Assembly: GCA_015063845.1 (NCBI GenBank)
Contig: SVTJ01000009.1
Coordinates: 16,193-80,192, forward strand
Length of the DNA stretch: 64,000 nucleotides
DNA from: Oscillospiraceae bacterium
GTDB lineage: Bacteria > Bacillota > Clostridia > Oscillospirales > CAG-272
Reading direction: 5' to 3'
How positions within the stretch are numbered: position 1 is the stretch's first letter; each line of letters opens with the position of its first letter. The notes beneath the pieces are model-generated. The model made no database searches. It saw only the letters and a list, made by a program, of their open reading frames with translations, and had not been told where the DNA came from. Shown here one piece after another: positions 1 to 64,000 of this stretch. Made by a program: the position numbers and the translations under genes.

Positions 1-614
1 TTATTTATCTTTACATATAGGTCGACCAAGGCATCGACTCCTCCGGTTTCAACCGTTTCACGATCACCCCATTTTTTATAAGCCACAATAAGCTTGCCAA
101 ACTGTGTACCCCAGTCACCAACGTAGTTGATGCCGATACACTTGTAGCCTGCAAACTCGTGGAGCATCTTAAGGGAATGACCGATGACGGTCGTTCCGAG
201 GTGTCCAATATGGAAGGGCTTTGCGAGGTTGGGAGAGGAATAATCAAGTACTACCGTCTTGCCCTCACCGAATGTGGGAGCTCCGTATTTATCTCCTTTT
301 TCTCTGACCTCACGGACCACCTTAGATGCAAGTGCTTCGCCGTCGAGGAATATATTGAAGTATCCATTCACCGCTTCAGCGCGTGCCACGCAAGGCGCGT
401 CGAAGCCCTCGGCAATAGTTGCCGCGATCTTTACGGGCGCCATACGAAGCGTCTTGCTCATCTTAAAGCAAGGCAGAGCAAGGTCTCCCATCTTAGAGTC
501 GGGCGGATACTCAAGCATCGCCGTGATATCGGATATTTCCATAGTCGCATCGGGGTTAAGAAGCTTGATCTTTTCTACTATCTTACCCGCAATAGCATTC
601 TTAATTGAAAGCAT
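1..614 (-). CDS. argS: Arginyl-tRNA synthetase, N-terminal part (runs off the window)
   Basis: Class I aminoacyl-tRNA synthetase that charges tRNA-Arg in the cytoplasm. Only the first 204 codons are inside the window; the gene continues past base 1. The translation starts MLSIKNAIAGKIVEKIK and shows the N-terminal additional (tRNA-binding) domain over about residues 1-105. The class I signature HIGH follows at residues 135-138 within SSPNLAKPFHIGHLG, which is diagnostic for ArgS. The ATG at 612-614 is preceded by AAGGAG at good spacing. It lies downstream of ybaK but has its own promoter at 651-679, so it can be transcribed separately from the nusB operon. Confidence 0.93.
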   Translation of the reverse strand, partial: MLSIKNAIAGKIVEKIKLLNPDATMEISDITAMLEYPPDSKMGDLALPCFKMSKTLRMAPVKIAATIAEGFDAPCVARAEAVNGYFNIFLDGEALASKVVREVREKGDKYGAPTFGEGKTVVLDYSSPNLAKPFHIGHLGTTVIGHSLKMLHEFAGYKCIGINYVGDWGTQFGKLIVAYKKWGDRETVETGGVDALVDLYVKIN

Positions 615-650
615 TTTTTGTCTCCTTAATATTTCAAATCACAAGATTAC

Positions 651-679
651 ATTATACTACATTTACGCACAAAATTCAA
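651..679 (-). promoter_or_regulatory. Sigma-A promoter of argS
   Basis: Read on the minus strand, TTGAAT (-35, 674-679) is followed by a 17-bp spacer and TATAAT (-10, 651-656), about 35 nt before the argS start. The untranslated leader is too short for a T-box. Confidence 0.7.
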
Positions 680-693
680 GTATATGCGTAAAA

Positions 694-1167
694 TTATTTA
701 ACTGTCACGTCGGCATATCTTGCGCCCGTGAAGCGCACGATATCCTCTCTCTTTAAAAGCAGCTGTATTCCCTTCGTTCCCGCGCTGACCGTAAGCTCGT
801 CAAGGCTCTCTGCACTCGCGTCGAAATAAGTTGGGAATTTCTTTTTCATTCCGACAGGTGAGCAACCGCCTCTGATATATCCCGTAAGTCCAAGAAGCTC
901 CTTGACCGCCACAGGCTCTACCTTTTTATTGCCAGTGATGCTTGCCGCACGCTTCAGGTCTATCTCCTTATGGCAAGGAATACAGAACACCATAAGCGCA
1001 TTCTTATCAGAGCGAAGCACTATGGTCTTGAAGACCATCTCATAAGGAAGTCCTATACAATCAGCTATGTGGGTCCCCGAAAGATCGTTCTCATCGACCT
1101 CGTACACGCAAGGTGTGTATTTTATCTTTGCCGCGTCGAGCTGACGCATAGCGTTTGTCTTTGTCAT
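694..1167 (-). CDS. ybaK: Cys-tRNA(Pro) deacylase, YbaK/EbsC family
   Basis: A 157-residue free-standing editing enzyme that hydrolyses Cys-tRNA(Pro) made by mischarging prolyl-tRNA synthetase. The whole length is the YbaK/ProX fold. The sequence MVFKTIVLRSD contains Lys47, which corresponds to the essential lysine of the family, and the glycine-rich segment IRGGCSPVGMKKKFP is typical of YbaK. The length matches bacterial homologues. Its ATG overlaps the recN stop by one base (TGATG at 1165-1169), so it is translationally coupled as the last gene of the nusB-recN operon. Confidence 0.9.
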   Translation of the reverse strand: MTKTNAMRQLDAAKIKYTPCVYEVDENDLSGTHIADCIGLPYEMVFKTIVLRSDKNALMVFCIPCHKEIDLKRAASITGNKKVEPVAVKELLGLTGYIRGGCSPVGMKKKFPTYFDASAESLDELTVSAGTKGIQLLLKREDIVRFTGARYADVTVK

Positions 1168-2840
1168 CAGTAGGTCTCCCCCTCGGATATAAGCTCCTCT
1201 GCCGCACGGCGCACCGCGTCTGTTATTTCTATGCCGCCGAGAATTCTGGCAACCTCGCGCACTCTTCCCTCTCTGTCAAGAGGTGTAAGAGCCGTGCTCA
1301 CTCTGCCGTCGTGCTCTGCCTTTGAGATATACAAATGATTATCCGCAAGAGAAGCTATCTGCGCCGAGTGAGTAACACACAGCACCTGCGCTCCCTTGCC
1401 TATCTCCTTAAGCTTGATACCGACCTTTCGTGACGTCTTTCCCGATATTCCCGTATCTATCTCGTCGAAAATTACCGTTCCCACTCCGTCGCACTCATTG
1501 AGCACGTTCTTAAGTGAGAGCATAATTCTCGCAAGCTCACCGCCCGAGGCTATACGCGCCATAGGTAAAAGCGGCTCACCCGGGTTTGTGGATATCATAA
1601 ACTCAACTCTGTCAAGTCCGAACGCGCAAAAATCGCTCTCTGCCTTGATGCCGACCTCGAACCGCACCTTAGGCATATCGAGGAAAGCGAGCGTTTCGAG
1701 CACACGTCCGTTAAGCTCTCTTGCGGCACGTCTTCTGCTTTTTGTCAAAGCGTCTGCCGCAGCCTTAGCGCGTGCTTCTATGTCCTTTATCTGCTCTTCA
1801 AGCTCTATCTTGCGGTCGTCGGCGTTCTCTATCATATCAAGACGCTTTGCCGCCGTCTCTCTGAATTCAAGTATCTCTTTGACCGTGCTGCCGTATTTTC
1901 TCTTAAGCTTTGATATAGCGTTAAGACGAGCCTCTGCTTTATCGAGCTTCGCGGTGGGGTCACCGTCGCCAAGGTCGCAAAGTGCCGCCGCGCTTTCGGC
2001 AATGTCGTCAAGCTCATAGCGTATACTTTCAAGTCTGCGCGCAAGCTCCTCTGCCTCAGGAACAGCATCCGCTATCGCATCAAGCGCGCCTGCCGCTCTC
2101 ATTGTGAGGTACGACGCGCCAAGGCTCTTCTCACCGCCGCCTATGGCTTTATTCACAAGAGCTACGCTCTTATTTATCTTTTCAAGGCTCTGAAGCTTAC
2201 GCACGAGCTCAAGTAGTGCCTCTTCTTCTCCGTCCTTAAGCTTGACCGCGTCGATATCCGCTATCTGGAACTTCAGCATCTCACGAAGTCTCGCCTGCTC
2301 CATAGCGTCATTGCAAAGGCAATCAAGCTCGGCTCTCGCGTGCAAAAGCTCGTGGTAAACAGCGGAATATGCCAAAAGCAGCTCGCCGTTTGACGCAAAG
2401 CTATCAAGAAGCTTTACGTGATTCTTAGGGTCAAGCAGCTGCTGATTATCGTTTTGTCCGTGTATATTGAACAGCATACCGCCTATATCACGGAGCATAG
2501 CGACCGTTATCGCTCTGCCGTCAAGCTTTGCAGTCGAGCCGCTTTTTGTAAGCGTTCTCGTGAGCATGACCGTTCCGTCCTCACACTCAAAGCCCATTTC
2601 GCCAAGCGCAAGTCTCACCTGCTCACCAACGTCCGCAAAAACGGCACTGACCACTGCTCTCTCCTCTCCCGTTCGGATAAGCTCCTTATCCGCCCTTGAG
2701 CCGAGCAAAAGCCCGAGACTGTCTATAATTATTGATTTTCCCGCTCCCGTTTCACCCGAGAGCACGGTCATACCGCCATCAAGGTCTACGTCAAGCGACT
2801 TGACCACAGCGATATTTTCTATATGCAAGGATTGTAGCAT
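1167..2840 (-). CDS. recN: DNA repair protein RecN
   Basis: SMC-like ATPase of double-strand-break repair, 557 residues, the usual RecN length. A Walker A motif GETGAGKS lies at residues 29-36. A long, probably coiled-coil centre covers about residues 150-365. The Walker B/signature region TVIFDEIDTGISG is near residues 456-467 and is followed by the His-switch THS. N- and C-terminal nucleotide-binding halves therefore bracket a coiled coil, as in the family. It follows argR by 12 nt, the standard ahrC/argR-recN order of Firmicutes, and overlaps ybaK by one base. Confidence 0.96.
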   Translation of the reverse strand: MLQSLHIENIAVVKSLDVDLDGGMTVLSGETGAGKSIIIDSLGLLLGSRADKELIRTGEERAVVSAVFADVGEQVRLALGEMGFECEDGTVMLTRTLTKSGSTAKLDGRAITVAMLRDIGGMLFNIHGQNDNQQLLDPKNHVKLLDSFASNGELLLAYSAVYHELLHARAELDCLCNDAMEQARLREMLKFQIADIDAVKLKDGEEEALLELVRKLQSLEKINKSVALVNKAIGGGEKSLGASYLTMRAAGALDAIADAVPEAEELARRLESIRYELDDIAESAAALCDLGDGDPTAKLDKAEARLNAISKLKRKYGSTVKEILEFRETAAKRLDMIENADDRKIELEEQIKDIEARAKAAADALTKSRRRAARELNGRVLETLAFLDMPKVRFEVGIKAESDFCAFGLDRVEFMISTNPGEPLLPMARIASGGELARIMLSLKNVLNECDGVGTVIFDEIDTGISGKTSRKVGIKLKEIGKGAQVLCVTHSAQIASLADNHLYISKAEHDGRVSTALTPLDREGRVREVARILGGIEITDAVRRAAEELISEGETY

Positions 2841-2852
2841 CTTCCGTCCGCC

Positions 2853-3308
2853 TTAATACGTTTTCATAAGTTCCTTTATCTTCTCGCTGAACTCCGCCGA
2901 GCTCTCAACGTCGATAGTGACGACGATTATAGTGTCGTCTCCCGCAACACAGCCAAGCACGCTGTCAAGGTTAAGCGCGTCAACTCCCGATGCGACCGCC
3001 TGAGCAAGTCCCGGGAAGGTCTTTATCACGACCGTATTCATCGAATACTTAACGCTTGTAATAGACTCCACCATTGCGTGATTGAGCTTGACCATTCCTA
3101 TGTGCTCGTGCGCTCTGCCGACCGTATATCTGTAAACACCCATAGCGGACATATTCTTTGTTAGCTTCAAGTCACGAAGGTCGCGCGAGACGGTTGCCTG
3201 AGTTACCTTGAATCCCTCGTTTTTGAGTATCTCGGTTATCTCGTCCTGCGTCTGTACGTCAAAATTTGAAACTATTTCGAGTATTCTTTCCTGTCTCTGC
3301 TTTTTCAT
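2853..3308 (-). CDS. argR: Arginine repressor ArgR/AhrC
   Basis: Arginine-responsive transcription factor of 151 residues, which acts as a hexamer that represses arginine biosynthesis and may activate catabolism. The N-terminal winged helix-turn-helix (about 1-70) carries the recognition segment TQATVSRDLRDL (SRDLRDL at 41-47). The C-terminal oligomerisation and arginine-binding domain carries the conserved GDDT motif at about 123-126. RBS-like GGAGATAAAA precedes the ATG. It is placed between nadK and recN, as in most Clostridia. No arginine biosynthesis gene lies in this window, so its targets are elsewhere. Confidence 0.95.
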   Translation of the reverse strand: MKKQRQERILEIVSNFDVQTQDEITEILKNEGFKVTQATVSRDLRDLKLTKNMSAMGVYRYTVGRAHEHIGMVKLNHAMVESITSVKYSMNTVVIKTFPGLAQAVASGVDALNLDSVLGCVAGDDTIIVVTIDVESSAEFSEKIKELMKTY

Positions 3309-3324
3309 TTTTATCTCCTGCCTC

Positions 3325-4194
3325 TTATAGAAGCTTTTTCAATCTGATTTTTGAGCAGAAGCTTCCGTCCTTAAGACGCAAAAGCTTTGCCTTTATGGGG
3401 GATTTTGTGATAAGCGCAACGTCACCGTGATACATCTCAAAGTTCACTCTGCCGTCTATCGTCAGGTGGAGCATCTTTTCACGTACGCACACGTTCTTTA
3501 TCTTAAGCGTTGCGGTATCGGGAAAAATGAGAGGGCGCGCAAAAAGCGAATGCGGACATACGGGTGTGACGCATATGCACGAAAGCTCGGGGGCTACGAT
3601 AGGTCCGCCTGCTGACAGCGAATACGCCGTTGAGCCTGTCGGAGTTGCCACCACAAGTCCGTCCGCGCGATAGGTATTGACAAGCTCGTCTTTGTCGGAC
3701 AGCTCAAGGTCGACTATCCTTGCAGTCGTTCCGTTAGCTATGACCGCTTCATTCAGCGCATCTGCCTTGAATTTGACCTGACCCTTTGAGGATACCACTG
3801 TGATATTGAGCATTGCGCGCTCATCAAGCACGTATTCTCCCGAAAAAATTCTGTCTATAAGGTCAAGCTCATCCATCTCAAGCTCGGTCATATATCCCAC
3901 TCTGCCCATATTTATTCCGAGCACGGGAATTCCCGAGGGAGCTGCGCGGCGCGCGTTGTCAAGCATAGAGCCGTCGCCGCCGATGACTATCGCAAGCTCC
4001 GCCTCATTGTATATCTCCTCTATCGGCTTATATGTGAATATCGGAGCGTGCAGATGATTGCGGATTATTCTTTCTTTGTAATTCTGAGGTATAAGTATAC
4101 GCTCAACTCTATCCCCGATCTTTTCTGCCACAAGCATTGCAGCCTGAAGCTTTTCGGAAATATTGTAATTGGTTATCAATGCAATGGTTTTCAT
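3325..4194 (-). CDS. nadK: NAD kinase
   Basis: ATP- or polyphosphate-dependent NAD+ phosphorylating enzyme that produces NADP+, 289 residues. The GGDGSM motif is at residues 72-77, the NE/D motif (ALNEAV, N148-E149) is in place, and the conserved glycine-rich TPTGSTAYSLSAGGP begins near residue 185. All are needed for catalysis, so the enzyme should be active. It is the fourth gene from the 3' end of the nusB operon; gaps of 25 and 16 nt separate it from tlyA and argR. Confidence 0.95.
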   Translation of the reverse strand: MKTIALITNYNISEKLQAAMLVAEKIGDRVERILIPQNYKERIIRNHLHAPIFTYKPIEEIYNEAELAIVIGGDGSMLDNARRAAPSGIPVLGINMGRVGYMTELEMDELDLIDRIFSGEYVLDERAMLNITVVSSKGQVKFKADALNEAVIANGTTARIVDLELSDKDELVNTYRADGLVVATPTGSTAYSLSAGGPIVAPELSCICVTPVCPHSLFARPLIFPDTATLKIKNVCVREKMLHLTIDGRVNFEMYHGDVALITKSPIKAKLLRLKDGSFCSKIRLKKLL

Positions 4195-4219
4195 TGTTTA
4201 CCGTCCTATGTTTTTTCGC

Positions 4220-5002
4220 TCACAGTGCCGTGATGCGCTTTATCGTTTTGTCGTCAATACGCGGTGTTATGCACTCACGCTTGACAAAATATGCAAGGTA
4301 TTCCTTATTTCCGTCTCCACCCTCTATGGGAGAACGTATCAGTCCCAGACAGTCAAAGCCGTACTCAACAGCGCAGCTTATTACTCTTTTCGCGGCAAGA
4401 TAGCGGTATGCTCCGCTATGTACGACACCGTTCTTTCCAAGTGCCGCTCTTCCCGCTTCAAACTGCGGTTTTATAAGACTTACAAACACGCCGCCGTCCT
4501 TAAGCACCTCTGCTATCCTCGGTATGATATAGGTCTGCGAGATAAACGAAACGTCAGCGACCGCAACGTCGCACTCGCCATCCGTAACGCTTGTGTCAAG
4601 CTCTCTGGCGTTGAACTGCTCGACAGAGCACACCCTTTCGTCCGCGAGAAGATCGGGGTGCAGCTGCCCTACACCGCTGTCCACGGCGTACACCATTGCA
4701 GCTCCCCTTTTCAAAAGGCAATCCGTAAAGCCGCCCGTTGACGCTCCCACGTCCACCGCCTTTTTTCGGTTTACGTTTATCGAGAAAGCATCAAGCGCCG
4801 CCTCAAGCTTCATTCCGCCTCGGCTGACGTACTTGAATATCTGTTCTATCTTTACCTCATGCTCAACGTTTTCATTGACGGCAGCCGACGCCTTTTTGAC
4901 CACCTCTCCGTCTATGCTCACCGCTCCCGCGGCTATGAGGTCCTGCGCTTTTTTTCGGCTCTTTACGTATCCTGCCGCCGAAAGATATACGTCCGCTCTC
5001 AT
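4220..5002 (-). CDS. tlyA: TlyA-family rRNA (cytidine-2'-O)-methyltransferase
   Basis: SAM-dependent 2'-O-methyltransferase family that modifies 16S/23S rRNA. An S4 RNA-binding domain occupies about residues 1-60 (RADVYLSAAGYVKSRKKAQD), followed by an FtsJ-like Rossmann domain with the SAM motif DVGASTGGFTDCLL. The ATG at 5000-5002 overlaps the stop of the upstream gene by one base (TAATG), which makes it a better start than an in-frame TTG 9 nt upstream. The length of 260 residues is normal. The exact modified nucleotide cannot be read from the sequence. Confidence 0.92.
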   Translation of the reverse strand: MRADVYLSAAGYVKSRKKAQDLIAAGAVSIDGEVVKKASAAVNENVEHEVKIEQIFKYVSRGGMKLEAALDAFSINVNRKKAVDVGASTGGFTDCLLKRGAAMVYAVDSGVGQLHPDLLADERVCSVEQFNARELDTSVTDGECDVAVADVSFISQTYIIPRIAEVLKDGGVFVSLIKPQFEAGRAALGKNGVVHSGAYRYLAAKRVISCAVEYGFDCLGLIRSPIEGGDGNKEYLAYFVKRECITPRIDDKTIKRITAL

Positions 5003-5472
5003 TATGCCCAAGGACCAAGCACGAACGCCATTCCGATAGCGACCGCTATTCCGAGCAGCGCGCCCATAAATACCTGGAAAGGAGTATGTCCCACAAGCTC
5101 CTTAAGACCTGTGTTGAACTCCTCCGAGTTACCCGCAAACAGCTCCTTTGTGATCTTGTTGATTATAGCCGCCTGCTTACCCGTTTCATAACGAACTCCT
5201 CTTGCGTCGGTCATTACTATACCCGAGAGCACCAGAGAAATAGCAAACGCCGCCGAGCCAAGTCCCTCTCCTATGCCGCACGCTATACAAAGCGCGCACA
5301 CCGACGAGGAGTGTGATGAGGGCATTCCGCCCGTTGAGAAAAATATGTTCGCAAGGTTGCGATCATCCTTTGTGAACAGCGCAATTATAACCTTTATAAG
5401 CTGTGCCAAAAACCAGCCTACGAGCGCGCTCATCAAAATATAACTTGTAAAAAAGTCCTTAACGTATTCCAA
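5002..5472 (-). CDS. Divergent PAP2-family membrane protein (YuiD-like)
   Basis: Small membrane protein of about 156 residues related to acid phosphatase/vanadium-dependent haloperoxidase proteins (COG1963, YuiD of Bacillus). It has about four hydrophobic segments, and the conserved core GGMPSSHSSSV contains the family's serine-histidine motif. No ATG lies upstream of the first membrane segment. A TTG at 5470-5472 sits 6 nt after GGAGG and is the best start; an in-frame TTG 6 nt further upstream abuts the RBS. It lies between ispA and tlyA, in the prenyl/lipid part of the operon. A role in prenyl-phosphate turnover is inference only. Confidence 0.85.
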   Translation of the reverse strand: MEYVKDFFTSYILMSALVGWFLAQLIKVIIALFTKDDRNLANIFFSTGGMPSSHSSSVCALCIACGIGEGLGSAAFAISLVLSGIVMTDARGVRYETGKQAAIINKITKELFAGNSEEFNTGLKELVGHTPFQVFMGALLGIAVAIGMAFVLGPWA

Positions 5473-5487
5473 AGTCAACCTCCAAGA

Positions 5488-6384
5488 TCAATTCGTTCTT
5501 TCAAGCAGATACCGTGCGAGCTCAGCGAGTGTATCGCAATTCTGCAATCCCTCGAGAGCCTCTATCGCTTGGTTTGTAAGTGTACGCGCGTATTCCTTTG
5601 CCTCATCGACTGTATAAAAGCTAAGAAACGTAGTTTTGTTGTTATCCGCATCCGAGCGCACGCTCTTACCGAGCTGCTGCTCGTCCGCCGTTACGTCCAG
5701 AACGTCGTCCACCACCTGGAACGCAAGTCCTATCTTTGCGGCATATACCGACAGCTTTTGCGATTCCACGCTGTCAGTTCCGTATCCCGCCGCGATACAG
5801 CCAAGCCGCGCCGAGCACACTATAAGCGCGCCCGTTTTGAGCGAATGAAGTCTCAAAAGCTTTGAAAACTCATAGCTCTGCTCCTCACCCGCAAGGTCCA
5901 TTATCTGACCGCCTATCATTCCGCGCTCGCCTGCGGCATCCGCGAGAAGCCTCACGGCTTCAGCCTTTTGGCCCGCGTCAAGCATATCCGTGCCAACTGC
6001 CGTGGCAAACGCCTTTGTCAGCAGAGCGTCACCGGCCAAGAGCGCGTTTGCGTAGCCGAACTCAATATGATTTGACGGCTTTCCTCTGCGCATATCGTCA
6101 TCGTCCATACAGGGCAGATCGTCGTGTATGAGCGAATAGGTGTGTATCATCTCGATAGCGCACGCCAAAGGCATCGACGCTTTCTCATCACCGCCTAAAG
6201 ACGCGCACACCTCGTTTACTATAAACGGTCTTATTCTCTTTCCGCCGCCCAGCAAGGAGTATCTCTGCGCGCGAAAGATAAGACCTATATCCTCGTCCTC
6301 GCCCGAAGAATACGCGCTGAGCGCCGCCTCTACCCTATCGGAGTTCTGTTTTATTCTATCAAGCAAGATGTCCTTATTGTTCAT
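5488..6384 (-). CDS. ispA: Polyprenyl synthetase (farnesyl/geranylgeranyl diphosphate synthase)
   Basis: Trans-isoprenyl diphosphate synthase that condenses IPP with allylic diphosphates, 298 residues. The first aspartate-rich motif is DDLPCMDDDD (88-97) and the second is DDVLD (226-230); both bind Mg-diphosphate. The KRIRP segment (49-53) binds IPP. The product is probably C15, by analogy with IspA encoded beside xseB, but chain length was not tested. GAGG overlapping the xseB stop serves as RBS. The usual neighbour dxs is missing from this operon. Confidence 0.94.
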   Translation of the reverse strand: MNNKDILLDRIKQNSDRVEAALSAYSSGEDEDIGLIFRAQRYSLLGGGKRIRPFIVNEVCASLGGDEKASMPLACAIEMIHTYSLIHDDLPCMDDDDMRRGKPSNHIEFGYANALLAGDALLTKAFATAVGTDMLDAGQKAEAVRLLADAAGERGMIGGQIMDLAGEEQSYEFSKLLRLHSLKTGALIVCSARLGCIAAGYGTDSVESQKLSVYAAKIGLAFQVVDDVLDVTADEQQLGKSVRSDADNNKTTFLSFYTVDEAKEYARTLTNQAIEALEGLQNCDTLAELARYLLERTN

Positions 6385-6393
6385 ATCAAAACC

Positions 6394-6642
6394 TCAAAGC
6401 ACGCAAGACGTATCGAACGGCACTTCTCCGACCTCGCCGTCAGCGCTCATCTTAAGCATATTTATCTTTCTCTGCGCGTCCTCAAGGCGAGCGTTAGCTA
6501 TCTTTACGAGAGACACACCCTCCTCATAGAGCTCAAGAGATCTTTCAAGACTTATATTCTCAGCGGAAAGCAGAGACACAACTTCGTCAAGGCGCTTCAT
6601 CGCGCTCTCAAGGTCCTTATATTCGGTTTTCTTCTGTTCCAT
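6394..6642 (-). CDS. xseB: Exodeoxyribonuclease VII small subunit
   Basis: An 82-residue, mostly helical subunit of exonuclease VII. The conserved region YKDLESAMKRLDEVVSLL and the LERSLELYEEGVSLV helix match XseB. It starts 1 nt after the xseA stop, with GAGAGG inside the end of xseA as RBS, so the two subunits are co-translated. It is required together with XseA for degradation of single-stranded DNA. Confidence 0.95.
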   Translation of the reverse strand: MEQKKTEYKDLESAMKRLDEVVSLLSAENISLERSLELYEEGVSLVKIANARLEDAQRKINMLKMSADGEVGEVPFDTSCVL

Positions 6643-6643
6643 A

Positions 6644-7849
6644 TCATTTTCCTCTCTTTCCCGTTACCAAAGCGTCGATGCTTCCGTCTGACACGAGCAC
6701 GCTTATCTTTTGATCCTTCTCGACCTGAGACGTTGACGACACTACCCTTCCGTCCGCATCCTGCGTAACGCTGTATCCTCTGCTTATTACCGCAAGCGGA
6801 TTTATCGCCTCAAGTCTTCCTGTGCTCGCCGCGAGCATCAGCCTTTTTTTATCAAGAGCCGCAAGCACCGATACGCTCATAAGCTCCTCTGCTTTATTTA
6901 TTCTGCTTCGCGCGTTTTTCAGCTTTTCCGTGGGAGATGCAAGCGCGAGCTGCTTTGCCGCCGCGTCAAGCGACGACCTATACGTTGCTATTCTCCTCTC
7001 AAGTAAGGTGCGCATTCTCACAGCCTTTTCGTCAACGCTCTGCAAAAGCGCGCCTCTGTCGGGAACGGCAAGCTCTGCCGCCGCAGACGGTGTTGGAGCT
7101 CTGAGGTCTGCCGCGTAGTCGCAAAGCGTGGTATCGGTCTCGTGACCTACCGCAGATATTATCGGGGTATTTGCCGCCGCGACCGCTCTCACGAGCGCCT
7201 CGTCATTGAACGCCCAAAGGTCCTCCGCCGAGCCTCCGCCGCGACCTATGATGATCACATCACACCCACCGACCGCATCAAGCAGCATAAGCGAGCGTCT
7301 CAGCTCCTCAGGAGCTTCCGCCCCCTGCACCGACGAGGGGCATATCACAAGCTCCGCTGTGGGGTATCTTCTTCCCGTGACGTTTATCATATCTCTTATC
7401 GCCGCGCCCGTCGGGGACGTGACGATACCTACGCGACACGGAAACGCGGGGATAGGCTTTTTTCTTGACGCGTCAAACAGTCCCTGTGCTCTCAGCTTTT
7501 CAAGCAGCCGTTGATATTCGGCATAGAGCGCGCCCGCTCCGTCGTCGGTCATCGCGTTGACGTACACCTGATATTTGCCCGACACCTCGTAGACCGAAAC
7601 CTTACCGTAAGCGACCACCTTATCTCCGCTCTTGGGAGAAAAATTCAAACGTGATGCGGCAGCTCTGAACATCACCGCCGCTATCTCCGACTTATCGTCC
7701 TTAAGCGTGAAATAAAGATGTCCGCTCGAATGCCTTTTGAAGTTTGATATCTCTCCCCTTATGGTAACGTAGTTAAGTACATCGTCGCTCTCCATAAGCA
7801 TTTTGATATAGCTATTAAGTTGTGATACCGACAATGCCTTATCCGTCAT
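6644..7849 (-). CDS. xseA: Exodeoxyribonuclease VII large subunit
   Basis: Catalytic subunit of exonuclease VII, about 401 residues. An N-terminal OB-fold (SVSQLNSYIKMLME... VTIRGEISNFKRHSSGHLYF) is followed by the nuclease domain with PTGAAIRDMINV, the IIGRGGGSAEDLWAFNDE motif and AVGHETDTTLCDYAADLRAPTP. The ATG at 7847-7849 is chosen because AGGTGA lies 8 nt upstream; a GTG 12 nt further upstream overlaps that RBS. The next gene downstream is xseB. Confidence 0.96.
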   Translation of the reverse strand: MTDKALSVSQLNSYIKMLMESDDVLNYVTIRGEISNFKRHSSGHLYFTLKDDKSEIAAVMFRAAASRLNFSPKSGDKVVAYGKVSVYEVSGKYQVYVNAMTDDGAGALYAEYQRLLEKLRAQGLFDASRKKPIPAFPCRVGIVTSPTGAAIRDMINVTGRRYPTAELVICPSSVQGAEAPEELRRSLMLLDAVGGCDVIIIGRGGGSAEDLWAFNDEALVRAVAAANTPIISAVGHETDTTLCDYAADLRAPTPSAAAELAVPDRGALLQSVDEKAVRMRTLLERRIATYRSSLDAAAKQLALASPTEKLKNARSRINKAEELMSVSVLAALDKKRLMLAASTGRLEAINPLAVISRGYSVTQDADGRVVSSTSQVEKDQKISVLVSDGSIDALVTGKRGK

Positions 7850-7868
7850 TTTTACATTCACCTAAAAA

Positions 7869-8822
7869 TTACTTTTGTTTATAAATATGTTCTCTTCTCG
7901 CAAGCAGCGCGATGCCCGCCGCGTTATCGGCGGAAAACTGCGGCTCGGAAAAGTAAGCGTCAAAGCGCGCCGACAGTCTATCTCTCATAAGCTTATTGGA
8001 CATAACGCCACCTGCGAATATCACAGGTCTTTCCCCGTATTTTTCCAAAACGTCCGCGCACATTTTCTCAAGCGTTCTTCCGATAAAGTCAAACACAAAC
8101 GCGGCTACCGCCTGCTTGTCAGCGCCGTTTTGATAAAGCTTCTTAGCGATATTTTCAACACCCGAAAGACTGCAAACGCCGTCTCTCACGCAAACTCCGT
8201 GAGAATGTATCTTTCCGTTATACTCCGCCGCGAGAGCCTCAAGCTGCGCTCCGCAAGGAAATCTCAAGCCGAGAAAGACACCTATCCTATCTATCGCCTG
8301 ACCTGCGTTTATGTCGTCGGTCTGTCCGACAAGCTCCACCGAAAATCCGCTTCCCGAGGGTCTTACAAGCAATGCCTCGGTCGTGCCGCCCGATACGTGA
8401 AAAGCAATAAAGCCGTCGCTTTCCAAAAGTCCGAGCTTATCCGCGGAATAAAGAGCCGCCATTACGTGTCCGTTCTGATGCGAAAGCTCATATACGGGCA
8501 CTCCCGCAACCGCGGCAAATGAATATGCCGCGCTCTTTCCCGAGAGAAAGCAAGGCATATAAGAGCCCTCCGCGTCTCTCGGTCTGGTTGACACTCCGAC
8601 CGCCACAGGCGTATATCCCTTGATAGCGTTTCCCAGCTGCTCCGCAACGCTCGGAAGATTTCTCACGTGCTCAAACACAGCCTCGGACTGTCTCAGTCCC
8701 CTTTCCCCTTCTTTAACGGGCAAGGGTATCTTTATATTCGCAATCACCCTACCTTCCGCATCGCACACAGCGGCAGAGGTGGTATAATTGCTGGTATCAA
8801 AGCCGACGAAGCACTCCTTCAT
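7869..8822 (-). CDS. TsaD/Kae1-family paralogue (O-sialoglycoprotein endopeptidase-like)
   Basis: A 317-residue ASKHA-fold protein of the Kae1/TsaD family. The N-terminus GFDTSNYTTSAAV, the metal-binding pair in SHQNGH (His115, His119), SGGTTEALLV and the C-terminal FAGGVMSNKLMRD are recognisable. In true TsaD the pair reads H-x-x-x-H in NHLEGH-type contexts, and the protein is longer. This shorter version is the form found between nusB and xseA in Clostridia and is a paralogue, not the t6A enzyme. Its substrate is unknown. Its ATG overlaps the nusB stop (TGATG at 8820-8824). Confidence 0.82.
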   Translation of the reverse strand: MKECFVGFDTSNYTTSAAVCDAEGRVIANIKIPLPVKEGERGLRQSEAVFEHVRNLPSVAEQLGNAIKGYTPVAVGVSTRPRDAEGSYMPCFLSGKSAAYSFAAVAGVPVYELSHQNGHVMAALYSADKLGLLESDGFIAFHVSGGTTEALLVRPSGSGFSVELVGQTDDINAGQAIDRIGVFLGLRFPCGAQLEALAAEYNGKIHSHGVCVRDGVCSLSGVENIAKKLYQNGADKQAVAAFVFDFIGRTLEKMCADVLEKYGERPVIFAGGVMSNKLMRDRLSARFDAYFSEPQFSADNAAGIALLARREHIYKQK

Positions 8823-9238
8823 CAGTTCTTCTCAGCCTCAAGCTCGTTCTTTACGGAATTGAGTATACCGTTTACAAAGGGACGTGCCTTTTCGTCGTCG
8901 AATTTCTTACAAAGCTCGACTGCCTCGTTGATGGATACGCTGTAAGGTATCTCCTCAAAGAGCATCTCATATACGCAAAGGCGCAAAATAGAGCGCGAGA
9001 GCTTAGCCATACGCTCGGTCTTCCAGCCCTTTGCGTGCTTACCGATAAGCGCGTCTATTTTTTCTACGTTATCGCAAACACCGAAAAAAGCGCGACTTAT
9101 GTATTCGTCATTCGGTATGTCTCTATCCTCGAGGGCAAGCGCAAACACGGAGTTTGCATCCTCGTCCGTACGAAACTCGGATTCAAAAAGCAGAGCTATT
9201 ACCTGCTCTCTTGCCTCTTTTCTTGTGATCTTAGCCAT
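8822..9238 (-). CDS. nusB: Transcription antitermination factor NusB
   Basis: All-helical RNA-binding protein of 138 residues that binds boxA with NusE (S10) during rRNA antitermination. Conserved segments are MAKITRKEAREQVIALLFESEF at the start, WKTERMAKLSRSILRLCVYE in the middle and SINEAVELCKKFDDEKARPFVNGIL near the C-terminus. The ATG at 9236-9238 follows AAAGGA; an ATG 21 nt upstream is in frame but is part of the RBS sequence itself. It is the first gene of the operon, about 60 nt after a strong promoter. Confidence 0.95.
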   Translation of the reverse strand: MAKITRKEAREQVIALLFESEFRTDEDANSVFALALEDRDIPNDEYISRAFFGVCDNVEKIDALIGKHAKGWKTERMAKLSRSILRLCVYEMLFEEIPYSVSINEAVELCKKFDDEKARPFVNGILNSVKNELEAEKN

Positions 9239-9299
9239 ATTTTTTTGTATTCCTTTCAATGCCGTCTTTTATGCAAGCGCATAATTACCCATATTAAAT

Positions 9300-9328
9300 A
9301 TTATATATCTATTTGTAATAAAAGTCAA
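9300..9328 (-). promoter_or_regulatory. Sigma-A promoter of the nusB-recN operon
   Basis: On the minus strand TTGACT (9323-9328) and TATAAT (9300-9305) are separated by exactly 17 bp. It is the only clear promoter upstream of nusB, and the genes to ybaK are tightly spaced or overlapping. Confidence 0.85.
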
Positions 9329-9391
9329 GGGATTATGAATATTTTTGAATTTTTATTCACTGTTTTATTCAATAAATACCCCCTTCAAGGC

Positions 9392-9422
9392 ACAAAAAGG
9401 GCCTCCCCGAAAGGAAGCCCTT
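9392..9422 (-). terminator. Terminator of the rfbF-glycosyltransferase operon
   Basis: A 10-bp stem (9397-9406 with 9413-9422, one mismatch) and a 6-nt loop are followed on the minus strand by five T residues. It lies 12 nt past the glycosyltransferase stop. Confidence 0.8.
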
Positions 9423-9433
9423 AAAAATATTAT

Positions 9434-10387
9434 TTACTTATCAAAGTTTATTCTCTCTTCCTCGATAACAAGAGGTCTGTTCATTATTCTTGCGTTCATA
9501 CCTATTATGTACTCACCGAGAAGTCCGACAAAGAACAGAATAAGTCCGCCAACGAAGAAGGTAGAAAGCACAGCCGCGCCAATGCCTATCGTAAAAGGCT
9601 CGTATGCGACCGCGGAGCGGATTATCTTGACTATAAGCGAGATAACTGCCGCAAGCGCGCTCGTACCGCACATAAACATACCGAGGAAAGACGCAAAACG
9701 CGCACCTATCTTGGTATAAGAGGTGAAAGAAAGCATAGCGGCATCGTAAAGACTGAAGAAATTATTACTTGTCTTTCCCGCTCTTCTCTGCGCCTGCTCA
9801 TACTCAAGCTTGACTACCTTAGGTCCGAGCTCCGCAACTATTCCGCGGATAAACGGCGTGGGGTCTCCGAGGTTTCTGAGCACGTCGATAAAGCTCTTAT
9901 CATAAAGTCCAAAGCCCGTAAAGTGCTCTATCTGCTCGACCTTTGAAAGCTTTTTGATTGCCTTATAATATACGCTGCGCAGGAAATACATTACCTTGCT
10001 TTCCTTGCTCGAGGTCTTTATTCCGCAAACTATCTTTGCTCCCTTTTCCCACTCCGCGATAAACTTAGGTATCATATCAACGGGATCCTGGAAGTCACAG
10101 CAAACGCTTATGGTGCAGTCCCCCGTGGTCTGGCAAAGTCCGTGGTAGGGGGAGTTGAACTGACCGAAGTTCTTGGAGTTGAATATTGCCTTTATCTTGC
10201 TGTTCTTCGCGCAGATCTCGCGAAGCTTCTCTCTTGTCGTATCAAGCGAGCAGTTGTCTATAAACAGTATCTCGTAATCGTACTGCGGAAGCTTTTCAAG
10301 CTCAGCGACAAGTGCCTCGCTCATCGGAACGACGTTTTCCTCCTCGTTATAACAAGGAACCATTATACTTATCTTTTTCATAGCCAT
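9434..10387 (-). CDS. Family 2 glycosyltransferase with C-terminal membrane anchor (DPM1/GtrB-like)
   Basis: A 317-residue inverting GT-A transferase. The N-terminal sugar-nucleotide domain begins ISIMVPCYNEEENV. The DxD-type metal motif is in CCDFQDP. The domain ends near residue 220. Two hydrophobic segments follow at about 230-262 and 268-300, which place it in the membrane, as in dolichyl- or undecaprenyl-phosphate sugar transferases. The ATG follows directly after the TGA of the epimerase gene (TGAATG). The linked CDP-sugar genes suggest a lipid-linked or cell-surface deoxysugar as product, which is inference. Confidence 0.85.
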   Translation of the reverse strand: MAMKKISIMVPCYNEEENVVPMSEALVAELEKLPQYDYEILFIDNCSLDTTREKLREICAKNSKIKAIFNSKNFGQFNSPYHGLCQTTGDCTISVCCDFQDPVDMIPKFIAEWEKGAKIVCGIKTSSKESKVMYFLRSVYYKAIKKLSKVEQIEHFTGFGLYDKSFIDVLRNLGDPTPFIRGIVAELGPKVVKLEYEQAQRRAGKTSNNFFSLYDAAMLSFTSYTKIGARFASFLGMFMCGTSALAAVISLIVKIIRSAVAYEPFTIGIGAAVLSTFFVGGLILFFVGLLGEYIIGMNARIMNRPLVIEEERINFDK

Positions 10388-11302
10388 TCATTTCCTTTCG
10401 TTCTTATACCATTCTATGACCGTGTCAATAGCGTCCTCAAATTTTGCCACAGGCTCAAAGCCCGTATCGCAAACGAGCTCGCTCGTGTCCGCACACAGAT
10501 ACATGACCTGACCCTCTGCATAAGGGATATCACCAAGACCAAGCTTTGCCTCGGGGTCTATCTTATCCCTCATTATCTCAATATATTCACGCAAGAGCCT
10601 TGTTTTTCCGCTTCCAAGACAATATACTCCGCCGTCCTTGCCCTTATTCGCAAGCTCGACCATTGCCTTTGCGGCATCCCCGCTATACATATAGTCCCAT
10701 ACCTGCTCTCCTGCGGTAAACGAGGTCTTTTCTCCGTCAAGCAGCTTGCGTATGGTTGAGGTTATGAGTGAATTCTCTCCGTCATAAGGGCCGTACACAC
10801 TGAGTATTCTTATCCATATATGACGGATGCCGTTATCCTTGCACATAACACGGCTCATCTGACCCGCGCAAAGTTTTGCCATTCCGTAACCGTTTTCGGG
10901 AAATGCGGGGGTCTTTGAACTTAGCTTTCCGCTCACTCTTCCGTATTCAGCCTGAGAGCCCGCCCCCATAAAGACCGAGCAACCAAGCCTTTTTGCAAGC
11001 GCGACCGCATCCATAGTGTGCTTGATATTTCTCGTTTGAAGCTGCATATCGTTTCTTGCCGCTCCCGTCGTTCCCTCCCAAGCAAGGTGGAAAAACATAT
11101 CGTACTTCTCGTCTCCGAGGTCAAGCTCGCACATCTTATCAAGCGGACAGTCTATCTTTTTCACCAATTTGTGGTCAGGTATGCGTCCGCTTCTCGCCGA
11201 TGCCGCGCGCGTAAATACAAGCACCTCGATGTCTCTGCTTATAAGCTCCTTTATCAGCGCCATTCCGACTGCGCCCGTAGCTCCTGTAATTACTGCTCTC
11301 AT
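10388..11302 (-). CDS. NAD-dependent epimerase/dehydratase, probable CDP-sugar reductase or epimerase
   Basis: Extended short-chain dehydrogenase of 304 residues. The nucleotide motif GATGAVG is at residues 7-13, and the catalytic YxxxK is YGMAK (Tyr139, Lys143). It is encoded after rfbF and rfbG, so it probably acts on CDP-4-keto-6-deoxyglucose, as a 4-reductase or epimerase. The family cannot be separated from GDP- or dTDP-sugar enzymes by eye, and no symbol is assigned. It is the third gene of the rfb cassette, 73 nt after rfbG. Confidence 0.75.
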   Translation of the reverse strand: MRAVITGATGAVGMALIKELISRDIEVLVFTRAASARSGRIPDHKLVKKIDCPLDKMCELDLGDEKYDMFFHLAWEGTTGAARNDMQLQTRNIKHTMDAVALAKRLGCSVFMGAGSQAEYGRVSGKLSSKTPAFPENGYGMAKLCAGQMSRVMCKDNGIRHIWIRILSVYGPYDGENSLITSTIRKLLDGEKTSFTAGEQVWDYMYSGDAAKAMVELANKGKDGGVYCLGSGKTRLLREYIEIMRDKIDPEAKLGLGDIPYAEGQVMYLCADTSELVCDTGFEPVAKFEDAIDTVIEWYKNERK

Positions 11303-11375
11303 TAGCGTATTCCTTTCAAAAAAGTCCTTAACACGCAGAAACAGCGACGAATATTCGACGCTGGTTCTGCAAAAA

Positions 11376-12446
11376 TTATTTGTTTATCCAGGAGCTTGCC
11401 GCGCAAAACTCCTCTATCTGCTTATCCATACAGTCCGCAACGCTCTTGCCGTCACGCATGGTCTTTGACCATTCAACGGTCGCGCCGATCGCACCGTCAA
11501 GATTCCATACGGGCTTCCAGCCGAACACTGTCTTCAGCTTGGAGCAATCGAGCTTGAGGAAGTTTGCCTCGTGAGGACCGCCGTCATAGCGGTTTATCCA
11601 CTTCATTCCCTCTCCCCACTTGTTGCAGAACAGATCAACGAGCGCTCCCGTCTGGAAACAGTCGCAATCGTCGGGACCTACGTTGTAGTATCCCGCATAC
11701 TTTCCGTCCTCATACTGCATCTGCGCGATCATAAGATATGCGCAAACGGGCTCGAGAACGTGCTGATAAGGACGCGTGGAATGAGGATTTCTCACCACGA
11801 TATCTCTCTTATCGAAAGCCGCTCTTACGCAGTCGGGGATAATTCTGTCATTCGCAAAATCTCCTCCGCCGATAACGTTACCCGCACGAGCTGTGGATAT
11901 AGCTATCTTTCCGTCCGCAAAGAACGAATCCTTATAGCTGTGAGTTACAAGCTCAGAGCAGGACTTGGAATTAGAGTACGGATCAAAGCCGTCAAGCGGC
12001 TCGTTCTCTCTGTAGCCCCACTCCCACTCGTTGTTCTTATATACCTTATCGGTCGTAACATTAAGGAACGACTTTACGCAATCCGTAAGTCTTACGCACT
12101 CAAGTATATTGACCGTACCCATAACGTTAGTCTCATAGGTATATCTCGGAAGCTTATAGCTGTCTCTGACTATGGGCTGTGCCGCAAGATGAAGAACTAT
12201 CTCGGGCTGCGCCTCGTCAAAGCAAGCCTTAAGAGCATCAAAATCTCTGATATCTCCGATAACGGAGTTCATACCCTCTGCGATGTCCGCCATATCAAAC
12301 AGTGCGGGCTCGGTGGGGGGGGTGAGCGAATAGCCCGTGACTATCGCGCCCGCATTCTTGAGCACCTTGCACATCCACGAGCCCTTAAAGCCCGTATGAC
12401 CTGTGACAAGCACTCTTTTTCCTTTATAAAAGCTAAGATCCAACAT
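11376..12446 (-). CDS. rfbG: CDP-glucose 4,6-dehydratase
   Basis: SDR enzyme that converts CDP-D-glucose to CDP-4-keto-6-deoxy-D-glucose, 356 residues. It begins MLDLSFYKGKRVLVTGHTGF with the GHTGFKG nucleotide motif at 16-22. The YSNSK active-site motif and TARAGNVIGGGDFANDRIIPD are strongly typical of RfbG. The ATG at 12444-12446 overlaps the rfbF TGA by one base and is preferred to an in-frame start 12 nt upstream. The substrate is supplied by the adjacent RfbF. Confidence 0.93.
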   Translation of the reverse strand: MLDLSFYKGKRVLVTGHTGFKGSWMCKVLKNAGAIVTGYSLTPPTEPALFDMADIAEGMNSVIGDIRDFDALKACFDEAQPEIVLHLAAQPIVRDSYKLPRYTYETNVMGTVNILECVRLTDCVKSFLNVTTDKVYKNNEWEWGYRENEPLDGFDPYSNSKSCSELVTHSYKDSFFADGKIAISTARAGNVIGGGDFANDRIIPDCVRAAFDKRDIVVRNPHSTRPYQHVLEPVCAYLMIAQMQYEDGKYAGYYNVGPDDCDCFQTGALVDLFCNKWGEGMKWINRYDGGPHEANFLKLDCSKLKTVFGWKPVWNLDGAIGATVEWSKTMRDGKSVADCMDKQIEEFCAASSWINK

Positions 12447-13228
12447 CAGTCTTCCCACTTCTTCCAGGGAGCTTCACCGCTCAACCAGATTTTTTCAAGA
12501 TCGTCTCTGTCCTTCTGCATATCCATGCACTGCCAGAAGCCGTCATGTCTGAACGCCATAAGCTCGCCGTCCTTTGCAAGGTTCTCAAGAGGAGCCTTCT
12601 CAAATACGGTGCTGTCGCCATCTATATAATCAATGACCTTGGGGTCAAGTACCATAAATCCGCCGTTGATCGGGTTACCGTCCGAATCTCTCTTCTCTCT
12701 GAAAGAGGATATCTGGCTGTCCTTACCCATCTTGATAACGCCGAAACGCTGACCTGCGTTAACGACCGTCATAGTAGCGAGCTTTCCGTGTGACTTGTGG
12801 AACTCAACAAGCTCCGCAATGTTAACATCCGAAACACCGTCACCGTACGTGAGCAGGAAGGGCTCGTTATCAAGATACTTCTTTACTCTCTTGATACGTC
12901 CGCCTGTCATTGTGTGAAGACCCGTATCAGCTACCGTTACCTTCCACTGCTCGGTGTGTGTTTTATGTACCTTCATCTTATCTGCACCCGTTGTAAAATC
13001 AAAGGTGACGTCAGATGTACGGATAAAGTAGTCGTTAAAGAAGTCTTTTATAACGTTCTGCTTATAGCCACAGCAGATAACGAACTCATTAAATCCGTAA
13101 GACGAATAGTATTTCATTATGTGCCAAAGTATAGGCATTCCGCCGATTTCGATCATAGGCTTAGGCTTAAGATGGGATTCCTCGGAAATACGTGTTCCAA
13201 ATCCACCTGCAAGTATTACAACCTTCAT
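12446..13228 (-). CDS. rfbF: Glucose-1-phosphate cytidylyltransferase
   Basis: Nucleotidyltransferase that makes CDP-glucose from CTP and glucose-1-phosphate, the entry step of the CDP-6-deoxysugar route, 260 residues. The N-terminus MKVVILAGGFGTRISEES carries the nucleotide-binding signature. KPKPMIEIGGMPILWHIMKYY and LTYGDGVSDVN are characteristic. It is the first gene of the cassette behind a strong promoter with overlapping palindromes. No rfbH gene follows, so a 3,6-dideoxyhexose is unlikely unless that gene lies elsewhere. Confidence 0.94.
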   Translation of the reverse strand: MKVVILAGGFGTRISEESHLKPKPMIEIGGMPILWHIMKYYSSYGFNEFVICCGYKQNVIKDFFNDYFIRTSDVTFDFTTGADKMKVHKTHTEQWKVTVADTGLHTMTGGRIKRVKKYLDNEPFLLTYGDGVSDVNIAELVEFHKSHGKLATMTVVNAGQRFGVIKMGKDSQISSFREKRDSDGNPINGGFMVLDPKVIDYIDGDSTVFEKAPLENLAKDGELMAFRHDGFWQCMDMQKDRDDLEKIWLSGEAPWKKWED

Positions 13229-13288
13229 GTCTAAATACCTTTCTTGTATTCAACTTTTTTATTTTCCGCAGTATTCTGCAGCTGATTT

Positions 13289-13317
13289 ATTATACCATAT
13301 AACCATTCTTTTGTCAA
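13289..13317 (-). promoter_or_regulatory. Sigma-A promoter of rfbF
   Basis: Perfect consensus on the minus strand: TTGACA (13312-13317), 17-bp spacer, TATAAT (13289-13294). Confidence 0.88.
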
Positions 13318-13338
13318 CACATTGACAAATAATTTGTC
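13311..13338. promoter_or_regulatory. Overlapping palindromes at the rfbF -35 region (possible operator)
   Basis: Two perfect inverted repeats share bases. TTGTCAA-CACA-TTGACAA spans 13311-13328 and covers the -35 box; GACAAAT-A-ATTTGTC spans 13324-13338 just upstream. The binding protein is unknown. Confidence 0.45.
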
Positions 13339-13364
13339 GAATTGGCTAAAATGACAACTGCCGT

Positions 13365-13982
13365 TTATTTTGGCGCGCTTGTGAGCGAGTTTTGCTTGGC
13401 TGCGGCTCTGTGACGACGCAATATTTTTTCAAAAGTTTTTGGAGTAACCATTCGTTTTCCAAAAATTTTCTGCCCCTCAACGATAGGCTCTCGTTGATCT
13501 GGGCGGTCTACGTACACACGGTCGTTCTCGGGATAATACAGCAAAATAAATTCAAGTTCTTTTGTCTTTTTTACCCTGAAATTACATCTTGTAACGGGCA
13601 CCGACCTCGGCTTACCCGTCACCACGTATTTTTCTTCGGCAGACAGCCCCCCCGGCACGACGTAGCTCTCGCAGACAGTTCCGTCCTTGTTGATAACCAG
13701 AGTGCGGTCGGGCTTTTTGGCCGACCAAAGCTTTATGACGTATGCCCGTTCGCTGTTCTCAATGAGTATATCGTATTTGTCGGCAAAATTCGTTGAAAAG
13801 CACACCCATTTATGGAGAGGGCGGACACGGTATCCGCACAGCTCGGCAGTCTTATATAAATGTCGCAGCATCTTATAGCGTTTGAACGCGGTCACGGCGT
13901 ACGGAAACAGCAATATCGCCGCGACAAAAACGGGTGACAAAAAGAATAACGCTATCACCACGGGAATAATTACGATTATCAT
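13365..13982 (-). CDS. Membrane-anchored protein of unknown function
   Basis: About 205 residues. The N-terminus MIIVIIPVVIALFFLSPVFV and the next stretch form one or two membrane segments (about 1-32). A basic, soluble domain follows, with no motif I recognise. The sequence SAKKPDRTLVINKDGTVCESYVVP suggests a beta-rich region. The ATG at 13980-13982 is chosen because AAAGGAG lies just upstream; an in-frame ATG 15 nt further up overlaps that RBS. It stands alone, with no terminator visible before the rfbF promoter region. Confidence 0.7.
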   Translation of the reverse strand: MIIVIIPVVIALFFLSPVFVAAILLFPYAVTAFKRYKMLRHLYKTAELCGYRVRPLHKWVCFSTNFADKYDILIENSERAYVIKLWSAKKPDRTLVINKDGTVCESYVVPGGLSAEEKYVVTGKPRSVPVTRCNFRVKKTKELEFILLYYPENDRVYVDRPDQREPIVEGQKIFGKRMVTPKTFEKILRRHRAAAKQNSLTSAPK

Positions 13983-14116
13983 TTCTGCTCCTTTCAAAGA
14001 TGTCCTTTATATATTCTACCACAAATACGCCCGATTGTAAATGACTAAGTGTTGATTTTTCTACCCTTTTAAAAAATCAAATGTTTTGATACGTGCTTTT
14101 TCGGCAAGCAAAAAAA

Positions 14117-14155
14117 CAAATGGGGAGCTTTTCCATAAGAAAGCTCCCCATTTTT
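14117..14155. terminator. Bidirectional terminator downstream of the XRE regulator
   Basis: Stem of about 13 bp (AAATGGGGAGCTT with AAGCTCCCCATTT) around an 8-12 nt loop, with A/T runs on both sides. It begins 8 nt past the XRE gene stop. Confidence 0.85.
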
Positions 14156-14162
14156 GTATTCG

Positions 14163-14774
14163 TCAGTCCTTGCTTATGACCTTTTTCTGCCAAGATTTCT
14201 TTTGGCATTCGGGACATTTCATATATCTGGTTCTTCCCATATGCATCGCAAAGAACACGCTCTTAAACTTCGGCACGTACTTATGACCGCATATACGGCA
14301 CTCGTAATATCCCGCTGTCTGCTCTATCCTTATCAAAAAAGGAATTGCCACCAAAATGGGGATCATACCTATCAAAATAAGCACTATCCTCAACCAATCC
14401 GCGATCTGCGCGTATGCGGCAATAACACACGCCGAAAGCATAATTCCTACGAACACTACGCCCATCAATATCTCTATTCGTAAAAGTCTCTTGTCTGCCT
14501 CTTGCTTTTGCTTTACTGTTTCAAGCAGATTCTTTTCCAATTCCTTGTTGTAATTTTCCATCAAAACTACCTTCCCACATAATAGATCGTTTACTGTTAT
14601 TCCAAGAATATCACAAAGCTCAAGCATTATAGAAGAATCGGGCATTGCCTTTCCCGTCTCCCATTTTGACACGGCTCTGTCGGTGATATTCAGCTTTTCC
14701 GCCAACTGCATCTGTGTAAGTCCCACGCTCTTTCTGCGCTCTGCAATAAAGCGTCCTATTTTTATCTGGTCCAT
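14163..14774 (-). CDS. XRE-family regulator with two membrane segments and a C-terminal zinc ribbon
   Basis: A 203-residue protein. The N-terminal Cro/CI helix-turn-helix covers about residues 5-62 (GLTQMQLAEKLNITDRAVSK). A charged linker follows at 70-100, then two transmembrane segments at about 101-120 and 127-147. The C-terminal tail has two Cys pairs, CRICGH and CPEC, which would form a zinc ribbon. The ATG follows GAGGAGG. This is a membrane-tethered DNA-binding protein; the ligand or signal is unknown. Confidence 0.85.
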   Translation of the reverse strand: MDQIKIGRFIAERRKSVGLTQMQLAEKLNITDRAVSKWETGKAMPDSSIMLELCDILGITVNDLLCGKVVLMENYNKELEKNLLETVKQKQEADKRLLRIEILMGVVFVGIMLSACVIAAYAQIADWLRIVLILIGMIPILVAIPFLIRIEQTAGYYECRICGHKYVPKFKSVFFAMHMGRTRYMKCPECQKKSWQKKVISKD

Positions 14775-14798
14775 CTTTGCGACCTCCTCTCACGTAAA

Positions 14799-14827
14799 AG
14801 TATATCTCTCCGCCTCAAAAAAGTCTA
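14799..14827 (-). promoter_or_regulatory. Probable promoter of the XRE regulator
   Basis: On the minus strand TAGACT (14822-14827), 17-bp spacer, TATACT (14799-14804). The fit is weaker than at the other promoters. Confidence 0.45.
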
Positions 14828-14885
14828 CATACCGTTGGTTGAGTGGGGATGTTTTGTTATCAAACCATCGGTTGAACACTTAGCT

Positions 14886-15089
14886 TTAATCGGGCTGCTG
14901 ACCGTCATGAGCAAGCCATCTGCATTCGGTCAGCTCCATATTTGTAAAAGTTGCCTTGAACGACGAATCCTCGGGGCTGCAAGCGTAAATACCAAAGCTC
15001 ACCTGTCCGTTTCCGTTTAACATATGACAGACACGCATTTGTTTGAATTTCACTCCGTCGTCCGAGCATTCTATGCAATAGTCGTCCTC
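14886..15089 (-). pseudogene. C-terminal fragment of a DUF1349-like protein
   Basis: Sixty-seven codons read directly on from the stop of the acetyltransferase gene, in the same frame, and end in TAA. The translation contains CIECSDDGVKFKQMR, then GQVSFGIYACSPEDSSFKAT and FTNMELTECRW. This resembles the C-terminal half of DUF1349 concanavalin-like proteins, which have a YSxDG...ACSPExxxFxxxFxxF pattern. There is no start codon or RBS of its own and the N-terminal half is missing, so it looks like a deletion remnant. The alternative is a C-terminal extension reached by stop-codon readthrough, which is less likely. Confidence 0.6.
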
Positions 15090-15716
15090 TCAATATCCGC
15101 TATTTACTATATTTTCCCACGCCTCGTCGTCTATATCCTCGTCGCGGAACAGCTTGCGCCTATCGTCCTCGGTTATCTTGCGGATAACTCTGCAAGGATT
15201 TCCCACGGCTACGCACCAATCCGGGATATCCTTCGTCACCACGCTGCCCGCGCCTATGACAGTATTGCTGCCTATATGCACACCGGGACAAATGACGGTA
15301 TTTCCGCCTATCCACACGTTGTCTCCGATGCTTATCGCCTTGCCGTACTCATACGCCGAATTGCGCGTGGTCGGGTATATCGGATGTCCTGCCGTGTATA
15401 TCGCCACGTTGGGAGCAAGCAGACAGTTGTCACCGATAGTGACCTTCGCAACGTCGATTATCGTGCAGTTGTAATTGGCAAAAAAGTTCTTGCCCACCTC
15501 TATATGCGTGCCGTAATCACAGTAAAAGGGCGGATTGATAAACGCCCCCTCGGAGCGTCCGAGAAGTTGCTTTACAACTACCGAGATACCGTTAAAATCA
15601 CTTCTGTCCATAAAATTCAGCTTTTGAAGTATCCTGCGGCACTTTGCTTGCTCGTCCATTACCGCTTTATCCGAAATATAAGCAAGCTCCTTGTCTCTGC
15701 GTTCTATATTATCCAT
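15090..15716 (-). CDS. Maltose/galactoside O-acetyltransferase-family protein (first of two)
   Basis: A 208-residue left-handed beta-helix acetyltransferase using acetyl-CoA. An N-terminal Mac-type helical cap (about 1-60) is followed by hexapeptide repeats such as IGDNVWIGGNTVICPGVHIG and IGAGSVVTKDIPDWCVAVGNP. The catalytic histidine lies in YTAGHPI. It is 13 nt from the next gene, a second member of the same family, so the two were probably duplicated. The acceptor sugar is unknown; the nearby CDP-deoxysugar cassette is one possibility. Confidence 0.88.
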   Translation of the reverse strand: MDNIERRDKELAYISDKAVMDEQAKCRRILQKLNFMDRSDFNGISVVVKQLLGRSEGAFINPPFYCDYGTHIEVGKNFFANYNCTIIDVAKVTIGDNCLLAPNVAIYTAGHPIYPTTRNSAYEYGKAISIGDNVWIGGNTVICPGVHIGSNTVIGAGSVVTKDIPDWCVAVGNPCRVIRKITEDDRRKLFRDEDIDDEAWENIVNSGY

Positions 15717-15729
15717 TATTTCACTCCGT

Positions 15730-16329
15730 TCAGTTCACATCTTTATAAAAGGGATAGCTCGTTTTATCCGCTTCACTTATCTCGCGCATAACTCTGCACG
15801 GAACACCGACAGCCACCACGTTGGCGGGTATCGATTTTGTCACCACGCTTCCCGCGCCAATAACGGTGTTATCGCCTATCTCAACACCCGCGAGTATGAC
15901 AGAGCCTGCCCCGATCCACACGTTGTTTCCGACGGTAATGGGCTTGGCTATCTCAACGCCCGCACGTCGCAGCTCGGGGTCGATGGCATGCTCAGCGGTA
16001 GTAAAGCAGCAGTTTGGAGCTATGAACACGTTATCGCCAAAGGTGACCTTCGCTCCGTCCGTTATTATAAGTCCGTGATTTGAATAAAAGTAATCCCCAA
16101 CGCTTATATTATAGCCGTAATCACACCAGAACGGCGGTGTGATGACCGTTTCCTTTCCCATTTCCCCAAGCAGCTCGGAAAGTATCTCGGTCTGCGCTTC
16201 CCTATCGTTTGGTGACAGCTGATTGTATTTGAAGCATTTTTCCTTTCCCTTGCGTATCTCCGCTTCATACGCAGGGTTATAGCAGCCCTGAAAAAAACAG
16301 TTTATAGGAACTATCGGCTTTTCGCTCAT
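15730..16329 (-). CDS. Maltose/galactoside O-acetyltransferase-family protein (second of two)
   Basis: A 199-residue paralogue of the downstream gene, with hexapeptide repeats (VGNNVWIGAGSVILAGVEIG, IGAGSVVTKSIPANVVAVG) and the catalytic histidine in TTAEHAI. The N-terminal cap contains EIRKGKEKCFKYNQLSPNDR. The ATG at 16327-16329 follows AAGGAGAAG; an upstream in-frame extension of 48 codons lies in repeat sequence and is not coding. The acceptor is unknown. Confidence 0.88.
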   Translation of the reverse strand: MSEKPIVPINCFFQGCYNPAYEAEIRKGKEKCFKYNQLSPNDREAQTEILSELLGEMGKETVITPPFWCDYGYNISVGDYFYSNHGLIITDGAKVTFGDNVFIAPNCCFTTAEHAIDPELRRAGVEIAKPITVGNNVWIGAGSVILAGVEIGDNTVIGAGSVVTKSIPANVVAVGVPCRVMREISEADKTSYPFYKDVN

Positions 16330-16455
16330 AATGTACTTCTCCTTCTTCGTATTATCTGACGCTTTGATTATAGCATAAAAACGGCAAAAAGTAAATAGGA
16401 CGGCGGGGTTTTTACAAATTGAGCCGCCCCGAGATTCCACTCGCCTGTGGCTCGT

Positions 16456-16576
16456 GCTTTTCCGTCGTGTCATCCTGAGCGTAGCGAAGCGGAGCCGAAC
16501 TGCGAAGCAGCGTCAAACAAAGTGCAGACGGGATCTTCAACGGAAAAGTTCGACAAGCTCAGAATGACACGGAGCG
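16456..16576. repeat. Palindromic intergenic repeat (CATCCTGAGC type)
   Basis: Long imperfect inverted repeat. GTGTCATCCTGAGC (16467-16480) pairs with GCTCAGAATGACAC (16557-16570), and CTTTTCCG pairs with CGGAAAAG inside. The same GTCATCCTGAGC...GAAGGATC sequence type recurs at 57190-57324. No open frame. Confidence 0.75.
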
Positions 16577-16578
16577 GC

Positions 16579-16615
16579 AAAAAACAGCACCCACTGAAAA
16601 GTGAGTGCTGTTTTG
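16579..16615. terminator. Terminator-like hairpin beside the left rpsI-tail copy
   Basis: Stem AAAACAGCACCCACT with AGTGAGTGCTGTTTT (one mismatch), then TTTT on the plus strand and AAAAA before it. It occupies the same position relative to the repeated rpsI tail as the rpsI terminator does at 17383-17415. It also serves ybjQ. Confidence 0.75.
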
Positions 16616-16656
16616 TATCGAAATAATCGCCGTGAGGCTGTAATTATCTCTTCGAG
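16611..16656. repeat. Left copy of the rpsI 3'-end repeat (att-like)
   Basis: Forty-six bases match 17412-17459 in the same orientation, with five substitutions and a 2-nt gap. They include the last codons and stop of rpsI (TTATCTCTTCGA on the plus strand). This copy is not attached to an rpsI gene. Confidence 0.75.
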
Positions 16657-16674
16657 TTTTAAGAACACTGTTTG

Positions 16675-16741
16675 ATATCGTGAATATCGTGAGTATCGCC
16701 CTATAAAGTATTGCACCAAATTTGCACCAAGATCACACCAA
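16675..16741. repeat. Two sets of short tandem repeats (iterons)
   Basis: ATATCGTGA occurs at 16675-16683 and 16684-16692, with a partial third copy to 16701 (9-bp period). GCACCAA occurs at 16713 and 16724, and ACACCAA at 16735 (exact 11-bp period). They lie just inside the left rpsI-tail copy and outside any gene. Confidence 0.7.
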
Positions 16742-16778
16742 CATTCAACGCTGTTCTACTCGAAAAATTGGAATTTGC

Positions 16779-17096
16779 TTACTTGTCAATAAATTTGACA
16801 GCAGTGCCATATACAATAACCTCTGCAGCTCCCTGCATAACGGCAGAGGATGCATAACGAATATTCACAACAGCATCGGCTCCAAGTGATTCGGCTTCTT
16901 CAACCATTCTTTTTGTAGCAAGTGCTCTTGCTTCGTTCATCATCTCGTTGTATGATTTCAGTTCTCCGCCCACTAAGGTTTTAAAACTCTGTGAAATATC
17001 CTTTCCAATGTGCTTAGACTGAATTGTACTTCCTTTCACGAGTGATAGCGTTTCTAACTCTTTGCCGCTAATGTAATCAGTATTTACTAATATCAT
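16779..17096 (-). CDS. UPF0145/YbjQ-family protein
   Basis: A 105-residue cytoplasmic protein of the YbjQ (UPF0145) family, recognisable by NEARALATKRMVEEAESLGADAVVNIRY and the C-terminal VIVYGTAVKF. It forms a small alpha/beta oligomer; its function is not established. The ATG at 17094-17096 follows AAAGGTG with 6-nt spacing; a GTG 9 nt upstream is part of that RBS. It overlaps the upstream membrane gene by 20 nt, and both lie in the segment enclosed by the duplicated rpsI tail. Confidence 0.88.
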   Translation of the reverse strand: MILVNTDYISGKELETLSLVKGSTIQSKHIGKDISQSFKTLVGGELKSYNEMMNEARALATKRMVEEAESLGADAVVNIRYASSAVMQGAAEVIVYGTAVKFIDK

Positions 17097-17301
17097 CTTC
17101 TTCACCTTTCCTTATCTCGTTAATTCTTTCTATGCAAACCTTGACTATTAACACCGACAATGCCAAGGGTAGGATACCCAAAGCATATTTCCATATACCC
17201 GGAAGCAGTGTAATCAAAAAGCCAAAGTAAACAACGTAATAGAGTATCATAATGACCGAAACCACAATTGGTGCAATCATTTTCTTCCTATGGGGGTTCA
17301 T
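17077..17301 (-). CDS. Small two-helix membrane protein of unknown function
   Basis: About 74 residues beginning MNPHRKKMIAPIVV, with two transmembrane segments (about 9-30 and 35-55) and a charged C-terminus ending KGEEDDISKY. The ATG at 17299-17301 follows CGAGGT. An ATG 36 nt upstream would coincide with the transcription start predicted from the promoter at 17345-17373. It is probably co-expressed with the overlapping ybjQ-like gene. No family was recognised. Confidence 0.7.
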   Translation of the reverse strand: MNPHRKKMIAPIVVSVIMILYYVVYFGFLITLLPGIWKYALGILPLALSVLIVKVCIERINEIRKGEEDDISKY

Positions 17302-17344
17302 TTTTATTACCTCGCTTACAAATTCAAGTTCATCCATTGATCAT

Positions 17345-17373
17345 ATTATATCATAAAAGCCCCGAATTGTCAA
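17345..17373 (-). promoter_or_regulatory. Sigma-A promoter of the small membrane protein-ybjQ pair
   Basis: On the minus strand TTGACA (17368-17373), 17-bp spacer, TATAAT (17345-17350). The pair therefore has a promoter independent of rplM-rpsI. Confidence 0.85.
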
Positions 17374-17382
17374 GAAAATACA

Positions 17383-17415
17383 AAAACAAAAAGCTCTGAC
17401 GAAGCAGAGCTTTTT
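17383..17415. terminator. Terminator of rplM-rpsI
   Basis: AAAAGCTCTG and CAGAGCTTTT form the stem around ACGAAG. On the minus strand it is followed by TTTTTGTTTTTG. It begins about 30 nt after the rpsI stop. Confidence 0.85.
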
Positions 17416-17459
17416 GTATATCGAAATAATTGCCGTAAGGCACAAATTATCTCTTCGAG
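17412..17459. repeat. Right copy of the rpsI 3'-end repeat (att-like)
   Basis: This copy contains the genuine end of rpsI (last codons and stop) and its 3' flank. It matches 16611-16656 in direct orientation at about 85 percent identity by eye. Confidence 0.75.
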
Positions 17460-17848
17460 AACTGAGGTGCACGACGTGCTGCCTTGAGTCCGTACTTCTT
17501 TCTTTCCTTCATACGAGGGTCACGAGTGAGGAAGCCTGCTGCCTTGAGAGCGGGCTTGTAGTTCTCGTCTGCCTGTACGAGTGCTCTTGCGAGACCGTGG
17601 CGGATAGCGCCTGCCTGTCCCGAAAGTCCACCGCCGTTAACGGTAGCGATGATGTCAAACTTACCCTCTGTTGCTGTTGCTCCGAAGGGCTGGTTTACGA
17701 TGAGCTTGAGTGTCTCGAGACCGAAATACTCGTCGATGCTCTTCTTATTGATGGTGATAACACCTGTGCCGGGTACTATGCGTACACGTGCAACGGATTT
17801 CTTTCTTCTACCTGTTCCGTAGAAATAAGGCTTAGAGCTTGTATACAT
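17447..17848 (-). CDS. rpsI: Small-subunit ribosomal protein uS9
   Basis: Protein S9 of the 30S head, 133 residues. [19 protein letters not shown] at residues 11-29, [35 protein letters not shown] and the C-terminal basic tail ending QFSKR (the tail that reaches the P site) are all present. It follows rplM by 14 nt in the standard rplM-rpsI operon. Its 3' end is duplicated about 800 bp downstream. Confidence 0.97.
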
Positions 17849-17862
17849 TCTTTGCTACCTCC

Positions 17863-18294
17863 TTACTTAACTTCAACTGTCTCGGGCTTCTGCGCTGCGT
17901 GAGCGTGCTCTGCGCCTGCATAAACCTTAAGTCTTGTTGCGGACTTTGCACCGATGGAGTTGTGGGGGAGCATTCCCTTTACTGCAAGCTCCATTGCGAG
18001 CTCAGGCTTTGTAGCCATAAGTGTCTTGTACTGTACTTCCTTGAGACCGCCGATGTATCCGCTGTGTCTGCGGTAGTACTTCTGCTCAAGCTTCTTTCCT
18101 GTGAGAACTGCCTTCTCTGCGTTGATAATGATAACGAACTCACCGCAATCTACGTGAGGGGTGAACTCGGGGCGATGCTTGCCGCGAAGAATGTTTGCAG
18201 CTGCAACTGCGGTCTTACCCATGGGCTTACCTGCAGCGTCAATTACATACCACTTGCGCTCAAGCGTTTCAACTTTTGCCATGTAGGTTGACAT
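17863..18294 (-). CDS. rplM: Large-subunit ribosomal protein uL13
   Basis: Protein L13 of the 50S subunit, 143 residues. [20 protein letters not shown], the L13 signature region [23 protein letters not shown] (here [16 protein letters not shown]) and [16 protein letters not shown] segments are present. The ATG at 18292-18294 lies 9 nt after GGAGG; a TTG 6 nt upstream is less likely. It is the first gene of the operon. Confidence 0.97.
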
Positions 18295-18340
18295 TGTCAA
18301 TTTCCTCCAAATTTTTGAGTTTTATTTTTCATACTCGCAT

Positions 18341-18369
18341 ATTATACCACGCTACTCTTCCCTTGTCAA
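18341..18369 (-). promoter_or_regulatory. Sigma-A promoter of rplM-rpsI
   Basis: Minus strand TTGACA (18364-18369), 17-bp spacer, TATAAT (18341-18346). The leader is only about 40 nt, which leaves no room for an L13 leader RNA. Confidence 0.87.
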
Positions 18370-18556
18370 TACCTTTTTTGAAAAAAGTTTTAAAATTTTA
18401 ATTTAGATACCCGCAAGCTCCGTTTTTCTCGCAAAACGACCCATTTTCCTCTCAAATCCTTTTTTGCGGTCACAATTTTTTAACAGCTGTTTGTAATAAC
18501 CTTATTCACGTCGGCATACATTTTAATATCACAAGATACGGAGGTTAAAGTCACAG

Positions 18557-19507
18557 ATGACAAACAGCTACCGCCCCGAGGGCTATTTATTCGGTACAAG
18601 AGAAAACAGAGACTATATTTCGAGCAAGGCAGGCCTTGAGAGGGCTATGGACGAGGGGAGGATACTTGAAGCGAGCGTTATGCTTTGCGACAGCAGGATG
18701 CGGCTTCACGTTGATCTTTACGGCATAACGGGTATTATCGACAAATCCGAGGCTGTTTACTCGCACGACAGCCGCGCCGTCAAGGAGATTGCCATAATAA
18801 CACGCGTCGGCAAGCCCGTTTGCTTCAAGGTGATGGGCTTTGCGGTAGAGGACGGACGCGAGGTGGCTATACTTTCCCGACGCGAGGCGCAAAAGGAATG
18901 CGCGAGCTTTTATCTATCTGACGTCATTGAGGGAGATATCGTCGAGGCAAAGGTAACTCATCTTGACAACTTCGGCGCGTTTGTAGACATTGGCTGCGGT
19001 ATCGTTTCCCTGCTCTCCATCGATTGCATATCGGTATCTCGAATATCTCACCCGTCAGACAGACTGTCGGTCGGAGACAAGATATTCACGGTGATAAAGA
19101 GCATCGACCGACACAGCGGCAGAATATTCGTCAGTATGCGCGAGCTGCTTGGCACGTGGGAGCAAAACGCGCGTGAATTTGAGGTTGGACAGACGGTCGC
19201 TGGAATCGTGAGAAGTATAGAGCCATACGGTGTTTTCGTTGAGCTCTCTCCAAATCTCGCGGGGCTCGCGGAGCTCAAAGACGGAAGCGACGGAGATATC
19301 GCCCATGTAGGAGAATACGCCGCGGTCTACATAAAGAGCATTTTGCCCGACAAAATGAAGGTAAAGCTCGTGCTCATCGACAGCTATCACGGTGACATTC
19401 CTCAGCAAAGGCTCAAATATTATATTGATTGTAACGAGGTAACGCACATCAACAAATGGAGATATTCTCCCCCGTCGGCAAGTAAGATAATAGAGACTGT
19501 GTTTTAG
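18557..19507 (+). CDS. S1-domain RNA-binding protein
   Basis: A 316-residue protein with two clear S1 OB-folds. One lies at about 122-195 (IEGDIVEAKVTHLDNFGAFVDIGCG) and one at about 208-280 (EVGQTVAGIVRSIEPYGVFVELSPN). A degenerate one precedes them at about 37-110. It resembles the short S1/RpsA-like proteins of Clostridia rather than full six-domain S1. The N-terminus (RPEGYLFGTRENRDYISS) is specific to this clade. GGAGG lies 12 nt before the ATG. It is a single gene ending at a bidirectional terminator. A role in translation or mRNA binding is inferred. Confidence 0.83.
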   Translation: MTNSYRPEGYLFGTRENRDYISSKAGLERAMDEGRILEASVMLCDSRMRLHVDLYGITGIIDKSEAVYSHDSRAVKEIAIITRVGKPVCFKVMGFAVEDGREVAILSRREAQKECASFYLSDVIEGDIVEAKVTHLDNFGAFVDIGCGIVSLLSIDCISVSRISHPSDRLSVGDKIFTVIKSIDRHSGRIFVSMRELLGTWEQNAREFEVGQTVAGIVRSIEPYGVFVELSPNLAGLAELKDGSDGDIAHVGEYAAVYIKSILPDKMKVKLVLIDSYHGDIPQQRLKYYIDCNEVTHINKWRYSPPSASKIIETVF

Positions 19508-19511
19508 TCAT

Positions 19512-19582
19512 AAATTAGGACACGTCATCCGTCGTCTGCGAAGCAGATGACGGATGACGTATCTCACCGATAAAGCCTACGT
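19512..19582. repeat. Mini copy of the AAATTAGGATTTATCGG inverted-repeat element (copy 0)
   Basis: Left end AAATTAGGA at 19512 and right end CACCGATAAAGCCTACGTT, ending at 19582, match the ends of the larger elements with a few changes. Between them is a near-perfect hairpin, ACGTCATCCGTC with GACGGATGACGT, and an inner TCTGC/GCAGA pair. About 71 bp. Confidence 0.6.
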
Positions 19583-19623
19583 TACCACAAAGGCAAGAGA
19601 GATAACAAAGCAAAAATAAAAGC

Positions 19624-19656
19624 AGCTGCTTCGATCTGATCGAAGCAGCTTTTTTT
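19624..19656. terminator. Bidirectional terminator between the S1 gene and pcrA
   Basis: AGCTGCTTCG and CGAAGCAGCT form a perfect 10-bp stem with a 7-nt loop and are followed by six T. It touches the pcrA stop codon. Confidence 0.9.
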
Positions 19657-22111
19657 ATATCTTTCTCAGCTTTGCGAAGCTTCCCATAAGCTTCTTTGTG
19701 CCTGCATTATCAAACACGACCTCATAGAGCACGTCCGCTCCCATAGGCTTTACGGAGTATATCTCTCCCTCTCCAAATACTCGGTGGCTCACTCTGTCGC
19801 CAACCTTAAGCACCGCTTGCGGAGTGGGTTGTGGCTTGGGTGTTGGGCGGGACACCTCTCTTTGAGTAGGCTGACTGTCCTCTATCTTATATACCTTAGG
19901 TCTTGTTGGCCTCGGCATATACGCATACGGATCGTAATCGGCAGTGTCCTCAAGCAAGAGCTCGTCGGGTATCTCGCGAACAAACTTTGAAAGCGGATTG
20001 TAGGAAGTCTGGTTATACAGCATTCTGTTGCGAGCGTGAGAAATATATATCATATCCTTTGCTCTGGTTATCGCAACGTATGCAAGTCTCCTCTCCTCCT
20101 CCATATCCTCGGGGTCGATGGAGTTTATGTTCTGCATTCCGGGGAATATACCGTCCTCCATAGCGGGCAGAAATACTATCGGGAATTCAAGACCCTTTGC
20201 GGAGTGTACCGTCATCAGCACAACGGCATCCGCGTCCTCATCGTATCTGTCTACGTCCGCAACGAGCGAGCATCTTTCAAGAAACGCGTTAAGCACTCCG
20301 AGCGCGGTCGTATCGGTAGGCACTGTGGCAAAGCCGTCGTGCGTTTGGTCGATATAGATATTCGACGCTCCTCTGTACTCGTCCTCAAAGTCTATTACGT
20401 TCGATATAAGCTCGTCAAGGTTATCAACTCTTTCCTTTTCCTCGACACCCGCATCTATGAGCGACTGCTTGTATCCCGAAAGAGTGAGCGTTTGTCTGAC
20501 TACGTTTTCAAGACTTGTGTCGGTGCTCAAAAGCGCATAGAGCGTATCTATCATTTTTGCGAAATCGCGAAGCTTATCAGCCGAGCGAGAAAGTGCGGTA
20601 TACTTATTCGCAGTACGCATTATCTCTATGGGGTGAGCACCCTGCTCCGTAGCTATCGCAAAAAGTCCCTCTATTGTCTTAGCGCCTATACCTCTGCGAG
20701 GTACGTTGATTATTCTCTTAAGTCTCTCTCTGTCAGCAGGGTTCACGAGCACGTAAAGATACGCAAGTGCGTCCTTTATCTCCATTCGCTCGTAAAAGCT
20801 CTGTCCCGAGAGGGTCAGGTGAGGTATTCCGCTTGCGGAGAGCGTGGTCTCTATCGAGCTCGAAACGGCATTTACACGGTAAAGCACCGCCATATCGCGA
20901 TATTTATACTTGCCGCTCATTACCAGCTCGTTTATTCTCTCGCTGATATACACCGCCTCGCTCTTTTGCGTTTCGGCGCGGTGCAGCACGATACGGCTGC
21001 CGTTTTGTCTGTCGGTATAAAGCTTTTTACCAAGACGCTTGGAGTTTTTGGCTATCACGGCGTTTGCCGCCTCAAGGATACAATCGGTGGAACGGTAATT
21101 TCTCTCAAGACGTATTATATTCGTTCCCTTTTCTCTGCCAAAGTCTATTATGTTCTGCACGACCGCTCCGCGGAATTTATATATACTCTGGTCGTCGTCT
21201 CCGACTACCATTATATTGCCCCATTCCGAGCCAAGAAGCTGTGTGAGCTTTAGCTGCGCTTCGTTAGTGTCCTGGAACTCGTCAACGCAAACGTATCTGA
21301 ACTTACCCGCGTAATACTTTCGCGCTTCCTCGTTTTTATCGAGTATATGCACGGCGTTCAAAATGATGTCGTCAAAATCGAGCGCGTTGCAGTCGCGAAG
21401 CCTTTGCTGATACTTCTCATATATGAGCGCGATCTTCTGCTTGCGATAGTCGGTCGCTATCTCGGCACGATATATCTCGGGCGTCATTAGCTTATTCTTT
21501 GCAAGACTTATCTCCGAGCGCACGCTCTTAAGCTGAAGCGATTTTTCATCGATATTCAGCTCCTTCATAACGTCCTTAAGGACTGACTTTGTGTTATCTG
21601 TATCGTATATCGAAAAGTCCGACTTATAGCCTATAAGATCGGCATACTTGCGGATTATCCTCACGCACACGGAGTGAAAAGTTCCCGCCCATATATCGTC
21701 GGCATTTATCCCCTCGCCGAGAGTTGCGGCAAGTCTTTGTCTTATCTCCTCTGCCGCTTTTTTTGTAAAGGTTATGGCAAGCATTCTCCACGGTGGACAC
21801 GGGCTCTGACAAAACTCCGTCAGCACCTCTCCGAGCTGCTCTCTCGGCAAAAGCTTTGCGCCCTCGAGCCTCATTATCTTACCCTCGTCAAGATTTGCGG
21901 GAATATACTCTCCGTGATATGCGTTTCCGTATTTTATTATGTATTCGACACGGTTTACAAGCACCGTCGTCTTTCCGCTTCCCGCACCCGCAAGCACCAA
22001 GAGATGTCCGTCTATACTGAACACCGCACGTCTTTGCTCCTCGTTAAGAAAGCTATAATATTTTTCAAACAGCTCTTTCTTTACCTTTATATATCGCTGT
22101 GCTAAGGTCAT
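19655..22111 (-). CDS. pcrA: ATP-dependent DNA helicase PcrA/UvrD
   Basis: Superfamily 1 3'-5' helicase of 818 residues, for repair and rolling-circle replication. Walker A is GAGSGKTT (42-49). ITFTKKAAEEIRQRL, VDEFQDTNEAQ, GDDDQSIYKFRGA, RLERNYRS and VHSAKGLEFPIVFLPAMEDG are motifs Ia to VI in order. A low-complexity Pro/Gln linker precedes a C-terminal PcrA-type Tudor-like domain (VGDRVSHRVFGEGEIYSV). It is the last gene of the deo operon and overlaps the previous gene by 4 nt (ATGA). Confidence 0.96.
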   Translation of the reverse strand: MTLAQRYIKVKKELFEKYYSFLNEEQRRAVFSIDGHLLVLAGAGSGKTTVLVNRVEYIIKYGNAYHGEYIPANLDEGKIMRLEGAKLLPREQLGEVLTEFCQSPCPPWRMLAITFTKKAAEEIRQRLAATLGEGINADDIWAGTFHSVCVRIIRKYADLIGYKSDFSIYDTDNTKSVLKDVMKELNIDEKSLQLKSVRSEISLAKNKLMTPEIYRAEIATDYRKQKIALIYEKYQQRLRDCNALDFDDIILNAVHILDKNEEARKYYAGKFRYVCVDEFQDTNEAQLKLTQLLGSEWGNIMVVGDDDQSIYKFRGAVVQNIIDFGREKGTNIIRLERNYRSTDCILEAANAVIAKNSKRLGKKLYTDRQNGSRIVLHRAETQKSEAVYISERINELVMSGKYKYRDMAVLYRVNAVSSSIETTLSASGIPHLTLSGQSFYERMEIKDALAYLYVLVNPADRERLKRIINVPRRGIGAKTIEGLFAIATEQGAHPIEIMRTANKYTALSRSADKLRDFAKMIDTLYALLSTDTSLENVVRQTLTLSGYKQSLIDAGVEEKERVDNLDELISNVIDFEDEYRGASNIYIDQTHDGFATVPTDTTALGVLNAFLERCSLVADVDRYDEDADAVVLMTVHSAKGLEFPIVFLPAMEDGIFPGMQNINSIDPEDMEEERRLAYVAITRAKDMIYISHARNRMLYNQTSYNPLSKFVREIPDELLLEDTADYDPYAYMPRPTRPKVYKIEDSQPTQREVSRPTPKPQPTPQAVLKVGDRVSHRVFGEGEIYSVKPMGADVLYEVVFDNAGTKKLMGSFAKLRKI

Positions 22112-22890
22112 TTATCTTCCTCGTCTTTGTTATCGTTATCGTCGGTTTTACTGAGCAGCCTGAGTATCCTCTCCGTCTGCTCCTCTCTTGCTCTTTTGTT
22201 CATCTTCTCGTATTCGTCGAGCTCCTCGTCGTCCTCTATGTTCTCTACCTCTTGCTCGGCGTCACTCATAGTCTTGAGAGGACGCGGCTTATAGAACACG
22301 TTCATCTCCTCTATAGTTTCGTACCTTGCGGTAAGCACGCTCACAGCCACCGTGAGAGCATATAGCACAAGCGCGACAAACATCATATCAAAGGGTGTGC
22401 ATACAAGCTGTACGGGTATGAGAAGCACTCCGTCGTATATAGGCGGCAAAAGCATGGGAAAGAAGAATATCGGCAAAAGCAGTGCCTGATATATACAAAG
22501 CATGACTCTGTTCGGCACAAGCGTTATAAATAGCGCTCTCGCGCGAGTTGTCTTGCTTCCGCCAAAATACGCAAACGCGCTTACGGCGGAATAAACGGAA
22601 GCCGCCACGCCTATCGCAAAAAGAGCTATAAAGCTCGGTATGAGCGCGAGCATATACTTTGCAAACTCCACTATCTGCTCCTGCTGCTGAGTATCCGCGC
22701 CGAAAAGACGTTCTCTCGCCATATCCCAAAAGTTGTTCATAAGCGTGCTGAGAGACACAGCCTTTGTCATACCGTCTACCGTCAAGAACTGATAGCAAGG
22801 TATGAACATAAGTATTATCATTATGATTATCGCTAAAAAGGGGAAAATATATCGGAAATATATAAGTCCCCGTCTGGTGCTTTTTTTCAT
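22108..22890 (-). CDS. Multi-pass membrane protein of unknown function
   Basis: A 260-residue protein. One transmembrane helix lies near residues 12-32, and three or four more lie between 85 and 205. The intervening loop (about 40-80) is probably outside. The C-terminal 55 residues are very acidic and lysine-rich (EVENIEDDEELDEYEKMNKR) and must be cytoplasmic. No enzyme motif was seen. Its stop overlaps the pcrA start by 4 nt and it follows cdd by 19 nt. No function is proposed. Confidence 0.8.
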   Translation of the reverse strand: MKKSTRRGLIYFRYIFPFLAIIIMIILMFIPCYQFLTVDGMTKAVSLSTLMNNFWDMARERLFGADTQQQEQIVEFAKYMLALIPSFIALFAIGVAASVYSAVSAFAYFGGSKTTRARALFITLVPNRVMLCIYQALLLPIFFFPMLLPPIYDGVLLIPVQLVCTPFDMMFVALVLYALTVAVSVLTARYETIEEMNVFYKPRPLKTMSDAEQEVENIEDDEELDEYEKMNKRAREEQTERILRLLSKTDDNDNKDEEDK

Positions 22891-22909
22891 TTTCTAAGTT
22901 TCCTCTTTT

Positions 22910-23299
22910 TCATTTAAGGTCAAACGCCCAAGGCAAAAGCTCGCCGAGCGTGGTCTCGCTGCCGTCGGCAAAATATATCTTCAAGGACGCATCCGCGTGC
23001 TCCGAGAGCACCTGACGGCAAACTCCGCAAGGATAACACGCGTCGGACGCGCTCTCCCCTGCCTTGCCACCCACAACGGCTAACGCACGAAAATCGGTAA
23101 CTCCCTCGCTGACAGCCTTGAATATCGCAACTCTTTCAGCGCAGCACGTAGGGGTAAACGATGCGTTTTCTATATTGCAGCCCGTAAAGACCTCTCCGCT
23201 CTCGGAGAGCAATGCCGCTCCGACAAGAAATCCCGAATATGGCGCGTACGCCTTCTCTCTTGCGCTTTTTGCAAGCTCTATAAGCTTTTCGCTCGTCAT
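22910..23299 (-). CDS. cdd: Cytidine deaminase
   Basis: Homotetrameric zinc enzyme that deaminates cytidine and deoxycytidine, 129 residues. The zinc and proton-shuttle motif is CAE (Cys53-Glu55) in TCCAERVAIF. The second motif is PCGVC (Cys91, Cys94). The substrate segment GCNIENASF (40-48) is intact. It follows deoB by 9 nt, consistent with pyrimidine nucleoside salvage feeding deoxyribose-phosphate metabolism. Confidence 0.95.
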   Translation of the reverse strand: MTSEKLIELAKSAREKAYAPYSGFLVGAALLSESGEVFTGCNIENASFTPTCCAERVAIFKAVSEGVTDFRALAVVGGKAGESASDACYPCGVCRQVLSEHADASLKIYFADGSETTLGELLPWAFDLK

Positions 23300-23308
23300 A
23301 ATTTCTCC

Positions 23309-24445
23309 TTAATCGATACCGAGTGTATTTGATATTATCTTCGCTATGCGGCAAAAGCCGTCAAGCGTGCCGAGATCCTCTGCCGCCTCTCCCTTTTGAT
23401 ACACGAGCAGAGGCGTGTACTCTCTGGTGTGGTCGGTGCTCTTTGAGAAGCCCGGGTCACAGCCGTGGTCGGCGGTTATTATGAGCATATCGTCCTCGCT
23501 GAGCTTTTCAACAAAAGCTCCAAGCCAAGTATCAAAGGCGTTCAGTCCGCTCGCGTATGCGTTTGCATCTCTGCGGTGTCCCCAAAGCATATCGAAATCG
23601 ACAAGATTTGCAAAGCAAAGTCCCGTGAAATCTATTTTGGAAAGCTCGTCAAGCACGCTCATACCCTCGTCGTTGGAATGGGTATAGTGCGCCTGTGTAA
23701 AGCTCTGACCTGCAAAAATGTCGTATATCTTTCCGACGGATATACAGTCAAGTCCGCTTTTAACCACGCGCTCGGGCAAAATATCTTTTGGGGGCTCTAG
23801 CGAGAAATCACGTCTGTTTGCGGTGCGTCGAAAGTCTCCCGCGCTTCCCTTGAAGGGACGGGCGATTATTCTGCCGACTCCGTATTTTTCTCCCCTCATT
23901 ATCTCTCTTGCCTTGCGGCAGTAGCCGTAAAGCTCGTCGAGACTTACAATATCCTCATGAGCCGCTATCTGGAGCACGCTGTCTGCAGAGGTATACACGA
24001 TAAGCTTTCCGCTTTCGAGATGCTCCGCTCCGAAATCGTTTATAACCGCCGTACCCGAATACGGCTTATTGCAGAGTATTCCCCTGCCAAAAGCGGCTTG
24101 CAGTCTATCGACTATCTCGTCGGGAAAACCGTTTGGGAACGTGGGCATCGGCTCTTTTGAAATATGACCCGCTATCTCCCAGTGCCCGATAGTGGTGTCC
24201 TTACCACCCGACAGCTCACGCAGACGCGCGTGTGTCGCCAACGGCGCATTTGTCTTGCCGAGAAACGACAGTCCGTCTATATTTCCAAGCCCCAACGCAC
24301 AAAGATTGGGGATATCAAGAATTCCCGTGTTATAAAGACTGCGAAGCGTATGCGCGCCGCTATCGCCAAAAATGCTCGCGTCGGGTGCTTCCCCCGCGCC
24401 AACGCTATCGAGAACTATCAAAAAAACTCTCTTTGAGTGCTTCAT
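23309..24445 (-). CDS. deoB: Phosphopentomutase
   Basis: Alkaline-phosphatase-superfamily enzyme that interconverts (deoxy)ribose-1- and -5-phosphate, 378 residues. The metal and phospho-Thr region is LDSVGAGEAPDASIFGDSGA, the cap contains GKDTTIGHWEIAG, and the C-terminal metal motif is ADHGCDPG followed by STDHTREYTPLL. The ATG at 24443-24445 follows GAGGAAAG; the region further upstream is the end of deoD. It sits with deoD and cdd in one salvage operon. deoC (aldolase) is not in the window. Confidence 0.95.
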   Translation of the reverse strand: MKHSKRVFLIVLDSVGAGEAPDASIFGDSGAHTLRSLYNTGILDIPNLCALGLGNIDGLSFLGKTNAPLATHARLRELSGGKDTTIGHWEIAGHISKEPMPTFPNGFPDEIVDRLQAAFGRGILCNKPYSGTAVINDFGAEHLESGKLIVYTSADSVLQIAAHEDIVSLDELYGYCRKAREIMRGEKYGVGRIIARPFKGSAGDFRRTANRRDFSLEPPKDILPERVVKSGLDCISVGKIYDIFAGQSFTQAHYTHSNDEGMSVLDELSKIDFTGLCFANLVDFDMLWGHRRDANAYASGLNAFDTWLGAFVEKLSEDDMLIITADHGCDPGFSKSTDHTREYTPLLVYQKGEAAEDLGTLDGFCRIAKIISNTLGID

Positions 24446-24452
24446 ACTTTCC

Positions 24453-25178
24453 TCATTCTTGTATTTTTGCGGCAACGTCAAGCGCGAGACGCATCATATC
24501 CGTAAAGCCGCTCATTCTCTCGTCGGACGTAGTCGACTCACCCGTGACCAGCGAATCCGAGACCGTGCATATCGCAAGCGCCTTCTTTCCGGCTCTCGCC
24601 GCATTCATATAAAGAGCCGCCGCTTCCATCTCAACGGCAAGCACTCCCATCTTCTTCCACTTAAGTCCACCGCCGTTCTCATCGTAAAACGTATCCGACG
24701 AGAACAGATTTCCAACGTGATATTCAAGTCCCTTTTGCTTTGCGAGCTCAACGGCGCACTCAAGCGTTTTATAGTCGCATATTGGCGCGTAATGACCGCC
24801 AAGAGCATACTGCTCGCTATACGCGGAATTTGTACAAGCTCCCATTCCGAAAACTATATCGCGAACCTTTACCTGCTCTTGCAAAGCTCCCGCAGAGCCT
24901 ATCCTTATGATACAGTCAACGTCAAAAAAGTTGTATAGCTCATAGCTGTAAATACCTATCGACGGCATTCCCATACCGCTTGCCATTACCGACACGCGCT
25001 TTCCGTTCCACTCTCCCGTATAGCCCTGTACCCCTCTTACGTTATTGAAAAGCACGGGGTTTTCAAGAAAATTCTTGGCAACGTACTCCGAACGCAAAGG
25101 GTCGCCCGGCATAAGCACGACCTTGGCAATATCCGACGGGGACGCCTTGATATGAGGTGTTGGTGTTTTTTCCGACAT
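24453..25178 (-). CDS. deoD: Purine-nucleoside phosphorylase, DeoD type
   Basis: Hexameric bacterial PNP that releases ribose-1-phosphate from purine nucleosides, 241 residues. Characteristic segments are VLMPGDPLRSEYVAKNFLE, the phosphate site IRIGSAGALQ, and GVLAVEMEAAALY with the substrate glutamates, followed by CTVSDSL. The ATG at 25176-25178 follows AAAGGAG at 11 nt; a GTG 12 nt upstream overlaps the RBS. Its product is the substrate of DeoB, encoded next. Confidence 0.95.
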   Translation of the reverse strand: MSEKTPTPHIKASPSDIAKVVLMPGDPLRSEYVAKNFLENPVLFNNVRGVQGYTGEWNGKRVSVMASGMGMPSIGIYSYELYNFFDVDCIIRIGSAGALQEQVKVRDIVFGMGACTNSAYSEQYALGGHYAPICDYKTLECAVELAKQKGLEYHVGNLFSSDTFYDENGGGLKWKKMGVLAVEMEAAALYMNAARAGKKALAICTVSDSLVTGESTTSDERMSGFTDMMRLALDVAAKIQE

Positions 25179-25198
25179 TTTTACGTACACTCCTTTTG

Positions 25199-25786
25199 TC
25201 AGTTTTTAAGCGGAGTTCCCTCCATATAGTACGACGCTTCCATATCCGCCACGCAAAGCGCAAAGGCAAGCGGAAACATCTCAAGTGCCCTGCCTATCTG
25301 ATTTGCGTCCTCGGGACCCGAGAAGCCCATATGGTATCTTATCGCGAACGCCTCGTCACGCGTGAGCTTGATAAATCCCGAGATTATGTAAACGGATTTT
25401 TCGCCGTGACCGTATGGCAGATTGTCCTCTATGGTATAATAAGGGACACTCTCCCACACTCCGTTCTTCTTTACGTTTCGCATCTCGGTCTTGTAAAAAT
25501 TAGTCTTACAAAGGTCGTGAAGCAATGCCGCGATGGCAAGCGACTCCTCTGAGAAGGTAAAGCCGTATTTCTCCTTAAAGCGCGGACGATTCACAAAATC
25601 GCAAAGACATTCGTAGACGTTGAGGCTGTGCTCAAGCAAGCCTCCCTCATACGCGCCGTGAAATCTCGTTGACGCAGGTGCTGTAAAGAAATCCGTCTTG
25701 CACTCAATGTATTCCAGCAGCTTATCCGCGCCCTCTCTCTTTACACACGATTTGTAAATATCAATAAATTTTTCTCTGTTAGTCAT
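25199..25786 (-). CDS. HD-domain phosphohydrolase-like protein
   Basis: A 195-residue protein with the HD metal-binding pattern: H in GGLLEHSLNVYE (His53), HD in ALLHDLCKTNFY (His90-Asp91), further histidines in LPYGHGEK and IRYHMG, and D in ADMEASY. It is most like the small hydrolases of the COG3481 type. The substrate is not known; its place at the head of a nucleoside-salvage operon suggests a nucleotide, which is inference. Confidence 0.8.
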   Translation of the reverse strand: MTNREKFIDIYKSCVKREGADKLLEYIECKTDFFTAPASTRFHGAYEGGLLEHSLNVYECLCDFVNRPRFKEKYGFTFSEESLAIAALLHDLCKTNFYKTEMRNVKKNGVWESVPYYTIEDNLPYGHGEKSVYIISGFIKLTRDEAFAIRYHMGFSGPEDANQIGRALEMFPLAFALCVADMEASYYMEGTPLKN

Positions 25787-25815
25787 ATTATTTCTCCATA
25801 AATATAGTTATATTT

Positions 25816-25844
25816 ATTGTATCACATTTCCCGCCATAAATCAA
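25816..25844 (-). promoter_or_regulatory. Sigma-A promoter of the HD-deoD-deoB-cdd-pcrA operon
   Basis: Minus strand TTGATT (25839-25844), 17-bp spacer, TACAAT (25816-25821), about 25 nt before the first start codon. Confidence 0.68.
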
Positions 25845-25883
25845 CGGTGATATTATAAATTTATAATATTTTTAAATATAAGA

Positions 25884-25918
25884 TCCGCATTGGAAATGAA
25901 ATTCATCTCCAATGCGGA
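25884..25918. terminator. Hairpin downstream of the 577-residue protein gene
   Basis: TCCGCATTGG...CCAATGCGGA forms a stem of about 17 bp with one mismatch. The T tract that follows on the minus strand is broken (CTTATATTT), so its strength as a terminator is uncertain. Confidence 0.6.
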
Positions 25919-25935
25919 AATAATGCTATCAATGC

Positions 25936-27669
25936 TCAAAATTCCAATATAACAAAGCCCGTTGCGGGTACTCTCACCTTATACGTCTTACCGTCCACTC
26001 TAATGATATCCACGGGCATATCAACGCCCTCAACAAGCTTTTTGGGAACAGCGTTTTGCTTGAATGTCACCGTCACGCACTTTGTCGCCTCTTGGTTTAT
26101 ACTGTCACCCGTCACGGCATCTCGTCTGTTACCCGCATTGTTGAATATCGAAAGATATCGCTTGCCGTTCTCATCGGCAGATACCAGCCACAAAAGTCCG
26201 TCAACGTAGCAGTCAAGCGTTTGTTTCGTCAGGGTGGAAATGACCGCTTCAAGTTTTTCGATATCTCCACTCTCAATTATCCTCAGTCCGCTTCCCTGCC
26301 TCTCACTTGCGAAGTCGCCGTCGACCGAAGCGTCTATCAGATACTCGTAACGAGAGAGCGCATCGTCGGACGCGTCCTCGTACAAAATATCAAAAACGTC
26401 ACCGAAACGAGTGTTGGTCATAACATGGTCCTCATTGTCGCCGTCATATCTTTCGCTGTAAGCGAAAAGCAGCTTTATGACGTCCTCGATATGTCCGAAA
26501 TACCTCTTTTCCTCAGCGTCAAGAGGTGCCTCAAGATACGTATCTCTGTGCTCTCCTAACGCTCCCTTGAGTACATCTGTGTTTATCTGCACGACCGAGT
26601 AGCGTTTCGGAAGTACCACGGCAAACGGCACCCTTGCCTTTATACCGCGGAATTTCATAGCGTTATTTATAAAGTTCTTTTTGACCTGACCGTACTCGGA
26701 CAGCTCGAACGTAGTCATATCGTTGTAGCTGCAATTAAGTCCCCATTCCTCGCTCATATAGTGCGCGCCCGCCATAAGAGAATAGTAATATATGCGGTTT
26801 TGCAGCAGACGCGAGCTTCCGCCGTTTTTGCCGTAGGTAGTAAAGTCGTCCTTGTGCGTTTCTTGAGTGAGATACCATTCGTTTTTCAAAGTAGTGTTGA
26901 ATACGGGCATAGTGTAGCCGTGCTCCTTTGACGCGCTCCAGCATTCGTAATACGTGCCCCAAGTCTTGCCCGACGCATTTGCCTGTCCTCGCGCGAGTGC
27001 CACGGCTACGCACATAAGGGGTATCTGCGCTCCAACCTCGGGCATAAACGTCTTCATTCCCGCCTTGTCCTCAAGATAAGCGGCAAGATAATAGCTGTCA
27101 CAAGGCAGAATACAGTTGTCGGTGTCTGCCATACGACACGCAAACAGCTCTTTGAACTCGTCAATAAATTCCTCGTGTGTCCTTGCGTAGGTCTTGTTTG
27201 CGTAAAAGTAAATGCTCTCTTGGGATAGTCCGTGCAGCACCTTTTTGTCAGGCGTTACCGCATAGGGACGCAGAAGCTCTTTGTCAAGCAAGGCTACGTC
27301 GTACGGGCCGTCACCGCCGACGCGCCTGAGCCGCGCCCAGTCCTGCCTGCGGCGATTAGAGCCGCTTTCGTGAAGCTGAAAACCGAGAAACCAATCTCCG
27401 AGCATTTCCCTATATTTACCGATAAGCAACTTGTCAAATTCATAAGGATACCACGTAATACCGCCCGCTATTCTGTCCACGTAAAAAGGGATATTATCCT
27501 GTTTTATCATTTGGTAAAGACGAGAACCCTCGGCAGCAAAATAATTAAAGGTCTTATCCTTTGGGACTGCAAAGCAATGCTGTATCTTAAAGCCCGTATC
27601 ACCGTTTATCATTCCGTTTTTTTCAAGACCCGCAAAGCATTCGTCATTGTACACGTGAAAAAACTTCAT
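25936..27669 (-). CDS. Uncharacterised 577-residue protein, possibly glycoside-hydrolase-like
   Basis: No family was recognised with confidence. The protein has no signal peptide and starts MKFFHVYNDECFAGLEKNGM. The first two thirds read like a TIM barrel (EMLGDWFLGFQLHESGSN near 90-107, TWGTYYECWSASKEHGY near 240, MSEEWGLNCSYND near 305). The last 100 residues read like a beta-sandwich (YLSIFNNAGNRRDAVTGDS). Acidic residues in HESGS and SEEWG could be catalytic, but this is a guess. It has its own promoter and stands alone between the deo operon and the spore protein. Confidence 0.75.
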   Translation of the reverse strand: MKFFHVYNDECFAGLEKNGMINGDTGFKIQHCFAVPKDKTFNYFAAEGSRLYQMIKQDNIPFYVDRIAGGITWYPYEFDKLLIGKYREMLGDWFLGFQLHESGSNRRRQDWARLRRVGGDGPYDVALLDKELLRPYAVTPDKKVLHGLSQESIYFYANKTYARTHEEFIDEFKELFACRMADTDNCILPCDSYYLAAYLEDKAGMKTFMPEVGAQIPLMCVAVALARGQANASGKTWGTYYECWSASKEHGYTMPVFNTTLKNEWYLTQETHKDDFTTYGKNGGSSRLLQNRIYYYSLMAGAHYMSEEWGLNCSYNDMTTFELSEYGQVKKNFINNAMKFRGIKARVPFAVVLPKRYSVVQINTDVLKGALGEHRDTYLEAPLDAEEKRYFGHIEDVIKLLFAYSERYDGDNEDHVMTNTRFGDVFDILYEDASDDALSRYEYLIDASVDGDFASERQGSGLRIIESGDIEKLEAVISTLTKQTLDCYVDGLLWLVSADENGKRYLSIFNNAGNRRDAVTGDSINQEATKCVTVTFKQNAVPKKLVEGVDMPVDIIRVDGKTYKVRVPATGFVILEF

Positions 27670-27721
27670 ACTCGACCTCCGTATTAAAAAGCCAAAAAAG
27701 CCTTAATAAATGTCAATAAAA

Positions 27722-27750
27722 AGTATAGCATATCATTTTTTAAAAGTCAA
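27722..27750 (-). promoter_or_regulatory. Sigma-A promoter of the 577-residue protein gene
   Basis: Minus strand TTGACT (27745-27750), 17-bp spacer, TATACT (27722-27727). ACGGAGG precedes the start codon. Confidence 0.75.
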
Positions 27751-27866
27751 CAAGTTACCATATTTTCTCACTAATAATAAAAAAACATCTGTCAACAATA
27801 ATAGCAGAGCAGCGGAAAAGCGGCGACAGGGGCAAAGGATTTTGCTCGGTATGCCGCAAAGGAAAG

Positions 27867-27889
27867 GCGCAGAGCCTTTTGCTCTGCGC
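27867..27889. repeat. Hairpin upstream of the spore protein gene
   Basis: GCGCAGAGC and GCTCTGCGC pair perfectly around CTTTT, 48 nt upstream of the SASP start. It may be a terminator for upstream transcription or part of the 5' leader. Confidence 0.55.
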
Positions 27890-27936
27890 TTTCCCTTCTT
27901 ATGCTCGATAAAATAGATAAGACAGGAGATTTTGAT

Positions 27937-28137
27937 ATGTCTAACAAGAACGTAGTGCCTGAGGCAAAGGAAGCGCTTAACAAGTTTAAGATGCAGGCTG
28001 CCAGCGAGGTCGGTGTTAACCTTAAGAACGGTTACAACGGTGACCTCACCTCTAAGCAGGCAGGTAGCGTCGGCGGTCAGATGGTAAAGAAGATGGTCGA
28101 GAGCTACGAGAACTCCATTAAGAACACCAACGGCTAA
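27937..28137 (+). CDS. Alpha/beta-type small acid-soluble spore protein
   Basis: A 66-residue DNA-binding spore protein that coats and protects forespore DNA. The body is MSNKNVVPEAKEALNKFKMQ, then AASEVGVNL, and the C-terminal SKQAGSVGGQMVKKMVESYE. These match the two conserved alpha/beta SASP regions, EALNxxKxExAxExGVxL and GSVGGxMxKxMI. The E-S/V bond after ASE is the usual germination-protease site position. GGAG is 8 nt before the ATG; an in-frame ATG 36 nt upstream lacks an RBS. I could not identify a sigma-G promoter with confidence. Confidence 0.92.
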   Translation: MSNKNVVPEAKEALNKFKMQAASEVGVNLKNGYNGDLTSKQAGSVGGQMVKKMVESYENSIKNTNG

Positions 28138-28151
28138 AACGCCCTGGTAAT

Positions 28152-28182
28152 AAAACGGCGGTGCAAGTCACCGCCGTTTTAT
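28152..28182 (+). terminator. Terminator of the spore protein gene
   Basis: AAAACGGCGGTG and CACCGCCGTTTT pair around a 5-nt loop and end in TTTTATTAT. Confidence 0.88.
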
Positions 28183-28206
28183 TATATCGCTTTTTCCATT
28201 TAACTG

Positions 28207-28235
28207 TTGACAAAAAAGTTTTTTTGGTTTATAAT
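28207..28235 (+). promoter_or_regulatory. Sigma-A promoter of tyrS
   Basis: TTGACA (28207-28212), 17-bp spacer, TATAAT (28230-28235): full consensus. The leader of about 35 nt rules out a T-box. Confidence 0.9.
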
Positions 28236-28276
28236 TAATAATTGTTATATAATTATTTTCAAACAGGAGATTTGTT

Positions 28277-29497
28277 ATGACTATTTATGACGAGCTCGTT
28301 GCCAGAGGTCTTATCGCTCAGGTAACGGACGAAGACGAGATCAAAGAACTTATAAACAACGGTAAAGCCGTTTTCTATATTGGTTTCGACCCCACGGCTG
28401 ACAGCTTGCACGTCGGTCACTTCATGGCTCTCTGCCTTATGAAGAGACTTCAGATGGCAGGCAATAAACCCGTTGCTCTCATCGGCGGCGGTACGGCTAT
28501 GGTCGGTGACCCCTCGGGCAGAACCGATATGCGTCAGATGATGACTAAGGAGACTATCGCTCACAACTGCGAATGCTTCAAAAAGCAGATGAGCCGCTTT
28601 ATCGATTTTTCCGACGGTAAGGCTCTTATGGTGAACAATGCCGACTGGCTGCTTGACCTCAACTACATCGAGGTGCTCCGCGAGGTTGGCGCTTGCTTCT
28701 CTGTTAATCGTATGCTCTCCGCTGAGTGCTACAAGCAGAGAATGGAAAAGGGGCTTTCCTTCCTTGAGTTCAACTACATGATAATGCAGTCCTATGACTT
28801 CTATCACCTCTACCAGACGCTCGGCTGCAATATGCAGTTTGGCGGTGACGACCAGTGGTCGAATATGCTTGGCGGTACGGAGCTTATCCGCCGCAAGCTC
28901 GGTAAGGACGCATACGCTATGACCATCACGCTTCTCCTCAATTCCGAGGGCAAGAAGATGGGTAAGACGCAGTCGGGCGCAGTTTGGCTCGACCCCGAAA
29001 AGACCTCTCCCTACGATTTCTATCAGTACTGGAGAAACGTTGCGGACGCTGACGTTCTTAAGTGCATAAGAATGCTCACCTTCCTTCCCCTCGAGCAGAT
29101 AAACGAGATGGATAGCTGGGAGGGCGCACAGCTCAATCGCGCTAAGGAGATACTCGCATACGAGCTCACAGCTCTCGTTCACGGTGAGGAAGAAGCAAAG
29201 AAGGCAGAGGCGAGCGCAAAGGCACTCTTCGGCGCGGGCGCTGAGGCTGAGATACCTATGACCGAGCTTTGTGACGCTGACTTTATCGACGGCGTTATCG
29301 ACATCGGCTCTATACTAGTAAAGGCAGGACTTGTTCCCTCTAAGAGCGAGGCAAGACGCGCTATCGAGCAGGGCGGAGTTTCCTGCGACGGCGAAAAGGT
29401 TACCGACGTAAGAGCTACCTATTCTAAGGCAGACCTCGCCGACGGTAAGGTCTTCAAGCGTGGTAAAAAGAGCTTCCGCAAGGTAATCGCGAAGTAA
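28277..29497 (+). CDS. tyrS: Tyrosyl-tRNA synthetase
   Basis: Class I synthetase of 406 residues. The HIGH-like motif is HVGH in [15 protein letters not shown]. The tyrosine-binding segment is [40 protein letters not shown] is conserved, and the KMSKS equivalent is [17 protein letters not shown]-terminal S4 domain ([21 protein letters not shown]) binds tRNA. KMGKT in place of KMSKS is normal for one TyrS subgroup. GGAG lies just before the ATG. Monocistronic. Confidence 0.97.
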
Positions 29498-29501
29498 AAT
29501 A

Positions 29502-29537
29502 AAACGGCAGTTCAAAATGAACTGCCGTTTGTTTTTT
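29502..29537 (+). terminator. Terminator of tyrS
   Basis: AAACGGCAGTTCA and TGAACTGCCGTTT pair around AAA, followed by GTTTTTT. Confidence 0.92.
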
Positions 29538-29572
29538 CAGAACAAAAAGTAACGATAACTTAGTGCTTCTTG

Positions 29573-31171
29573 TCAAGAAGATATGCCACACGTTTCCGCT
29601 ATTTTCTCAAGCAGATAGACGTATTTTGAAGTAGAAAAGCAGGTGGGTAAGGTTTTTAGCTTATCTATGCATTTATGTATAGTTTCGGGGGACAGCGTCG
29701 ATGCGTCCGCATAAGTATAGCGATCGGCGCATCTTGGGGGGATAACGTCACCGACGTAGTCGAATACCTCGGATAGCTCTGCCGTTCCGAATATAAACTC
29801 AGAAAGCGCGGCTTTATATTGATCGGTATATTCCATATCGCGAAGTCCCCAGAGCTTATCTCCGAATATCGCGATAACGGACGGAGCGACGTATCCGTAA
29901 AAAGGATACTCCCCATAATTTCCGAACTCCCACGCGCACGCTTCTGCGCCTATAATGCTCTGTGCGCATTCGCCGCACTGCTTCACAAGAGGCGACCACG
30001 TCTTCATTTTCTCCGAGGACATATACGCTTCATCGTCGAAATACGCGTTTTCAAAGCTTGCGTTTATCACCTTAAAGCCGTGATCAAGGAGCTTATCGAG
30101 CGAGCAGCCCTTATTAGGTCCTCTTCCCTCTTTTGCGACGCGCCAAAACTCGACGATAATATCTCTGCTGATAGGAACCTCCTTCGACACGTCTATCTGG
30201 TCGTTCCACATCATCATTTTTTTACCGTGAGCGCGAACGATATCGTGCATTCTGTTTATGAGATAGTAAAACTCCTCGCGTTTATCCGCAAGTCCTTCCC
30301 TCTCTCTGAGCGCGCGACACTTCGGGCATTCGTCCCAATGGCATATCCTCGGCTTTGCCTGATCAAGGAACTCAAGCTCGTCAGAGCCGATATGTATATA
30401 CTCGCTTCTTGGGAAGGTCTGTGCGACCTCCGCGACAAGCGCCTCATAAAACTCCCACACTCCCTCGCTTGACGGACACAGCGTCCAGACGTGCGCGTTT
30501 TCAACTCCGCACTTGAATTCGGGGTGTACGCTACACAGTGCGGTCGCGTGGGCGGGAATTTCTATCTCGGGAACTATCTCTATGGCATACGAGTGACAAA
30601 GCTCGTCTATCCTTGCCAGCATAGCCTTTTCGCACTGTCCGCCCTCTCCCATATACTTATACTCGGGAACGGCATCACTGGCAAAGCATGGTCCTTTACT
30701 ATCGCAAAGATGCAGATGCAGGCGATTGAATTTAGCAAGCGCCATATATCTGACCACCGCCTCTATATCCTCATAGGTCGGCAATCCGCGCGCCATATCT
30801 ATCATCAAGGATCTATACTCGCAGGACGGATAGTCCACTATCTCACAAGGATAAAGCTGATCCTTTCTGAGCATAAGAGCAACGGTAGCGGCGGCGTTGA
30901 CTGCCCCTCTCGCATCGCGAAAGCCGATAAGGATGCCGTCCTCAAGCACTCTTACGCTATATATCTCACTCCTATCCTCAAGCGTTGCGTCGGGCGCAAA
31001 GCTTATGAATGCGCCGCAGTCGCTCTGCTCCGCATCTCTTACGAACGATGCAAGCGCACAAGCGCCAAGCTCTGCCTCGGCACAGCCCTTTTTGTAAGTG
31101 TACGTTATTCTTTTTGGTATTTTGCAAGCGGCGCTCAAGGCTACCTGCTTTTTAACCTCCGGAATGAGCAT
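29573..31171 (-). CDS. Family GH20 beta-N-acetylhexosaminidase
   Basis: A 532-residue glycosidase that removes terminal GlcNAc or GalNAc by substrate-assisted catalysis. An N-terminal alpha/beta domain (1-110) contains EIYSVRVLEDGILIGFRDARGA. It is followed by the GH20 barrel (YRSLMIDMARGLPTYEDIEA, KFNRLHLHLCDSKGP, PEIEIPAHA). The catalytic Asp-Glu pair is D264-E265 in HIGSDELEF. There is no signal peptide, so it is intracellular and acts on imported oligosaccharides. It is the third gene of the rhaB-rhaA operon, which is unusual company. Confidence 0.9.
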   Translation of the reverse strand: MLIPEVKKQVALSAACKIPKRITYTYKKGCAEAELGACALASFVRDAEQSDCGAFISFAPDATLEDRSEIYSVRVLEDGILIGFRDARGAVNAAATVALMLRKDQLYPCEIVDYPSCEYRSLMIDMARGLPTYEDIEAVVRYMALAKFNRLHLHLCDSKGPCFASDAVPEYKYMGEGGQCEKAMLARIDELCHSYAIEIVPEIEIPAHATALCSVHPEFKCGVENAHVWTLCPSSEGVWEFYEALVAEVAQTFPRSEYIHIGSDELEFLDQAKPRICHWDECPKCRALREREGLADKREEFYYLINRMHDIVRAHGKKMMMWNDQIDVSKEVPISRDIIVEFWRVAKEGRGPNKGCSLDKLLDHGFKVINASFENAYFDDEAYMSSEKMKTWSPLVKQCGECAQSIIGAEACAWEFGNYGEYPFYGYVAPSVIAIFGDKLWGLRDMEYTDQYKAALSEFIFGTAELSEVFDYVGDVIPPRCADRYTYADASTLSPETIHKCIDKLKTLPTCFSTSKYVYLLEKIAETCGISS

Positions 31172-31209
31172 ATGGTTTCTCCTAAAATTTTTATTGCGCT
31201 ATGCTGAGC

Positions 31210-32457
31210 TTACGCTCTTGCGGCAAGCACTTCTCTTTCGTATCTTTCTATCTCGCCGTAAAGCTCGTCTCCTGTGGGAACACCGCAGCGGCGGCAATAT
31301 TCGTCCCAAACGTCGCCCCAAGGATAAGACTTTATCTCCTCCTGCAAAAGCATAAGCTCGGTCATTCTGCCCTCATCCTGCAAGCGCTTAAGGTCAGCGT
31401 GCGGTGTGAGCATAGCGATGAGCATTGCCTTACGGAAGTTGCGCAGACCTATGGTCCAAGCAGCTATACGGTTGATGCTTGCGTCAAAATAGTCAAGAGC
31501 AATAGCAATATCGTTGATCCTTCCGCTTGCGACTATCTCCTTAGCTATCTCGCGCGTTTCGTCATCAAGACGTATAACGTGGTCAGAATCCCAACGAACA
31601 GCTCTGGTTACGTGCAAGGCTATCTTTTTCGAGAAAAGAAGCATTGAAGATATCTTGTCGGAAACGAGCTCGGTCGGGTGATAATGTCCGTTATCCATAA
31701 GCGGCACTATTCCTCTTGAGAGCACGTAGCCCATTGCAAACTCCGCAGAGCCTACCGTGCAGGACTCAAATCCGATACCGAACACCTTAGACTCAAGAGT
31801 AACGTACACCTTTTCTTTATCGTAGCCTATACTGAGTATCTCGTCAAGAGATCTCGCAAATCTTTCTCTCGGACCTATTCTGTCGGCAGGTATATCCTTA
31901 AAGCCATCTGGTATCCAAATATTCATTACGCAAGGCATTCCCGTTTGATTAGCGAAGTACTCTGATATACGCAGACACGCCTGTCCGTGGCGCACCCAAA
32001 AGGCGCGTATCTCTTCATCGGGAGAAGCGAGCGTAAGTCCGTCAGCCTTAGGATGCGAGAAGAACGTGGGGTTAAAATCAATTCCCATTCCCCTCTCCTT
32101 TGCAAAGCTTACCCACTTTGAGAAGTGCTTGGGCTCTATCGCGTCACGGTCGCAAAATTCTCCGTCCTCAAATATTGCATAGCACGCGTGGAGATTGAGC
32201 TTATGAGTTCCACCGTCAAGCTCGAGCACCTTATCAATATCAGCCATAAGCTCGTCGGGAGTTCTTGCGCGACCCGGATAATTTCCTGTTGTCTGGATAC
32301 CGCCGCTGAGCTCTCCGTCGTTGTCAAAGCCCTTTACGTCGTCACCCTGCCAGCAATGCATAGCAACGTTAACGTCACGAAGGTCGTTTATCACCTTTTC
32401 GGTATCAATACCCAAGGCCTCATATCTTTTTTTAGCTAACTCATACGCACAGCTCAT
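31210..32457 (-). CDS. rhaA: L-rhamnose isomerase
   Basis: Metal-dependent isomerase converting L-rhamnose to L-rhamnulose, 415 residues. WVSFAKERGMGIDFNPTFFSHP contains metal-site residues. LDEILSIGYDKEKVYVTLESKVFGIG, MDNGHYHPTE and VRWDSDHVIRLDDE carry the other conserved ligands and match RhaA closely. The ATG at 32455-32457 is 7 nt after GAGGT; a GTG 9 nt upstream is part of that RBS. It is 14 nt downstream of rhaB. Confidence 0.95.
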   Translation of the reverse strand: MSCAYELAKKRYEALGIDTEKVINDLRDVNVAMHCWQGDDVKGFDNDGELSGGIQTTGNYPGRARTPDELMADIDKVLELDGGTHKLNLHACYAIFEDGEFCDRDAIEPKHFSKWVSFAKERGMGIDFNPTFFSHPKADGLTLASPDEEIRAFWVRHGQACLRISEYFANQTGMPCVMNIWIPDGFKDIPADRIGPRERFARSLDEILSIGYDKEKVYVTLESKVFGIGFESCTVGSAEFAMGYVLSRGIVPLMDNGHYHPTELVSDKISSMLLFSKKIALHVTRAVRWDSDHVIRLDDETREIAKEIVASGRINDIAIALDYFDASINRIAAWTIGLRNFRKAMLIAMLTPHADLKRLQDEGRMTELMLLQEEIKSYPWGDVWDEYCRRCGVPTGDELYGEIERYEREVLAARA

Positions 32458-32471
32458 ATCGCACACCTCGT

Positions 32472-33857
32472 TTATATCCTCTTTACGTCAAACGAATTGA
32501 ATACCGCTTCTCTTGCTTCGGCAACTGACGCGAACACGTCGGTCGCGAGCATCTGAGCGAGTATATTACCGATAGCCGTTGCCTCGGTAGGTCCTGCATA
32601 CACAGGGATATCTATTCTGTCAGCTGTGAGCTTGGAGAGATAATCGTCCTTGCTTCCGCCGCCGATTATGTGAAGCGCGTCAAGTGGCTTGCCTGCCGTC
32701 TCCTTGAGGTCTGCAATTGCCTCCGCATAGCAATTTGCGAGACTGTGATATACACAGCAAAGCATATGGTCAAGGGGCATATCGGGAGCGCCGCAATAAT
32801 CCTTTATTGCCTGCATCATGCTCTTGGGAGCGAGGAACGCCTTATCGTTGACGTCTATTCTATACTCCGTATCGCCGAGAGCCGTTGCCATATCGCAGAG
32901 CTCTGCAAACGAATACTTACCGCCAAGCTCCTTTTTGATGGACTGGATTATCCAAAGTCCCATTATATTCTTGAGGTATCTGTATCTTCTCTCTACGCCG
33001 CCCTCGTTGGTGAAATTCTTCTCACGGGAAGCGCAAGACGCGTCCGCCTCGGTCTTTTCAACGCCGAGAAGCGACCAAGTACCCGAGCTTATGTAGATAG
33101 CGTTATCCGAGTTTGTGGGAACTGCAAGCACAGCAGAGGCGGTGTCGTGTGAGCCCGGATGGATGACTGTAAGGTCATAGCCTATCTCGTCTCTAATCTC
33201 GGGCTTAAGATTTCCGAGTATCTCGCAGGGCTCGCTGAGCTTTCCGAAAAGCTTTTTGGGGTAACCGAGCTTTTCGATAAGCTCCATATCCCATTCTCCG
33301 CTCTTTGCGTTCAGCATTCCGGACGTACTTGCGACCGTATATTCCTGATGCGCTACGCCCGTCAAAAGGTAGCCGAGATAGTCGGGAGTGAACAGCAGCT
33401 TATCAGCCGCCTCCAGATGCTCGGGATTTTCCATTTTTATCGCCATAAGCTGGAATACCGAGTTATAATTCTGCTTCTGGATACCCGTGTGAGCATAAAG
33501 CTCATCCTCGGAAACTATCTTATAAACCTCGGGAGCTGAAGCCTCGGTGCGGCTATCGCGGTAGCCGACAGCGTCTCCGAGCATATTACCGTCCTTATCT
33601 ACAAGAACAAAGTCAACGCCCCATGTATCTATTCCCAAATAAGCGGGTATTTTTCCAATTTCCTTACACTTTTTAAGTCCGAGCACAAGATGCTTGGAAA
33701 GAGATTCATGATCCCAGCAAAGGTGACCGTTCTTCTCGCTCATTCCGTTTGGAAAGCGATAGACCTCCTCAAGCTGTATTTTTCCGTTTTCAATCCAACC
33801 GAGAATATGTCTTCCGCTGGACGCTCCTATATCGACAGCAAGATAATACGTAGGCAT
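32472..33857 (-). CDS. rhaB: Rhamnulokinase
   Basis: FGGY-family kinase that phosphorylates L-rhamnulose, 461 residues. The N-terminal phosphate loop is DIGASSGR (residues 9-16). GIDTWGVDFVLVDKDGN contains the conserved Asp. ISSGTWSLLGVE and HIIGGGSKDDYLSKLTADRI complete the ATP-binding domain. AGGAGG lies just before the ATG. The third enzyme of the pathway (RhaD aldolase) and a rhamnose transporter or regulator are not in this window. Confidence 0.95.
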   Translation of the reverse strand: MPTYYLAVDIGASSGRHILGWIENGKIQLEEVYRFPNGMSEKNGHLCWDHESLSKHLVLGLKKCKEIGKIPAYLGIDTWGVDFVLVDKDGNMLGDAVGYRDSRTEASAPEVYKIVSEDELYAHTGIQKQNYNSVFQLMAIKMENPEHLEAADKLLFTPDYLGYLLTGVAHQEYTVASTSGMLNAKSGEWDMELIEKLGYPKKLFGKLSEPCEILGNLKPEIRDEIGYDLTVIHPGSHDTASAVLAVPTNSDNAIYISSGTWSLLGVEKTEADASCASREKNFTNEGGVERRYRYLKNIMGLWIIQSIKKELGGKYSFAELCDMATALGDTEYRIDVNDKAFLAPKSMMQAIKDYCGAPDMPLDHMLCCVYHSLANCYAEAIADLKETAGKPLDALHIIGGGSKDDYLSKLTADRIDIPVYAGPTEATAIGNILAQMLATDVFASVAEAREAVFNSFDVKRI

Positions 33858-33888
33858 AGCTACCTCCTAAAATTTCTTAATATACAAC

Positions 33889-33918
33889 ATTTTATCACAC
33901 AGCAAGCATTCCCGTCAA
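33889..33918 (-). promoter_or_regulatory. Promoter of rhaB-rhaA-GH20
   Basis: Minus strand TTGACG (33913-33918), 18-bp spacer, TAAAAT (33889-33894). It lies back to back with the alpha-galactosidase promoter, about 75 bp apart. Confidence 0.65.
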
Positions 33919-33991
33919 GTATAAACTTTATTTTTAACAAAAATGCGATATAAAAAGTGTGTTTTACGACATAAAAAAGATACTGTGATTA

Positions 33992-34020
33992 TTGACTTGC
34001 CGTTCTTTTTATGGTATAAT
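33992..34020 (+). promoter_or_regulatory. Sigma-A promoter of the alpha-galactosidase gene
   Basis: TTGACT (33992-33997), 17-bp spacer, TATAAT (34015-34020). Confidence 0.82.
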
Positions 34021-34055
34021 TTCGGTAAATAAACAACACTTAGTGAGGTAATATA

Positions 34056-36236
34056 ATGGCTATTACATTCAACGAGCAAACAAAAACCTTTTACCTTGAC
34101 GGTAAGGATATGACCTATGCCTTTCGCATAACCGAATCGGGCTATCTCGCTCATCTTTGGTGCGGTTGTCCTATCGGTCATGACGACCTTTCCTATCATA
34201 ACGCGAGAGGAAGGATATCGTTTTGCGCTACGGCTCCAGGTGGAACGGTAACCAGCGCAAATGCTTACTATGTCTTCCACCCCGAAATATCCTTCTTCGG
34301 AACGAGCGACTACCGTGAGCCTTCCGTTCAGATACAGACTGCTGACGGCGACAGGCTCTGCGACCTTCTCTACAACTCCCACGAGATACTTCCCGCAAAG
34401 CCCGCCATAAACGGAATGCCCTCAATGAGAGGCGGAGAGACACTTGTCGTCCATCTCAAGGATGCTTACAGCGATTTTGGCGCAGACCTTTACTATACGG
34501 TCTACGACGACGCTTCCGTCGTTGCACGCAGAGTTGTTTTTGTAAACGGTACAGACCGTCCGATAAAGCTTCTCCGCGCTTATTCCTTCGCTTTTGGTCT
34601 TCCGGGTCAGGAATACGACGTTATGTCGCTTCAGGGCTCTTGGGCATGTGAGAGAAGCCCCGAGATAATTCCCATGCACCACGGTGTTGTCTCTATCGAC
34701 TCCAAGAGATGCACCTCGTCCGCAACGCTCAATCCCTTTATTGCTCTTATGACAAAGGGCGCGACCGAAACGACGGGACGCGTTATCGGTGTTAACCTTA
34801 TATACTCCTCCTCTTTTGTTCTCAAGGTCGAGGGCTCTTGCTTGGGTGACACAGTCGTAACGGGCGGTATAAACGATTTTGACTTTACTTGGAATCTCGG
34901 CGTTGGCGAGAGCTTTGAAACGCCCGAGGCTGTTATCGCCGTATCTCACGAGGGTCTCGGCGGAATGAGCCGCGCATTCCACGACGCATACAGAAATCAT
35001 CTTATTCCTAAAAAGAGAGTTTTTGAGAGCCGTCCCATCGTTATCAACAACTGGGAGGCTACTTACTTCAAGTTTGATACTGAAAAGCTCAAGGCTATCG
35101 TTGACGCTGTCGAGGGCACGGGCATTGATACACTCGTTCTTGACGACGGTTGGTTTGGCAAGCGCGACAACGACAAATCCGGACTTGGCGACTGGGTAGT
35201 CAACGAGCAAAAGCTTGAGGGCGGACTTAAGGCAATAATCGACCACACCCACTCCAAGGGAATGAAGTTCGGTCTTTGGTTTGAGCCTGAGATGATAAGC
35301 GAGGATTCGGATATATTCCGCGCTCATCCCGACTATGCGATAGGTAAGCCGGGGCGTCCGAGATGCTACTCGAGAACACAGTATATGATGGACCTCACCC
35401 GCAAGGATGTCCGTGATTATATCGTAAACTCCGTCAACAAGGTGCTTGCCGAGAACGATATTGACTACGTCAAGTGGGACTACAACAGAAACGTAACCGA
35501 TGCTTTCTCGGTTGAGCTTGAGCCCGAGAAGCAAATGGAATTTGCTCACCGCTACGTGCTTGGCGTATACGACCTCTTTGAGCGTATAGTCAACGCAAAT
35601 CCCAACGTATTCTTTGAGGGCTGCTCGGGTGGCGGCGCGCGCTTTGACGGCGGTGTGCTTGCATACTTCCCGCAGATATGGACGTCCGACGATACCGATG
35701 CCGAGGAGCGCACAAAGATACAGTACGGTACTTCCATGGTCTATCCCCTTTCTGCTATGAGCGCTCACGTATCCGCAGTTCCCAATCACCAGACCAACCG
35801 CATAACCTCTATGGCAACACGTGCGGATATTGCTCACCTCGGAGCTACGGGATACGAGCTTGACACGACCGAATTCACCGATGAGGACAGAGAGATGGTC
35901 AAGGCGCAGGTCGAGGAATATAAGATGCTCGAAGAGCTTATTCTTAAGGGTGACGTTTACCGTATCGACTCTCCCTTCAACAGCGGATTCTTTACTCAGG
36001 CAGTGGTCTCTAAGGATAAGTCAAGCGCAATGCTCACCGTTTACCGCAGACTTTCCGATCCCAATGCTGAGCGTCACAGAGTATGTCTTGCGGGTCTTGA
36101 CAAGGATAAGACCTATCATATCGAAGGTCTTGACATTACCGCAAAGGGCTCAACGCTTATGAACGTCGGTATAGTGATCCAATACGGCAAACGAGACTTC
36201 TGGTCTGAAACTTATATTGTTACAGAGGTCAAGTAA
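34056..36236 (+). CDS. Family GH36 alpha-galactosidase
   Basis: A 726-residue retaining alpha-galactosidase acting on raffinose-type or galactomannan oligosaccharides. An N-terminal beta-sandwich (1-330) is followed by the barrel, with LVLDDGWFGKRDNDKSGLGDW, KFGLWFEPEMISEDSDIF, the nucleophile Asp475 in VKWDYNRN, FEGCSGGGARFD, and the acid/base Asp545 in WTSDDTDA. A short C-terminal sandwich ends the protein. The catalytic spacing agrees with Geobacillus-type AgaB. No signal peptide, so cytoplasmic. Monocistronic, with its own promoter and terminator. The symbol aga/melA cannot be decided. Confidence 0.94.
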   Translation: MAITFNEQTKTFYLDGKDMTYAFRITESGYLAHLWCGCPIGHDDLSYHNARGRISFCATAPGGTVTSANAYYVFHPEISFFGTSDYREPSVQIQTADGDRLCDLLYNSHEILPAKPAINGMPSMRGGETLVVHLKDAYSDFGADLYYTVYDDASVVARRVVFVNGTDRPIKLLRAYSFAFGLPGQEYDVMSLQGSWACERSPEIIPMHHGVVSIDSKRCTSSATLNPFIALMTKGATETTGRVIGVNLIYSSSFVLKVEGSCLGDTVVTGGINDFDFTWNLGVGESFETPEAVIAVSHEGLGGMSRAFHDAYRNHLIPKKRVFESRPIVINNWEATYFKFDTEKLKAIVDAVEGTGIDTLVLDDGWFGKRDNDKSGLGDWVVNEQKLEGGLKAIIDHTHSKGMKFGLWFEPEMISEDSDIFRAHPDYAIGKPGRPRCYSRTQYMMDLTRKDVRDYIVNSVNKVLAENDIDYVKWDYNRNVTDAFSVELEPEKQMEFAHRYVLGVYDLFERIVNANPNVFFEGCSGGGARFDGGVLAYFPQIWTSDDTDAEERTKIQYGTSMVYPLSAMSAHVSAVPNHQTNRITSMATRADIAHLGATGYELDTTEFTDEDREMVKAQVEEYKMLEELILKGDVYRIDSPFNSGFFTQAVVSKDKSSAMLTVYRRLSDPNAERHRVCLAGLDKDKTYHIEGLDITAKGSTLMNVGIVIQYGKRDFWSETYIVTEVK

Positions 36237-36241
36237 AAATA

Positions 36242-36276
36242 AAAACAGCCGCACGCTCGTGCGGCTGTTTTGTTTT
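36242..36276 (+). terminator. Terminator of the alpha-galactosidase gene
   Basis: AAAACAGCCGCAC and GTGCGGCTGTTTT pair around GCTC and are followed by GTTTT. Confidence 0.9.
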
Positions 36277-36328
36277 ATCTCCAAATTAGGATTTGTTTTC
36301 AAAAAACTCATTTATTTTTTCTAAGCTC

Positions 36329-36357
36329 TTGAAAAGAAAAAAGATTAGTTGTATAAT
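36329..36357 (+). promoter_or_regulatory. Sigma-A promoter of the fumC-malic enzyme operon
   Basis: TTGAAA (36329-36334), 17-bp spacer, TATAAT (36352-36357). Confidence 0.78.
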
Positions 36358-36399
36358 ATAATATGTTATTATGTATATGTATCACACGCGAGGTGAATT

Positions 36400-37776
36400 A
36401 TGGAATATAGAATAGAGCACGACTCTATGGGCGAGATACGCGTTGGGGCGGACAAGCTCTGGGGTGCGCAGACACAGCGCAGCCTCGAAAACTTCAAAAT
36501 AGGTGTGGGTACGGACACTATGCCCACCGAAATAATACACGCCTTCGGCATTCTCAAAAAGGCGGCAGCCATAGCAAACGCAAAGCTTCGTCCCGAGAAA
36601 ATGACCGAACAAAAGCTCGCGGCTATCTCTACCGCATGCGATGAGGTGATCTCGGGCGCTCTCGCATCTCACTTCCCTCTCGTCGTTTTCCAGACGGGTA
36701 GCGGAACACAGTCGAATATGAACGCTAACGAGGTGATAGCAAACAGAGCAAATCAAATACTCGGCAAAGCTTTGCTTCATCCAAATGACGACGTGAATAT
36801 GTCACAGTCCTCTAACGACACCTTCCCCACAGCTATGCACGTAGCCGCAGTAGTGGCAATAAAGCAACGCCTTCTGCCCTCGCTCGATGCTCTCATAAAT
36901 ACACTCATACGTCTCGAGGCGGAAAATGAGGGAGTGGTAAAGAGCGGAAGAACACATCTTCAGGACGCAACGCCTATAAGCTTCTCTCAGGAGATATCGG
37001 GCTGGCGCGCGTCGCTCGTGCGTGACCGTGAGCTTATCGAGTGCTCCCTGTCTCCCCTTTGCGAGCTCGCGCTCGGCGGCACGGCAGTGGGCACGGGACT
37101 TAATGCGCCAATAGGCTTTGATACGGCAGTTGCCGAGGAGATATCAAGCATCACGGGATATAAATTTATCACTGCATCAAATAAATTCCACGCGCTCACT
37201 TCAAAAGACGAGCTCGTGTTCGCTCACGGCGCTCTCAAGGCGCTTGCGGCAGATATGATGAAGATAGCGAACGACGTCCGTTGGCTGGCGTCAGGTCCTC
37301 GTGTGGGGCTTGGGGAGATAAGCATTCCCGAGAACGAGCCCGGGTCGTCAATAATGCCCGGTAAGGTCAATCCCACGCAATGCGAGGCGGTAACTATGGT
37401 TGCAGTTCAGGTCATCGCAAACGACGTAGCGGTTGGTATGAGCGCGTCGCAAGGCAACTTTGAGCTCAACGTATTTATGCCCGTTTGCATATCTAACTTT
37501 TTGCAGTCTGTAAGACTTCTCGCCGACGCAATAGCTTCTTTTGATAAGAACTGCGCTTCGGGTATCGTCGCAAACAGACAAAAGATGCACGATAATCTCC
37601 ACAATTCTCTTATGCTCGTGACCGCACTCAATCCGTATATCGGATACGAGAATGCCGCAAAGGTAGCAAAGCTTGCGTATGCCGAGGGTATTTCCCTGCG
37701 AGAGGCGTGCCTTAAGCTCGGTCTTATGAGCGAAGAGCAGTTTGACAGCGTTTTCAAGCCCGAACAAATGATTTAA
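36400..37776 (+). CDS. fumC: Class II fumarate hydratase
   Basis: Homotetrameric, iron-independent fumarase of 458 residues, interconverting fumarate and L-malate. The superfamily regions are TGSGTQSNMNANEVIANRA, SGRTHLQDATPISFSQE and the signature SSIMPGKVNPTQCE starting at Ser316. GAGGTGAATT is the RBS. It is directly followed, 10 nt later, by a malic enzyme gene, which suggests fumarate to malate to pyruvate flux in fermentation or amino-acid use. Confidence 0.96.
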   Translation: MEYRIEHDSMGEIRVGADKLWGAQTQRSLENFKIGVGTDTMPTEIIHAFGILKKAAAIANAKLRPEKMTEQKLAAISTACDEVISGALASHFPLVVFQTGSGTQSNMNANEVIANRANQILGKALLHPNDDVNMSQSSNDTFPTAMHVAAVVAIKQRLLPSLDALINTLIRLEAENEGVVKSGRTHLQDATPISFSQEISGWRASLVRDRELIECSLSPLCELALGGTAVGTGLNAPIGFDTAVAEEISSITGYKFITASNKFHALTSKDELVFAHGALKALAADMMKIANDVRWLASGPRVGLGEISIPENEPGSSIMPGKVNPTQCEAVTMVAVQVIANDVAVGMSASQGNFELNVFMPVCISNFLQSVRLLADAIASFDKNCASGIVANRQKMHDNLHNSLMLVTALNPYIGYENAAKVAKLAYAEGISLREACLKLGLMSEEQFDSVFKPEQMI

Positions 37777-37786
37777 GGAACTTTAT

Positions 37787-38965
37787 ATGGATATAAGAAA
37801 GCAATCACTCAAAAAGCATTACGAATGGGGCGGCAAGATAGAGGTCGTCAGTCGCTGCAAGATAGAAGATAGACAAGACCTTTCCCTTGCATACACCCCC
37901 GGTGTCGCAGAGCCGTGTCTTGAAATAAACAAGGATATAAACAAGTCGTACGAGCTCACAAGGAGATCAAATCTTGTGGCTGTCGTGACGGACGGTACGG
38001 CAGTGCTGGGGCTCGGCGATATAGGACCTGAGGCAGGAATGCCCGTTATGGAAGGCAAGTGCGCTCTTTTCAAGGAGTTTGCGGACGTTGACGCATTTCC
38101 TATCTGCGTACGCTCAAAGGACGTCGACGAGATAGTAAGAACGGTATATCTTATCTCGGGCAGCTTCGGCGGAATAAATCTTGAAGACATAAGCGCGCCT
38201 CGATGCTTTGAGATAGAGAAAAAGCTCAAGGAGATATGCGACATTCCCGTATTTCACGATGACCAGCACGGAACTGCGATAGTCGTTGCGGCGGCGCTTC
38301 TCAATGCGCTCAAGATAGTCAAAAAAGATATCGGCAAGGTACGTGTCGTTATAAACGGAGCGGGCAGCGCAGGCTGCGCTATCGGAAAGCACCTTTTGAA
38401 TATGGGTGTAAAAGACCTAATTATGGTCGACCGCTTTGGCATTATTTGCGAGGGAGACAGTCAGCTCAACGAGGCTCACCGCGAAATAGCCGCTCTTACG
38501 AACAAAGAGCATTTGGTCGGAACTCTTGCAGATGCCATGAACGGTGCTGACGTGTTTATCGGAGTATCCGCTCCGAATATCGTCAGCGAGGATATGGTGC
38601 GCTCAATGGCTTCCGACGCAATAGTGTTCCCTATGGCAAACCCCACACCCGAGATAATGCCCGACAAGGCACTCGCCGCAGGTGCGAGAATAGTCGGCAC
38701 GGGTCGCTCCGATTTTCCAAACCAGATAAACAACGTGCTTGCATTCCCAGGTATTTTCCGCGGCGCGCTCGATTGCAGAGCATCGTGCATAAACGAGGAG
38801 ATGAAGGTGGCAACGTCTTACGCGCTTGCTTCGCTTATACCCGAGGATGAGCTCAGAGAGGACAATATAATCGCTCCCGCGCTTGACAAACGTGTGGCGG
38901 CGGTAGTTGCAAAGGCTGTTATAGATGCCGCGCACAAAACCGATGTTGCAAGAAAGGATGTATAA
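37787..38965 (+). CDS. NAD(P)-dependent malic enzyme (malate to pyruvate)
   Basis: A 392-residue short-form bacterial malic enzyme. The substrate segment is LSLAYTPGVAEPCLEI, with PVMEGKCALFKEFADVDAFPICV, LEDISAPRCFEIEKKL and FHDDQHGTAIVVAAALLNAL containing the metal ligands. The Rossmann motif is INGAGSAGCAIG. The coenzyme cannot be settled by eye. It sits 10 nt after fumC and 2 nt before the first PHP gene, so translation is probably coupled. Confidence 0.94.
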   Translation: MDIRKQSLKKHYEWGGKIEVVSRCKIEDRQDLSLAYTPGVAEPCLEINKDINKSYELTRRSNLVAVVTDGTAVLGLGDIGPEAGMPVMEGKCALFKEFADVDAFPICVRSKDVDEIVRTVYLISGSFGGINLEDISAPRCFEIEKKLKEICDIPVFHDDQHGTAIVVAAALLNALKIVKKDIGKVRVVINGAGSAGCAIGKHLLNMGVKDLIMVDRFGIICEGDSQLNEAHREIAALTNKEHLVGTLADAMNGADVFIGVSAPNIVSEDMVRSMASDAIVFPMANPTPEIMPDKALAAGARIVGTGRSDFPNQINNVLAFPGIFRGALDCRASCINEEMKVATSYALASLIPEDELREDNIIAPALDKRVAAVVAKAVIDAAHKTDVARKDV

Positions 38966-38967
38966 CT

Positions 38968-39696
38968 ATGAATTTCAAAGAACTTGTCGCTGAATATGCT
39001 TACAAGACAGAGCTTCACTCTCACACCTATCCCGTAAGCGCTTGCGGTCAGGTGCTCGCAGAGGACAGCGTTAAGATACACCGTGATGCGGGGGTAAGCA
39101 CGCTGGTCATCACCAATCACTTGACCGATTATCACCTTGTCGGAAGAACGACTGCCGAGGTCGCCGAGTATTACGTTTCCGACTACTACAAGGCGCTTGA
39201 GGCGGCAAAGGGCACGGATATGTGCGTAGCGCTCGGCTGTGAGCTTAAATTCGAGGGTACAAAAAACGATTATCTCATCTATGGCATCTGCCCTGACGAT
39301 ATTGAGAAGATAGTTTCGTATATTCCACGCAGTATTGAGGAGTTTTACAGAGACTTCAAAAATGACAAAAACGTAATAATCCACGCGCACCCCAGACGCG
39401 CGAATATGGACCCTACACCTTACGGATACGTTGACGGACTTGAGGTATTCAATATGCACCCCGGACTCGAGGCAAAGATAGTATATACCGCAAAGGACGC
39501 AAAAGACAGAGGGCTTCTCGTGACGGGCGGCAGCGATTTCCACGTTTGTCACTCAACCCTTACAAAGCAGGCTAACTGCCTTATGCGTACAAAGCATCAG
39601 CTTCGCGACTCGTACGACGTAGCCGAGGCGATAAAATCCAAAGATGTGATATTCGATATATTCGGAAATATAATACTTCCCTATTTTCAGGCTTAA
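38968..39696 (+). CDS. PHP-domain metal-dependent phosphoesterase-like protein (first of two)
   Basis: A 242-residue PHP-domain protein. Metal motif 1 is ELHSHT (His17, His19), followed by ITNHLTDYH, ALGCELKFEG, VIIHAHPRR and the C-terminal VTGGSDFHVC, which supply the remaining ligands. The ligand set looks complete, so it should be an active hydrolase. It shares about half of its residues with the next gene by eye. The substrate is unknown. Its place directly after malic enzyme is conserved only as far as this window shows. Confidence 0.88.
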   Translation: MNFKELVAEYAYKTELHSHTYPVSACGQVLAEDSVKIHRDAGVSTLVITNHLTDYHLVGRTTAEVAEYYVSDYYKALEAAKGTDMCVALGCELKFEGTKNDYLIYGICPDDIEKIVSYIPRSIEEFYRDFKNDKNVIIHAHPRRANMDPTPYGYVDGLEVFNMHPGLEAKIVYTAKDAKDRGLLVTGGSDFHVCHSTLTKQANCLMRTKHQLRDSYDVAEAIKSKDVIFDIFGNIILPYFQA

Positions 39697-39708
39697 CGCG
39701 AGGTAAAA

Positions 39709-40425
39709 ATGGACTTCAGAAAAATTTTAGAGGAATACTCATACAAGACAGAGCTTCACGCTCACACCAGCCCCGTCAGTAACTGCGGAAAGCTCCCTGC
39801 CGCTTTTGACGCGAAGCTTTACGCAAAGATCGGCTGTAATACTCTCACTATAACCAATCATATGGACCCCGACAAGTACAGAAGATTTCCCAATCCCGCA
39901 GATCTTGCAGAGTTCTATCTTTCGGACTACTACAAAGCAAAGGAAGCGGCAGATGGCACGGGAATGAGCGTTGCTCTCGGTGTTGAGATACGCTTTGTGG
40001 GCACGATAAACGACTACCTCGTTTACGGCATCTCTCCCGAGGACGTTGAGGAGATAGCAACCTACCTGCCGCTTGGTATCGAGGCGTTTTATAAGGGCTT
40101 CAAGAATAATAAGAACGTAATTATCCACGCTCATCCCTTCCGCAACGGAATGGAGCCTACTCCTCTCGGATACGTTGACGGCATCGAAAGTCTCAATCTC
40201 CACCCCTCTCCCAACTCCCGTGTCGGTATCGCAGCACGCTTCGCACGTGATAACGATCTGCTCGTTACTGCCGGAAGTGACTTCCACGACCCCGATAGAA
40301 TGGCTATGGGACTTATGAGAACAAAGACGCAGATGCGTGACTCCTTTGATATCGCAGAGGCTATAAAGTCACGCGACGTGGTGTTCGATATGTCGGGACA
40401 CATAGTTATCCCCTACCTCTACTGA
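39709..40425 (+). CDS. PHP-domain metal-dependent phosphoesterase-like protein (second of two)
   Basis: A 238-residue tandem paralogue of the preceding gene, with motif ELHAHTSPVSNCGKL, ITNHMDPDK, ALGVEIRFVG, VIIHAHPFRNG and VTAGSDFHDPD. All PHP metal ligands appear present. The DNA is more T/C-biased than its neighbour, and the C-terminus is shorter. GAGG lies before the ATG. A recent but diverged duplication is the simplest explanation. Confidence 0.88.
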   Translation: MDFRKILEEYSYKTELHAHTSPVSNCGKLPAAFDAKLYAKIGCNTLTITNHMDPDKYRRFPNPADLAEFYLSDYYKAKEAADGTGMSVALGVEIRFVGTINDYLVYGISPEDVEEIATYLPLGIEAFYKGFKNNKNVIIHAHPFRNGMEPTPLGYVDGIESLNLHPSPNSRVGIAARFARDNDLLVTAGSDFHDPDRMAMGLMRTKTQMRDSFDIAEAIKSRDVVFDMSGHIVIPYLY

Positions 40426-40440
40426 TAAAGGAGCTTAAAT

Positions 40441-40713
40441 ATGGCTAAGAAGTATTTTTGGGAAATAAAAGAGGTCACTGAGGAAAACGCAGAGGTCACT
40501 CACAGCGTTTCTCTCGTTTGCTCTGCTATTTCGGGAAAGGCTATCATTACCATTGACGGCGATGAATACAATATAAGCGTAAAGCCGTTCTCGCTTAAGG
40601 GCACAAACCAGATGTTCCGTCTTGGAGAAATGGCTGCTTTGATAGATTTCCCCAAAAAGGGAGAGCCCCGCATAATCATTGACGGAGAGGCTGTCGAGGC
40701 AAGCAAGAGCTAA
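40441..40713 (+). CDS. Small beta-rich protein of unknown function
   Basis: Ninety residues, with repeated beta-strand patterns around Asp-Gly turns (KAIITIDGDEYNISVKPFSL, PRIIIDGEAVE). GGAGC lies 7 nt before the ATG, and it follows the second PHP gene by 15 nt, so it is the last gene of the fumC operon. No cysteine pair, signal peptide or membrane segment that suggests a function. Family not recognised. Confidence 0.75.
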   Translation: MAKKYFWEIKEVTEENAEVTHSVSLVCSAISGKAIITIDGDEYNISVKPFSLKGTNQMFRLGEMAALIDFPKKGEPRIIIDGEAVEASKS

Positions 40714-40753
40714 AAAAACAAATATTCCCCATAAATCGAGGCGGAATACAATT

Positions 40754-40785
40754 AAACGGTTGAGTAGTTTACTCAACCGTTTTTT
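40754..40785 (+). terminator. Terminator of the fumC-PHP operon
   Basis: AAACGGTTGAGTA and TACTCAACCGTTT pair perfectly around GTT, then TTT. Confidence 0.92.
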
Positions 40786-40806
40786 CATATCATTAATAAA
40801 TTGGTG

Positions 40807-40835
40807 TTGGAATAGTCACATTTTGGGTGTATAAT
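40807..40835 (+). promoter_or_regulatory. Sigma-A promoter of the ymfF-ymfH-lgt-folD operon
   Basis: TTGGAA (40807-40812), 17-bp spacer, TATAAT (40830-40835). Confidence 0.75.
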
Positions 40836-40875
40836 TATACTGTATTATTATAATTGATCGGAGAAAGACCTTTCG

Positions 40876-42171
40876 ATGATACCAAAAAAGTATACCGTAG
40901 CTGATAATATTCGGCTATCCTACATACAAACAGATAAATTCAAGGCAGAGGCACTGACGGTATCTCTCGATATGCCGCTGACACCCGAGAACTACGTTCT
41001 CTCACACGTGCTGTGTATCGCGCTCGGCAGAGGCTGCGAGCGTCTTCCCTCTATTGCCGACATCAACCGTGAGCTTGACGAGCTGTATTCGTCAACTCTT
41101 TCCTTTAACACGACCACAAGAGGAGATAATCTCTCGGTGTGCCTTTGCGCGGATATGATAAGCAATAAATTCGTCACCGACGGTACAGACGTTCTGCGCG
41201 GTGTTCTGCACACAGGAGCAGATATGCTTATGCGCCCTTTGCTCCGTGACGGTGTTTTTCTGCCCGACACCGTGGAAAAGGTCAAGATATCATTTCTCGA
41301 CCACGTAAAGTCAATAAAGAACTATCCAAAGCTATACGCGTCCGCAAGGCTCGGTGAGCTTATGGACAGAAATTGCGATAACAACATAACGCTTGAATAC
41401 GTACTTGAAGCTACCAAAAAAGTTGACGCGGCAATGCTCTCCACCTTTTACACGAGCCTTATTTCCGACTGCTCGATGAACGTGTTTTACGTCGGGTCTC
41501 AGTCGCAAGAGCAGGTTATACACGCGCTTACCGACGCCTTTGCGGGATTTATCGGAGTGTCTAAAGCTCCCCCGATAATGCCGCGCATAAAGACACCAAC
41601 TGAATATATCAGCGTTACCGAGGATATGCCACTTAAGCAAGGCACGCTTGCTATGGGCTTCCGCACGGGAGCGGGAGTTCCCGAGAACACCGACACTGTA
41701 CTCACAGTATTGAACGAGATATTCGGCGGCTCAGCGGCATCAAAGCTTTTCCTCAATGTGAGAGAAAGAATGAGCCTTTGCTACTATTGCGGCTCAAAGG
41801 TGAGCCTGCTGTCGGGAAATATGAGTGTCCGCTCGGGACTTGATAATTCAAACAAGGATATCGCCGCTGAGGAGATACTTCGCCAGCTTTCACTTATTGC
41901 CAAGGGTGAGGTCAGCGAAAAGGAAATGATAGCGGCAAGACAAAGCATTGAATACACCTATTCGCAAATATACGATTCGCCGCGCGCACTTCAAAACTTC
42001 TATCTTGAGGGTGAGCTGTTCGGTATTGCGGAAACGGTTGAGGAGCACAAGCAAAAATTGCTTGCGGTAAGTGCTGAGGACGTTTGCCGCTTGGCGCAAA
42101 ATACCGTTCACGACACGGTGTTTTACATTCACGGAACAAGCACGGAAAGTGAGGACGAAGACGATGAATAA
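40876..42171 (+). CDS. M16-family peptidase-like protein, inactive partner (YmfF/YfmF type)
   Basis: A 431-residue member of the insulinase-like M16 family. The zinc motif HxxEH is missing: the corresponding region reads VLCIALGRGCERLP. The C-terminal half still has the substrate-binding segment NVRERMSLCYYCGSKV. In Bacillus the paired YmfF/YmfH proteins form one heterodimer; in related genera they are annotated as associated with EF-P 5-aminopentanol modification. The following gene carries the zinc motif, which fits an inactive/active subunit pair. Their stop/start codons overlap by 8 nt. Confidence 0.86.
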   Translation: MIPKKYTVADNIRLSYIQTDKFKAEALTVSLDMPLTPENYVLSHVLCIALGRGCERLPSIADINRELDELYSSTLSFNTTTRGDNLSVCLCADMISNKFVTDGTDVLRGVLHTGADMLMRPLLRDGVFLPDTVEKVKISFLDHVKSIKNYPKLYASARLGELMDRNCDNNITLEYVLEATKKVDAAMLSTFYTSLISDCSMNVFYVGSQSQEQVIHALTDAFAGFIGVSKAPPIMPRIKTPTEYISVTEDMPLKQGTLAMGFRTGAGVPENTDTVLTVLNEIFGGSAASKLFLNVRERMSLCYYCGSKVSLLSGNMSVRSGLDNSNKDIAAEEILRQLSLIAKGEVSEKEMIAARQSIEYTYSQIYDSPRALQNFYLEGELFGIAETVEEHKQKLLAVSAEDVCRLAQNTVHDTVFYIHGTSTESEDEDDE

Positions 42172-43465
42172 TTACACGTCCGAACGCTTCGAAAGCGCGC
42201 TTCTCGGGGAGCATTATCAAAAGATAGACCACCCCTCGGGACTTTCGATATACGTATTTCCAAAGAAAATGTCAGCGACCTATGCCCTGTTCGGCACAAA
42301 ATACGGCTCGATAAACAACGTTTTTCGCCCGTTCGACAAGGACTGCGACGTCACAGTTCCCGACGGAATAGCGCATTTTCTCGAGCATAAGCTGTTCTTC
42401 AACGAGGACGGAAGCGACTCCTTCGAGCGCTTCACCGCACTCGGCGCTGACGCAAACGCATATACCACGTTTGATAAGACAGTGTATCTCTTCAGTTGCA
42501 CGCACAACCTTGATGCGTCTCTTGAAGAGCTGGTGACCTTTGTCACGCACCCCTATTTCACCGACGAATCGGTAAAAAAGGAGATCGGCATAATCGCTGA
42601 GGAGATAAAGATGTATGAGGACAATCCCTCTAACAGATGCTTTTACGGCATGCTTGAGGGAATGTATAAGAGCCACAGCGTAAAGCGGAATATTTGCGGA
42701 AGCGAAAAGTCTATAAAGCAGATAACGCCAGAGCTTCTTTACGGTTGCTACAATGCCTTCTATCGCCTTGACAATATGGCACTTGTCATATGCGGAGACG
42801 TGGACGCAAAGAGCGTGCTCCGTATCGTCGACCCATTGTTGCCCAAGTCTTCTACGGGCAGACCCACACTTTGCATAAACGAAAACGAAGCAGAGGAAAG
42901 AGAGGCGTATATGCCGCTCGTTGAGCAGAAGATGCAGGTGGCAAAACCGCTTTTTGACATCGGATTCAAGGACGTTGATATCTCGTCCGATCCCCGTCAA
43001 AGGCTCAAAAAATGTATAACTATGGCGATAATCAACGACGTTCTGTTCGCAAAATCGGGAAGCTTATATTCCTCTTTGCTTGACCGTCGCTTGATATCCC
43101 CCAACATCTCTTGCGTTTACAACATCTGTCACAGCTTTGCCTTCAACAACGTCTCGGGCGAGGCTGACGACCCGAAGCTTGTATGCGAGGAGATACTCAA
43201 ATATATCGACAGCGTACGTGAGCGCGGCATCGAAATCGCGGATTTCGAGCGCACAAAAAAGGTCATGTACGCGGAATGGGTGATGTCCTTTGACTCCACC
43301 GAGGATATCGCAAACGAGCTGTTCAACTCGATCTGCGAGGGCTCAGAATTTTTTGACTACGCCGACGTTCTCAATGAGATAACGCTCGAAGATGTCAACG
43401 AGCTGCTCCGTCACTCGTTTGACAAAACAACAATGACACTTTCAATCATCAATCCTTTAGAATAA
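42164..43465 (+). CDS. M16-family zinc metallopeptidase (YmfH type)
   Basis: A 433-residue M16 protease with the inverted zinc motif HFLEH in GIAHFLEHKLFFNEDG, and downstream acidic residues in EEIKMYEDNPSN. The C-terminal domain has the RRLISPNISCVYNI segment. The ATG at 42164 lies inside the end of ymfF, with GAAAGTGAGG upstream, and is preferred to an in-frame upstream extension antisense to no gene but within ymfF. It probably forms the active half of the YmfF/YmfH complex. Confidence 0.88.
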   Translation: MNNYTSERFESALLGEHYQKIDHPSGLSIYVFPKKMSATYALFGTKYGSINNVFRPFDKDCDVTVPDGIAHFLEHKLFFNEDGSDSFERFTALGADANAYTTFDKTVYLFSCTHNLDASLEELVTFVTHPYFTDESVKKEIGIIAEEIKMYEDNPSNRCFYGMLEGMYKSHSVKRNICGSEKSIKQITPELLYGCYNAFYRLDNMALVICGDVDAKSVLRIVDPLLPKSSTGRPTLCINENEAEEREAYMPLVEQKMQVAKPLFDIGFKDVDISSDPRQRLKKCITMAIINDVLFAKSGSLYSSLLDRRLISPNISCVYNICHSFAFNNVSGEADDPKLVCEEILKYIDSVRERGIEIADFERTKKVMYAEWVMSFDSTEDIANELFNSICEGSEFFDYADVLNEITLEDVNELLRHSFDKTTMTLSIINPLE

Positions 43466-43477
43466 GAGAGGTATTTT

Positions 43478-44521
43478 ATGGTCAACTTATCCTTCCCGGG
43501 GCTTGGAATAGAAAACTTCAAGCTTGACCCCGTCGCTTTTTCCCTTCCCATCTTCGGCGGTATCGAGATAAGATGGTACGGTCTCATAATCACATTCGGC
43601 ATGGTGATCGCGTTTGCATACGCGTCGTACAGAGCAAAGCAGGTGGGTATAAGCTTTGACGATATGCTCGATTTCGTGATATTCACTATTATATTCGGCG
43701 TTATCGGCGCAAGGCTTTATTACGTGCTTATGTCGCTTGATGAGCTAAAAAGCTTTTATGACGTTATCGCTATTTGGAATGGCGGTCTTGCCATTTACGG
43801 AGGCCTCATTGCGGGAGCTGTAACTATTTTTGTCATTTGCAAGATAAAAAAGATAAGCTTTTTCAAGATCGCGGATGCCACCGCACCCGGTGTCATGATA
43901 GCTCAGGCTATGGGCAGATGGGGCAACTTCTTCAACGGAGAAGCATACGGCACGGTAGTCCCCGATGACAGCCCTCTTTACTTTATGCGTATGGGTATTT
44001 TCCCCCACGATATAGACAACGTTTTCGGTATGGCTTACGTTCATCCCACGTTCCTTTACGAGTCGCTCTGGAATATCCTCGGCTTTGTTCTTATCAATAT
44101 CTTCTATAAGAAAAAGAAGTTTGACGGTCAGATATTCTACACCTACATCGCGTGGTACGGCTTTGGAAGAATGTTTATAGAGGGGCTCAGAACGGACAGC
44201 CTTTACGTTGGAGTTTTCAGAATATCCCAGGTGGTCGGCTTCGTTTGCTTTGTTGTCGGCACACTTATGCTGGTGCTTGAGCTGCTCAAGGCACGCCGCG
44301 CCGCTCTTACAGCGCGTGATTACGACCCCGCTTATCCGAAGTTCGCGACGACCGCTTCAATGAACGCTGAAGCTGCAAAAATTGACGGTGAGCCCGAGCA
44401 GAGTGCCGAGAGCGACGGCGAAGACGAGAACACCGAGCCGCCCGAATACGTAGACGTTTCAAACAAAATAGACAAGCTTTTTACAAAAGAGGGAGACAAT
44501 AACGATGGCAAAGATAATTGA
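43478..44521 (+). CDS. lgt: Prolipoprotein diacylglyceryl transferase
   Basis: Integral membrane enzyme that transfers diacylglycerol from phosphatidylglycerol to the lipobox cysteine, 347 residues. The N-terminal IRWYGLIITFGMVIAF, several further helices and the Lgt signature GRWGNFFNGEAYG (146-158) are present. The last about 70 residues (275-347) form a hydrophilic, strongly acidic tail rich in Glu and Asp that ordinary Lgt lacks. Its 3' end overlaps folD by 17 nt. It makes lipoprotein maturation possible together with LspA encoded elsewhere. Confidence 0.94.
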   Translation: MVNLSFPGLGIENFKLDPVAFSLPIFGGIEIRWYGLIITFGMVIAFAYASYRAKQVGISFDDMLDFVIFTIIFGVIGARLYYVLMSLDELKSFYDVIAIWNGGLAIYGGLIAGAVTIFVICKIKKISFFKIADATAPGVMIAQAMGRWGNFFNGEAYGTVVPDDSPLYFMRMGIFPHDIDNVFGMAYVHPTFLYESLWNILGFVLINIFYKKKKFDGQIFYTYIAWYGFGRMFIEGLRTDSLYVGVFRISQVVGFVCFVVGTLMLVLELLKARRAALTARDYDPAYPKFATTASMNAEAAKIDGEPEQSAESDGEDENTEPPEYVDVSNKIDKLFTKEGDNNDGKDN

Positions 44522-45356
44522 CGGAAAAGCAATATCCGCGCAGATACGCGAGGAGATAAAAAAAGAGACTGAACAGTTTGCGGCTGAACACGGCTTCAGA
44601 CCCGGTCTTGCAGTAATAATCGTTGGCGAGGACCCCGCATCTCAGGTGTACGTACGCAACAAGCGCCGCGCTTGTGACGAGGTTGGATTTTATTCCGAGG
44701 CTTACGAGCTTCCCGCAAGCACAACGCAAGATGAGCTTAACTCTCTCGTTGACAAGCTAAATGCGGACAAGGCGATACACGGCATACTCTGCCAGCTTCC
44801 CCTGCCCCGTCACCTTGATGAAAATCAGGTGATACTTCGCATCGACCCCAAAAAGGACGTTGACGCGTTCCACCCTTATAACGTGGGCAAGATAATGATA
44901 GGTGACTATTCATTCCTGCCCTGCACACCCGCGGGAGTTATGGCGCTTCTTGAGAGAAGTGGGATAGACGTTTGCGGTAAGGAGTGCGTGGTAGTAGGAC
45001 GTTCCAATATAGTTGGAAAACCTCAGGCAATGCTTCTGCTTCACAAGAGCGGAACAGTAACCGTTTGCCACAGCAAGACACGCGACCTCGCAGAGGTCTG
45101 CCGCAGAGCGGATATTCTCGTTGCGGCTATCGGAAAGGCTGACTTCTTTACTGGAGATATGATAAAAGAGGGTGCTGTGGTCATAGACGTTGGTATGAAC
45201 AGACGAGCTGACGGAAAGCTCACGGGCGACGTTGACTTCGCGACCGTCGAGCCGAAAGCATCTTATATCACCCCCGTCCCGGGCGGCGTTGGACCTATGA
45301 CGATAACAATGCTTATGCAGAACACACTCACAGCAGCAAAGGATTCGGTCAAATAA
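44505..45356 (+). CDS. folD: Bifunctional methylenetetrahydrofolate dehydrogenase/cyclohydrolase
   Basis: Folate one-carbon enzyme (5,10-methylene-THF to 10-formyl-THF), 283 residues. The catalytic lysine is Lys53 in VYVRNKRRAC. The signature segments are GILCQLPLPRHLD, DVDAFHP, VVGRSNIVGKPQAMLLL and the C-terminal TPVPGGVGPMTITMLM. GGAG lies inside the end of lgt, so translation is coupled. Last gene of the operon. Confidence 0.96.
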   Translation: MAKIIDGKAISAQIREEIKKETEQFAAEHGFRPGLAVIIVGEDPASQVYVRNKRRACDEVGFYSEAYELPASTTQDELNSLVDKLNADKAIHGILCQLPLPRHLDENQVILRIDPKKDVDAFHPYNVGKIMIGDYSFLPCTPAGVMALLERSGIDVCGKECVVVGRSNIVGKPQAMLLLHKSGTVTVCHSKTRDLAEVCRRADILVAAIGKADFFTGDMIKEGAVVIDVGMNRRADGKLTGDVDFATVEPKASYITPVPGGVGPMTITMLMQNTLTAAKDSVK

Positions 45357-45373
45357 CAGAGCAAATAAACTCA

Positions 45374-45406
45374 TCGGGTGTTCCTTTTTAGGAACACCCG
45401 ATTTTG
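45374..45406 (+). terminator. Terminator of the ymfF-folD operon
   Basis: TCGGGTGTTCC and GGAACACCCGA pair around TTTTTA and are followed by TTTTGTTT. Confidence 0.92.
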
Positions 45407-45434
45407 TTTAAGGGAGTAAAAATCTCGTTTAATT

Positions 45435-45880
45435 AAATTAGGATTTATCGGTGTGTTCGCACAGCACCCATTATTGAAAGTTTTGATAAAACTTTTTCAA
45501 AAGTTTTCGCGCTCAAGCCGCGTAGGCTTGTCGCTCGTCGCAACGAGCGAAACACCCTCACGGTCACGGTGGGTCTATGGTTGAGCAAGCTCAACCGTAA
45601 GGTTTCGCAAAGCGAAACGTTTAGGGACCTCCCAGCCGCTCTCCGCAGAGAGCGGAACACCCCTTATTAACACAAAGTTACTTTATGCTACAATAGGGGA
45701 TTTCGCTGCCTGCGGGCAGCGCTCGGGGGTTCCCCCCGAACTCCCTTCTCAGCGTAAGGAGTTCCGCTCTCTGCGGAGAGCGGCAATGGGCGCCGCCCCT
45801 TGACCCCGCAAGTTTTTGAAAAAACTTGACTAAAACTTTTAAGAGGGGTGCTGTGCGAACACACCGATAAATCCTAATTT
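45435..45880. mobile_element. Inverted-repeat element, copy 1 (446 bp)
   Basis: Both ends are identical for 35 bp, starting AAATTAGGATTTATCGGTGT and continuing through GTTCGCACAGCACCC. The inverted similarity then continues to about 75 bp (AAAGTTTT...TTTTTCAAAA). The interior holds further hairpins: CGCTCTCCGCAGAGAGCG, GCTGCCTGCGGGCAGC, and GGTTGAGCAAGCTCAACC. It has no credible gene and no transposase. No target-site duplication could be seen. It lies between the convergent folD and surface-protein terminators and accounts for nearly all of the 45408-45967 gap. Confidence 0.78.
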
Positions 45881-45905
45881 GACACACAAACACGTATTCA
45901 AAGAA

Positions 45906-45937
45906 AAGCCGCCCGTGGAAACCACGGGCGGCTTGTT
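45906..45937 (-). terminator. Terminator of the surface protein gene
   Basis: AAGCCGCCCGTGG and CCACGGGCGGCTT form a 13-bp stem around AAA; on the minus strand it is followed by TTTTC. Confidence 0.9.
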
Positions 45938-45967
45938 TGTTTAAGTTTTAGTGTGACTGTTTTTTAA

Positions 45968-48439
45968 TCAGTCCTCGCGCTTCTTGGATACGATACCGCA
46001 AGCAAGTCCTGCAACTGCAAGAACTGCAACTGCGCCTACGCCGATAGAGTTCTTACAACCCTTTTCCTCAGCAGGAGCATCAGTAGCGGGTGCATCTGTT
46101 GCGGGAGCGTCAGCTGCGGGTGCGTCAAGCTTAGCTATAGCCTCGGTCTTTGTTGCGCCACAGTCTGCACATGTGTAAGTCTTAACGCCCTCTGCCTCAG
46201 TTGTAGCAGCTGTCGTTACCTCACCGTCATTCCATGCGTGATCTGCTGTAATGACGTCTCCGCAAGCACACGTCTTAGAGTGCTTAGCGTCATCTACCTT
46301 TGTCCAATCGCCGTGAGCGTGCTCGGTCGTCTTTTCGATATCCTCTGTCTTTGTTGCACCACATCCGGTAGCTGTACATGTGTACGTCTTAACACCCTTT
46401 GTTGTGTGAGTTGCGGGAGTTGTTTCAACACCTGCATCCCATGTATGGTTCTCGAAAACATCTGCATCGGAAGAACAATCGCAAACCTTCTTGTGCTGGT
46501 TATCGTCAACCTTTATCCAGTTGCCGTAGGAGTGTCCCTTTGCAGCTGAAGGCTCTGACTTTGTGCTGTTACATGCAGAACATGTGTATGTGAGAGTACC
46601 GGGTGCTGTATGAGTTGCGCTGTCAACGCCATCGCCCCATACATGAGCACAGTCGGGATCGATTATAGACATATTGATAACCTTTCCTGCAATGGTCGTA
46701 TTAACTACAGTCATAGAGCCCTTAAGGAAGGGGTTAACAGTAAGAGTTGTTGCCTCTGCACTGGAAGAAAGCGTACAGTTCTCTATTCTAAGCTTAAGGT
46801 CGATAGCATCCAGAGGAGTGCTCTTCGATGTAGGACGGATAGCATATGCACCTGCGGAAACAATGGTAGCATTCTTTATTGTGATCTCACCTGACCAAAC
46901 GGTCATTCCGCTTGTTGTACAGTTGATTGTCTTGTCGTTACCGTCAAGTGTCATCTTCTGATGTCTGTTGAGTATAACGATTGCCTTAATAGAAACGTCC
47001 TTAAGAAGCTTCACTGTGGAATCCTTATCAGCAACACCATTGAGTGCCAATGTGATAGCGGGCACCTCAATAGTTACTGTTTCCGCTTCATTTTTACGGA
47101 TATAATCAGTAAGATAATATACTCTGCCGTCAGAGTTAGTTACCATAACGGAAGCATTCTCGGGAGCTGTTGTGGGCTGAACATAATTAATAGTATACTT
47201 TGTAACGCCTGTGAACTCCTTACCGTAAACGGTTACTGTCTGATTTTCTACGGTAGTTGCAGTATACTGATCAGCGGGAACGTGCTGGATTGTTGCCGCT
47301 GCCTTATTAACTACGGACATAAGGTTATCTTCACGGCTGGGCAGTGTAGTATAGAAGTTTCCGCCGTAAATGTTAGTGTTGATCTTTGTAAGCTCTGTAT
47401 CATTCATAGCTGAAGAGCTACCGGAGAAGTTACCGATAAGCTGAGTAGAACCTGAAGTCATATCATCTGCCATAAAGGAGTAGAAGTTTCCACCGAAGAT
47501 ATTGAAGAAGCCTACGCAATTAGGTTTACTGCTGGAGATACCTGCCAAGAATACAAAGTCTCTGTGATTATTCGAACCGGTAGATCTGCCTGAGAACGAT
47601 GCGAAATCACCGCCGTGGATGTTAACTATACCGCCTTGATCAGCACGGATAACCGCTCCGTCTGTTGCTGCCTTTCTGTTGACCACAGGCTTTATAAACG
47701 TACCGCTGTATACGGTAAGAGAAGCAGTTGCATCAACAAGTTTGGTTTGAAGTGAGGAGTTAAGTACACGAGCAACGAACGTACAGTCCTCACCAACGAA
47801 GTTACCGCTATTTACTACTACGTTACCGCTTCCTACGTATAAAACGTATCCGTTGGTACCGTATGCCTTATATTCACCGCCATTGACAACGAGATTACAT
47901 CTTGCGTTGTTAGAAACGTAGAGCGCGTAAGAGCACTTTGCTGTGTCGTATTCAGAGATGGTCTCGTTTGACTTTGTTCCGCCGGAATAAACGTTTACGT
48001 CATTAAACGTAAGGTTTGATGCATCCTTGATACGAATACCGTTTGCCTTTGTTACAAGCGTAAGATCGTTAACCTCTGCATATGCAGAAGAAAAGTAAAC
48101 AAGATAGTTGTTTGTATCAGGAGCTGTTGCTGTACTTGTAATAGTGTGATCATTACCATTAATGGTCCAAGTACTTGTTGCGACGTTCAAATTGCCGAAA
48201 GTAAGGCTGGCAATAGTAAAGTCCTTAACGATCTCTACCGTACCACCTGAGGTTGCAGCAGTGAGAGCTGCCTGGAAGCCGTCGGCATTAACTTCTGTTC
48301 CGTTTACAAGAGCAACTGTATCAGCCGCATATGTAGGAGTAGAAGCTGTGCTAGCCGATGCGATTACCGCACCGAGCGGGAGCATCATAGCGATCATAAT
48401 AGCCGCCAATAATGCTGACAAAATTTTCTTTGTTTTCAT
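45968..48439 (-). CDS. Large secreted surface protein with beta-helix-like body and Cys-rich repeats
   Basis: An 823-residue exported protein. A signal peptide covers residues 1 to about 29 (MKTKKILSALLAAIMIAMML, ending in ASA). The body (about 40-620) is rich in short Asn/Gly/Val/Thr strands typical of a right-handed beta-helix. At about 640-790 there are three repeats of the form HxWxxG...ATxxxxGxxTYTCxxC..TKxE, with CxC or CxxC pairs. An Ala/Pro/Thr/Asp linker follows, then a single C-terminal hydrophobic helix and KKRED. There is no LPXTG motif. The ATG at 48437-48439 follows AAGGA. The ligand is unknown. Confidence 0.85.
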   Translation of the reverse strand: MKTKKILSALLAAIMIAMMLPLGAVIASASTASTPTYAADTVALVNGTEVNADGFQAALTAATSGGTVEIVKDFTIASLTFGNLNVATSTWTINGNDHTITSTATAPDTNNYLVYFSSAYAEVNDLTLVTKANGIRIKDASNLTFNDVNVYSGGTKSNETISEYDTAKCSYALYVSNNARCNLVVNGGEYKAYGTNGYVLYVGSGNVVVNSGNFVGEDCTFVARVLNSSLQTKLVDATASLTVYSGTFIKPVVNRKAATDGAVIRADQGGIVNIHGGDFASFSGRSTGSNNHRDFVFLAGISSSKPNCVGFFNIFGGNFYSFMADDMTSGSTQLIGNFSGSSSAMNDTELTKINTNIYGGNFYTTLPSREDNLMSVVNKAAATIQHVPADQYTATTVENQTVTVYGKEFTGVTKYTINYVQPTTAPENASVMVTNSDGRVYYLTDYIRKNEAETVTIEVPAITLALNGVADKDSTVKLLKDVSIKAIVILNRHQKMTLDGNDKTINCTTSGMTVWSGEITIKNATIVSAGAYAIRPTSKSTPLDAIDLKLRIENCTLSSSAEATTLTVNPFLKGSMTVVNTTIAGKVINMSIIDPDCAHVWGDGVDSATHTAPGTLTYTCSACNSTKSEPSAAKGHSYGNWIKVDDNQHKKVCDCSSDADVFENHTWDAGVETTPATHTTKGVKTYTCTATGCGATKTEDIEKTTEHAHGDWTKVDDAKHSKTCACGDVITADHAWNDGEVTTAATTEAEGVKTYTCADCGATKTEAIAKLDAPAADAPATDAPATDAPAEEKGCKNSIGVGAVAVLAVAGLACGIVSKKRED

Positions 48440-48548
48440 TCTTTTGAGTTCCTTTCTGAGAATGTAATTTCGTTGCAAAGCAAAACGCCTATGAGCAATT
48501 TTCCGACAACACCCACGCGGCGCTTTACTTTGCTAACATTATATAGAT

Positions 48549-48577
48549 ATTTTATCACATTACCCTCAATTTGTCAA
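48549..48577 (-). promoter_or_regulatory. Sigma-A promoter of the surface protein gene
   Basis: Minus strand TTGACA (48572-48577), 17-bp spacer, TAAAAT (48549-48554). Confidence 0.8.
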
Positions 48578-48685
48578 CGCACTATTTGTACAAAAACACC
48601 ACATATTTTTGTGTAAATAGACAATTTTTCGCTTTGATCACTCAAATGTTTTTACCCAAAGAAAATGCATCGGTATTTACACGTC

Positions 48686-49007
48686 AAATTAGGATTTATC
48701 GGGGACGCGTTTTTTGAGGGAAATTTTTTGAGGGAAACTTCTTGAAAGAAGTTTCCCTCAAACTCCCTTCAAGAACTTTAAAACAAAATAGTATTGTTAC
48801 AGCCATAGGAAATATATAACTTTATTGTTTTTCTCTGAGGTAAAAACTCGTCGGACCCTACGTACCGACGAGTTTTATGGGTATTTGAAAGTTTTGCACT
48901 GCAAAGAGTTTTTCAGCCCAATTAAAAAAATAATAATTTCTTTGTGTTAAAGTTCTTAGAGGGGGACACTCGCAAGCCTGTGCGAACACATCGATAAATC
49001 CTAATTT
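48686..49007. mobile_element. Inverted-repeat element, copy 2 (322 bp)
   Basis: Left end AAATTAGGATTTATCGG; right end is its complement, reading TGTGCGAACACATCGATAAA and ending CCTAATTT. The right arm matches copy 1 for about 28 bp. Inside are two near-copies of TTTTTTGAGGGAAA, the hairpin GGGAAACTTC/GAAGTTTCCC, and a hairpin AACTCGTCGG/CCGACGAGTT at 48847-48876. No gene. It lies between the divergent surface-protein promoter and gapA; 49008-49262 beyond it is AT-rich leader. Confidence 0.72.
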
Positions 49008-49175
49008 ATCACCGTTAAATTTCATTTTCCGATCCTTTTAATTACACAAAATATCCCCTTCCCCTTCTATTGGGTCTTTGTCAATTATGCATAGGCAAAA
49101 TAACTATAAATTATAAAAAAAAGAGAAAAAATAGTGCAAAGTTACAAAATTGATAAAATTTCGTCAAACCTCTTG

Positions 49176-49181
49176 TATAAT
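49176..49181 (+). promoter_or_regulatory. Probable -10 box of the gapA promoter
   Basis: TATAAT 82 nt before the gapA start. A convincing -35 at 17 bp is not present; TTGATA lies 20 bp upstream. The region around it (49008-49262) is very AT-rich and contains no gene. Confidence 0.5.
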
Positions 49182-49262
49182 TAAGGAAAATGAGTTAAAA
49201 TATATAATTGAAATAAACTGTTTTATGCAGTGAAAAATTTATATTAACGGAGGACACTAAAA

Positions 49263-50276
49263 ATGTCAGTTAAAGTTGCTATTAACGGCTTTGGCCGTAT
49301 CGGACGTCTTGCATTCAGACAGATGTTCGGCGCAGAGGGTTACGAGATCGTTGCTATCAACGACCTTACAAAGCCCGAAATGCTCGCTCACCTTCTCAAG
49401 TACGACACCGCTCAGGGTCGTTACGACGGACACACCGTTGTTGCAGGTGAGGACACCATCACTGTTGATGGAAAGACAATCAAGATCTACGCTGAGAAGG
49501 ACGCTGCAAACTGTCCTTGGGGCGCACTTGATGTAGACGTTGTTCTCGAGTGCACAGGTTTCTACTGCTCCACTGAGAAGTCCATGGCTCACATTAATGC
49601 AGGCGCTAAGAAGGTCGTTATCTCTGCTCCCGCAGGAAAGGACCTCAAGACTATCGTATACAGTGTTAACGAGAAGACTCTTACAGCTGATGACAAGATC
49701 ATCTCCGCTGCTTCTTGTACAACAAACTGCCTCGCTCCTATGGCTAAGGCTCTCAATGATTACGCTCCCATCCAGAGCGGTATCATGACAACTGTTCACG
49801 CTTACACAGGTGACCAGATGATCCTCGATGGTCCTCACAGAAAGGGTGACCTCAGAAGAGCACGTGCAGGCGCACAGAACATCGTTCCTAACTCCACCGG
49901 TGCTGCAAAGGCAATCGGTCTCGTTATCCCCGAGCTCAACGGCAAGCTCATCGGCTCTGCTCAGAGAGTTCCTACCTGCACAGGTTCTACAACTATCCTT
50001 GTTGCAGTTGTTAAGGGTAAGGACGTAACTGTTGAGGGTATCAACGCTGCTATGAAGGCTGCTGCTTCCGAGTCCTTCGGTTACAACGAGGATCAGATCG
50101 TTTCTTCCGATATCATCGGTATCCGTTACGGTTCTCTCTTCGATGCAACTCAGACAATGGTTGCAAAGATCGACGACGACACATACCAGGTTCAGGTTGT
50201 TTCTTGGTACGACAACGAGAACTCCTACACCAGCCAGATGGTTCGTACGATCAAGTACTTCGCAGAGCTCAACTAA
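49263..50276 (+). CDS. gap: Glyceraldehyde-3-phosphate dehydrogenase, type I
   Basis: Glycolytic NAD-dependent GAPDH of 337 residues. The N-terminal NAD motif is NGFGRIGR, and the catalytic cysteine Cys152 is in [12 protein letters not shown]. The phosphate-binding [40 protein letters not shown] and the C-terminal [15 protein letters not shown] are intact. Its codon use is strongly biased, as expected for a highly expressed gene. GGAGG lies 10 nt before the ATG. Monocistronic with a strong terminator. Confidence 0.97.
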
Positions 50277-50298
50277 TTTTAGTTCACTTTGTAAAATT

Positions 50299-50328
50299 GA
50301 CCGACACGCTTGCGTGTCGGTCTTTTTT
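50299..50328 (+). terminator. Terminator of gap
   Basis: GACCGACACG and CGTGTCGGTC pair around CTTG, then TTTTTT. Confidence 0.93.
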
Positions 50329-50337
50329 ATTCTATAA

Positions 50338-50370
50338 AAAAAGCGGAGCTTTCGATCAAAAGCTCCGCCT
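50338..50370 (-). terminator. Terminator of gdhA
   Basis: GCGGAGCTTT and AAAGCTCCGC pair around a short loop; A and T runs flank both sides, so it may act in both directions. It is 13 nt past the gdhA stop. Confidence 0.85.
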
Positions 50371-50382
50371 TATTTTTTTTAA

Positions 50383-51735
50383 TTAGCAAACGCCCTGAGC
50401 CTTCATAGCCTCTGCGACCTTAACAAAGCCCGCAATATTTGCGCCTGCAACGAGGTCGTCACCAAGACCGTAGTCATTTGCAGCCTTGATAGAAGCGTCA
50501 AAGATATTCTTCATGATGTCCTTGAGCTTCTCGTCAACTTCCTCTGCGCTCCAAGCATAACGCATGGAGTTCTGAGACATTTCAAGACCCGATACCGAAA
50601 CGCCACCTGCGTTAACTGCCTTAGAAGGAGCAACGATAACGCCGTTAGCCTTAAGATATGCAACAGCCTCGTTGGTCGTAGGCATATTGGATACCTCAAC
50701 GTAGTACTTGATGCCGTTTGCAACGATCATCTCAGCTTCCTTCATGTCAACCTCATTCTGGGTTGCACAAGGCATAAGGATATCTGCCTTTACGCCCCAA
50801 GGCTTCTGACCCGCGAAGAACTCAACGCCGAACTTATCTGCGTAGTCCTGAACTCTGTTACGGCAGGAAGCACGCATCTCGAGCATGTAAGCGATCTTTT
50901 CCTCGGTAACAACACCGTCGGGATCGTAAACGTATCCGTCGGGACCGGAGATAGCAACTACCTTACCGCCAAGCTCTGCAACCTTCTTAGCCGTACCCCA
51001 AGCAACGTTACCGAAGCCGGAGATGACAACTGTCTTACCCTTGATAGTGTCGCCGAAGTGCTCGAGCATATTTACTGTGTAGTAAACTGCGCCGAAGCCT
51101 GTTGCCTCGGGACGAATAAGAGAACCGCCGTAGGGTATTCCCTTACCTGTAAGAACGCCCGTGAACTCGTCACGAAGTCTCTTGTACTGACCGAAGAGAT
51201 AACCGATCTCGCGAGCACCTACGCCGATGTCACCTGCGGGAACGTCGGTATCTGCGCCGATGTACTTCTGAAGCTCTGTCATAAAGCTCTGGCAGAAGCG
51301 CATAACCTCTGCATCGGACTTGCCCTGAGGATCGAAGTCTGAGCCGCCCTTGCCGCCGCCCATGGGGAGAGAGGTAAGAGAGTTCTTGAAGGTCTGCTCG
51401 AAGCCGAGGAACTTGATTATGCTCTCGTTAACGGAGGGGTGAAAACGAAGACCGCCCTTGTACGGACCGATCGCGCTGTTAAACTGGATTCTGAAGCCGC
51501 GGTTTACCTGAACCACGCCATTATCGTCTACCCACGGAACTCTGAACTTGATAATTCTCTCAGGCTCTACCATTCTTTCGAGAACGCCGCTTGTTATGTA
51601 ATCGGGGCGCTGCTCGATAACAGGCTCGATAGACTCAAGGACTTCCTTGACTGTCTGATGGAACTCAGGCTCGTTGGGGTTTCTCTTAACTACTCTTTCC
51701 ATAAGCTCGTTAAGATACTGATTTTTGAAGCTCAT
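50383..51735 (-). CDS. gdhA: Glutamate dehydrogenase
   Basis: Hexameric 450-residue enzyme interconverting glutamate and 2-oxoglutarate plus ammonia. FRIQFNSAIGPYKGGLRFHP, the catalytic-lysine region LPMGGGKGGSDFDP, and the Rossmann motif SGFGNVAWGTAKK are present. The size and motifs match the subfamily I enzymes that are often NADP-dependent; the coenzyme is not certain. Strong codon bias. It is transcribed alone from a full-consensus promoter. Confidence 0.96.
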   Translation of the reverse strand: MSFKNQYLNELMERVVKRNPNEPEFHQTVKEVLESIEPVIEQRPDYITSGVLERMVEPERIIKFRVPWVDDNGVVQVNRGFRIQFNSAIGPYKGGLRFHPSVNESIIKFLGFEQTFKNSLTSLPMGGGKGGSDFDPQGKSDAEVMRFCQSFMTELQKYIGADTDVPAGDIGVGAREIGYLFGQYKRLRDEFTGVLTGKGIPYGGSLIRPEATGFGAVYYTVNMLEHFGDTIKGKTVVISGFGNVAWGTAKKVAELGGKVVAISGPDGYVYDPDGVVTEEKIAYMLEMRASCRNRVQDYADKFGVEFFAGQKPWGVKADILMPCATQNEVDMKEAEMIVANGIKYYVEVSNMPTTNEAVAYLKANGVIVAPSKAVNAGGVSVSGLEMSQNSMRYAWSAEEVDEKLKDIMKNIFDASIKAANDYGLGDDLVAGANIAGFVKVAEAMKAQGVC

Positions 51736-51808
51736 TTTTGTATACCTTCCTTTTTTAGTATAGACATATTAGTACGCAAAAAAAGTATATGCTTTTTTTG
51801 ACCTTTTA

Positions 51809-51837
51809 ATTATAGCACAACACACTTTTGGTGTCAA
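51809..51837 (-). promoter_or_regulatory. Sigma-A promoter of gdhA
   Basis: Minus strand TTGACA (51832-51837), 17-bp spacer, TATAAT (51809-51814). Confidence 0.9.
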
Positions 51838-51911
51838 TAAATTTCCAAAGATTTTGCAAGATTTTTTTAAAAACTTTCATAATCATCTGCCATAGCTACG
51901 GTTGAACTGTT

Positions 51912-52135
51912 AAATTAGGATTTGTCGGTGAATTGTTTGTGTTGTAAAATGGGTCGTCGGGGACGTCGACCCCTACAAGCTCCCAATATAAATTGCCATA
52001 AAAGTTATTTGTGGTATCCCTTAAATCTTTATTAAATAACATATAATACGAATATGTTCACTTACCCATTGTAGGGGTCGACGTCCCCGTCGACCCGTTC
52101 GGTACACATATCTAACTATTCGACAAATCCTAATT
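51912..52135. mobile_element. Inverted-repeat element, copy 3 (224 bp)
   Basis: Left end AAATTAGGATTTGTCGGTG at 51912; the right end is its complement (CGACAAATCCTAATT, ending 52135). Inside each end lies an inverted copy of a second palindrome, GGGACGTCGACCCCTACA. The core is AT-rich and contains ACGAATATGTTCACTTACCC. Its interior is the same as that of copy 5 at 63820. No gene. It fills most of the 51838-52140 gap between gdhA and the GH2 gene. Confidence 0.78.
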
Positions 52136-52140
52136 CAATC

Positions 52141-52178
52141 AAAAAAGCAACACGGCTCACCGAGCCGTGTTGCTTTTT
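52141..52178 (-). terminator. Terminator of the GH2 gene
   Basis: AAAAGCAACACGGCTC and GAGCCGTGTTGCTTTT pair around ACC; the hairpin starts at the GH2 stop. Confidence 0.92.
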
Positions 52179-52179
52179 A

Positions 52180-53907
52180 TCATTCCTCGATCTTTGCCTT
52201 TCTTTCGTTGATCTCCTTAAAGACCTTCATATCGAATTTAGGCTGACGGGAGTATGTGTAAAGTCCGTTGCACTCTTGCTCTACGTCGTAAAGCTGTGTA
52301 TAGCAGAAGCCGAACATATTGGGGTTATCAAGGATAGTGTCGGTAAGTCCGCGGTATCTCTCGATAAACTCCTCGACCGTTCTGGGCGCGTCGCCATAGC
52401 CCCAACCGCCGTAGTTATCTATATCCCAACGCATTCCGCCGTATTCACTGATGAACGACGGCTGGTTGTGGATATACGGGCACTGACGTCCCGCACTCTT
52501 GGTGTGGTACTTGGGATATGCCTCAAGCGTCTCCTCGATAGTAGCCTTTGCGTACATATCTCTGAAGTTGTCCACGTTCTGGTTGTAGTCGTGGAAGTCG
52601 AATATATCGGTAAGCACGTGATAAGAGCCGCTCGTATCTATACAAGGTCTCGTTACGTCGACCGCCTTTGTTGCCTTGTAAAGAGAAGCAACAAGTCTGT
52701 CATCCTGCTTTCTGCCGTTTACGTCCCATGTCTCGTTAAGAGGACACCAACCCACGATAGAGGGGTGATTGAAGTCTCTCTCGATTATCTCGAGCCACTC
52801 GTCAAGGAAGCCGGGAAGCGCGGAGATGTCGGAGTAGTCGATACCCCAGTTTCCGTACTCACCCCATACCATATATCCCATCTTATCGCAATGGTAAAGG
52901 AAGCGAGGCTCAAAGACCTTCTGGTGAAGTCTTGCGCCGTTAAATCCTGCGTCCATAGATATCTTTATATCGTTGATAAGAGCTTCCTCGTTGGGAGCTG
53001 TATAAACACCGTCGGGATAGAAGCCCTGGTCAAGAACAAGTCTCTGGAATACGGACTTGCCGTTGAGAAGGAACTTAACTCCGTCAAACGCAAGGCTACG
53101 CATACCAAAGTAGCTCTTCACCTCGTCCTCACCGTATGTAAGCGTAAGGTCGTAAAGTCTTCCCTCGCCTACTTCCCAAAGATGGAGCTCGGAGAGCGCG
53201 ATACTTCCGCTGACGTGACCGCCAACGCACTTGAACTCGGTATTACCAACGACCTTGCCCTCATACGTAGCAACCGCCTTAAGCGTTGCCTTACCGAGAA
53301 GCTCTGCCGTGAAAGCAAGAGTAGAATTCTCTATATTGGGATATACTCTGAAGTTCTTTATTCTTGTAGCGGGAACGTACTCAAGCCATACAGTCTGCCA
53401 AATACCCGTTACACGAGTATAATAGCATCTCCAGCTGTCGTACTTTCTCGACTGCTTACCGTGACCGAACAAAGGATTTCTCGTGTCGTCCTCAGCACAT
53501 ACGCAAAGTGAGTTCACGCCGTCATTGAGGTAGTCTGTGATATCGACCTCAAAGCCAACGTATCCGCCAACGTGCTGGCAGACCTCAACACTGTTTATAT
53601 AAACTGTCGCGATGTGGTCAACAGCACCGAAATGGAGCACTACTCTGCTTCCCTTCTTGTCCGCAGGTATCTCAATATCTCTGCGATACCAAACGCACTC
53701 AAGAAAGTCTCTGTCCTCAACACCCGAAAGCTTGCTCTCGGGACAGAAGGGTACGTTTATCTTACCGTCAAGATGAGCTTTTTTGAAAAGCTCTCTTTCC
53801 TTACCGCTTACGCTTTTGTCTATCTCAAATTCCCACTCGCCATTGAGGTTTGTCCAATCTTTTCTCTCAAACTGGGGATTCGGATACTCAAGTCTCATCT
53901 TCTCCAT
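52180..53907 (-). CDS. Family GH2 glycoside hydrolase (beta-galactosidase/beta-glucuronidase-like)
   Basis: A 575-residue retaining glycosidase. The N-terminal jelly-roll (about 15-180) contains LNGEWEFEIDKS and CVWYRRDIEIP. An Ig-like domain (180-275) and the TIM barrel follow. The acid/base is Glu392 in CPLNETWDV, and the nucleophile is Glu488 in SFISEYGGM. It lacks the long C-terminal domains of LacZ. The substrate cannot be told; the sequence FNGARLHQK in place of the usual NxxRxxH differs from classical LacZ. No signal peptide, so intracellular. GAGGTG is 6 nt before the ATG. Confidence 0.9.
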   Translation of the reverse strand: MEKMRLEYPNPQFERKDWTNLNGEWEFEIDKSVSGKERELFKKAHLDGKINVPFCPESKLSGVEDRDFLECVWYRRDIEIPADKKGSRVVLHFGAVDHIATVYINSVEVCQHVGGYVGFEVDITDYLNDGVNSLCVCAEDDTRNPLFGHGKQSRKYDSWRCYYTRVTGIWQTVWLEYVPATRIKNFRVYPNIENSTLAFTAELLGKATLKAVATYEGKVVGNTEFKCVGGHVSGSIALSELHLWEVGEGRLYDLTLTYGEDEVKSYFGMRSLAFDGVKFLLNGKSVFQRLVLDQGFYPDGVYTAPNEEALINDIKISMDAGFNGARLHQKVFEPRFLYHCDKMGYMVWGEYGNWGIDYSDISALPGFLDEWLEIIERDFNHPSIVGWCPLNETWDVNGRKQDDRLVASLYKATKAVDVTRPCIDTSGSYHVLTDIFDFHDYNQNVDNFRDMYAKATIEETLEAYPKYHTKSAGRQCPYIHNQPSFISEYGGMRWDIDNYGGWGYGDAPRTVEEFIERYRGLTDTILDNPNMFGFCYTQLYDVEQECNGLYTYSRQPKFDMKVFKEINERKAKIEE

Positions 53908-53939
53908 AATAACACCTCTGAAGTTTTTTAGTTGTTTTG

Positions 53940-53968
53940 ATTATACCGCATATAACTTTATTTGTCAA
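53940..53968 (-). promoter_or_regulatory. Sigma-A promoter of the GH2 gene
   Basis: Minus strand TTGACA (53963-53968), 17-bp spacer, TATAAT (53940-53945). Confidence 0.9.
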
Positions 53969-53971
53969 TAG

Positions 53972-53996
53972 AAAATACCGCAAAACGCGGTATTTT
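53972..53996 (-). terminator. Terminator of the eda-alcohol dehydrogenase operon
   Basis: AAAATACCGC and GCGGTATTTT pair around a 5-nt loop, 24 nt past the stop. Confidence 0.82.
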
Positions 53997-54020
53997 CCTT
54001 TGATTTTTGTTCAAATTTGA

Positions 54021-55124
54021 TTATTTGCAGATAACCTTGAATGCCTCGCGGAACTTTGCCTTTTCCTCGTCGGTCGTTCCGTCCATAGCGGAAGAGTTCT
54101 CTATCTTAGCGGTGAACGCTGCAAGGCCCTCGGGATCGGTGGGGATTCCTGCCTCGGCAAGGGTTACGGGCATACCAAGTGCCTTCATCTGATTCTTGAA
54201 GGTCTCTGCTGCCTCGGGCTCACCGTTGTAGATAAGCTGAGGAATAAGACCGATACCTACAAGCTCGCCGTGAAGCTTATCGTGTGCTTCCTTGGGGTAT
54301 ACAAATCTCGTTGTCTCATAAACCTTATGAGCTATCGCGCACTGGTTAGAGCCACGTGCAAGTGCACTTATAAGTCCTGTTACAGCGATGAGTATGTAAA
54401 CTGTGTCGTAAACAGCCTTTGTGTTTCTGCCGTTAGCTGTGTCGTCAACGACGGTAGGAAGGTCTGCGAGGAGCTTCTTGTAGATGAAGTCGCTGAGAAC
54501 GTAGGATGTGCGAAGACCGATATCAACGTCCTCGTCTGCCATGCAAAGAAGTCTCTGATTTGTCTCGATAAGCTTTGCAAGAGAGTCGTAGATTCCCGAA
54601 ACGAGAAGTCTTACGGGCTGACAGCAAAGAATTTCCATATCAACGAGAACTGCGTTTACTTCCTTAACGTGATGGCGAGAGCCTATCGTCTGTCCCTCGT
54701 AGTTGTACATAACCGAAAGAGGGGTGTAAGGAGCGCAGGTAGCGCTGGATGTGGGAACGGTGATGATGGGGTAATCAACGAGAGCAGCCATAAGCTTGGA
54801 TACGTCACAAACGTTTCCGCCGCCGACAGCAACTACACAGTCGCAGGACTTGAATTCCTCGGTCTTTGTGAGCTTCTCACCGAGATCGGGGTTGCAGAAC
54901 TCTGTGTACTCATAGTAAACAGCGTCCATACCTGCATCTGCAAGACTCTTTCTTATCTTCTCGCCTGCAACGGCAATAGCGTTCTTACCGTGAACGATAT
55001 AGGGCTTCTTGCAGCCGATGAGCTTAAGCTCGTCAGCAAGGCGAAGAGCCGCGCCGTCCTCTTGAATATATCTTCCGACACCAAGGCGGAAGGAGCTTTC
55101 AACTACTTTAGATTTTGTTGCCAT
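54021..55124 (-). CDS. Iron-containing alcohol dehydrogenase/glycerol dehydrogenase-like protein
   Basis: A 367-residue member of the type III (Fe/Zn) dehydrogenase family. GGGNVCDVSK (about 101-110) is the nucleotide motif, TVPTSSATCAPYTPLSV follows it, and the metal ligands lie in GIYDSLAKLIE, AIAHKVYE and KLHGELVG. The fold and motifs match GldA-like enzymes. The substrate is not known. It is 21 nt downstream of a KDPG/KHG aldolase gene, so it may act on a 2-keto-3-deoxy sugar acid or the aldehyde product, which is inference. Strong codon bias indicates high expression. Confidence 0.86.
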   Translation of the reverse strand: MATKSKVVESSFRLGVGRYIQEDGAALRLADELKLIGCKKPYIVHGKNAIAVAGEKIRKSLADAGMDAVYYEYTEFCNPDLGEKLTKTEEFKSCDCVVAVGGGNVCDVSKLMAALVDYPIITVPTSSATCAPYTPLSVMYNYEGQTIGSRHHVKEVNAVLVDMEILCCQPVRLLVSGIYDSLAKLIETNQRLLCMADEDVDIGLRTSYVLSDFIYKKLLADLPTVVDDTANGRNTKAVYDTVYILIAVTGLISALARGSNQCAIAHKVYETTRFVYPKEAHDKLHGELVGIGLIPQLIYNGEPEAAETFKNQMKALGMPVTLAEAGIPTDPEGLAAFTAKIENSSAMDGTTDEEKAKFREAFKVICK

Positions 55125-55145
55125 ATTCTGTTTTCCTTTCGTTTA

Positions 55146-55805
55146 TCAGTCAACAATGCCTGCTGCCTGTGTATGTGCAAGAGCGAGCTTTGTGATCTCG
55201 TCGTACTTGCCCTCTGCTATAAGCTGCTTATTTACGATGCTAGTTGCAACGCCAACGCCTGCCGCACCTGCATCAAGATAATCCTTGATAGTGGTAGCGT
55301 TAACACCGCCAACTGCAAGGAACTTAATGTGAGAAAGCGGAACTACGAGGCACTTGAGATAGGATATCTTCATCTCGGAGTTGGGGAAAAGCTTTACGAA
55401 GTCAGCTCCCGCACGGTGAGCGTTCGCAGCCTCGGTAGGTGTGAAGATACCGGGCATGGATACCATTCCAAGCTCAACGGTTCTCTTGATAACGGGCTCA
55501 TATGCGTCGGGAGAGATGATGTACTTTGCTCCTGCCTTGTGAGCGAGCTCGACCTGCTCTACGGACATAACTGTGCCTGCACCTACAAGAACTCTGCCCT
55601 CAAACTTCTCTGTGAGTATGCGGATGTTCTCTGCTGTCTGCTCGTCGGATATCTTTTTGCTCTGGTCGAACGTGACCTCAACAAGTCTTATACCACCCTT
55701 ATACATAGCCTCAACCGTGTTGATGAGCTGCTCGGTGGTCATGCCTCTCATAATTACGATGATCTTTGATTTTTCAACTTGTGCAATAATTTGTTCGCGT
55801 GTCAT
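55146..55805 (-). CDS. eda: KDPG/KHG aldolase
   Basis: Class I aldolase that splits 2-keto-3-deoxy-6-phosphogluconate or 4-hydroxy-2-oxoglutarate, 219 residues. The Schiff-base lysine is Lys138 in FVKLFPNSE, and the general base is Glu43/44 in LVEVTF. GAGTVMSVEQVELAHKAGA and the phosphate-binding LAVGGVNATTI are present. KDG kinase is not in the window. Own promoter; the partner gene follows at 21 nt. Confidence 0.93.
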   Translation of the reverse strand: MTREQIIAQVEKSKIIVIMRGMTTEQLINTVEAMYKGGIRLVEVTFDQSKKISDEQTAENIRILTEKFEGRVLVGAGTVMSVEQVELAHKAGAKYIISPDAYEPVIKRTVELGMVSMPGIFTPTEAANAHRAGADFVKLFPNSEMKISYLKCLVVPLSHIKFLAVGGVNATTIKDYLDAGAAGVGVATSIVNKQLIAEGKYDEITKLALAHTQAAGIVD

Positions 55806-55849
55806 TTTCTATTTCCGTCCTTTCACGAAATATTTTATAGACTATATTT

Positions 55850-55878
55850 ATTTTACCATACATTATAGGTCACTTCAA
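55850..55878 (-). promoter_or_regulatory. Sigma-A promoter of eda
   Basis: Minus strand TTGAAG (55873-55878), 17-bp spacer, TAAAAT (55850-55855). Confidence 0.72.
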
Positions 55879-55909
55879 TCCAAAAACAAATCACTTTTTA
55901 AGCAAAAAA

Positions 55910-57064
55910 CTAATATTTTCGCTCATATTTGCGTTTTTGCGCGTCTTGTGGCTTAAAATACTGATAAAGGCGGCACGGTATCATACCGTTATACAGCTTT
56001 CTTATCTTATCGGCGCGCCTGCCGTAAAGTCTCTCAAAGTTCTCCGCGGAAGTCAGAACGTATATCTGCCAAGGCGAAAGATCGTCAAACGTTCTGCCGA
56101 TCTCTCTATACAGCTGTTCTGCCTCGCGAAGTGTCATAAGACGCTCTCCGTACGGCGGATTGCAAGCGACGGTGCCGCGTCTGTCCTCTTTTTTTATTCG
56201 GCGCGCGTCGGCGTTGAATATTCTGATATGACCGCCAACCCCTGCACGTTCGGCATTTGCTTTTGCCTTTTCGAGCACGTCCTCGTCAATATCCGAGGCA
56301 TACGCCTCAAAGCAGCTGTCGGTAATTATCTCAGCCCTTGCCCTTTCCCTTTCGAGCTGCCAGATCGACTTATCAAACGCAGGAAAATCCTCTGCCGCAA
56401 ATCCGCGCAAAAGACCGGGGGCTGTATTTGTGGCTATCATCGCCGCCTCTATGGCGATAGTACCAGAGCCGCAAAAGGGATCCCAGAAAAGGACGTCCTC
56501 ACGGGGTCTTGATATAGTTGCGATAGCCGCTCCGAGTGTTTCACGCAAGGGCGCTTCTCCCGACGCGGGTCGGTAGCCTCTCTTATGAAGCGCCATACCC
56601 GAGGCATCTATCATAAGCGTAGCAACGTCCTTAAATATAAAAAATTCTATTTGATACTTTATTCCGTCCTCGGGAAATATTCTCATTCCATAAAGAGATG
56701 ACAACCTGTCAACCACAGCTTTTTTAACTATACTCTGGCAATCGGGCACGGAATATAGGCGTGAGCGAATAGCATGTCCTTTAACGGGAAATGCGTCGTT
56801 TTTGCCGACAAATCTCTCCCAAGGAAGAGCCTTTGTGCCCTCAAAGAGATCGTCGAAGCAATACACGGGAAAGCTACCAAGCCATATAAAAACACGCTCC
56901 GCGCAGCGCAAGCGCAAAAGTGCCGACACAAGCGTGACCTCGTCACCGTCAAAGGTAACGCGGCCGTCGATAGTCTCAACTCTTTTTCCGCCTATTTTGT
57001 CTATCTCCTCACCAAGCAACGCCTCAAGTCCGAAAAGGCAGGTTGCAACCATTCTGAGCTTCAT
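55910..57064 (-). CDS. THUMP-domain class I SAM-dependent RNA methyltransferase (RlmL/YpsC-like)
   Basis: A 384-residue N2-guanine rRNA methyltransferase-like protein. An N-terminal ferredoxin-like/THUMP module (about 1-160) is followed by the Rossmann fold, with FWDPFCGSGTIAIEAAMIA and the catalytic motif CNPPYGERL. The ATG at 57062-57064 follows GGAG; an in-frame extension of 25 codons has no RBS. The target nucleotide (for example 23S G2445) is inferred from family only. Transcribed alone. Confidence 0.9.
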   Translation of the reverse strand: MKLRMVATCLFGLEALLGEEIDKIGGKRVETIDGRVTFDGDEVTLVSALLRLRCAERVFIWLGSFPVYCFDDLFEGTKALPWERFVGKNDAFPVKGHAIRSRLYSVPDCQSIVKKAVVDRLSSLYGMRIFPEDGIKYQIEFFIFKDVATLMIDASGMALHKRGYRPASGEAPLRETLGAAIATISRPREDVLFWDPFCGSGTIAIEAAMIATNTAPGLLRGFAAEDFPAFDKSIWQLERERARAEIITDSCFEAYASDIDEDVLEKAKANAERAGVGGHIRIFNADARRIKKEDRRGTVACNPPYGERLMTLREAEQLYREIGRTFDDLSPWQIYVLTSAENFERLYGRRADKIRKLYNGMIPCRLYQYFKPQDAQKRKYERKY

Positions 57065-57110
57065 ATTTTTCTCCGTTTCTTCGATACGGTCTTGCGTATC
57101 CACTCTTTTA

Positions 57111-57139
57111 ATTATACAATGGCAGCACAAAAAAGTCAA
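57111..57139 (-). promoter_or_regulatory. Sigma-A promoter of the RNA methyltransferase gene
   Basis: Minus strand TTGACT (57134-57139), 17-bp spacer, TATAAT (57111-57116). Confidence 0.83.
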
Positions 57140-57148
57140 GAGTGCTTC

Positions 57149-57459
57149 AAATTAGGATTTATAGGTGAGTTTGTGATTGGTTTAGAGGAGATCCTTCGGC
57201 GACGCTCGCAGAGCGAGCTGCTCAGGATGACGCATAGAAGGAGTGCGTCGAGAACAATACCTGATATTGCCAAAACTCATTTTACAAATCATCCTGAGCG
57301 AAGCGTAAGCGTAGCCGAAGGATCCCCTTATTTTTTGCATCACACGGGTCGTAGGGGCGATTCACGAATCGCCCGTTTATAGCATTATGTTCTCGTGGCG
57401 GGCGATTCATGAATCGCCCCTACGGAATTGTAATTCAACACACCGACAAATCCTAATCT
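57149..57459. mobile_element. Inverted-repeat element, copy 4 (311 bp), carrying two nested palindromes
   Basis: Left end AAATTAGGATTTATAGGTGA at 57149; right end CACACCGACAAATCCTAATC, ending 57459. Inside are two more inverted repeats. One is GATCCTTCGGC...GCTCAGGATGA with TCATCCTGAGC...GCCGAAGGATC (57190-57324). The other is CGTAGGGGCGATTC...GAATCGCCCCTACG (57350-57424). No gene. Confidence 0.75.
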
Positions 57460-57667
57460 GAAAGTGCACAAATGGCATCGCATTGCAACAAAGGCTCCCT
57501 GCGGAGGGAGCTGTCGAGCGAATGCGAGACTGAGGGAGAGCGCGTGTACAATAGCGTTATATCTTACCTCCGCATGCACGCCGGCTCCTTCCACCACTTC
57601 GTGGTCCCCCTCCCTCTCGGAGGGAGGCTTATGGGCGCTGTGCGAACACATCGACAAATCCTAATTT
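57460..57667. repeat. Adjacent half-element with one matching end
   Basis: This unit ends at 57667 with TGCGAACACATCGACAAATC and CTAATTT, the same end as copies 1 and 2, but has no left end of its own. The interior contains GGCTCCCTGCGGAGGGAGC and GGCTCCTTCC...GGAGGGAGG hairpins. Together with copy 4 it forms a 519-bp composite. Small open frames in it are not credible genes. Confidence 0.65.
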
Positions 57668-57683
57668 GTCACCATCAAAAAGA

Positions 57684-57715
57684 CAAGAACGCACCCATTT
57701 AAGGGTGCGTTCTTG
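57684..57715 (-). terminator. Terminator of the small broken gene at 57738
   Basis: CAAGAACGCACCC and GGGTGCGTTCTTG pair around ATTTAA; on the minus strand TCTTTTTG follows. It shows that the region upstream (57738-57917) was once, or still is, transcribed. Confidence 0.82.
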
Positions 57716-57737
57716 CTAAATCATAAATATATTACTA

Positions 57738-57917
57738 TTACCACTCAAACTCAAACATTTCCTTAACGTCTTCGGGAATGTCCTTTTTCGATATAAACGA
57801 GCTTATATTGCACTTCATAGCTTTCGTAATCACCATTGTCTTCCATGGAGATAACTTTGATCAAATTTCCGTTTGCATCGTAGGTATGATCGTTACCAAT
57901 AAAAATGTCTTTTTCAT
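57738..57917 (-). pseudogene. Small gene with two compensating frameshifts
   Basis: An ATG at 57915-57917 has AAGGGAG upstream. Its frame stops early, but the next frame reads IFIGNDHTYDANGNLIKV, then ISMEDNGDYESYEVQYKLVYIEK. A second shift at the A-run opposite 57784-57788 continues KDIPEDVKEMFEFEW, then TAA. Removing one A-run deletion near the start and one A insertion gives a single protein of about 59 residues. The YDANGNL motif resembles RHS/YD repeats. It is either a decayed gene or two homopolymer sequencing errors. Confidence 0.5.
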
Positions 57918-58012
57918 TTTTATCGCTCCCTTTCTCGATCTTTTATGACATTAGTATATCATAAAGACTTTTTGTGTCAAGAAAAAATCGAGCTATCGGG
58001 AGCAAAATGTTC

Positions 58013-58453
58013 TTAGAAATTCACACATTTCCTGACTGCGCCTATCGCCACTTGCTTGTCGTTTTTCGCGTCCATCTCACGCATTATGAGTGTCTTATCC
58101 TGTATCTCGCTTGGCGCAAGCTTGCCCGTAAGCGCGGAGCACCACGCATAACCGCCGCGCGAGTACAGCGGCGGTATCGCGCACCGTGTTTGTACCTCTT
58201 TTGAGCCATCGTTTGAGGCAAGAGAGAGCGTATACACGCCTTTATCACTCAGACCTTTGACCGTCACGCATACGAGCATACCAAGGGGCGTATAATAAAA
58301 GCTTGCCGTACCACTCATATGCGCCTCTCCCTTTAGCTGCGCCTTCGCAAAAGGTCGCCTTCCCCGTCCAAGCGTGCCAACTCCGTGCAATATGCACTCT
58401 CTTGCAAGATCGTTCTCAACAACTGCCGTTTCTCCAAAATCCACTGTGTTCAC
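58013..58453 (-). CDS. Superoxide-dismutase-fold protein without metal ligands
   Basis: A 146-residue protein with a GTG start, 6 nt after AAGGAAGG. The C-terminal 100 residues resemble the short Cu/Zn-SOD-like proteins of Clostridia: LKGEAHMSGTASFYYTPLG, then IPPLYSRGGYAWCSALTGKL and PSEIQDKTLIMREM, where homologues read PPLxxxxGxAxxxxxTxxFxxxEIxGRTVIIH. The histidines that bind copper and zinc are absent, and the glycine-rich ion-channel loop is shortened. It is therefore probably a non-enzymatic relative. The identification rests on pattern similarity only. Confidence 0.55.
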   Translation of the reverse strand: MNTVDFGETAVVENDLARECILHGVGTLGRGRRPFAKAQLKGEAHMSGTASFYYTPLGMLVCVTVKGLSDKGVYTLSLASNDGSKEVQTRCAIPPLYSRGGYAWCSALTGKLAPSEIQDKTLIMREMDAKNDKQVAIGAVRKCVNF

Positions 58454-58535
58454 TTCATACCTTCCTTTTTCGTTTTTTATTGCATAAGCATTACAAGTAT
58501 ATTCGCAAAAGCCCCCGAGGTTTACTCATTTTTAC

Positions 58536-58564
58536 TTGACATTGAATAAAAAATTTGATATAAT
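58536..58564 (+). promoter_or_regulatory. Sigma-A promoter of holB-ricT
   Basis: TTGACA (58536-58541), 17-bp spacer, TATAAT (58559-58564). Confidence 0.9.
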
Positions 58565-58611
58565 TATTTTATGTATATATTTTTACGGTTTGCGGGATTG
58601 GAGATGATGGC

Positions 58612-59643
58612 GTGAGAGAATATATGACGGGCGTCGTGGGCAACAAAAAGCTTTGCGAAAAGCTGTGTCTTGACGTTCTTATGGATAAGCTTTCACATGC
58701 CTGCATCATCGAGGGACCTGCGGGCACGGGCAAGCACACGATAGCAAAAAACGCTGCCGCCGCGCTCGCGTGTCAAGAAAAAGCAAACTCCTCTCTCCCC
58801 TTTCCTTGCGGCAAATGCATCGGCTGCAGAAAGGTATTCGAGGGAAAATCTCCCGACGTTATCACAGTGCGCCGTGCGCCCGACAAGGCAACGCTTGGCG
58901 TTGATATCGTCAGAGATCTCAAAAAGGACGTTTTTACCGTTCCCAACGACCTTGACTTCAAAATATACATCATTGAGGAAGCCGACAAAATGACAGAAGA
59001 AGCGCAGAACGCATTTCTTCTTACGCTTGAAGAGCCTCCGTCGTTCGTTCGATTTTTCTTGCTTTGCGAGCACTCCGAGCTGTTGCTTGAAACCATAAGA
59101 AGCCGCGCTCCCGTGCTTCGTACAGAGCCCATCGCAAACAGCGATATAGACGCTTATCTTCAAAGGACCGACCGTCGCGCTCAACAACTCAAGCTTTCGT
59201 CTCCGTCGGAATACGCCGAGCTTATAGTGTCAGCTAAGAACGGTATAGGAAGCGCGCTTGAATATCTCGATCCGTCAAGCTTTGCGCCCGTGATGCAGAC
59301 CAGAACGCTCGTAAAGGAGTTTATCGGCGCCGCTATTGGGCACAACACGGGAGAATTGCTTGTGATGCTGCCAAGATTTTCAAGCAAGCGTGACACGCTC
59401 ACCGAGCAGCTCTCTTCGCTGTCGGAGGCAATGAACGACCTCATGCTCATCAAAAAGAGCGACAATGCTCCTCTTAGCTTTTTTGAGAACAGAGCAGTCG
59501 CTATGGAGCTTAGTGACCGAAGCTCACTGAGCTTTCTCTACACAATGTCCTGCGCCGTGCTCACGGCTCTGGACAGCACGTCAAAAAACGCAAACGTCCG
59601 TCTCACACTTGTAAAGCTTTTGTGTGATGCGGAGCTCATATAG
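58612..59643 (+). CDS. holB: DNA polymerase III delta-prime subunit
   Basis: AAA+ clamp-loader subunit of 343 residues. P-loop GPAGTGKHT (35-43). The zinc-module cysteines are in ALACQEK and PFPCGKCIGC. Walker B-like EEADKMTEEAQNAFLLTLEEPP and the sensor region LLLETIRSRAPVLR follow, as in HolB/DnaX relatives. The GTG start is 8 nt after GGAG. It is followed by a ricT gene, the usual holB-yaaT order of Firmicutes. Confidence 0.93.
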   Translation: MREYMTGVVGNKKLCEKLCLDVLMDKLSHACIIEGPAGTGKHTIAKNAAAALACQEKANSSLPFPCGKCIGCRKVFEGKSPDVITVRRAPDKATLGVDIVRDLKKDVFTVPNDLDFKIYIIEEADKMTEEAQNAFLLTLEEPPSFVRFFLLCEHSELLLETIRSRAPVLRTEPIANSDIDAYLQRTDRRAQQLKLSSPSEYAELIVSAKNGIGSALEYLDPSSFAPVMQTRTLVKEFIGAAIGHNTGELLVMLPRFSSKRDTLTEQLSSLSEAMNDLMLIKKSDNAPLSFFENRAVAMELSDRSSLSFLYTMSCAVLTALDSTSKNANVRLTLVKLLCDAELI

Positions 59644-59655
59644 AAAGGAAACGTT

Positions 59656-60993
59656 ATGGAAGAACAAAAGAAACCCGATGGCAACGCAAGCGGTAACGCA
59701 GGTGGCAAGCATCACGGACGCAAGCATCACCGCCGTCACGGATATTTTATAGAACCGCCAAAGGACAATGCCGCCGATACAGCTACGGTCGCGCAACCTA
59801 AGGCAGCAGAGACCGCGAAGCCCGCTGAGCAGTCCGCCGCGCAAAAGCCCGAGGGCAATGCGAACCCTTCAAACCACAAGCACAAGAGAAACAGACATCA
59901 TAACAAAAACAAGAAAGGACCAAAGCCCGCCGAACAGAATCCTCAGGCGCAAGCACCCGAGAAGTCCGAGGCTGAACGTCCTCAAAAGAATCAAAACCAA
60001 CAAAACAAAAAAAAGCAAAACGACAAGCCAAAGAGTGTTCCTTTTAATCCCCCCACTCAGTCAAAGCCCGCGCCCACACACGCAAGTGACGAATACGAGG
60101 AGTACAAGCTTTTCGTGGACGATCCCGCTGAAAGCACGGACACTGAGCATACCGAAGAGACAGTTGACAGGACTGAGGTAATAGGAATAAGGTTCAAGAG
60201 CACGGGAAAGATCTACTACTTCGATCCCGACGGCAAGAAGTATCAGAAAGGTAGCAAAGCTATCGTTGATACTGCAAGAGGTCAGGAATTCGGAGAGGTC
60301 GCTTCCTCGAACAGCTTTGTAAGAAGCTCGGATATCGTTCCACCTTTGCGCAAGGTCATAAGAAGTGCCACCGATGAGGATATCGAGCACCACAAGGCAA
60401 ACAAGCAAAAAGAAGAGGATGCATTCAAAATATGCAACGAAAAGATAGCCGCTCACGGACTTGATATGAAGCTGATAGAGGCGCAATACACCTTTGACAA
60501 CACAAAGCTTTTATTCTACTTCACCTCGTCTGACCGAGTTGACTTTAGAAATCTCGTCAAGGATCTCGCGTCTGTTTTCCGTACCCGTATAGAGCTTCGC
60601 CAGATAGGTATAAGAGACGAGGCAAAGCTTATGGGCGGACTTGGAATGTGTGGCAGACCTCTTTGCTGTACGCTCTTCCTTTCCGATTTCGACCAGGTGT
60701 CGATAAAGATGGCAAAGGAGCAAAATCTCTCGCTCAACTCGGCAAAGATATCGGGTATATGCGGCAGACTTATGTGCTGCTTGCGTTATGAGCACGAGGC
60801 ATATGAATACGAGATCAAGCGCACGCCTCCCGTCGGCTCACTTGTACGCACGGAGAACGGCGACGGACACGTTACCGAGATAAATCCGCTCAGAAGAACG
60901 GTAAAGGTCAGCCTTATCGCCTCCCCCGAAGTACCTCCCAAGGTCTATAACCGCGACGAGGTCACGATGCTCAGAAAGAAGAAACAAGATTAA
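59656..60993 (+). CDS. ricT: PSP1-domain regulator RicT (YaaT)
   Basis: A 445-residue protein. The C-terminal PSP1 domain (about 175-440) is strongly conserved: GLDMKLIEAQYTFDNTKLLF, RIELRQIGIRDEAKLMGGLG, then MCGRPLCC and GICGRLMCCLRYE, whose cysteines bind an Fe-S cluster in the Ric complex. The Ric proteins (RicA, RicF, RicT) support mRNA maturation with RNase Y and sporulation initiation in Bacillus. The first 140 residues are a low-complexity Lys/Asn/Gln/Pro-rich extension. 12 nt after holB. Confidence 0.92.
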   Translation: MEEQKKPDGNASGNAGGKHHGRKHHRRHGYFIEPPKDNAADTATVAQPKAAETAKPAEQSAAQKPEGNANPSNHKHKRNRHHNKNKKGPKPAEQNPQAQAPEKSEAERPQKNQNQQNKKKQNDKPKSVPFNPPTQSKPAPTHASDEYEEYKLFVDDPAESTDTEHTEETVDRTEVIGIRFKSTGKIYYFDPDGKKYQKGSKAIVDTARGQEFGEVASSNSFVRSSDIVPPLRKVIRSATDEDIEHHKANKQKEEDAFKICNEKIAAHGLDMKLIEAQYTFDNTKLLFYFTSSDRVDFRNLVKDLASVFRTRIELRQIGIRDEAKLMGGLGMCGRPLCCTLFLSDFDQVSIKMAKEQNLSLNSAKISGICGRLMCCLRYEHEAYEYEIKRTPPVGSLVRTENGDGHVTEINPLRRTVKVSLIASPEVPPKVYNRDEVTMLRKKKQD

Positions 60994-61000
60994 GAAAAAC

Positions 61001-61030
61001 AAAAGAGCTTTCCGCTTGGAAAGCTCTTTT
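61001..61030. terminator. Bidirectional terminator between ricT and pgsA
   Basis: AAAAGAGCTTTCC and GGAAAGCTCTTTT pair around GCTT; A and T runs lie on both sides. Confidence 0.9.
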
Positions 61031-61042
61031 GCTTTGTGTTTT

Positions 61043-61678
61043 TTATTTTTCGGGATCGAGATATTTCCAATAGGACTTAAGGTAATTCACACCCGACCAA
61101 ATTGTCATAAAGAGCGAGAATATCATAGTTATCCATGTAAGCGGAACTACGTTCGTAGGCCACGAAACGCTAACTCCCTTGCAAGCCTCTACGATGAACT
61201 CGGCAATAAGCTGAACGACAGGCTCAAGGAATACTGTGGATATAGCTACCACCTGAGATACCGTCTTTATCTTGCCAAGGCTGTTTGCCGCAACTACTAT
61301 TCCCTCTCCCGTTGATACCACAAGTCTCATCGACGTTACAGCGAGCTCGCGGAATACAACTATAATGAGTGTGAATATCATAAGAAGTCGGAGATTTTCA
61401 AACTTGTAAAGTATAACAAAGAGTGTACCGATGACCATAAACTTGTCAGCAACGGGGTCAAGGAACTTTCCAAAATCGGTAATGAGATTATCACGTCTTG
61501 CTATCTTGCCGTCAAGCATATCGGTGACGGACGTGCCTATAAAGAGAACAGCGCACAGCACGCAGGAAACGTAAAACGGAATTACCGTTTCGGGAAGCAT
61601 TCCCACAATGAGTATCACGGGAACGAGACAAAGCCTGAGCACTGTCAGCTTGTTGGGTAAATTCATTTTCATATTCAT
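61043..61678 (-). CDS. pgsA: CDP-diacylglycerol-glycerol-3-phosphate 3-phosphatidyltransferase
   Basis: Membrane enzyme of phosphatidylglycerol synthesis, 211 residues. The CDP-alcohol phosphotransferase signature DGx2ARx8Gx3Dx3D reads DGKIARRDNLITDFGKFLDP. Five or six transmembrane helices fit the family. Two further ATGs 6 and 12 nt downstream could also start it; GGAG suits the first or second. It is the last gene of the gph-rimO-pgsA operon, 10 nt after rimO. Confidence 0.95.
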   Translation of the reverse strand: MNMKMNLPNKLTVLRLCLVPVILIVGMLPETVIPFYVSCVLCAVLFIGTSVTDMLDGKIARRDNLITDFGKFLDPVADKFMVIGTLFVILYKFENLRLLMIFTLIIVVFRELAVTSMRLVVSTGEGIVVAANSLGKIKTVSQVVAISTVFLEPVVQLIAEFIVEACKGVSVSWPTNVVPLTWITMIFSLFMTIWSGVNYLKSYWKYLDPEK

Positions 61679-61688
61679 CTATCTCCAA

Positions 61689-63038
61689 TCACTTATTTTG
61701 GTCGATAAGCGCTCTGCCCAACAGGTCGTAGTCGAGCACCTCTCTTATTCTTACCTTAACGAACGAGCCGGGCGCGATCCTCTTGTCGGAACGGAAATAA
61801 ACCTTTCCGTCTATCTCGGGAGCATCGGCATAGCTTCTTCCAAAATGCACCTCACTTACGGGATCGTAGTCCTCACAGATGACCGTGACTATCTTGTCTA
61901 TCATCTTCTGATTGTTCGCCTCGTTTATCTCAAGTTGCTCACGCATAACAAGGTCCATTCTGTCAAGCTTTACTTGCTCGTCTATCTGGTCGGGCATATC
62001 GTATGCCACCGTATCCTCCTCGCGAGAATAGGTAAACACCCCTGCTCTGTCGAACTTCGTCTCCTTTACAAACTCGCAAAGCTCGCAGAAGTCCTCCTCG
62101 GTCTCTCCGGGGAAGCCTACGATAAACGTCGTTCTTATTATCATACCGTCAATACTGCGAAGCTTTCTTATAACGTCCTTTATCATTGCCGCATCGCCGT
62201 GTCTGTTCATAGCTTTGAGCATATGGTCGCTTATGTGCTGTATGGGCAGGTCGATATACTTAAGTATTCTATCATTATTACGTATTGTCTCGATAAGCTC
62301 ATCGGTGACCTTATCGGGATAGCAATAAAGAAGTCTTATCCACGGAATATTCGTCTCGGCAATTATCCTTTGGAGAAGCTCCGAGAGCTTATATTCTCCA
62401 TATAGGTCAAGGCCGTATCTCGTTGTGTCCTGAGCGACAACGCAAAGCTCCTTGACACCAAGTGCCTCGAGCTGCTTTGCCTCAGCAACAAGGTCCTCCA
62501 TAGGTCTGCTCCTGAACTTTCCTCTTATGAGCGGAATAGCGCAGTAAGCACAACGGTTATCACAGCCCTCAGCTATCTTGAGATATGCCATATGGTCGGG
62601 CGTTGTGAGTATTCTGTCACCGCCAAGGCGCACACTTTCCTTGTCCTCAAAGGACGTATACTTGCGCTTCGAGCCTTTTTTCTTTTTTACCGTTACAGCT
62701 TCTATTGCCTCAACTATGTTATGTATGCTTCCCACGCCAAGCACGGCATCTATCTCGGGAAATTCGTCGAGCAGCTGCTCGCGGTATCTCTCAGCAAGAC
62801 AGCCCGTGACAACTATCGCCTTAAGCCCTCTGTTCTTTTTGAGCCAAGCTACATCAAGTATATTCTCAATAGCTTCCTGCTTTGCGCTCTCTATAAATCC
62901 GCAGGTGTTTATTATAACAACGTCTGCCTCGGTCTCCTCGGGAGTTATCTCATACCCCGCAGAAGCGACCTCGTGAAGCATTACCTCGGTATCCAGCTGA
63001 TTCTTAGGACAACCGAGAGAAACAAATCCAACCTTCAT
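61689..63038 (-). CDS. rimO: Ribosomal protein S12 methylthiotransferase
   Basis: Radical-SAM enzyme that methylthiolates Asp of ribosomal protein S12, 449 residues. The N-terminal MTTase domain (VSLGCPKNQLDTEVM) holds three cluster cysteines. The radical SAM motif is CDNRCAYC near residue 155. The C-terminus is a TRAM domain. SLGCPKN and the S12-type domain layout distinguish it from MiaB. It follows gph by 33 nt. Confidence 0.95.
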   Translation of the reverse strand: MKVGFVSLGCPKNQLDTEVMLHEVASAGYEITPEETEADVVIINTCGFIESAKQEAIENILDVAWLKKNRGLKAIVVTGCLAERYREQLLDEFPEIDAVLGVGSIHNIVEAIEAVTVKKKKGSKRKYTSFEDKESVRLGGDRILTTPDHMAYLKIAEGCDNRCAYCAIPLIRGKFRSRPMEDLVAEAKQLEALGVKELCVVAQDTTRYGLDLYGEYKLSELLQRIIAETNIPWIRLLYCYPDKVTDELIETIRNNDRILKYIDLPIQHISDHMLKAMNRHGDAAMIKDVIRKLRSIDGMIIRTTFIVGFPGETEEDFCELCEFVKETKFDRAGVFTYSREEDTVAYDMPDQIDEQVKLDRMDLVMREQLEINEANNQKMIDKIVTVICEDYDPVSEVHFGRSYADAPEIDGKVYFRSDKRIAPGSFVKVRIREVLDYDLLGRALIDQNK

Positions 63039-63071
63039 TATTTACTTCCTTTGTCTATATATATGTTTCTA

Positions 63072-63719
63072 TTATTCAAATATTTCGGTAAGACACGCGG
63101 GAGAGTCGATAATAACGTCCGCGTCCTCAAGCATATCTCGAGAGCGATATCCCCACGTGCAGGCAACTGCCGTCATTCCCGCATTTTTTCCCGTTTTGAC
63201 GTCCACCTCGCTATCGCCGATAAAAGCGCACTCAGCGGGAGCCACCTTGAACATTTCCGCTATCATTTTCGGTACGGTGGGGTCCGGCTTTGCGGGGAGT
63301 GCAGTCTGCCCCGACACAAATTCAATAATTCCATCGGGAAACAAGAGACCAATTATCTTTTTGGTATATGCGTCTTGCTTGTTTGAAAGCACACAGAGCT
63401 TATAGCCACGCGCGTGAAGCGTATGCATAGCCTCGCTCATTCCCTCATAGCAGCCGTCCACGTTTGCGTAAGTCTTTTCATAGAACTTGTCGTAATCTTC
63501 AAAAACGCGGGCGCAAAAGGCCTCGTCGTCCTGAAGCTCTACGGGAATACTCCTTTTTATGAGCAATCTCGCACCGTTTCCGATAGCCGCTCTTATATCC
63601 TCGTATGACCTATGCGGCAGACCGTACTTATCCATAGCGAGATTTACTCCGTCACGAATGGAATATATAGTATCCGCGATAGTGCCGTCAAGGTCAAATA
63701 TCAACAGTTTCTTTTTCAT
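63072..63719 (-). CDS. gph: HAD-family hydrolase, probable phosphoglycolate phosphatase
   Basis: A 215-residue haloacid-dehalogenase-like phosphatase. Motif I is IFDLDGTIADT (nucleophile Asp near residue 8), motif II is VLSNKQD, motif III is KPDPTVPKM, and motif IV is IGDSEVDVKTGKNAG. The cap lies between motifs I and II. The ATG at 63717-63719 follows AAGGATAGG; two upstream in-frame ATGs lack a suitable RBS. Substrate by family likeness only; pyrophosphatase PpaX is a possible alternative. Confidence 0.85.
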   Translation of the reverse strand: MKKKLLIFDLDGTIADTIYSIRDGVNLAMDKYGLPHRSYEDIRAAIGNGARLLIKRSIPVELQDDEAFCARVFEDYDKFYEKTYANVDGCYEGMSEAMHTLHARGYKLCVLSNKQDAYTKKIIGLLFPDGIIEFVSGQTALPAKPDPTVPKMIAEMFKVAPAECAFIGDSEVDVKTGKNAGMTAVACTWGYRSRDMLEDADVIIDSPACLTEIFE

Positions 63720-63754
63720 TTTCCTATCCTTGGACATAAAAACATTCTTATACA

Positions 63755-63783
63755 ATTATAACACAACACAAACGTTATGTCAA
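63755..63783 (-). promoter_or_regulatory. Sigma-A promoter of gph-rimO-pgsA
   Basis: Minus strand TTGACA (63778-63783), 17-bp spacer, TATAAT (63755-63760). Confidence 0.88.
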
Positions 63784-63819
63784 TGACCGCTCTGCAATTT
63801 TTAGAAGACGCAGTTTTGT

Positions 63820-64000
63820 AAATTATGATTTGTCAGTGTGTTATAGTATGCCAACGAACGGGTCGTCGAGGACGTCGACCCCTACACGCTCCTAATACAA
63901 TTCACCATAAAATATAAACATATTTCCCATCAAATTACATCAAACAACATCTGATGCGAATATGTTTGCTCTATCCATTGTAGGGGTCGACGTCCTCGAC
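63820..64000. mobile_element. Inverted-repeat element, copy 5 (cut by the window end)
   Basis: Left end AAATTATGATTTGTCAGTGT, then GGACGTCGACCCCTACA, an AT-rich core with GCGAATATGTTTGCTCTATC, and the inverted GTAGGGGTCGACGTCC at the window edge. Order and interior match copy 3. The right end should lie within about 60 bp past the window. Confidence 0.72.

Follow-up and report, generated by a model that had tools for sequence, protein, structure and literature searches.

The END-bounded elements of the window

Several short intergenic elements in this stretch of 64,000 nt (the window) begin with one sequence, end with its inverted copy and enclose different interiors, which raises the question of whether they are mobile elements whose cargo changes between constant ends, or structured units retained for the sake of those ends. 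We consider it probable, at about 0.6, that these short hairpin-forming elements with one inverted 16–19-bp end are non-autonomous cassettes, likely moved in trans by a putative recombinase that joins DNA at the outer border of the end without target duplication. The 19-bp end sequence, AAATTNNNATTTRTCGG (END), was matched 10 times in the window when up to 3 mismatches were allowed, and none of 100 shuffles gave a match (0 expected). Searching the 64-kb window against Rfam gave no match at the gathering score. The features are as follows.

19512..19583, no strand: weak, possibly decayed member, a 72 bp palindrome with one recognisable END (right end, 3 mismatches)
45435..45880, no strand: END-bounded element, interior type D (many small palindromes), both ends 0 mismatches, interior z -11.8
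45435..45453, plus strand: left END of this element, 0 mismatches
45862..45880, minus strand: right END of this element, 0 mismatches, outward flank GAC
48686..49007, no strand: END-bounded element, interior type A (class of about 310 bp), end mismatches 1 and 1
51912..52136 (C16:68104-68328), no strand: END-bounded element, interior type B, left end 1 mismatch, right end a TCGAAT variant
51951..51976, minus strand: GTAG plus palindrome (REP-like), first of an inverted pair inside 51912..52136
52071..52096, plus strand: GTAG plus palindrome (REP-like), second of this pair, inside 51912..52136
57149..57459, no strand: END-bounded element, interior type F plus type C REP pair, end mismatches 1 and 2
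57351..57375, plus strand: GTAG plus palindrome (REP-like) in the type C cargo, inside 57149..57459
57400..57423, minus strand: GTAG plus palindrome (REP-like), inverted partner of 57351..57375, inside 57149..57459
57460..57667, minus strand: unit E, 208 bp between two direct END copies, part of the composite 57149-57667
57649..57667, minus strand: END, outer end of unit E, 2 mismatches
63820..64000, plus strand: END-bounded element, type B, truncated by the contig end, left end 3 mismatches

Six elements had been listed in the preliminary description. We recovered those at 45435-45880, 48686-49007 and 57149-57459 as well as the left ends at 51912 and 63820. The right end of the 51912 element (52118-52136) is a variant with TCGAAT after the core, having 5 mismatches to the 19-mer and 1 to a 16-base core, and that of the 63820 element lies past the contig end, as the window ends where contig C16 ends. 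The sixth, at 19512..19583, is weak: the 19-mer scan at up to 3 mismatches detected no left END, and the palindrome may be a decayed or a chance member. Three right ends had also been said to share TGTGCGAACACA; those at 45862 and 48989 are right ends of elements, while the third is an END at 57649-57667 that was absent from the earlier list and makes 57149-57667 a composite.

Copy number and pairing of the ENDs in the source genome

The source genome (G000, 96.7% complete) contains 91 END copies at up to 2 mismatches and 120 when the relaxed 16-base core is used, with no match for the control in either search (a reversed pattern in the former), and the recurrence of the inverted END noted in the window is thus confirmed genome-wide. 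Using the relaxed core, we found that neighbouring ENDs within 700 bp face inward in 39 cases, are direct in 19 (13 plus–plus, 6 minus–minus) and never face outward, which bears out the expected pairing; yet 20 of 62 groups hold a single detectable END, some of these at contig ends. The END counts differ between contigs, and this uneven spread is not explained by random insertion. Complete elements of this genome measure 73–517 bp and have no evident coding capacity; 48-bp minimal END palindromes at two loci (L124 and L122) extend the overall range to 48–517 bp.

None of the 39 complete elements of the source genome lies inside an ORF of at least 140 codons. This placement would suit selected regulatory units, that is, bidirectional terminators or stability hairpins at gene ends which were spread by ordinary recombination, and so would strong folding and the terminator-like hairpin AAAACTCGTCGG..CCGACGAGTTTT in the type A interior of 48686..49007. 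However, the elements lie between convergent genes in 14 cases, tandem genes in 17 and divergent genes in 8, the same END border stands beside unrelated flanks, and ends number only 0–5 in 23 of the 30 genomes compared within the genus, so that we regard this explanation as quite improbable. The folding itself is pronounced: 63 of 66 interiors from the source genome and its relatives fold far better than shuffles (z < -3, median -8.2), a threshold also passed by 4 of 11 hand-picked control intergenic stretches. In this respect the proposal that the ends are what keeps a structured unit in place is supported in part.

Interior families and their copies

Within the window the interiors are mostly unrelated, as first described; genome-wide they are not, but fall into about seven recurrent families (A–G). 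Ten compared copies of type A are 92–97% identical to the reference copy C4:33387 (93% for the copy at 48686..49007), five of type C are 95–97% and 13 of unit E are 96–99% identical to one reference each. Lower values were obtained for type B (nine copies, 71–94% to one reference), for type D (four other copies, 56–84% to the reference) and for two longer relatives of E elsewhere in the source genome (73–79%). The compared A, C and E copies sit at unrelated places, and their identity of 92–99% runs over the full length, including the linkers between END and core, from which we conclude that ENDs and cargo spread together.

This full-length identity argues against the view that only nested repeats are involved, in which END would be one palindromic repeat among many, others would have inserted in its centre and nothing would now recognise it. 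The 48-bp minimal palindromes would fit such nesting, as would the congeners, where interior cores occur also without ENDs and stand alone, meaning that the cargo does not need ENDs to exist. In the window, however, all cargo matches but one (31 bp) fall within END elements, and we give nested repeats alone very little credence.

Unit E consists of one END together with the END of its neighbour. It was never seen on its own but attached to another element each time, with the junction at the same END border throughout; in the source genome all 15 full copies abut a second END. By eye, its partners are A, B (both orientations), C (both orientations), D and F-C interiors.

Junctions, target duplication and empty sites

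The junction can be written as pyrimidine/AAATT...AATTT/purine, with a purine pointing outward at 97 of 101 outer ends, and this border remains constant beside unrelated flanks. In 39 elements of the source genome and 26 of relatives we observed no flank signal of a 2–9 bp target duplication; the top z values of the scan (about 4, in relatives) fall at boundaries inside ENDs and are uninformative on the flanks. A TTC flank is associated with the type of end: among loci L108–L206 it accompanies 26 of 34 TTTG/TTGG-type ends vs 4 of 118 TGGG-type ends. For the 39 source-genome elements TTC stands on exactly one side in 21, on neither in 18 and on both in none. Its relation to the orientation of type A was not significant (7/16 vs 1/12, p 0.09).

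MITEs derived from DDE insertion sequences are small, carry terminal inverted repeats but no genes, and undergo bursts of amplification. The elements described here are likewise short and non-coding, with terminal inverted repeats, a length of 73–517 bp and copy-number bursts, and might therefore be miniatures of a DDE insertion sequence bearing these terminal repeats. Against this, no fixed-length target duplication is detectable in the 65 elements although several families are young, the TTC polarity is one-sided, and no parent insertion sequence was found in the stretches read; we consider such an origin improbable.

In two relatives (G007 and G017) the orthologous genes at the 57149-57667 site have no element between them. 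An exact empty site could not be aligned, since the intergenic regions of the orthologous loci have diverged or been rearranged too far. One further candidate, an empty site at the gap gene, was rejected because the gene order upstream differs in the relatives compared.

REP doublets and the search for a mobilising enzyme

About a quarter of the interiors contain an inverted pair of GTAG plus palindrome, the signature of REP doublets: such pairs were counted in 17 of 58 segments of this genome and in 7 of 31 from relatives, compared with 2 of 890 shuffles. REPINs, according to PMC3116915, are intergenic hairpins with two inverted short conserved ends, which occur in high copy number and in tandem clusters and are presumed to be mobilised in trans. 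With inverted conserved ends around a spacer, a predicted hairpin, intergenic placement, many copies and tandem clusters, the elements have the same architecture, and they could be hairpin doublets of this type whose mover, a standalone RAYT (Y1 transposase), is missing from the assembly, for example because it lies on an unbinned contig. GTAG-tagged REP pairs do occur, as cargo, and PMC3733652 gives a precedent in A. variabilis, where GTAG REP dimers lie within a longer, conserved outer palindrome. In contrast to those dimers, the outer ends here surround several interiors without REPs as well, and they build composites with directly repeated ENDs. Unlike in REPINs, END itself lacks the GTAG tag, which was found in interiors, and both content and length vary.

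The enzyme families covered by profile searches of the source genome were Y1_Tnp (RAYT/IS200, PF01797), IS110 (PF01548) and IS91 (PF04986). Y1_Tnp had no match in the END-rich genomes G000, G008, G009, G019 and G026 and a sub-threshold match in END-rich G016; a strong match was obtained in G018 (8 ends), others in END-poor genomes, and 5 of 14 control genomes matched. Given the completeness of the source assembly, a REPIN-type origin appears unlikely to us. The lack of a detectable target duplication would fit IS200/IS605, but the source genome has no Y1 gene that we could find. The DEDD transposase of IS110/IS1111 was likewise not found there, its profile exceeding the cut-off in 3 of 19 genomes. 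The IS91 profile matched none of 19 genomes, with control genomes equally silent.

A recombinase located elsewhere had been postulated to move the elements, a view that we share as an inference, and a search for a transposase gene bounded by the same ENDs had been suggested. No such gene was seen in the stretches read, which cover the smaller part of each genome. Ten inward neighbour pairs at least 600 bp apart, all from loci of other genomes and each with at least one mismatched end, contained no transposase-like ORF by eye. To look for ORFs that recur beside ENDs, 546 ORFs were grouped by sequence similarity; the 25 largest groups (judged on sequence, unannotated) included no evident transposase. 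A tyrosine recombinase near an END at locus L335 was set aside because it is an ordinary integrase: it has 6130 relatives at E <= 0.001, none of them confirmed on viral contigs; its nearness to END is accordingly weak evidence.

Distribution and a possible mechanism

Across 30 genomes of the genus, the source included, ENDs are abundant in six (51–219) and rare in 24 (8 in one, 0–5 in 23), the control giving 0–1. Taken together, the near-identical copies at unrelated places, the inward pairing, this patchy spread and the two relatives that have no element between the orthologous genes support the original suggestion of non-autonomous mobile elements whose ends stay constant while the cargo changes. 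The putative recombinase would recognise ENDs in pairs and connect DNA at the outer edge of each, leaving no target duplication. It may act on ENDs paired by folding or synapsis. Interiors would then be free to change, and any palindromic repeat enclosed by two inward ENDs would be carried along as cargo. Composites such as E joined to another element, or the F-G-C array, would arise through exchange at the END border. If this is true, it would add a trans-mobilised hairpin family that carries other selfish repeats among its cargo and follows a junction rule (pyrimidine/END, no duplication) matched by none of the enzyme families that could be tested.

Further genomes of the order carry this END in outward orientation around compact genes (7 of 8 complete cases), which mostly follow a TATAAT box. 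We infer, with less certainty, that the border might there be used from the other side, small genes being placed between outward ENDs behind a promoter. Integron attC sites, which delimit gene cassettes, have conserved inverted ends around a variable folded centre and a core consensus RYYYAAC...GTTRRRY. The elements resemble them as imperfect palindromes with conserved ends and a variable folded centre, and the compact genes at a conserved border behind a promoter resemble cassettes. Unlike attC, END shows no RYYYAAC/GTTRRRY core by eye, the elements are dispersed over contigs rather than arrayed, and the genes sit between outward-facing ENDs. As a tentative extension, which we think possible rather than probable, END could be the half-site of an integron-like system in gut Clostridia and the order, one recombinase at the AAATT border turning inward pairs into hairpin cassettes and outward pairs into small-gene slots behind a promoter. 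The gene cassettes would predict a recombinase cutting at AATTT/R, and with such an enzyme gut Clostridia would possess a means of gene capture akin to integrons. In two loci, too few to be used, a minus-strand END and a plus-strand END are spaced by 21 bp.

In one literature collection END strings matched one unrelated paper, and none of the best-ranked papers listed by topical searches describes such elements in Clostridia, as judged by titles and abstract openings. Plasmid matches to the promoter-END combination (24 enterobacterial records, 88% over 33 nt among the matches listed) were taken as chance. In viral contigs END variants matched 10, 3 and 0 stretches, cassette ends 0 and 0, and a facing END pair 9; those inspected, including 5 of the 9 facing-pair stretches, seem to be chance matches except at locus L209, where an END at the contig end may be genuine. 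In the source genome seven ENDs sit at most about 270 bases from a contig end, and ENDs in such positions may explain assembly breaks in genomes of this kind.

Copies and orientation of END

The elements bounded by END, a shared inverted end sequence of 16–19 bp (strands END+ and END−), are genuine and mobile-looking. The 19-bp end of the preliminary description was recovered, with 10 window matches at up to 3 mismatches against 0 in 100 shuffles, and a genome-wide search at up to 2 mismatches found 91 copies in the source genome G000 (1,877,229 bp, 21 contigs, 96.7% complete; the window is the final 64 kb of contig C16) and 0 in the control. Using the stretches around END copies as material, we counted 120 ends with the relaxed core AAATTAGGATTTRTCG (up to 3 mismatches; mirror control 0), forming 62 groups (20 single, 27 double, 14 triple and 1 quadruple). 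The inward pairing noticed earlier was borne out: within 700 bp, 39 neighbours face inward, 13 are ++ direct, 6 −− direct and 0 outward, with weak ends (C13:31284 and C14:79172) underlying one ++ and one −− case. The density of element groups per 100 kb is 0.3 on C3 (353 kb) and 9–17 on C1, C4, C13, C16 and C21, the sparse contigs set against these being C3, C10 and C12; this uneven spread is partly an assembly effect.

Interior families and folding

Segments between ends were sorted by eye into types A–G.

Interior types; identities are to a single reference copy
Type A: about 310–330 bp, terminator-like hairpin inside; 10 compared copies, 92–97%
Type B: about 226–260 bp; 9 compared copies, 71–94%
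Type C: 146 bp; 5 compared copies, 95–97%
Type D: about 300–450 bp, many small palindromes; 4 compared copies, 56–84%
Type E: 208 bp; 13 compared copies, 96–99%
Type F: recurrent interior type
Type G: about 115 bp

The interiors had been called mostly unrelated, which holds within the window, but genome-wide they form several recurrent families; since copies of A, C and E are near-identical, at least these three were amplified jointly with their ENDs. Element flanks, by comparison with one another, are unrelated except for adjacent repeats. ORFs of at least 140 codons contain none of the 39 complete elements, whose gene context is convergent in 14 cases, tandem in 17 and divergent in 8. Two elements that differ in interior, B+E and D, occupy the same spot next to related large genes, their flanks (left of C1:2582, and from window position 45881 onward) being 87% similar over 185 bp.

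Folding of the interiors was pronounced, with z < −3 in 63 of the 66 that could be tested (38 from G000 and 28 from relatives; median −8.2; four others were too short), compared to 4 of 11 control intergenic stretches. An inverted GTAG plus palindrome pair was observed in 17/58 segments of G000 and 7/31 in relatives versus 2/890 mononucleotide shuffles; this is the same doublet signature as that described for GTAG REPs and REPINs (PMC3733652, PMC3116915). Congeners contain similar interior cores without ENDs, and in the window all cargo matches fall within END elements apart from one 31-bp piece at 16470.

Junctions and composite elements

Read outward, a purine follows END at 97 of 101 outer ends, and the junction is therefore Y|END...END|R. 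A scan of 39 elements in G000 and 26 from relatives, with element boundaries moved by as much as 8 bases, detected no target duplication of 2–9 bp; z peaked at 3.05 in G000 among about two thousand settings, and in relatives it reached about 4 only where boundaries fall inside the ENDs. TTC precedes END on exactly one side in 21/39 G000 elements, on neither in 18/39 and on both in 0/39, and across loci L108–L206 it occurs at 26/34 TTTG/TTGG-type ends versus 4/118 TGGG-type ends (p 3e-18). Because TTC is one-sided and tied to end type, the elements seem to possess a distinct left and right. At the RGIG8650 loci L135 and L156 two elements are set exactly 21 bp apart, with similar sequence between END− and END+. 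Ends in genome G294 (L341, L343, L347) are apparently lengthened outward by ~15 bp, ATGAAAATAATTGAC or its complement, and from these the END border may differ between families.

Two repeats join END precisely while their partners change.

Composites and repeats
57149–57667 (window): unit E composite
C19:14577–15027: F-G-C array
C8:29107–29306: repeat H, an example from L058–L066

Unit E (208 bp, its one END included) is directly adjoined by a further, like-oriented END in 15/15 full copies, at C1:13927 with a 1-base deletion in the adjoining END; a 16th copy runs off its contig, and no END was detected alongside two longer, diverged relatives (73–79%). Sorted by eye, its partners are B (7) and C (3), each in both orientations, A (3), F-C (1) and D (1). 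Of the 9 best copies of repeat H, which is A-like, ~200 bp long and terminates in GCGTCC-like tandem units, 7 meet END at the same fixed base, and the interiors beyond differ; at C4:17353 a B-type core replaces END at that base. Joins that are exact while the partners vary speak for exchange at the border of END.

Distribution among relatives

Among 30 genomes of the genus searched with AAATTNNNATTTRTCGGKG (one mismatch allowed), G000 and five others were END-rich, with 51–219 ends each.

Ends per END-rich genome
G000: 88
G008: 173 (3 with a narrower pattern)
G009: 166
G016: 219
G019: 51
G026: 63

By the same pattern G018 has 8 ends, the 23 others 0–5 and controls 0–1. The core triplet varies with species and end (AGG in G000, GGG and TTG in G016). 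By the positions of its ENDs, G016 agrees with contigs of RGIG8650, a named Clostridia MAG. Exact matches occur in 26/394 sampled genomes of the order (own included); among the matches listed, the named genomes include numerous MAGs of ruminant-gut Clostridia and Oscillospiraceae, and some single matches in unrelated bacteria look like chance. At the locus of 57149–57667, the methyltransferase and polymerase-subunit genes adjoin each other with no element in G007 and G017, the window carrying an extra ORF besides its element; G007 has one unpaired END match (2 mismatches) at the gene start there, and G008 a TTC|AAATTTTG end 5' of the same gene. Orthologous intergenic regions have diverged or been rearranged too far for an exact empty site to be aligned.

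Candidate mobilising systems

A transposase gene bounded by the same ENDs, for which a search had been suggested earlier, was not seen in the stretches read. Y1 transposase gave no match in END-rich G000, G008, G009, G019 and G026, and among END-rich genomes G016 alone has a sub-threshold match; G018, with its 8 ends, has a strong one. IS110 transposase was not found in G000, and the IS91 profile matched none of the genomes searched, but control genomes were equally silent. The elements were assigned to none of REPIN, MITE, IS200/IS605, IS110 and integron, because for each of these a defining feature that was tested proved to be lacking. REPINs are closest in working, but the mover would be other than the one expected for them. 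The boldest reading, in which END would serve as the half-site of an integron-like system, has perhaps one chance in four.

Gene cassettes with outward-facing ENDs

The variant AAATTCTTATTTATCGGTG (CGT for CTT once) is found once or a few times per genome across several families, among them the family and genus of G000.

Compact gene cassettes, ENDs facing outward, mostly after a TATAAT box
L328–L340 and L348: cassette loci
L331:370–1005 and L348:622–1098: examples
L328, first cassette of L330, L331, L333, L334, L338, L348: END after the stop codon

AAATTCTTATTTATCGGTG lies on the opposite strand directly 3' of a TATAAT box in 13/14 loci and, where the gene was resolved, 14–38 nt ahead of a small gene's start codon (148 nt in L328). 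A second END (AAATTNNNATTTRTCG, at most 1 change) follows the last stop codon by 1–16 nt in 7 of 8 loci with the gene end in the stretch, the exception being L329. These seven complete cassettes, spread over four families and one unassigned record, encode GNAT, VanZ, DUF3885, chromate transporter, methyltransferase and HTH products and one without Pfam match. L330 and L331, from one genome, share upstream DNA and diverge from the END border onward; in L336 and L339, from two genomes, the gene is common to both but the upstream DNA is not. The cassettes would thus support, short of proof, site-specific exchange at END. Their ENDs face outward, whereas those of G000 elements face inward, and the border AATTT|R is found in both; cassettes and hairpin elements could also be kin merely via a common binding site.

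By eye, truncated tyrosine-recombinase C-termini adjoin the cassette END+ in L328 and L338; an intact, ordinary integrase lies near a cassette (L335:1097–2068), and tRNA genes lie near five, upstream in L332, L336, L338 and L340 and downstream in L334. Given these neighbours, the cassettes may be located in genomic islands. L348 (MT836745.1), filed as 'Bacteriophage sp.', resembles by eye a Clostridia chromosome fragment, with RecA-, CinA- and RimO-like ORFs.
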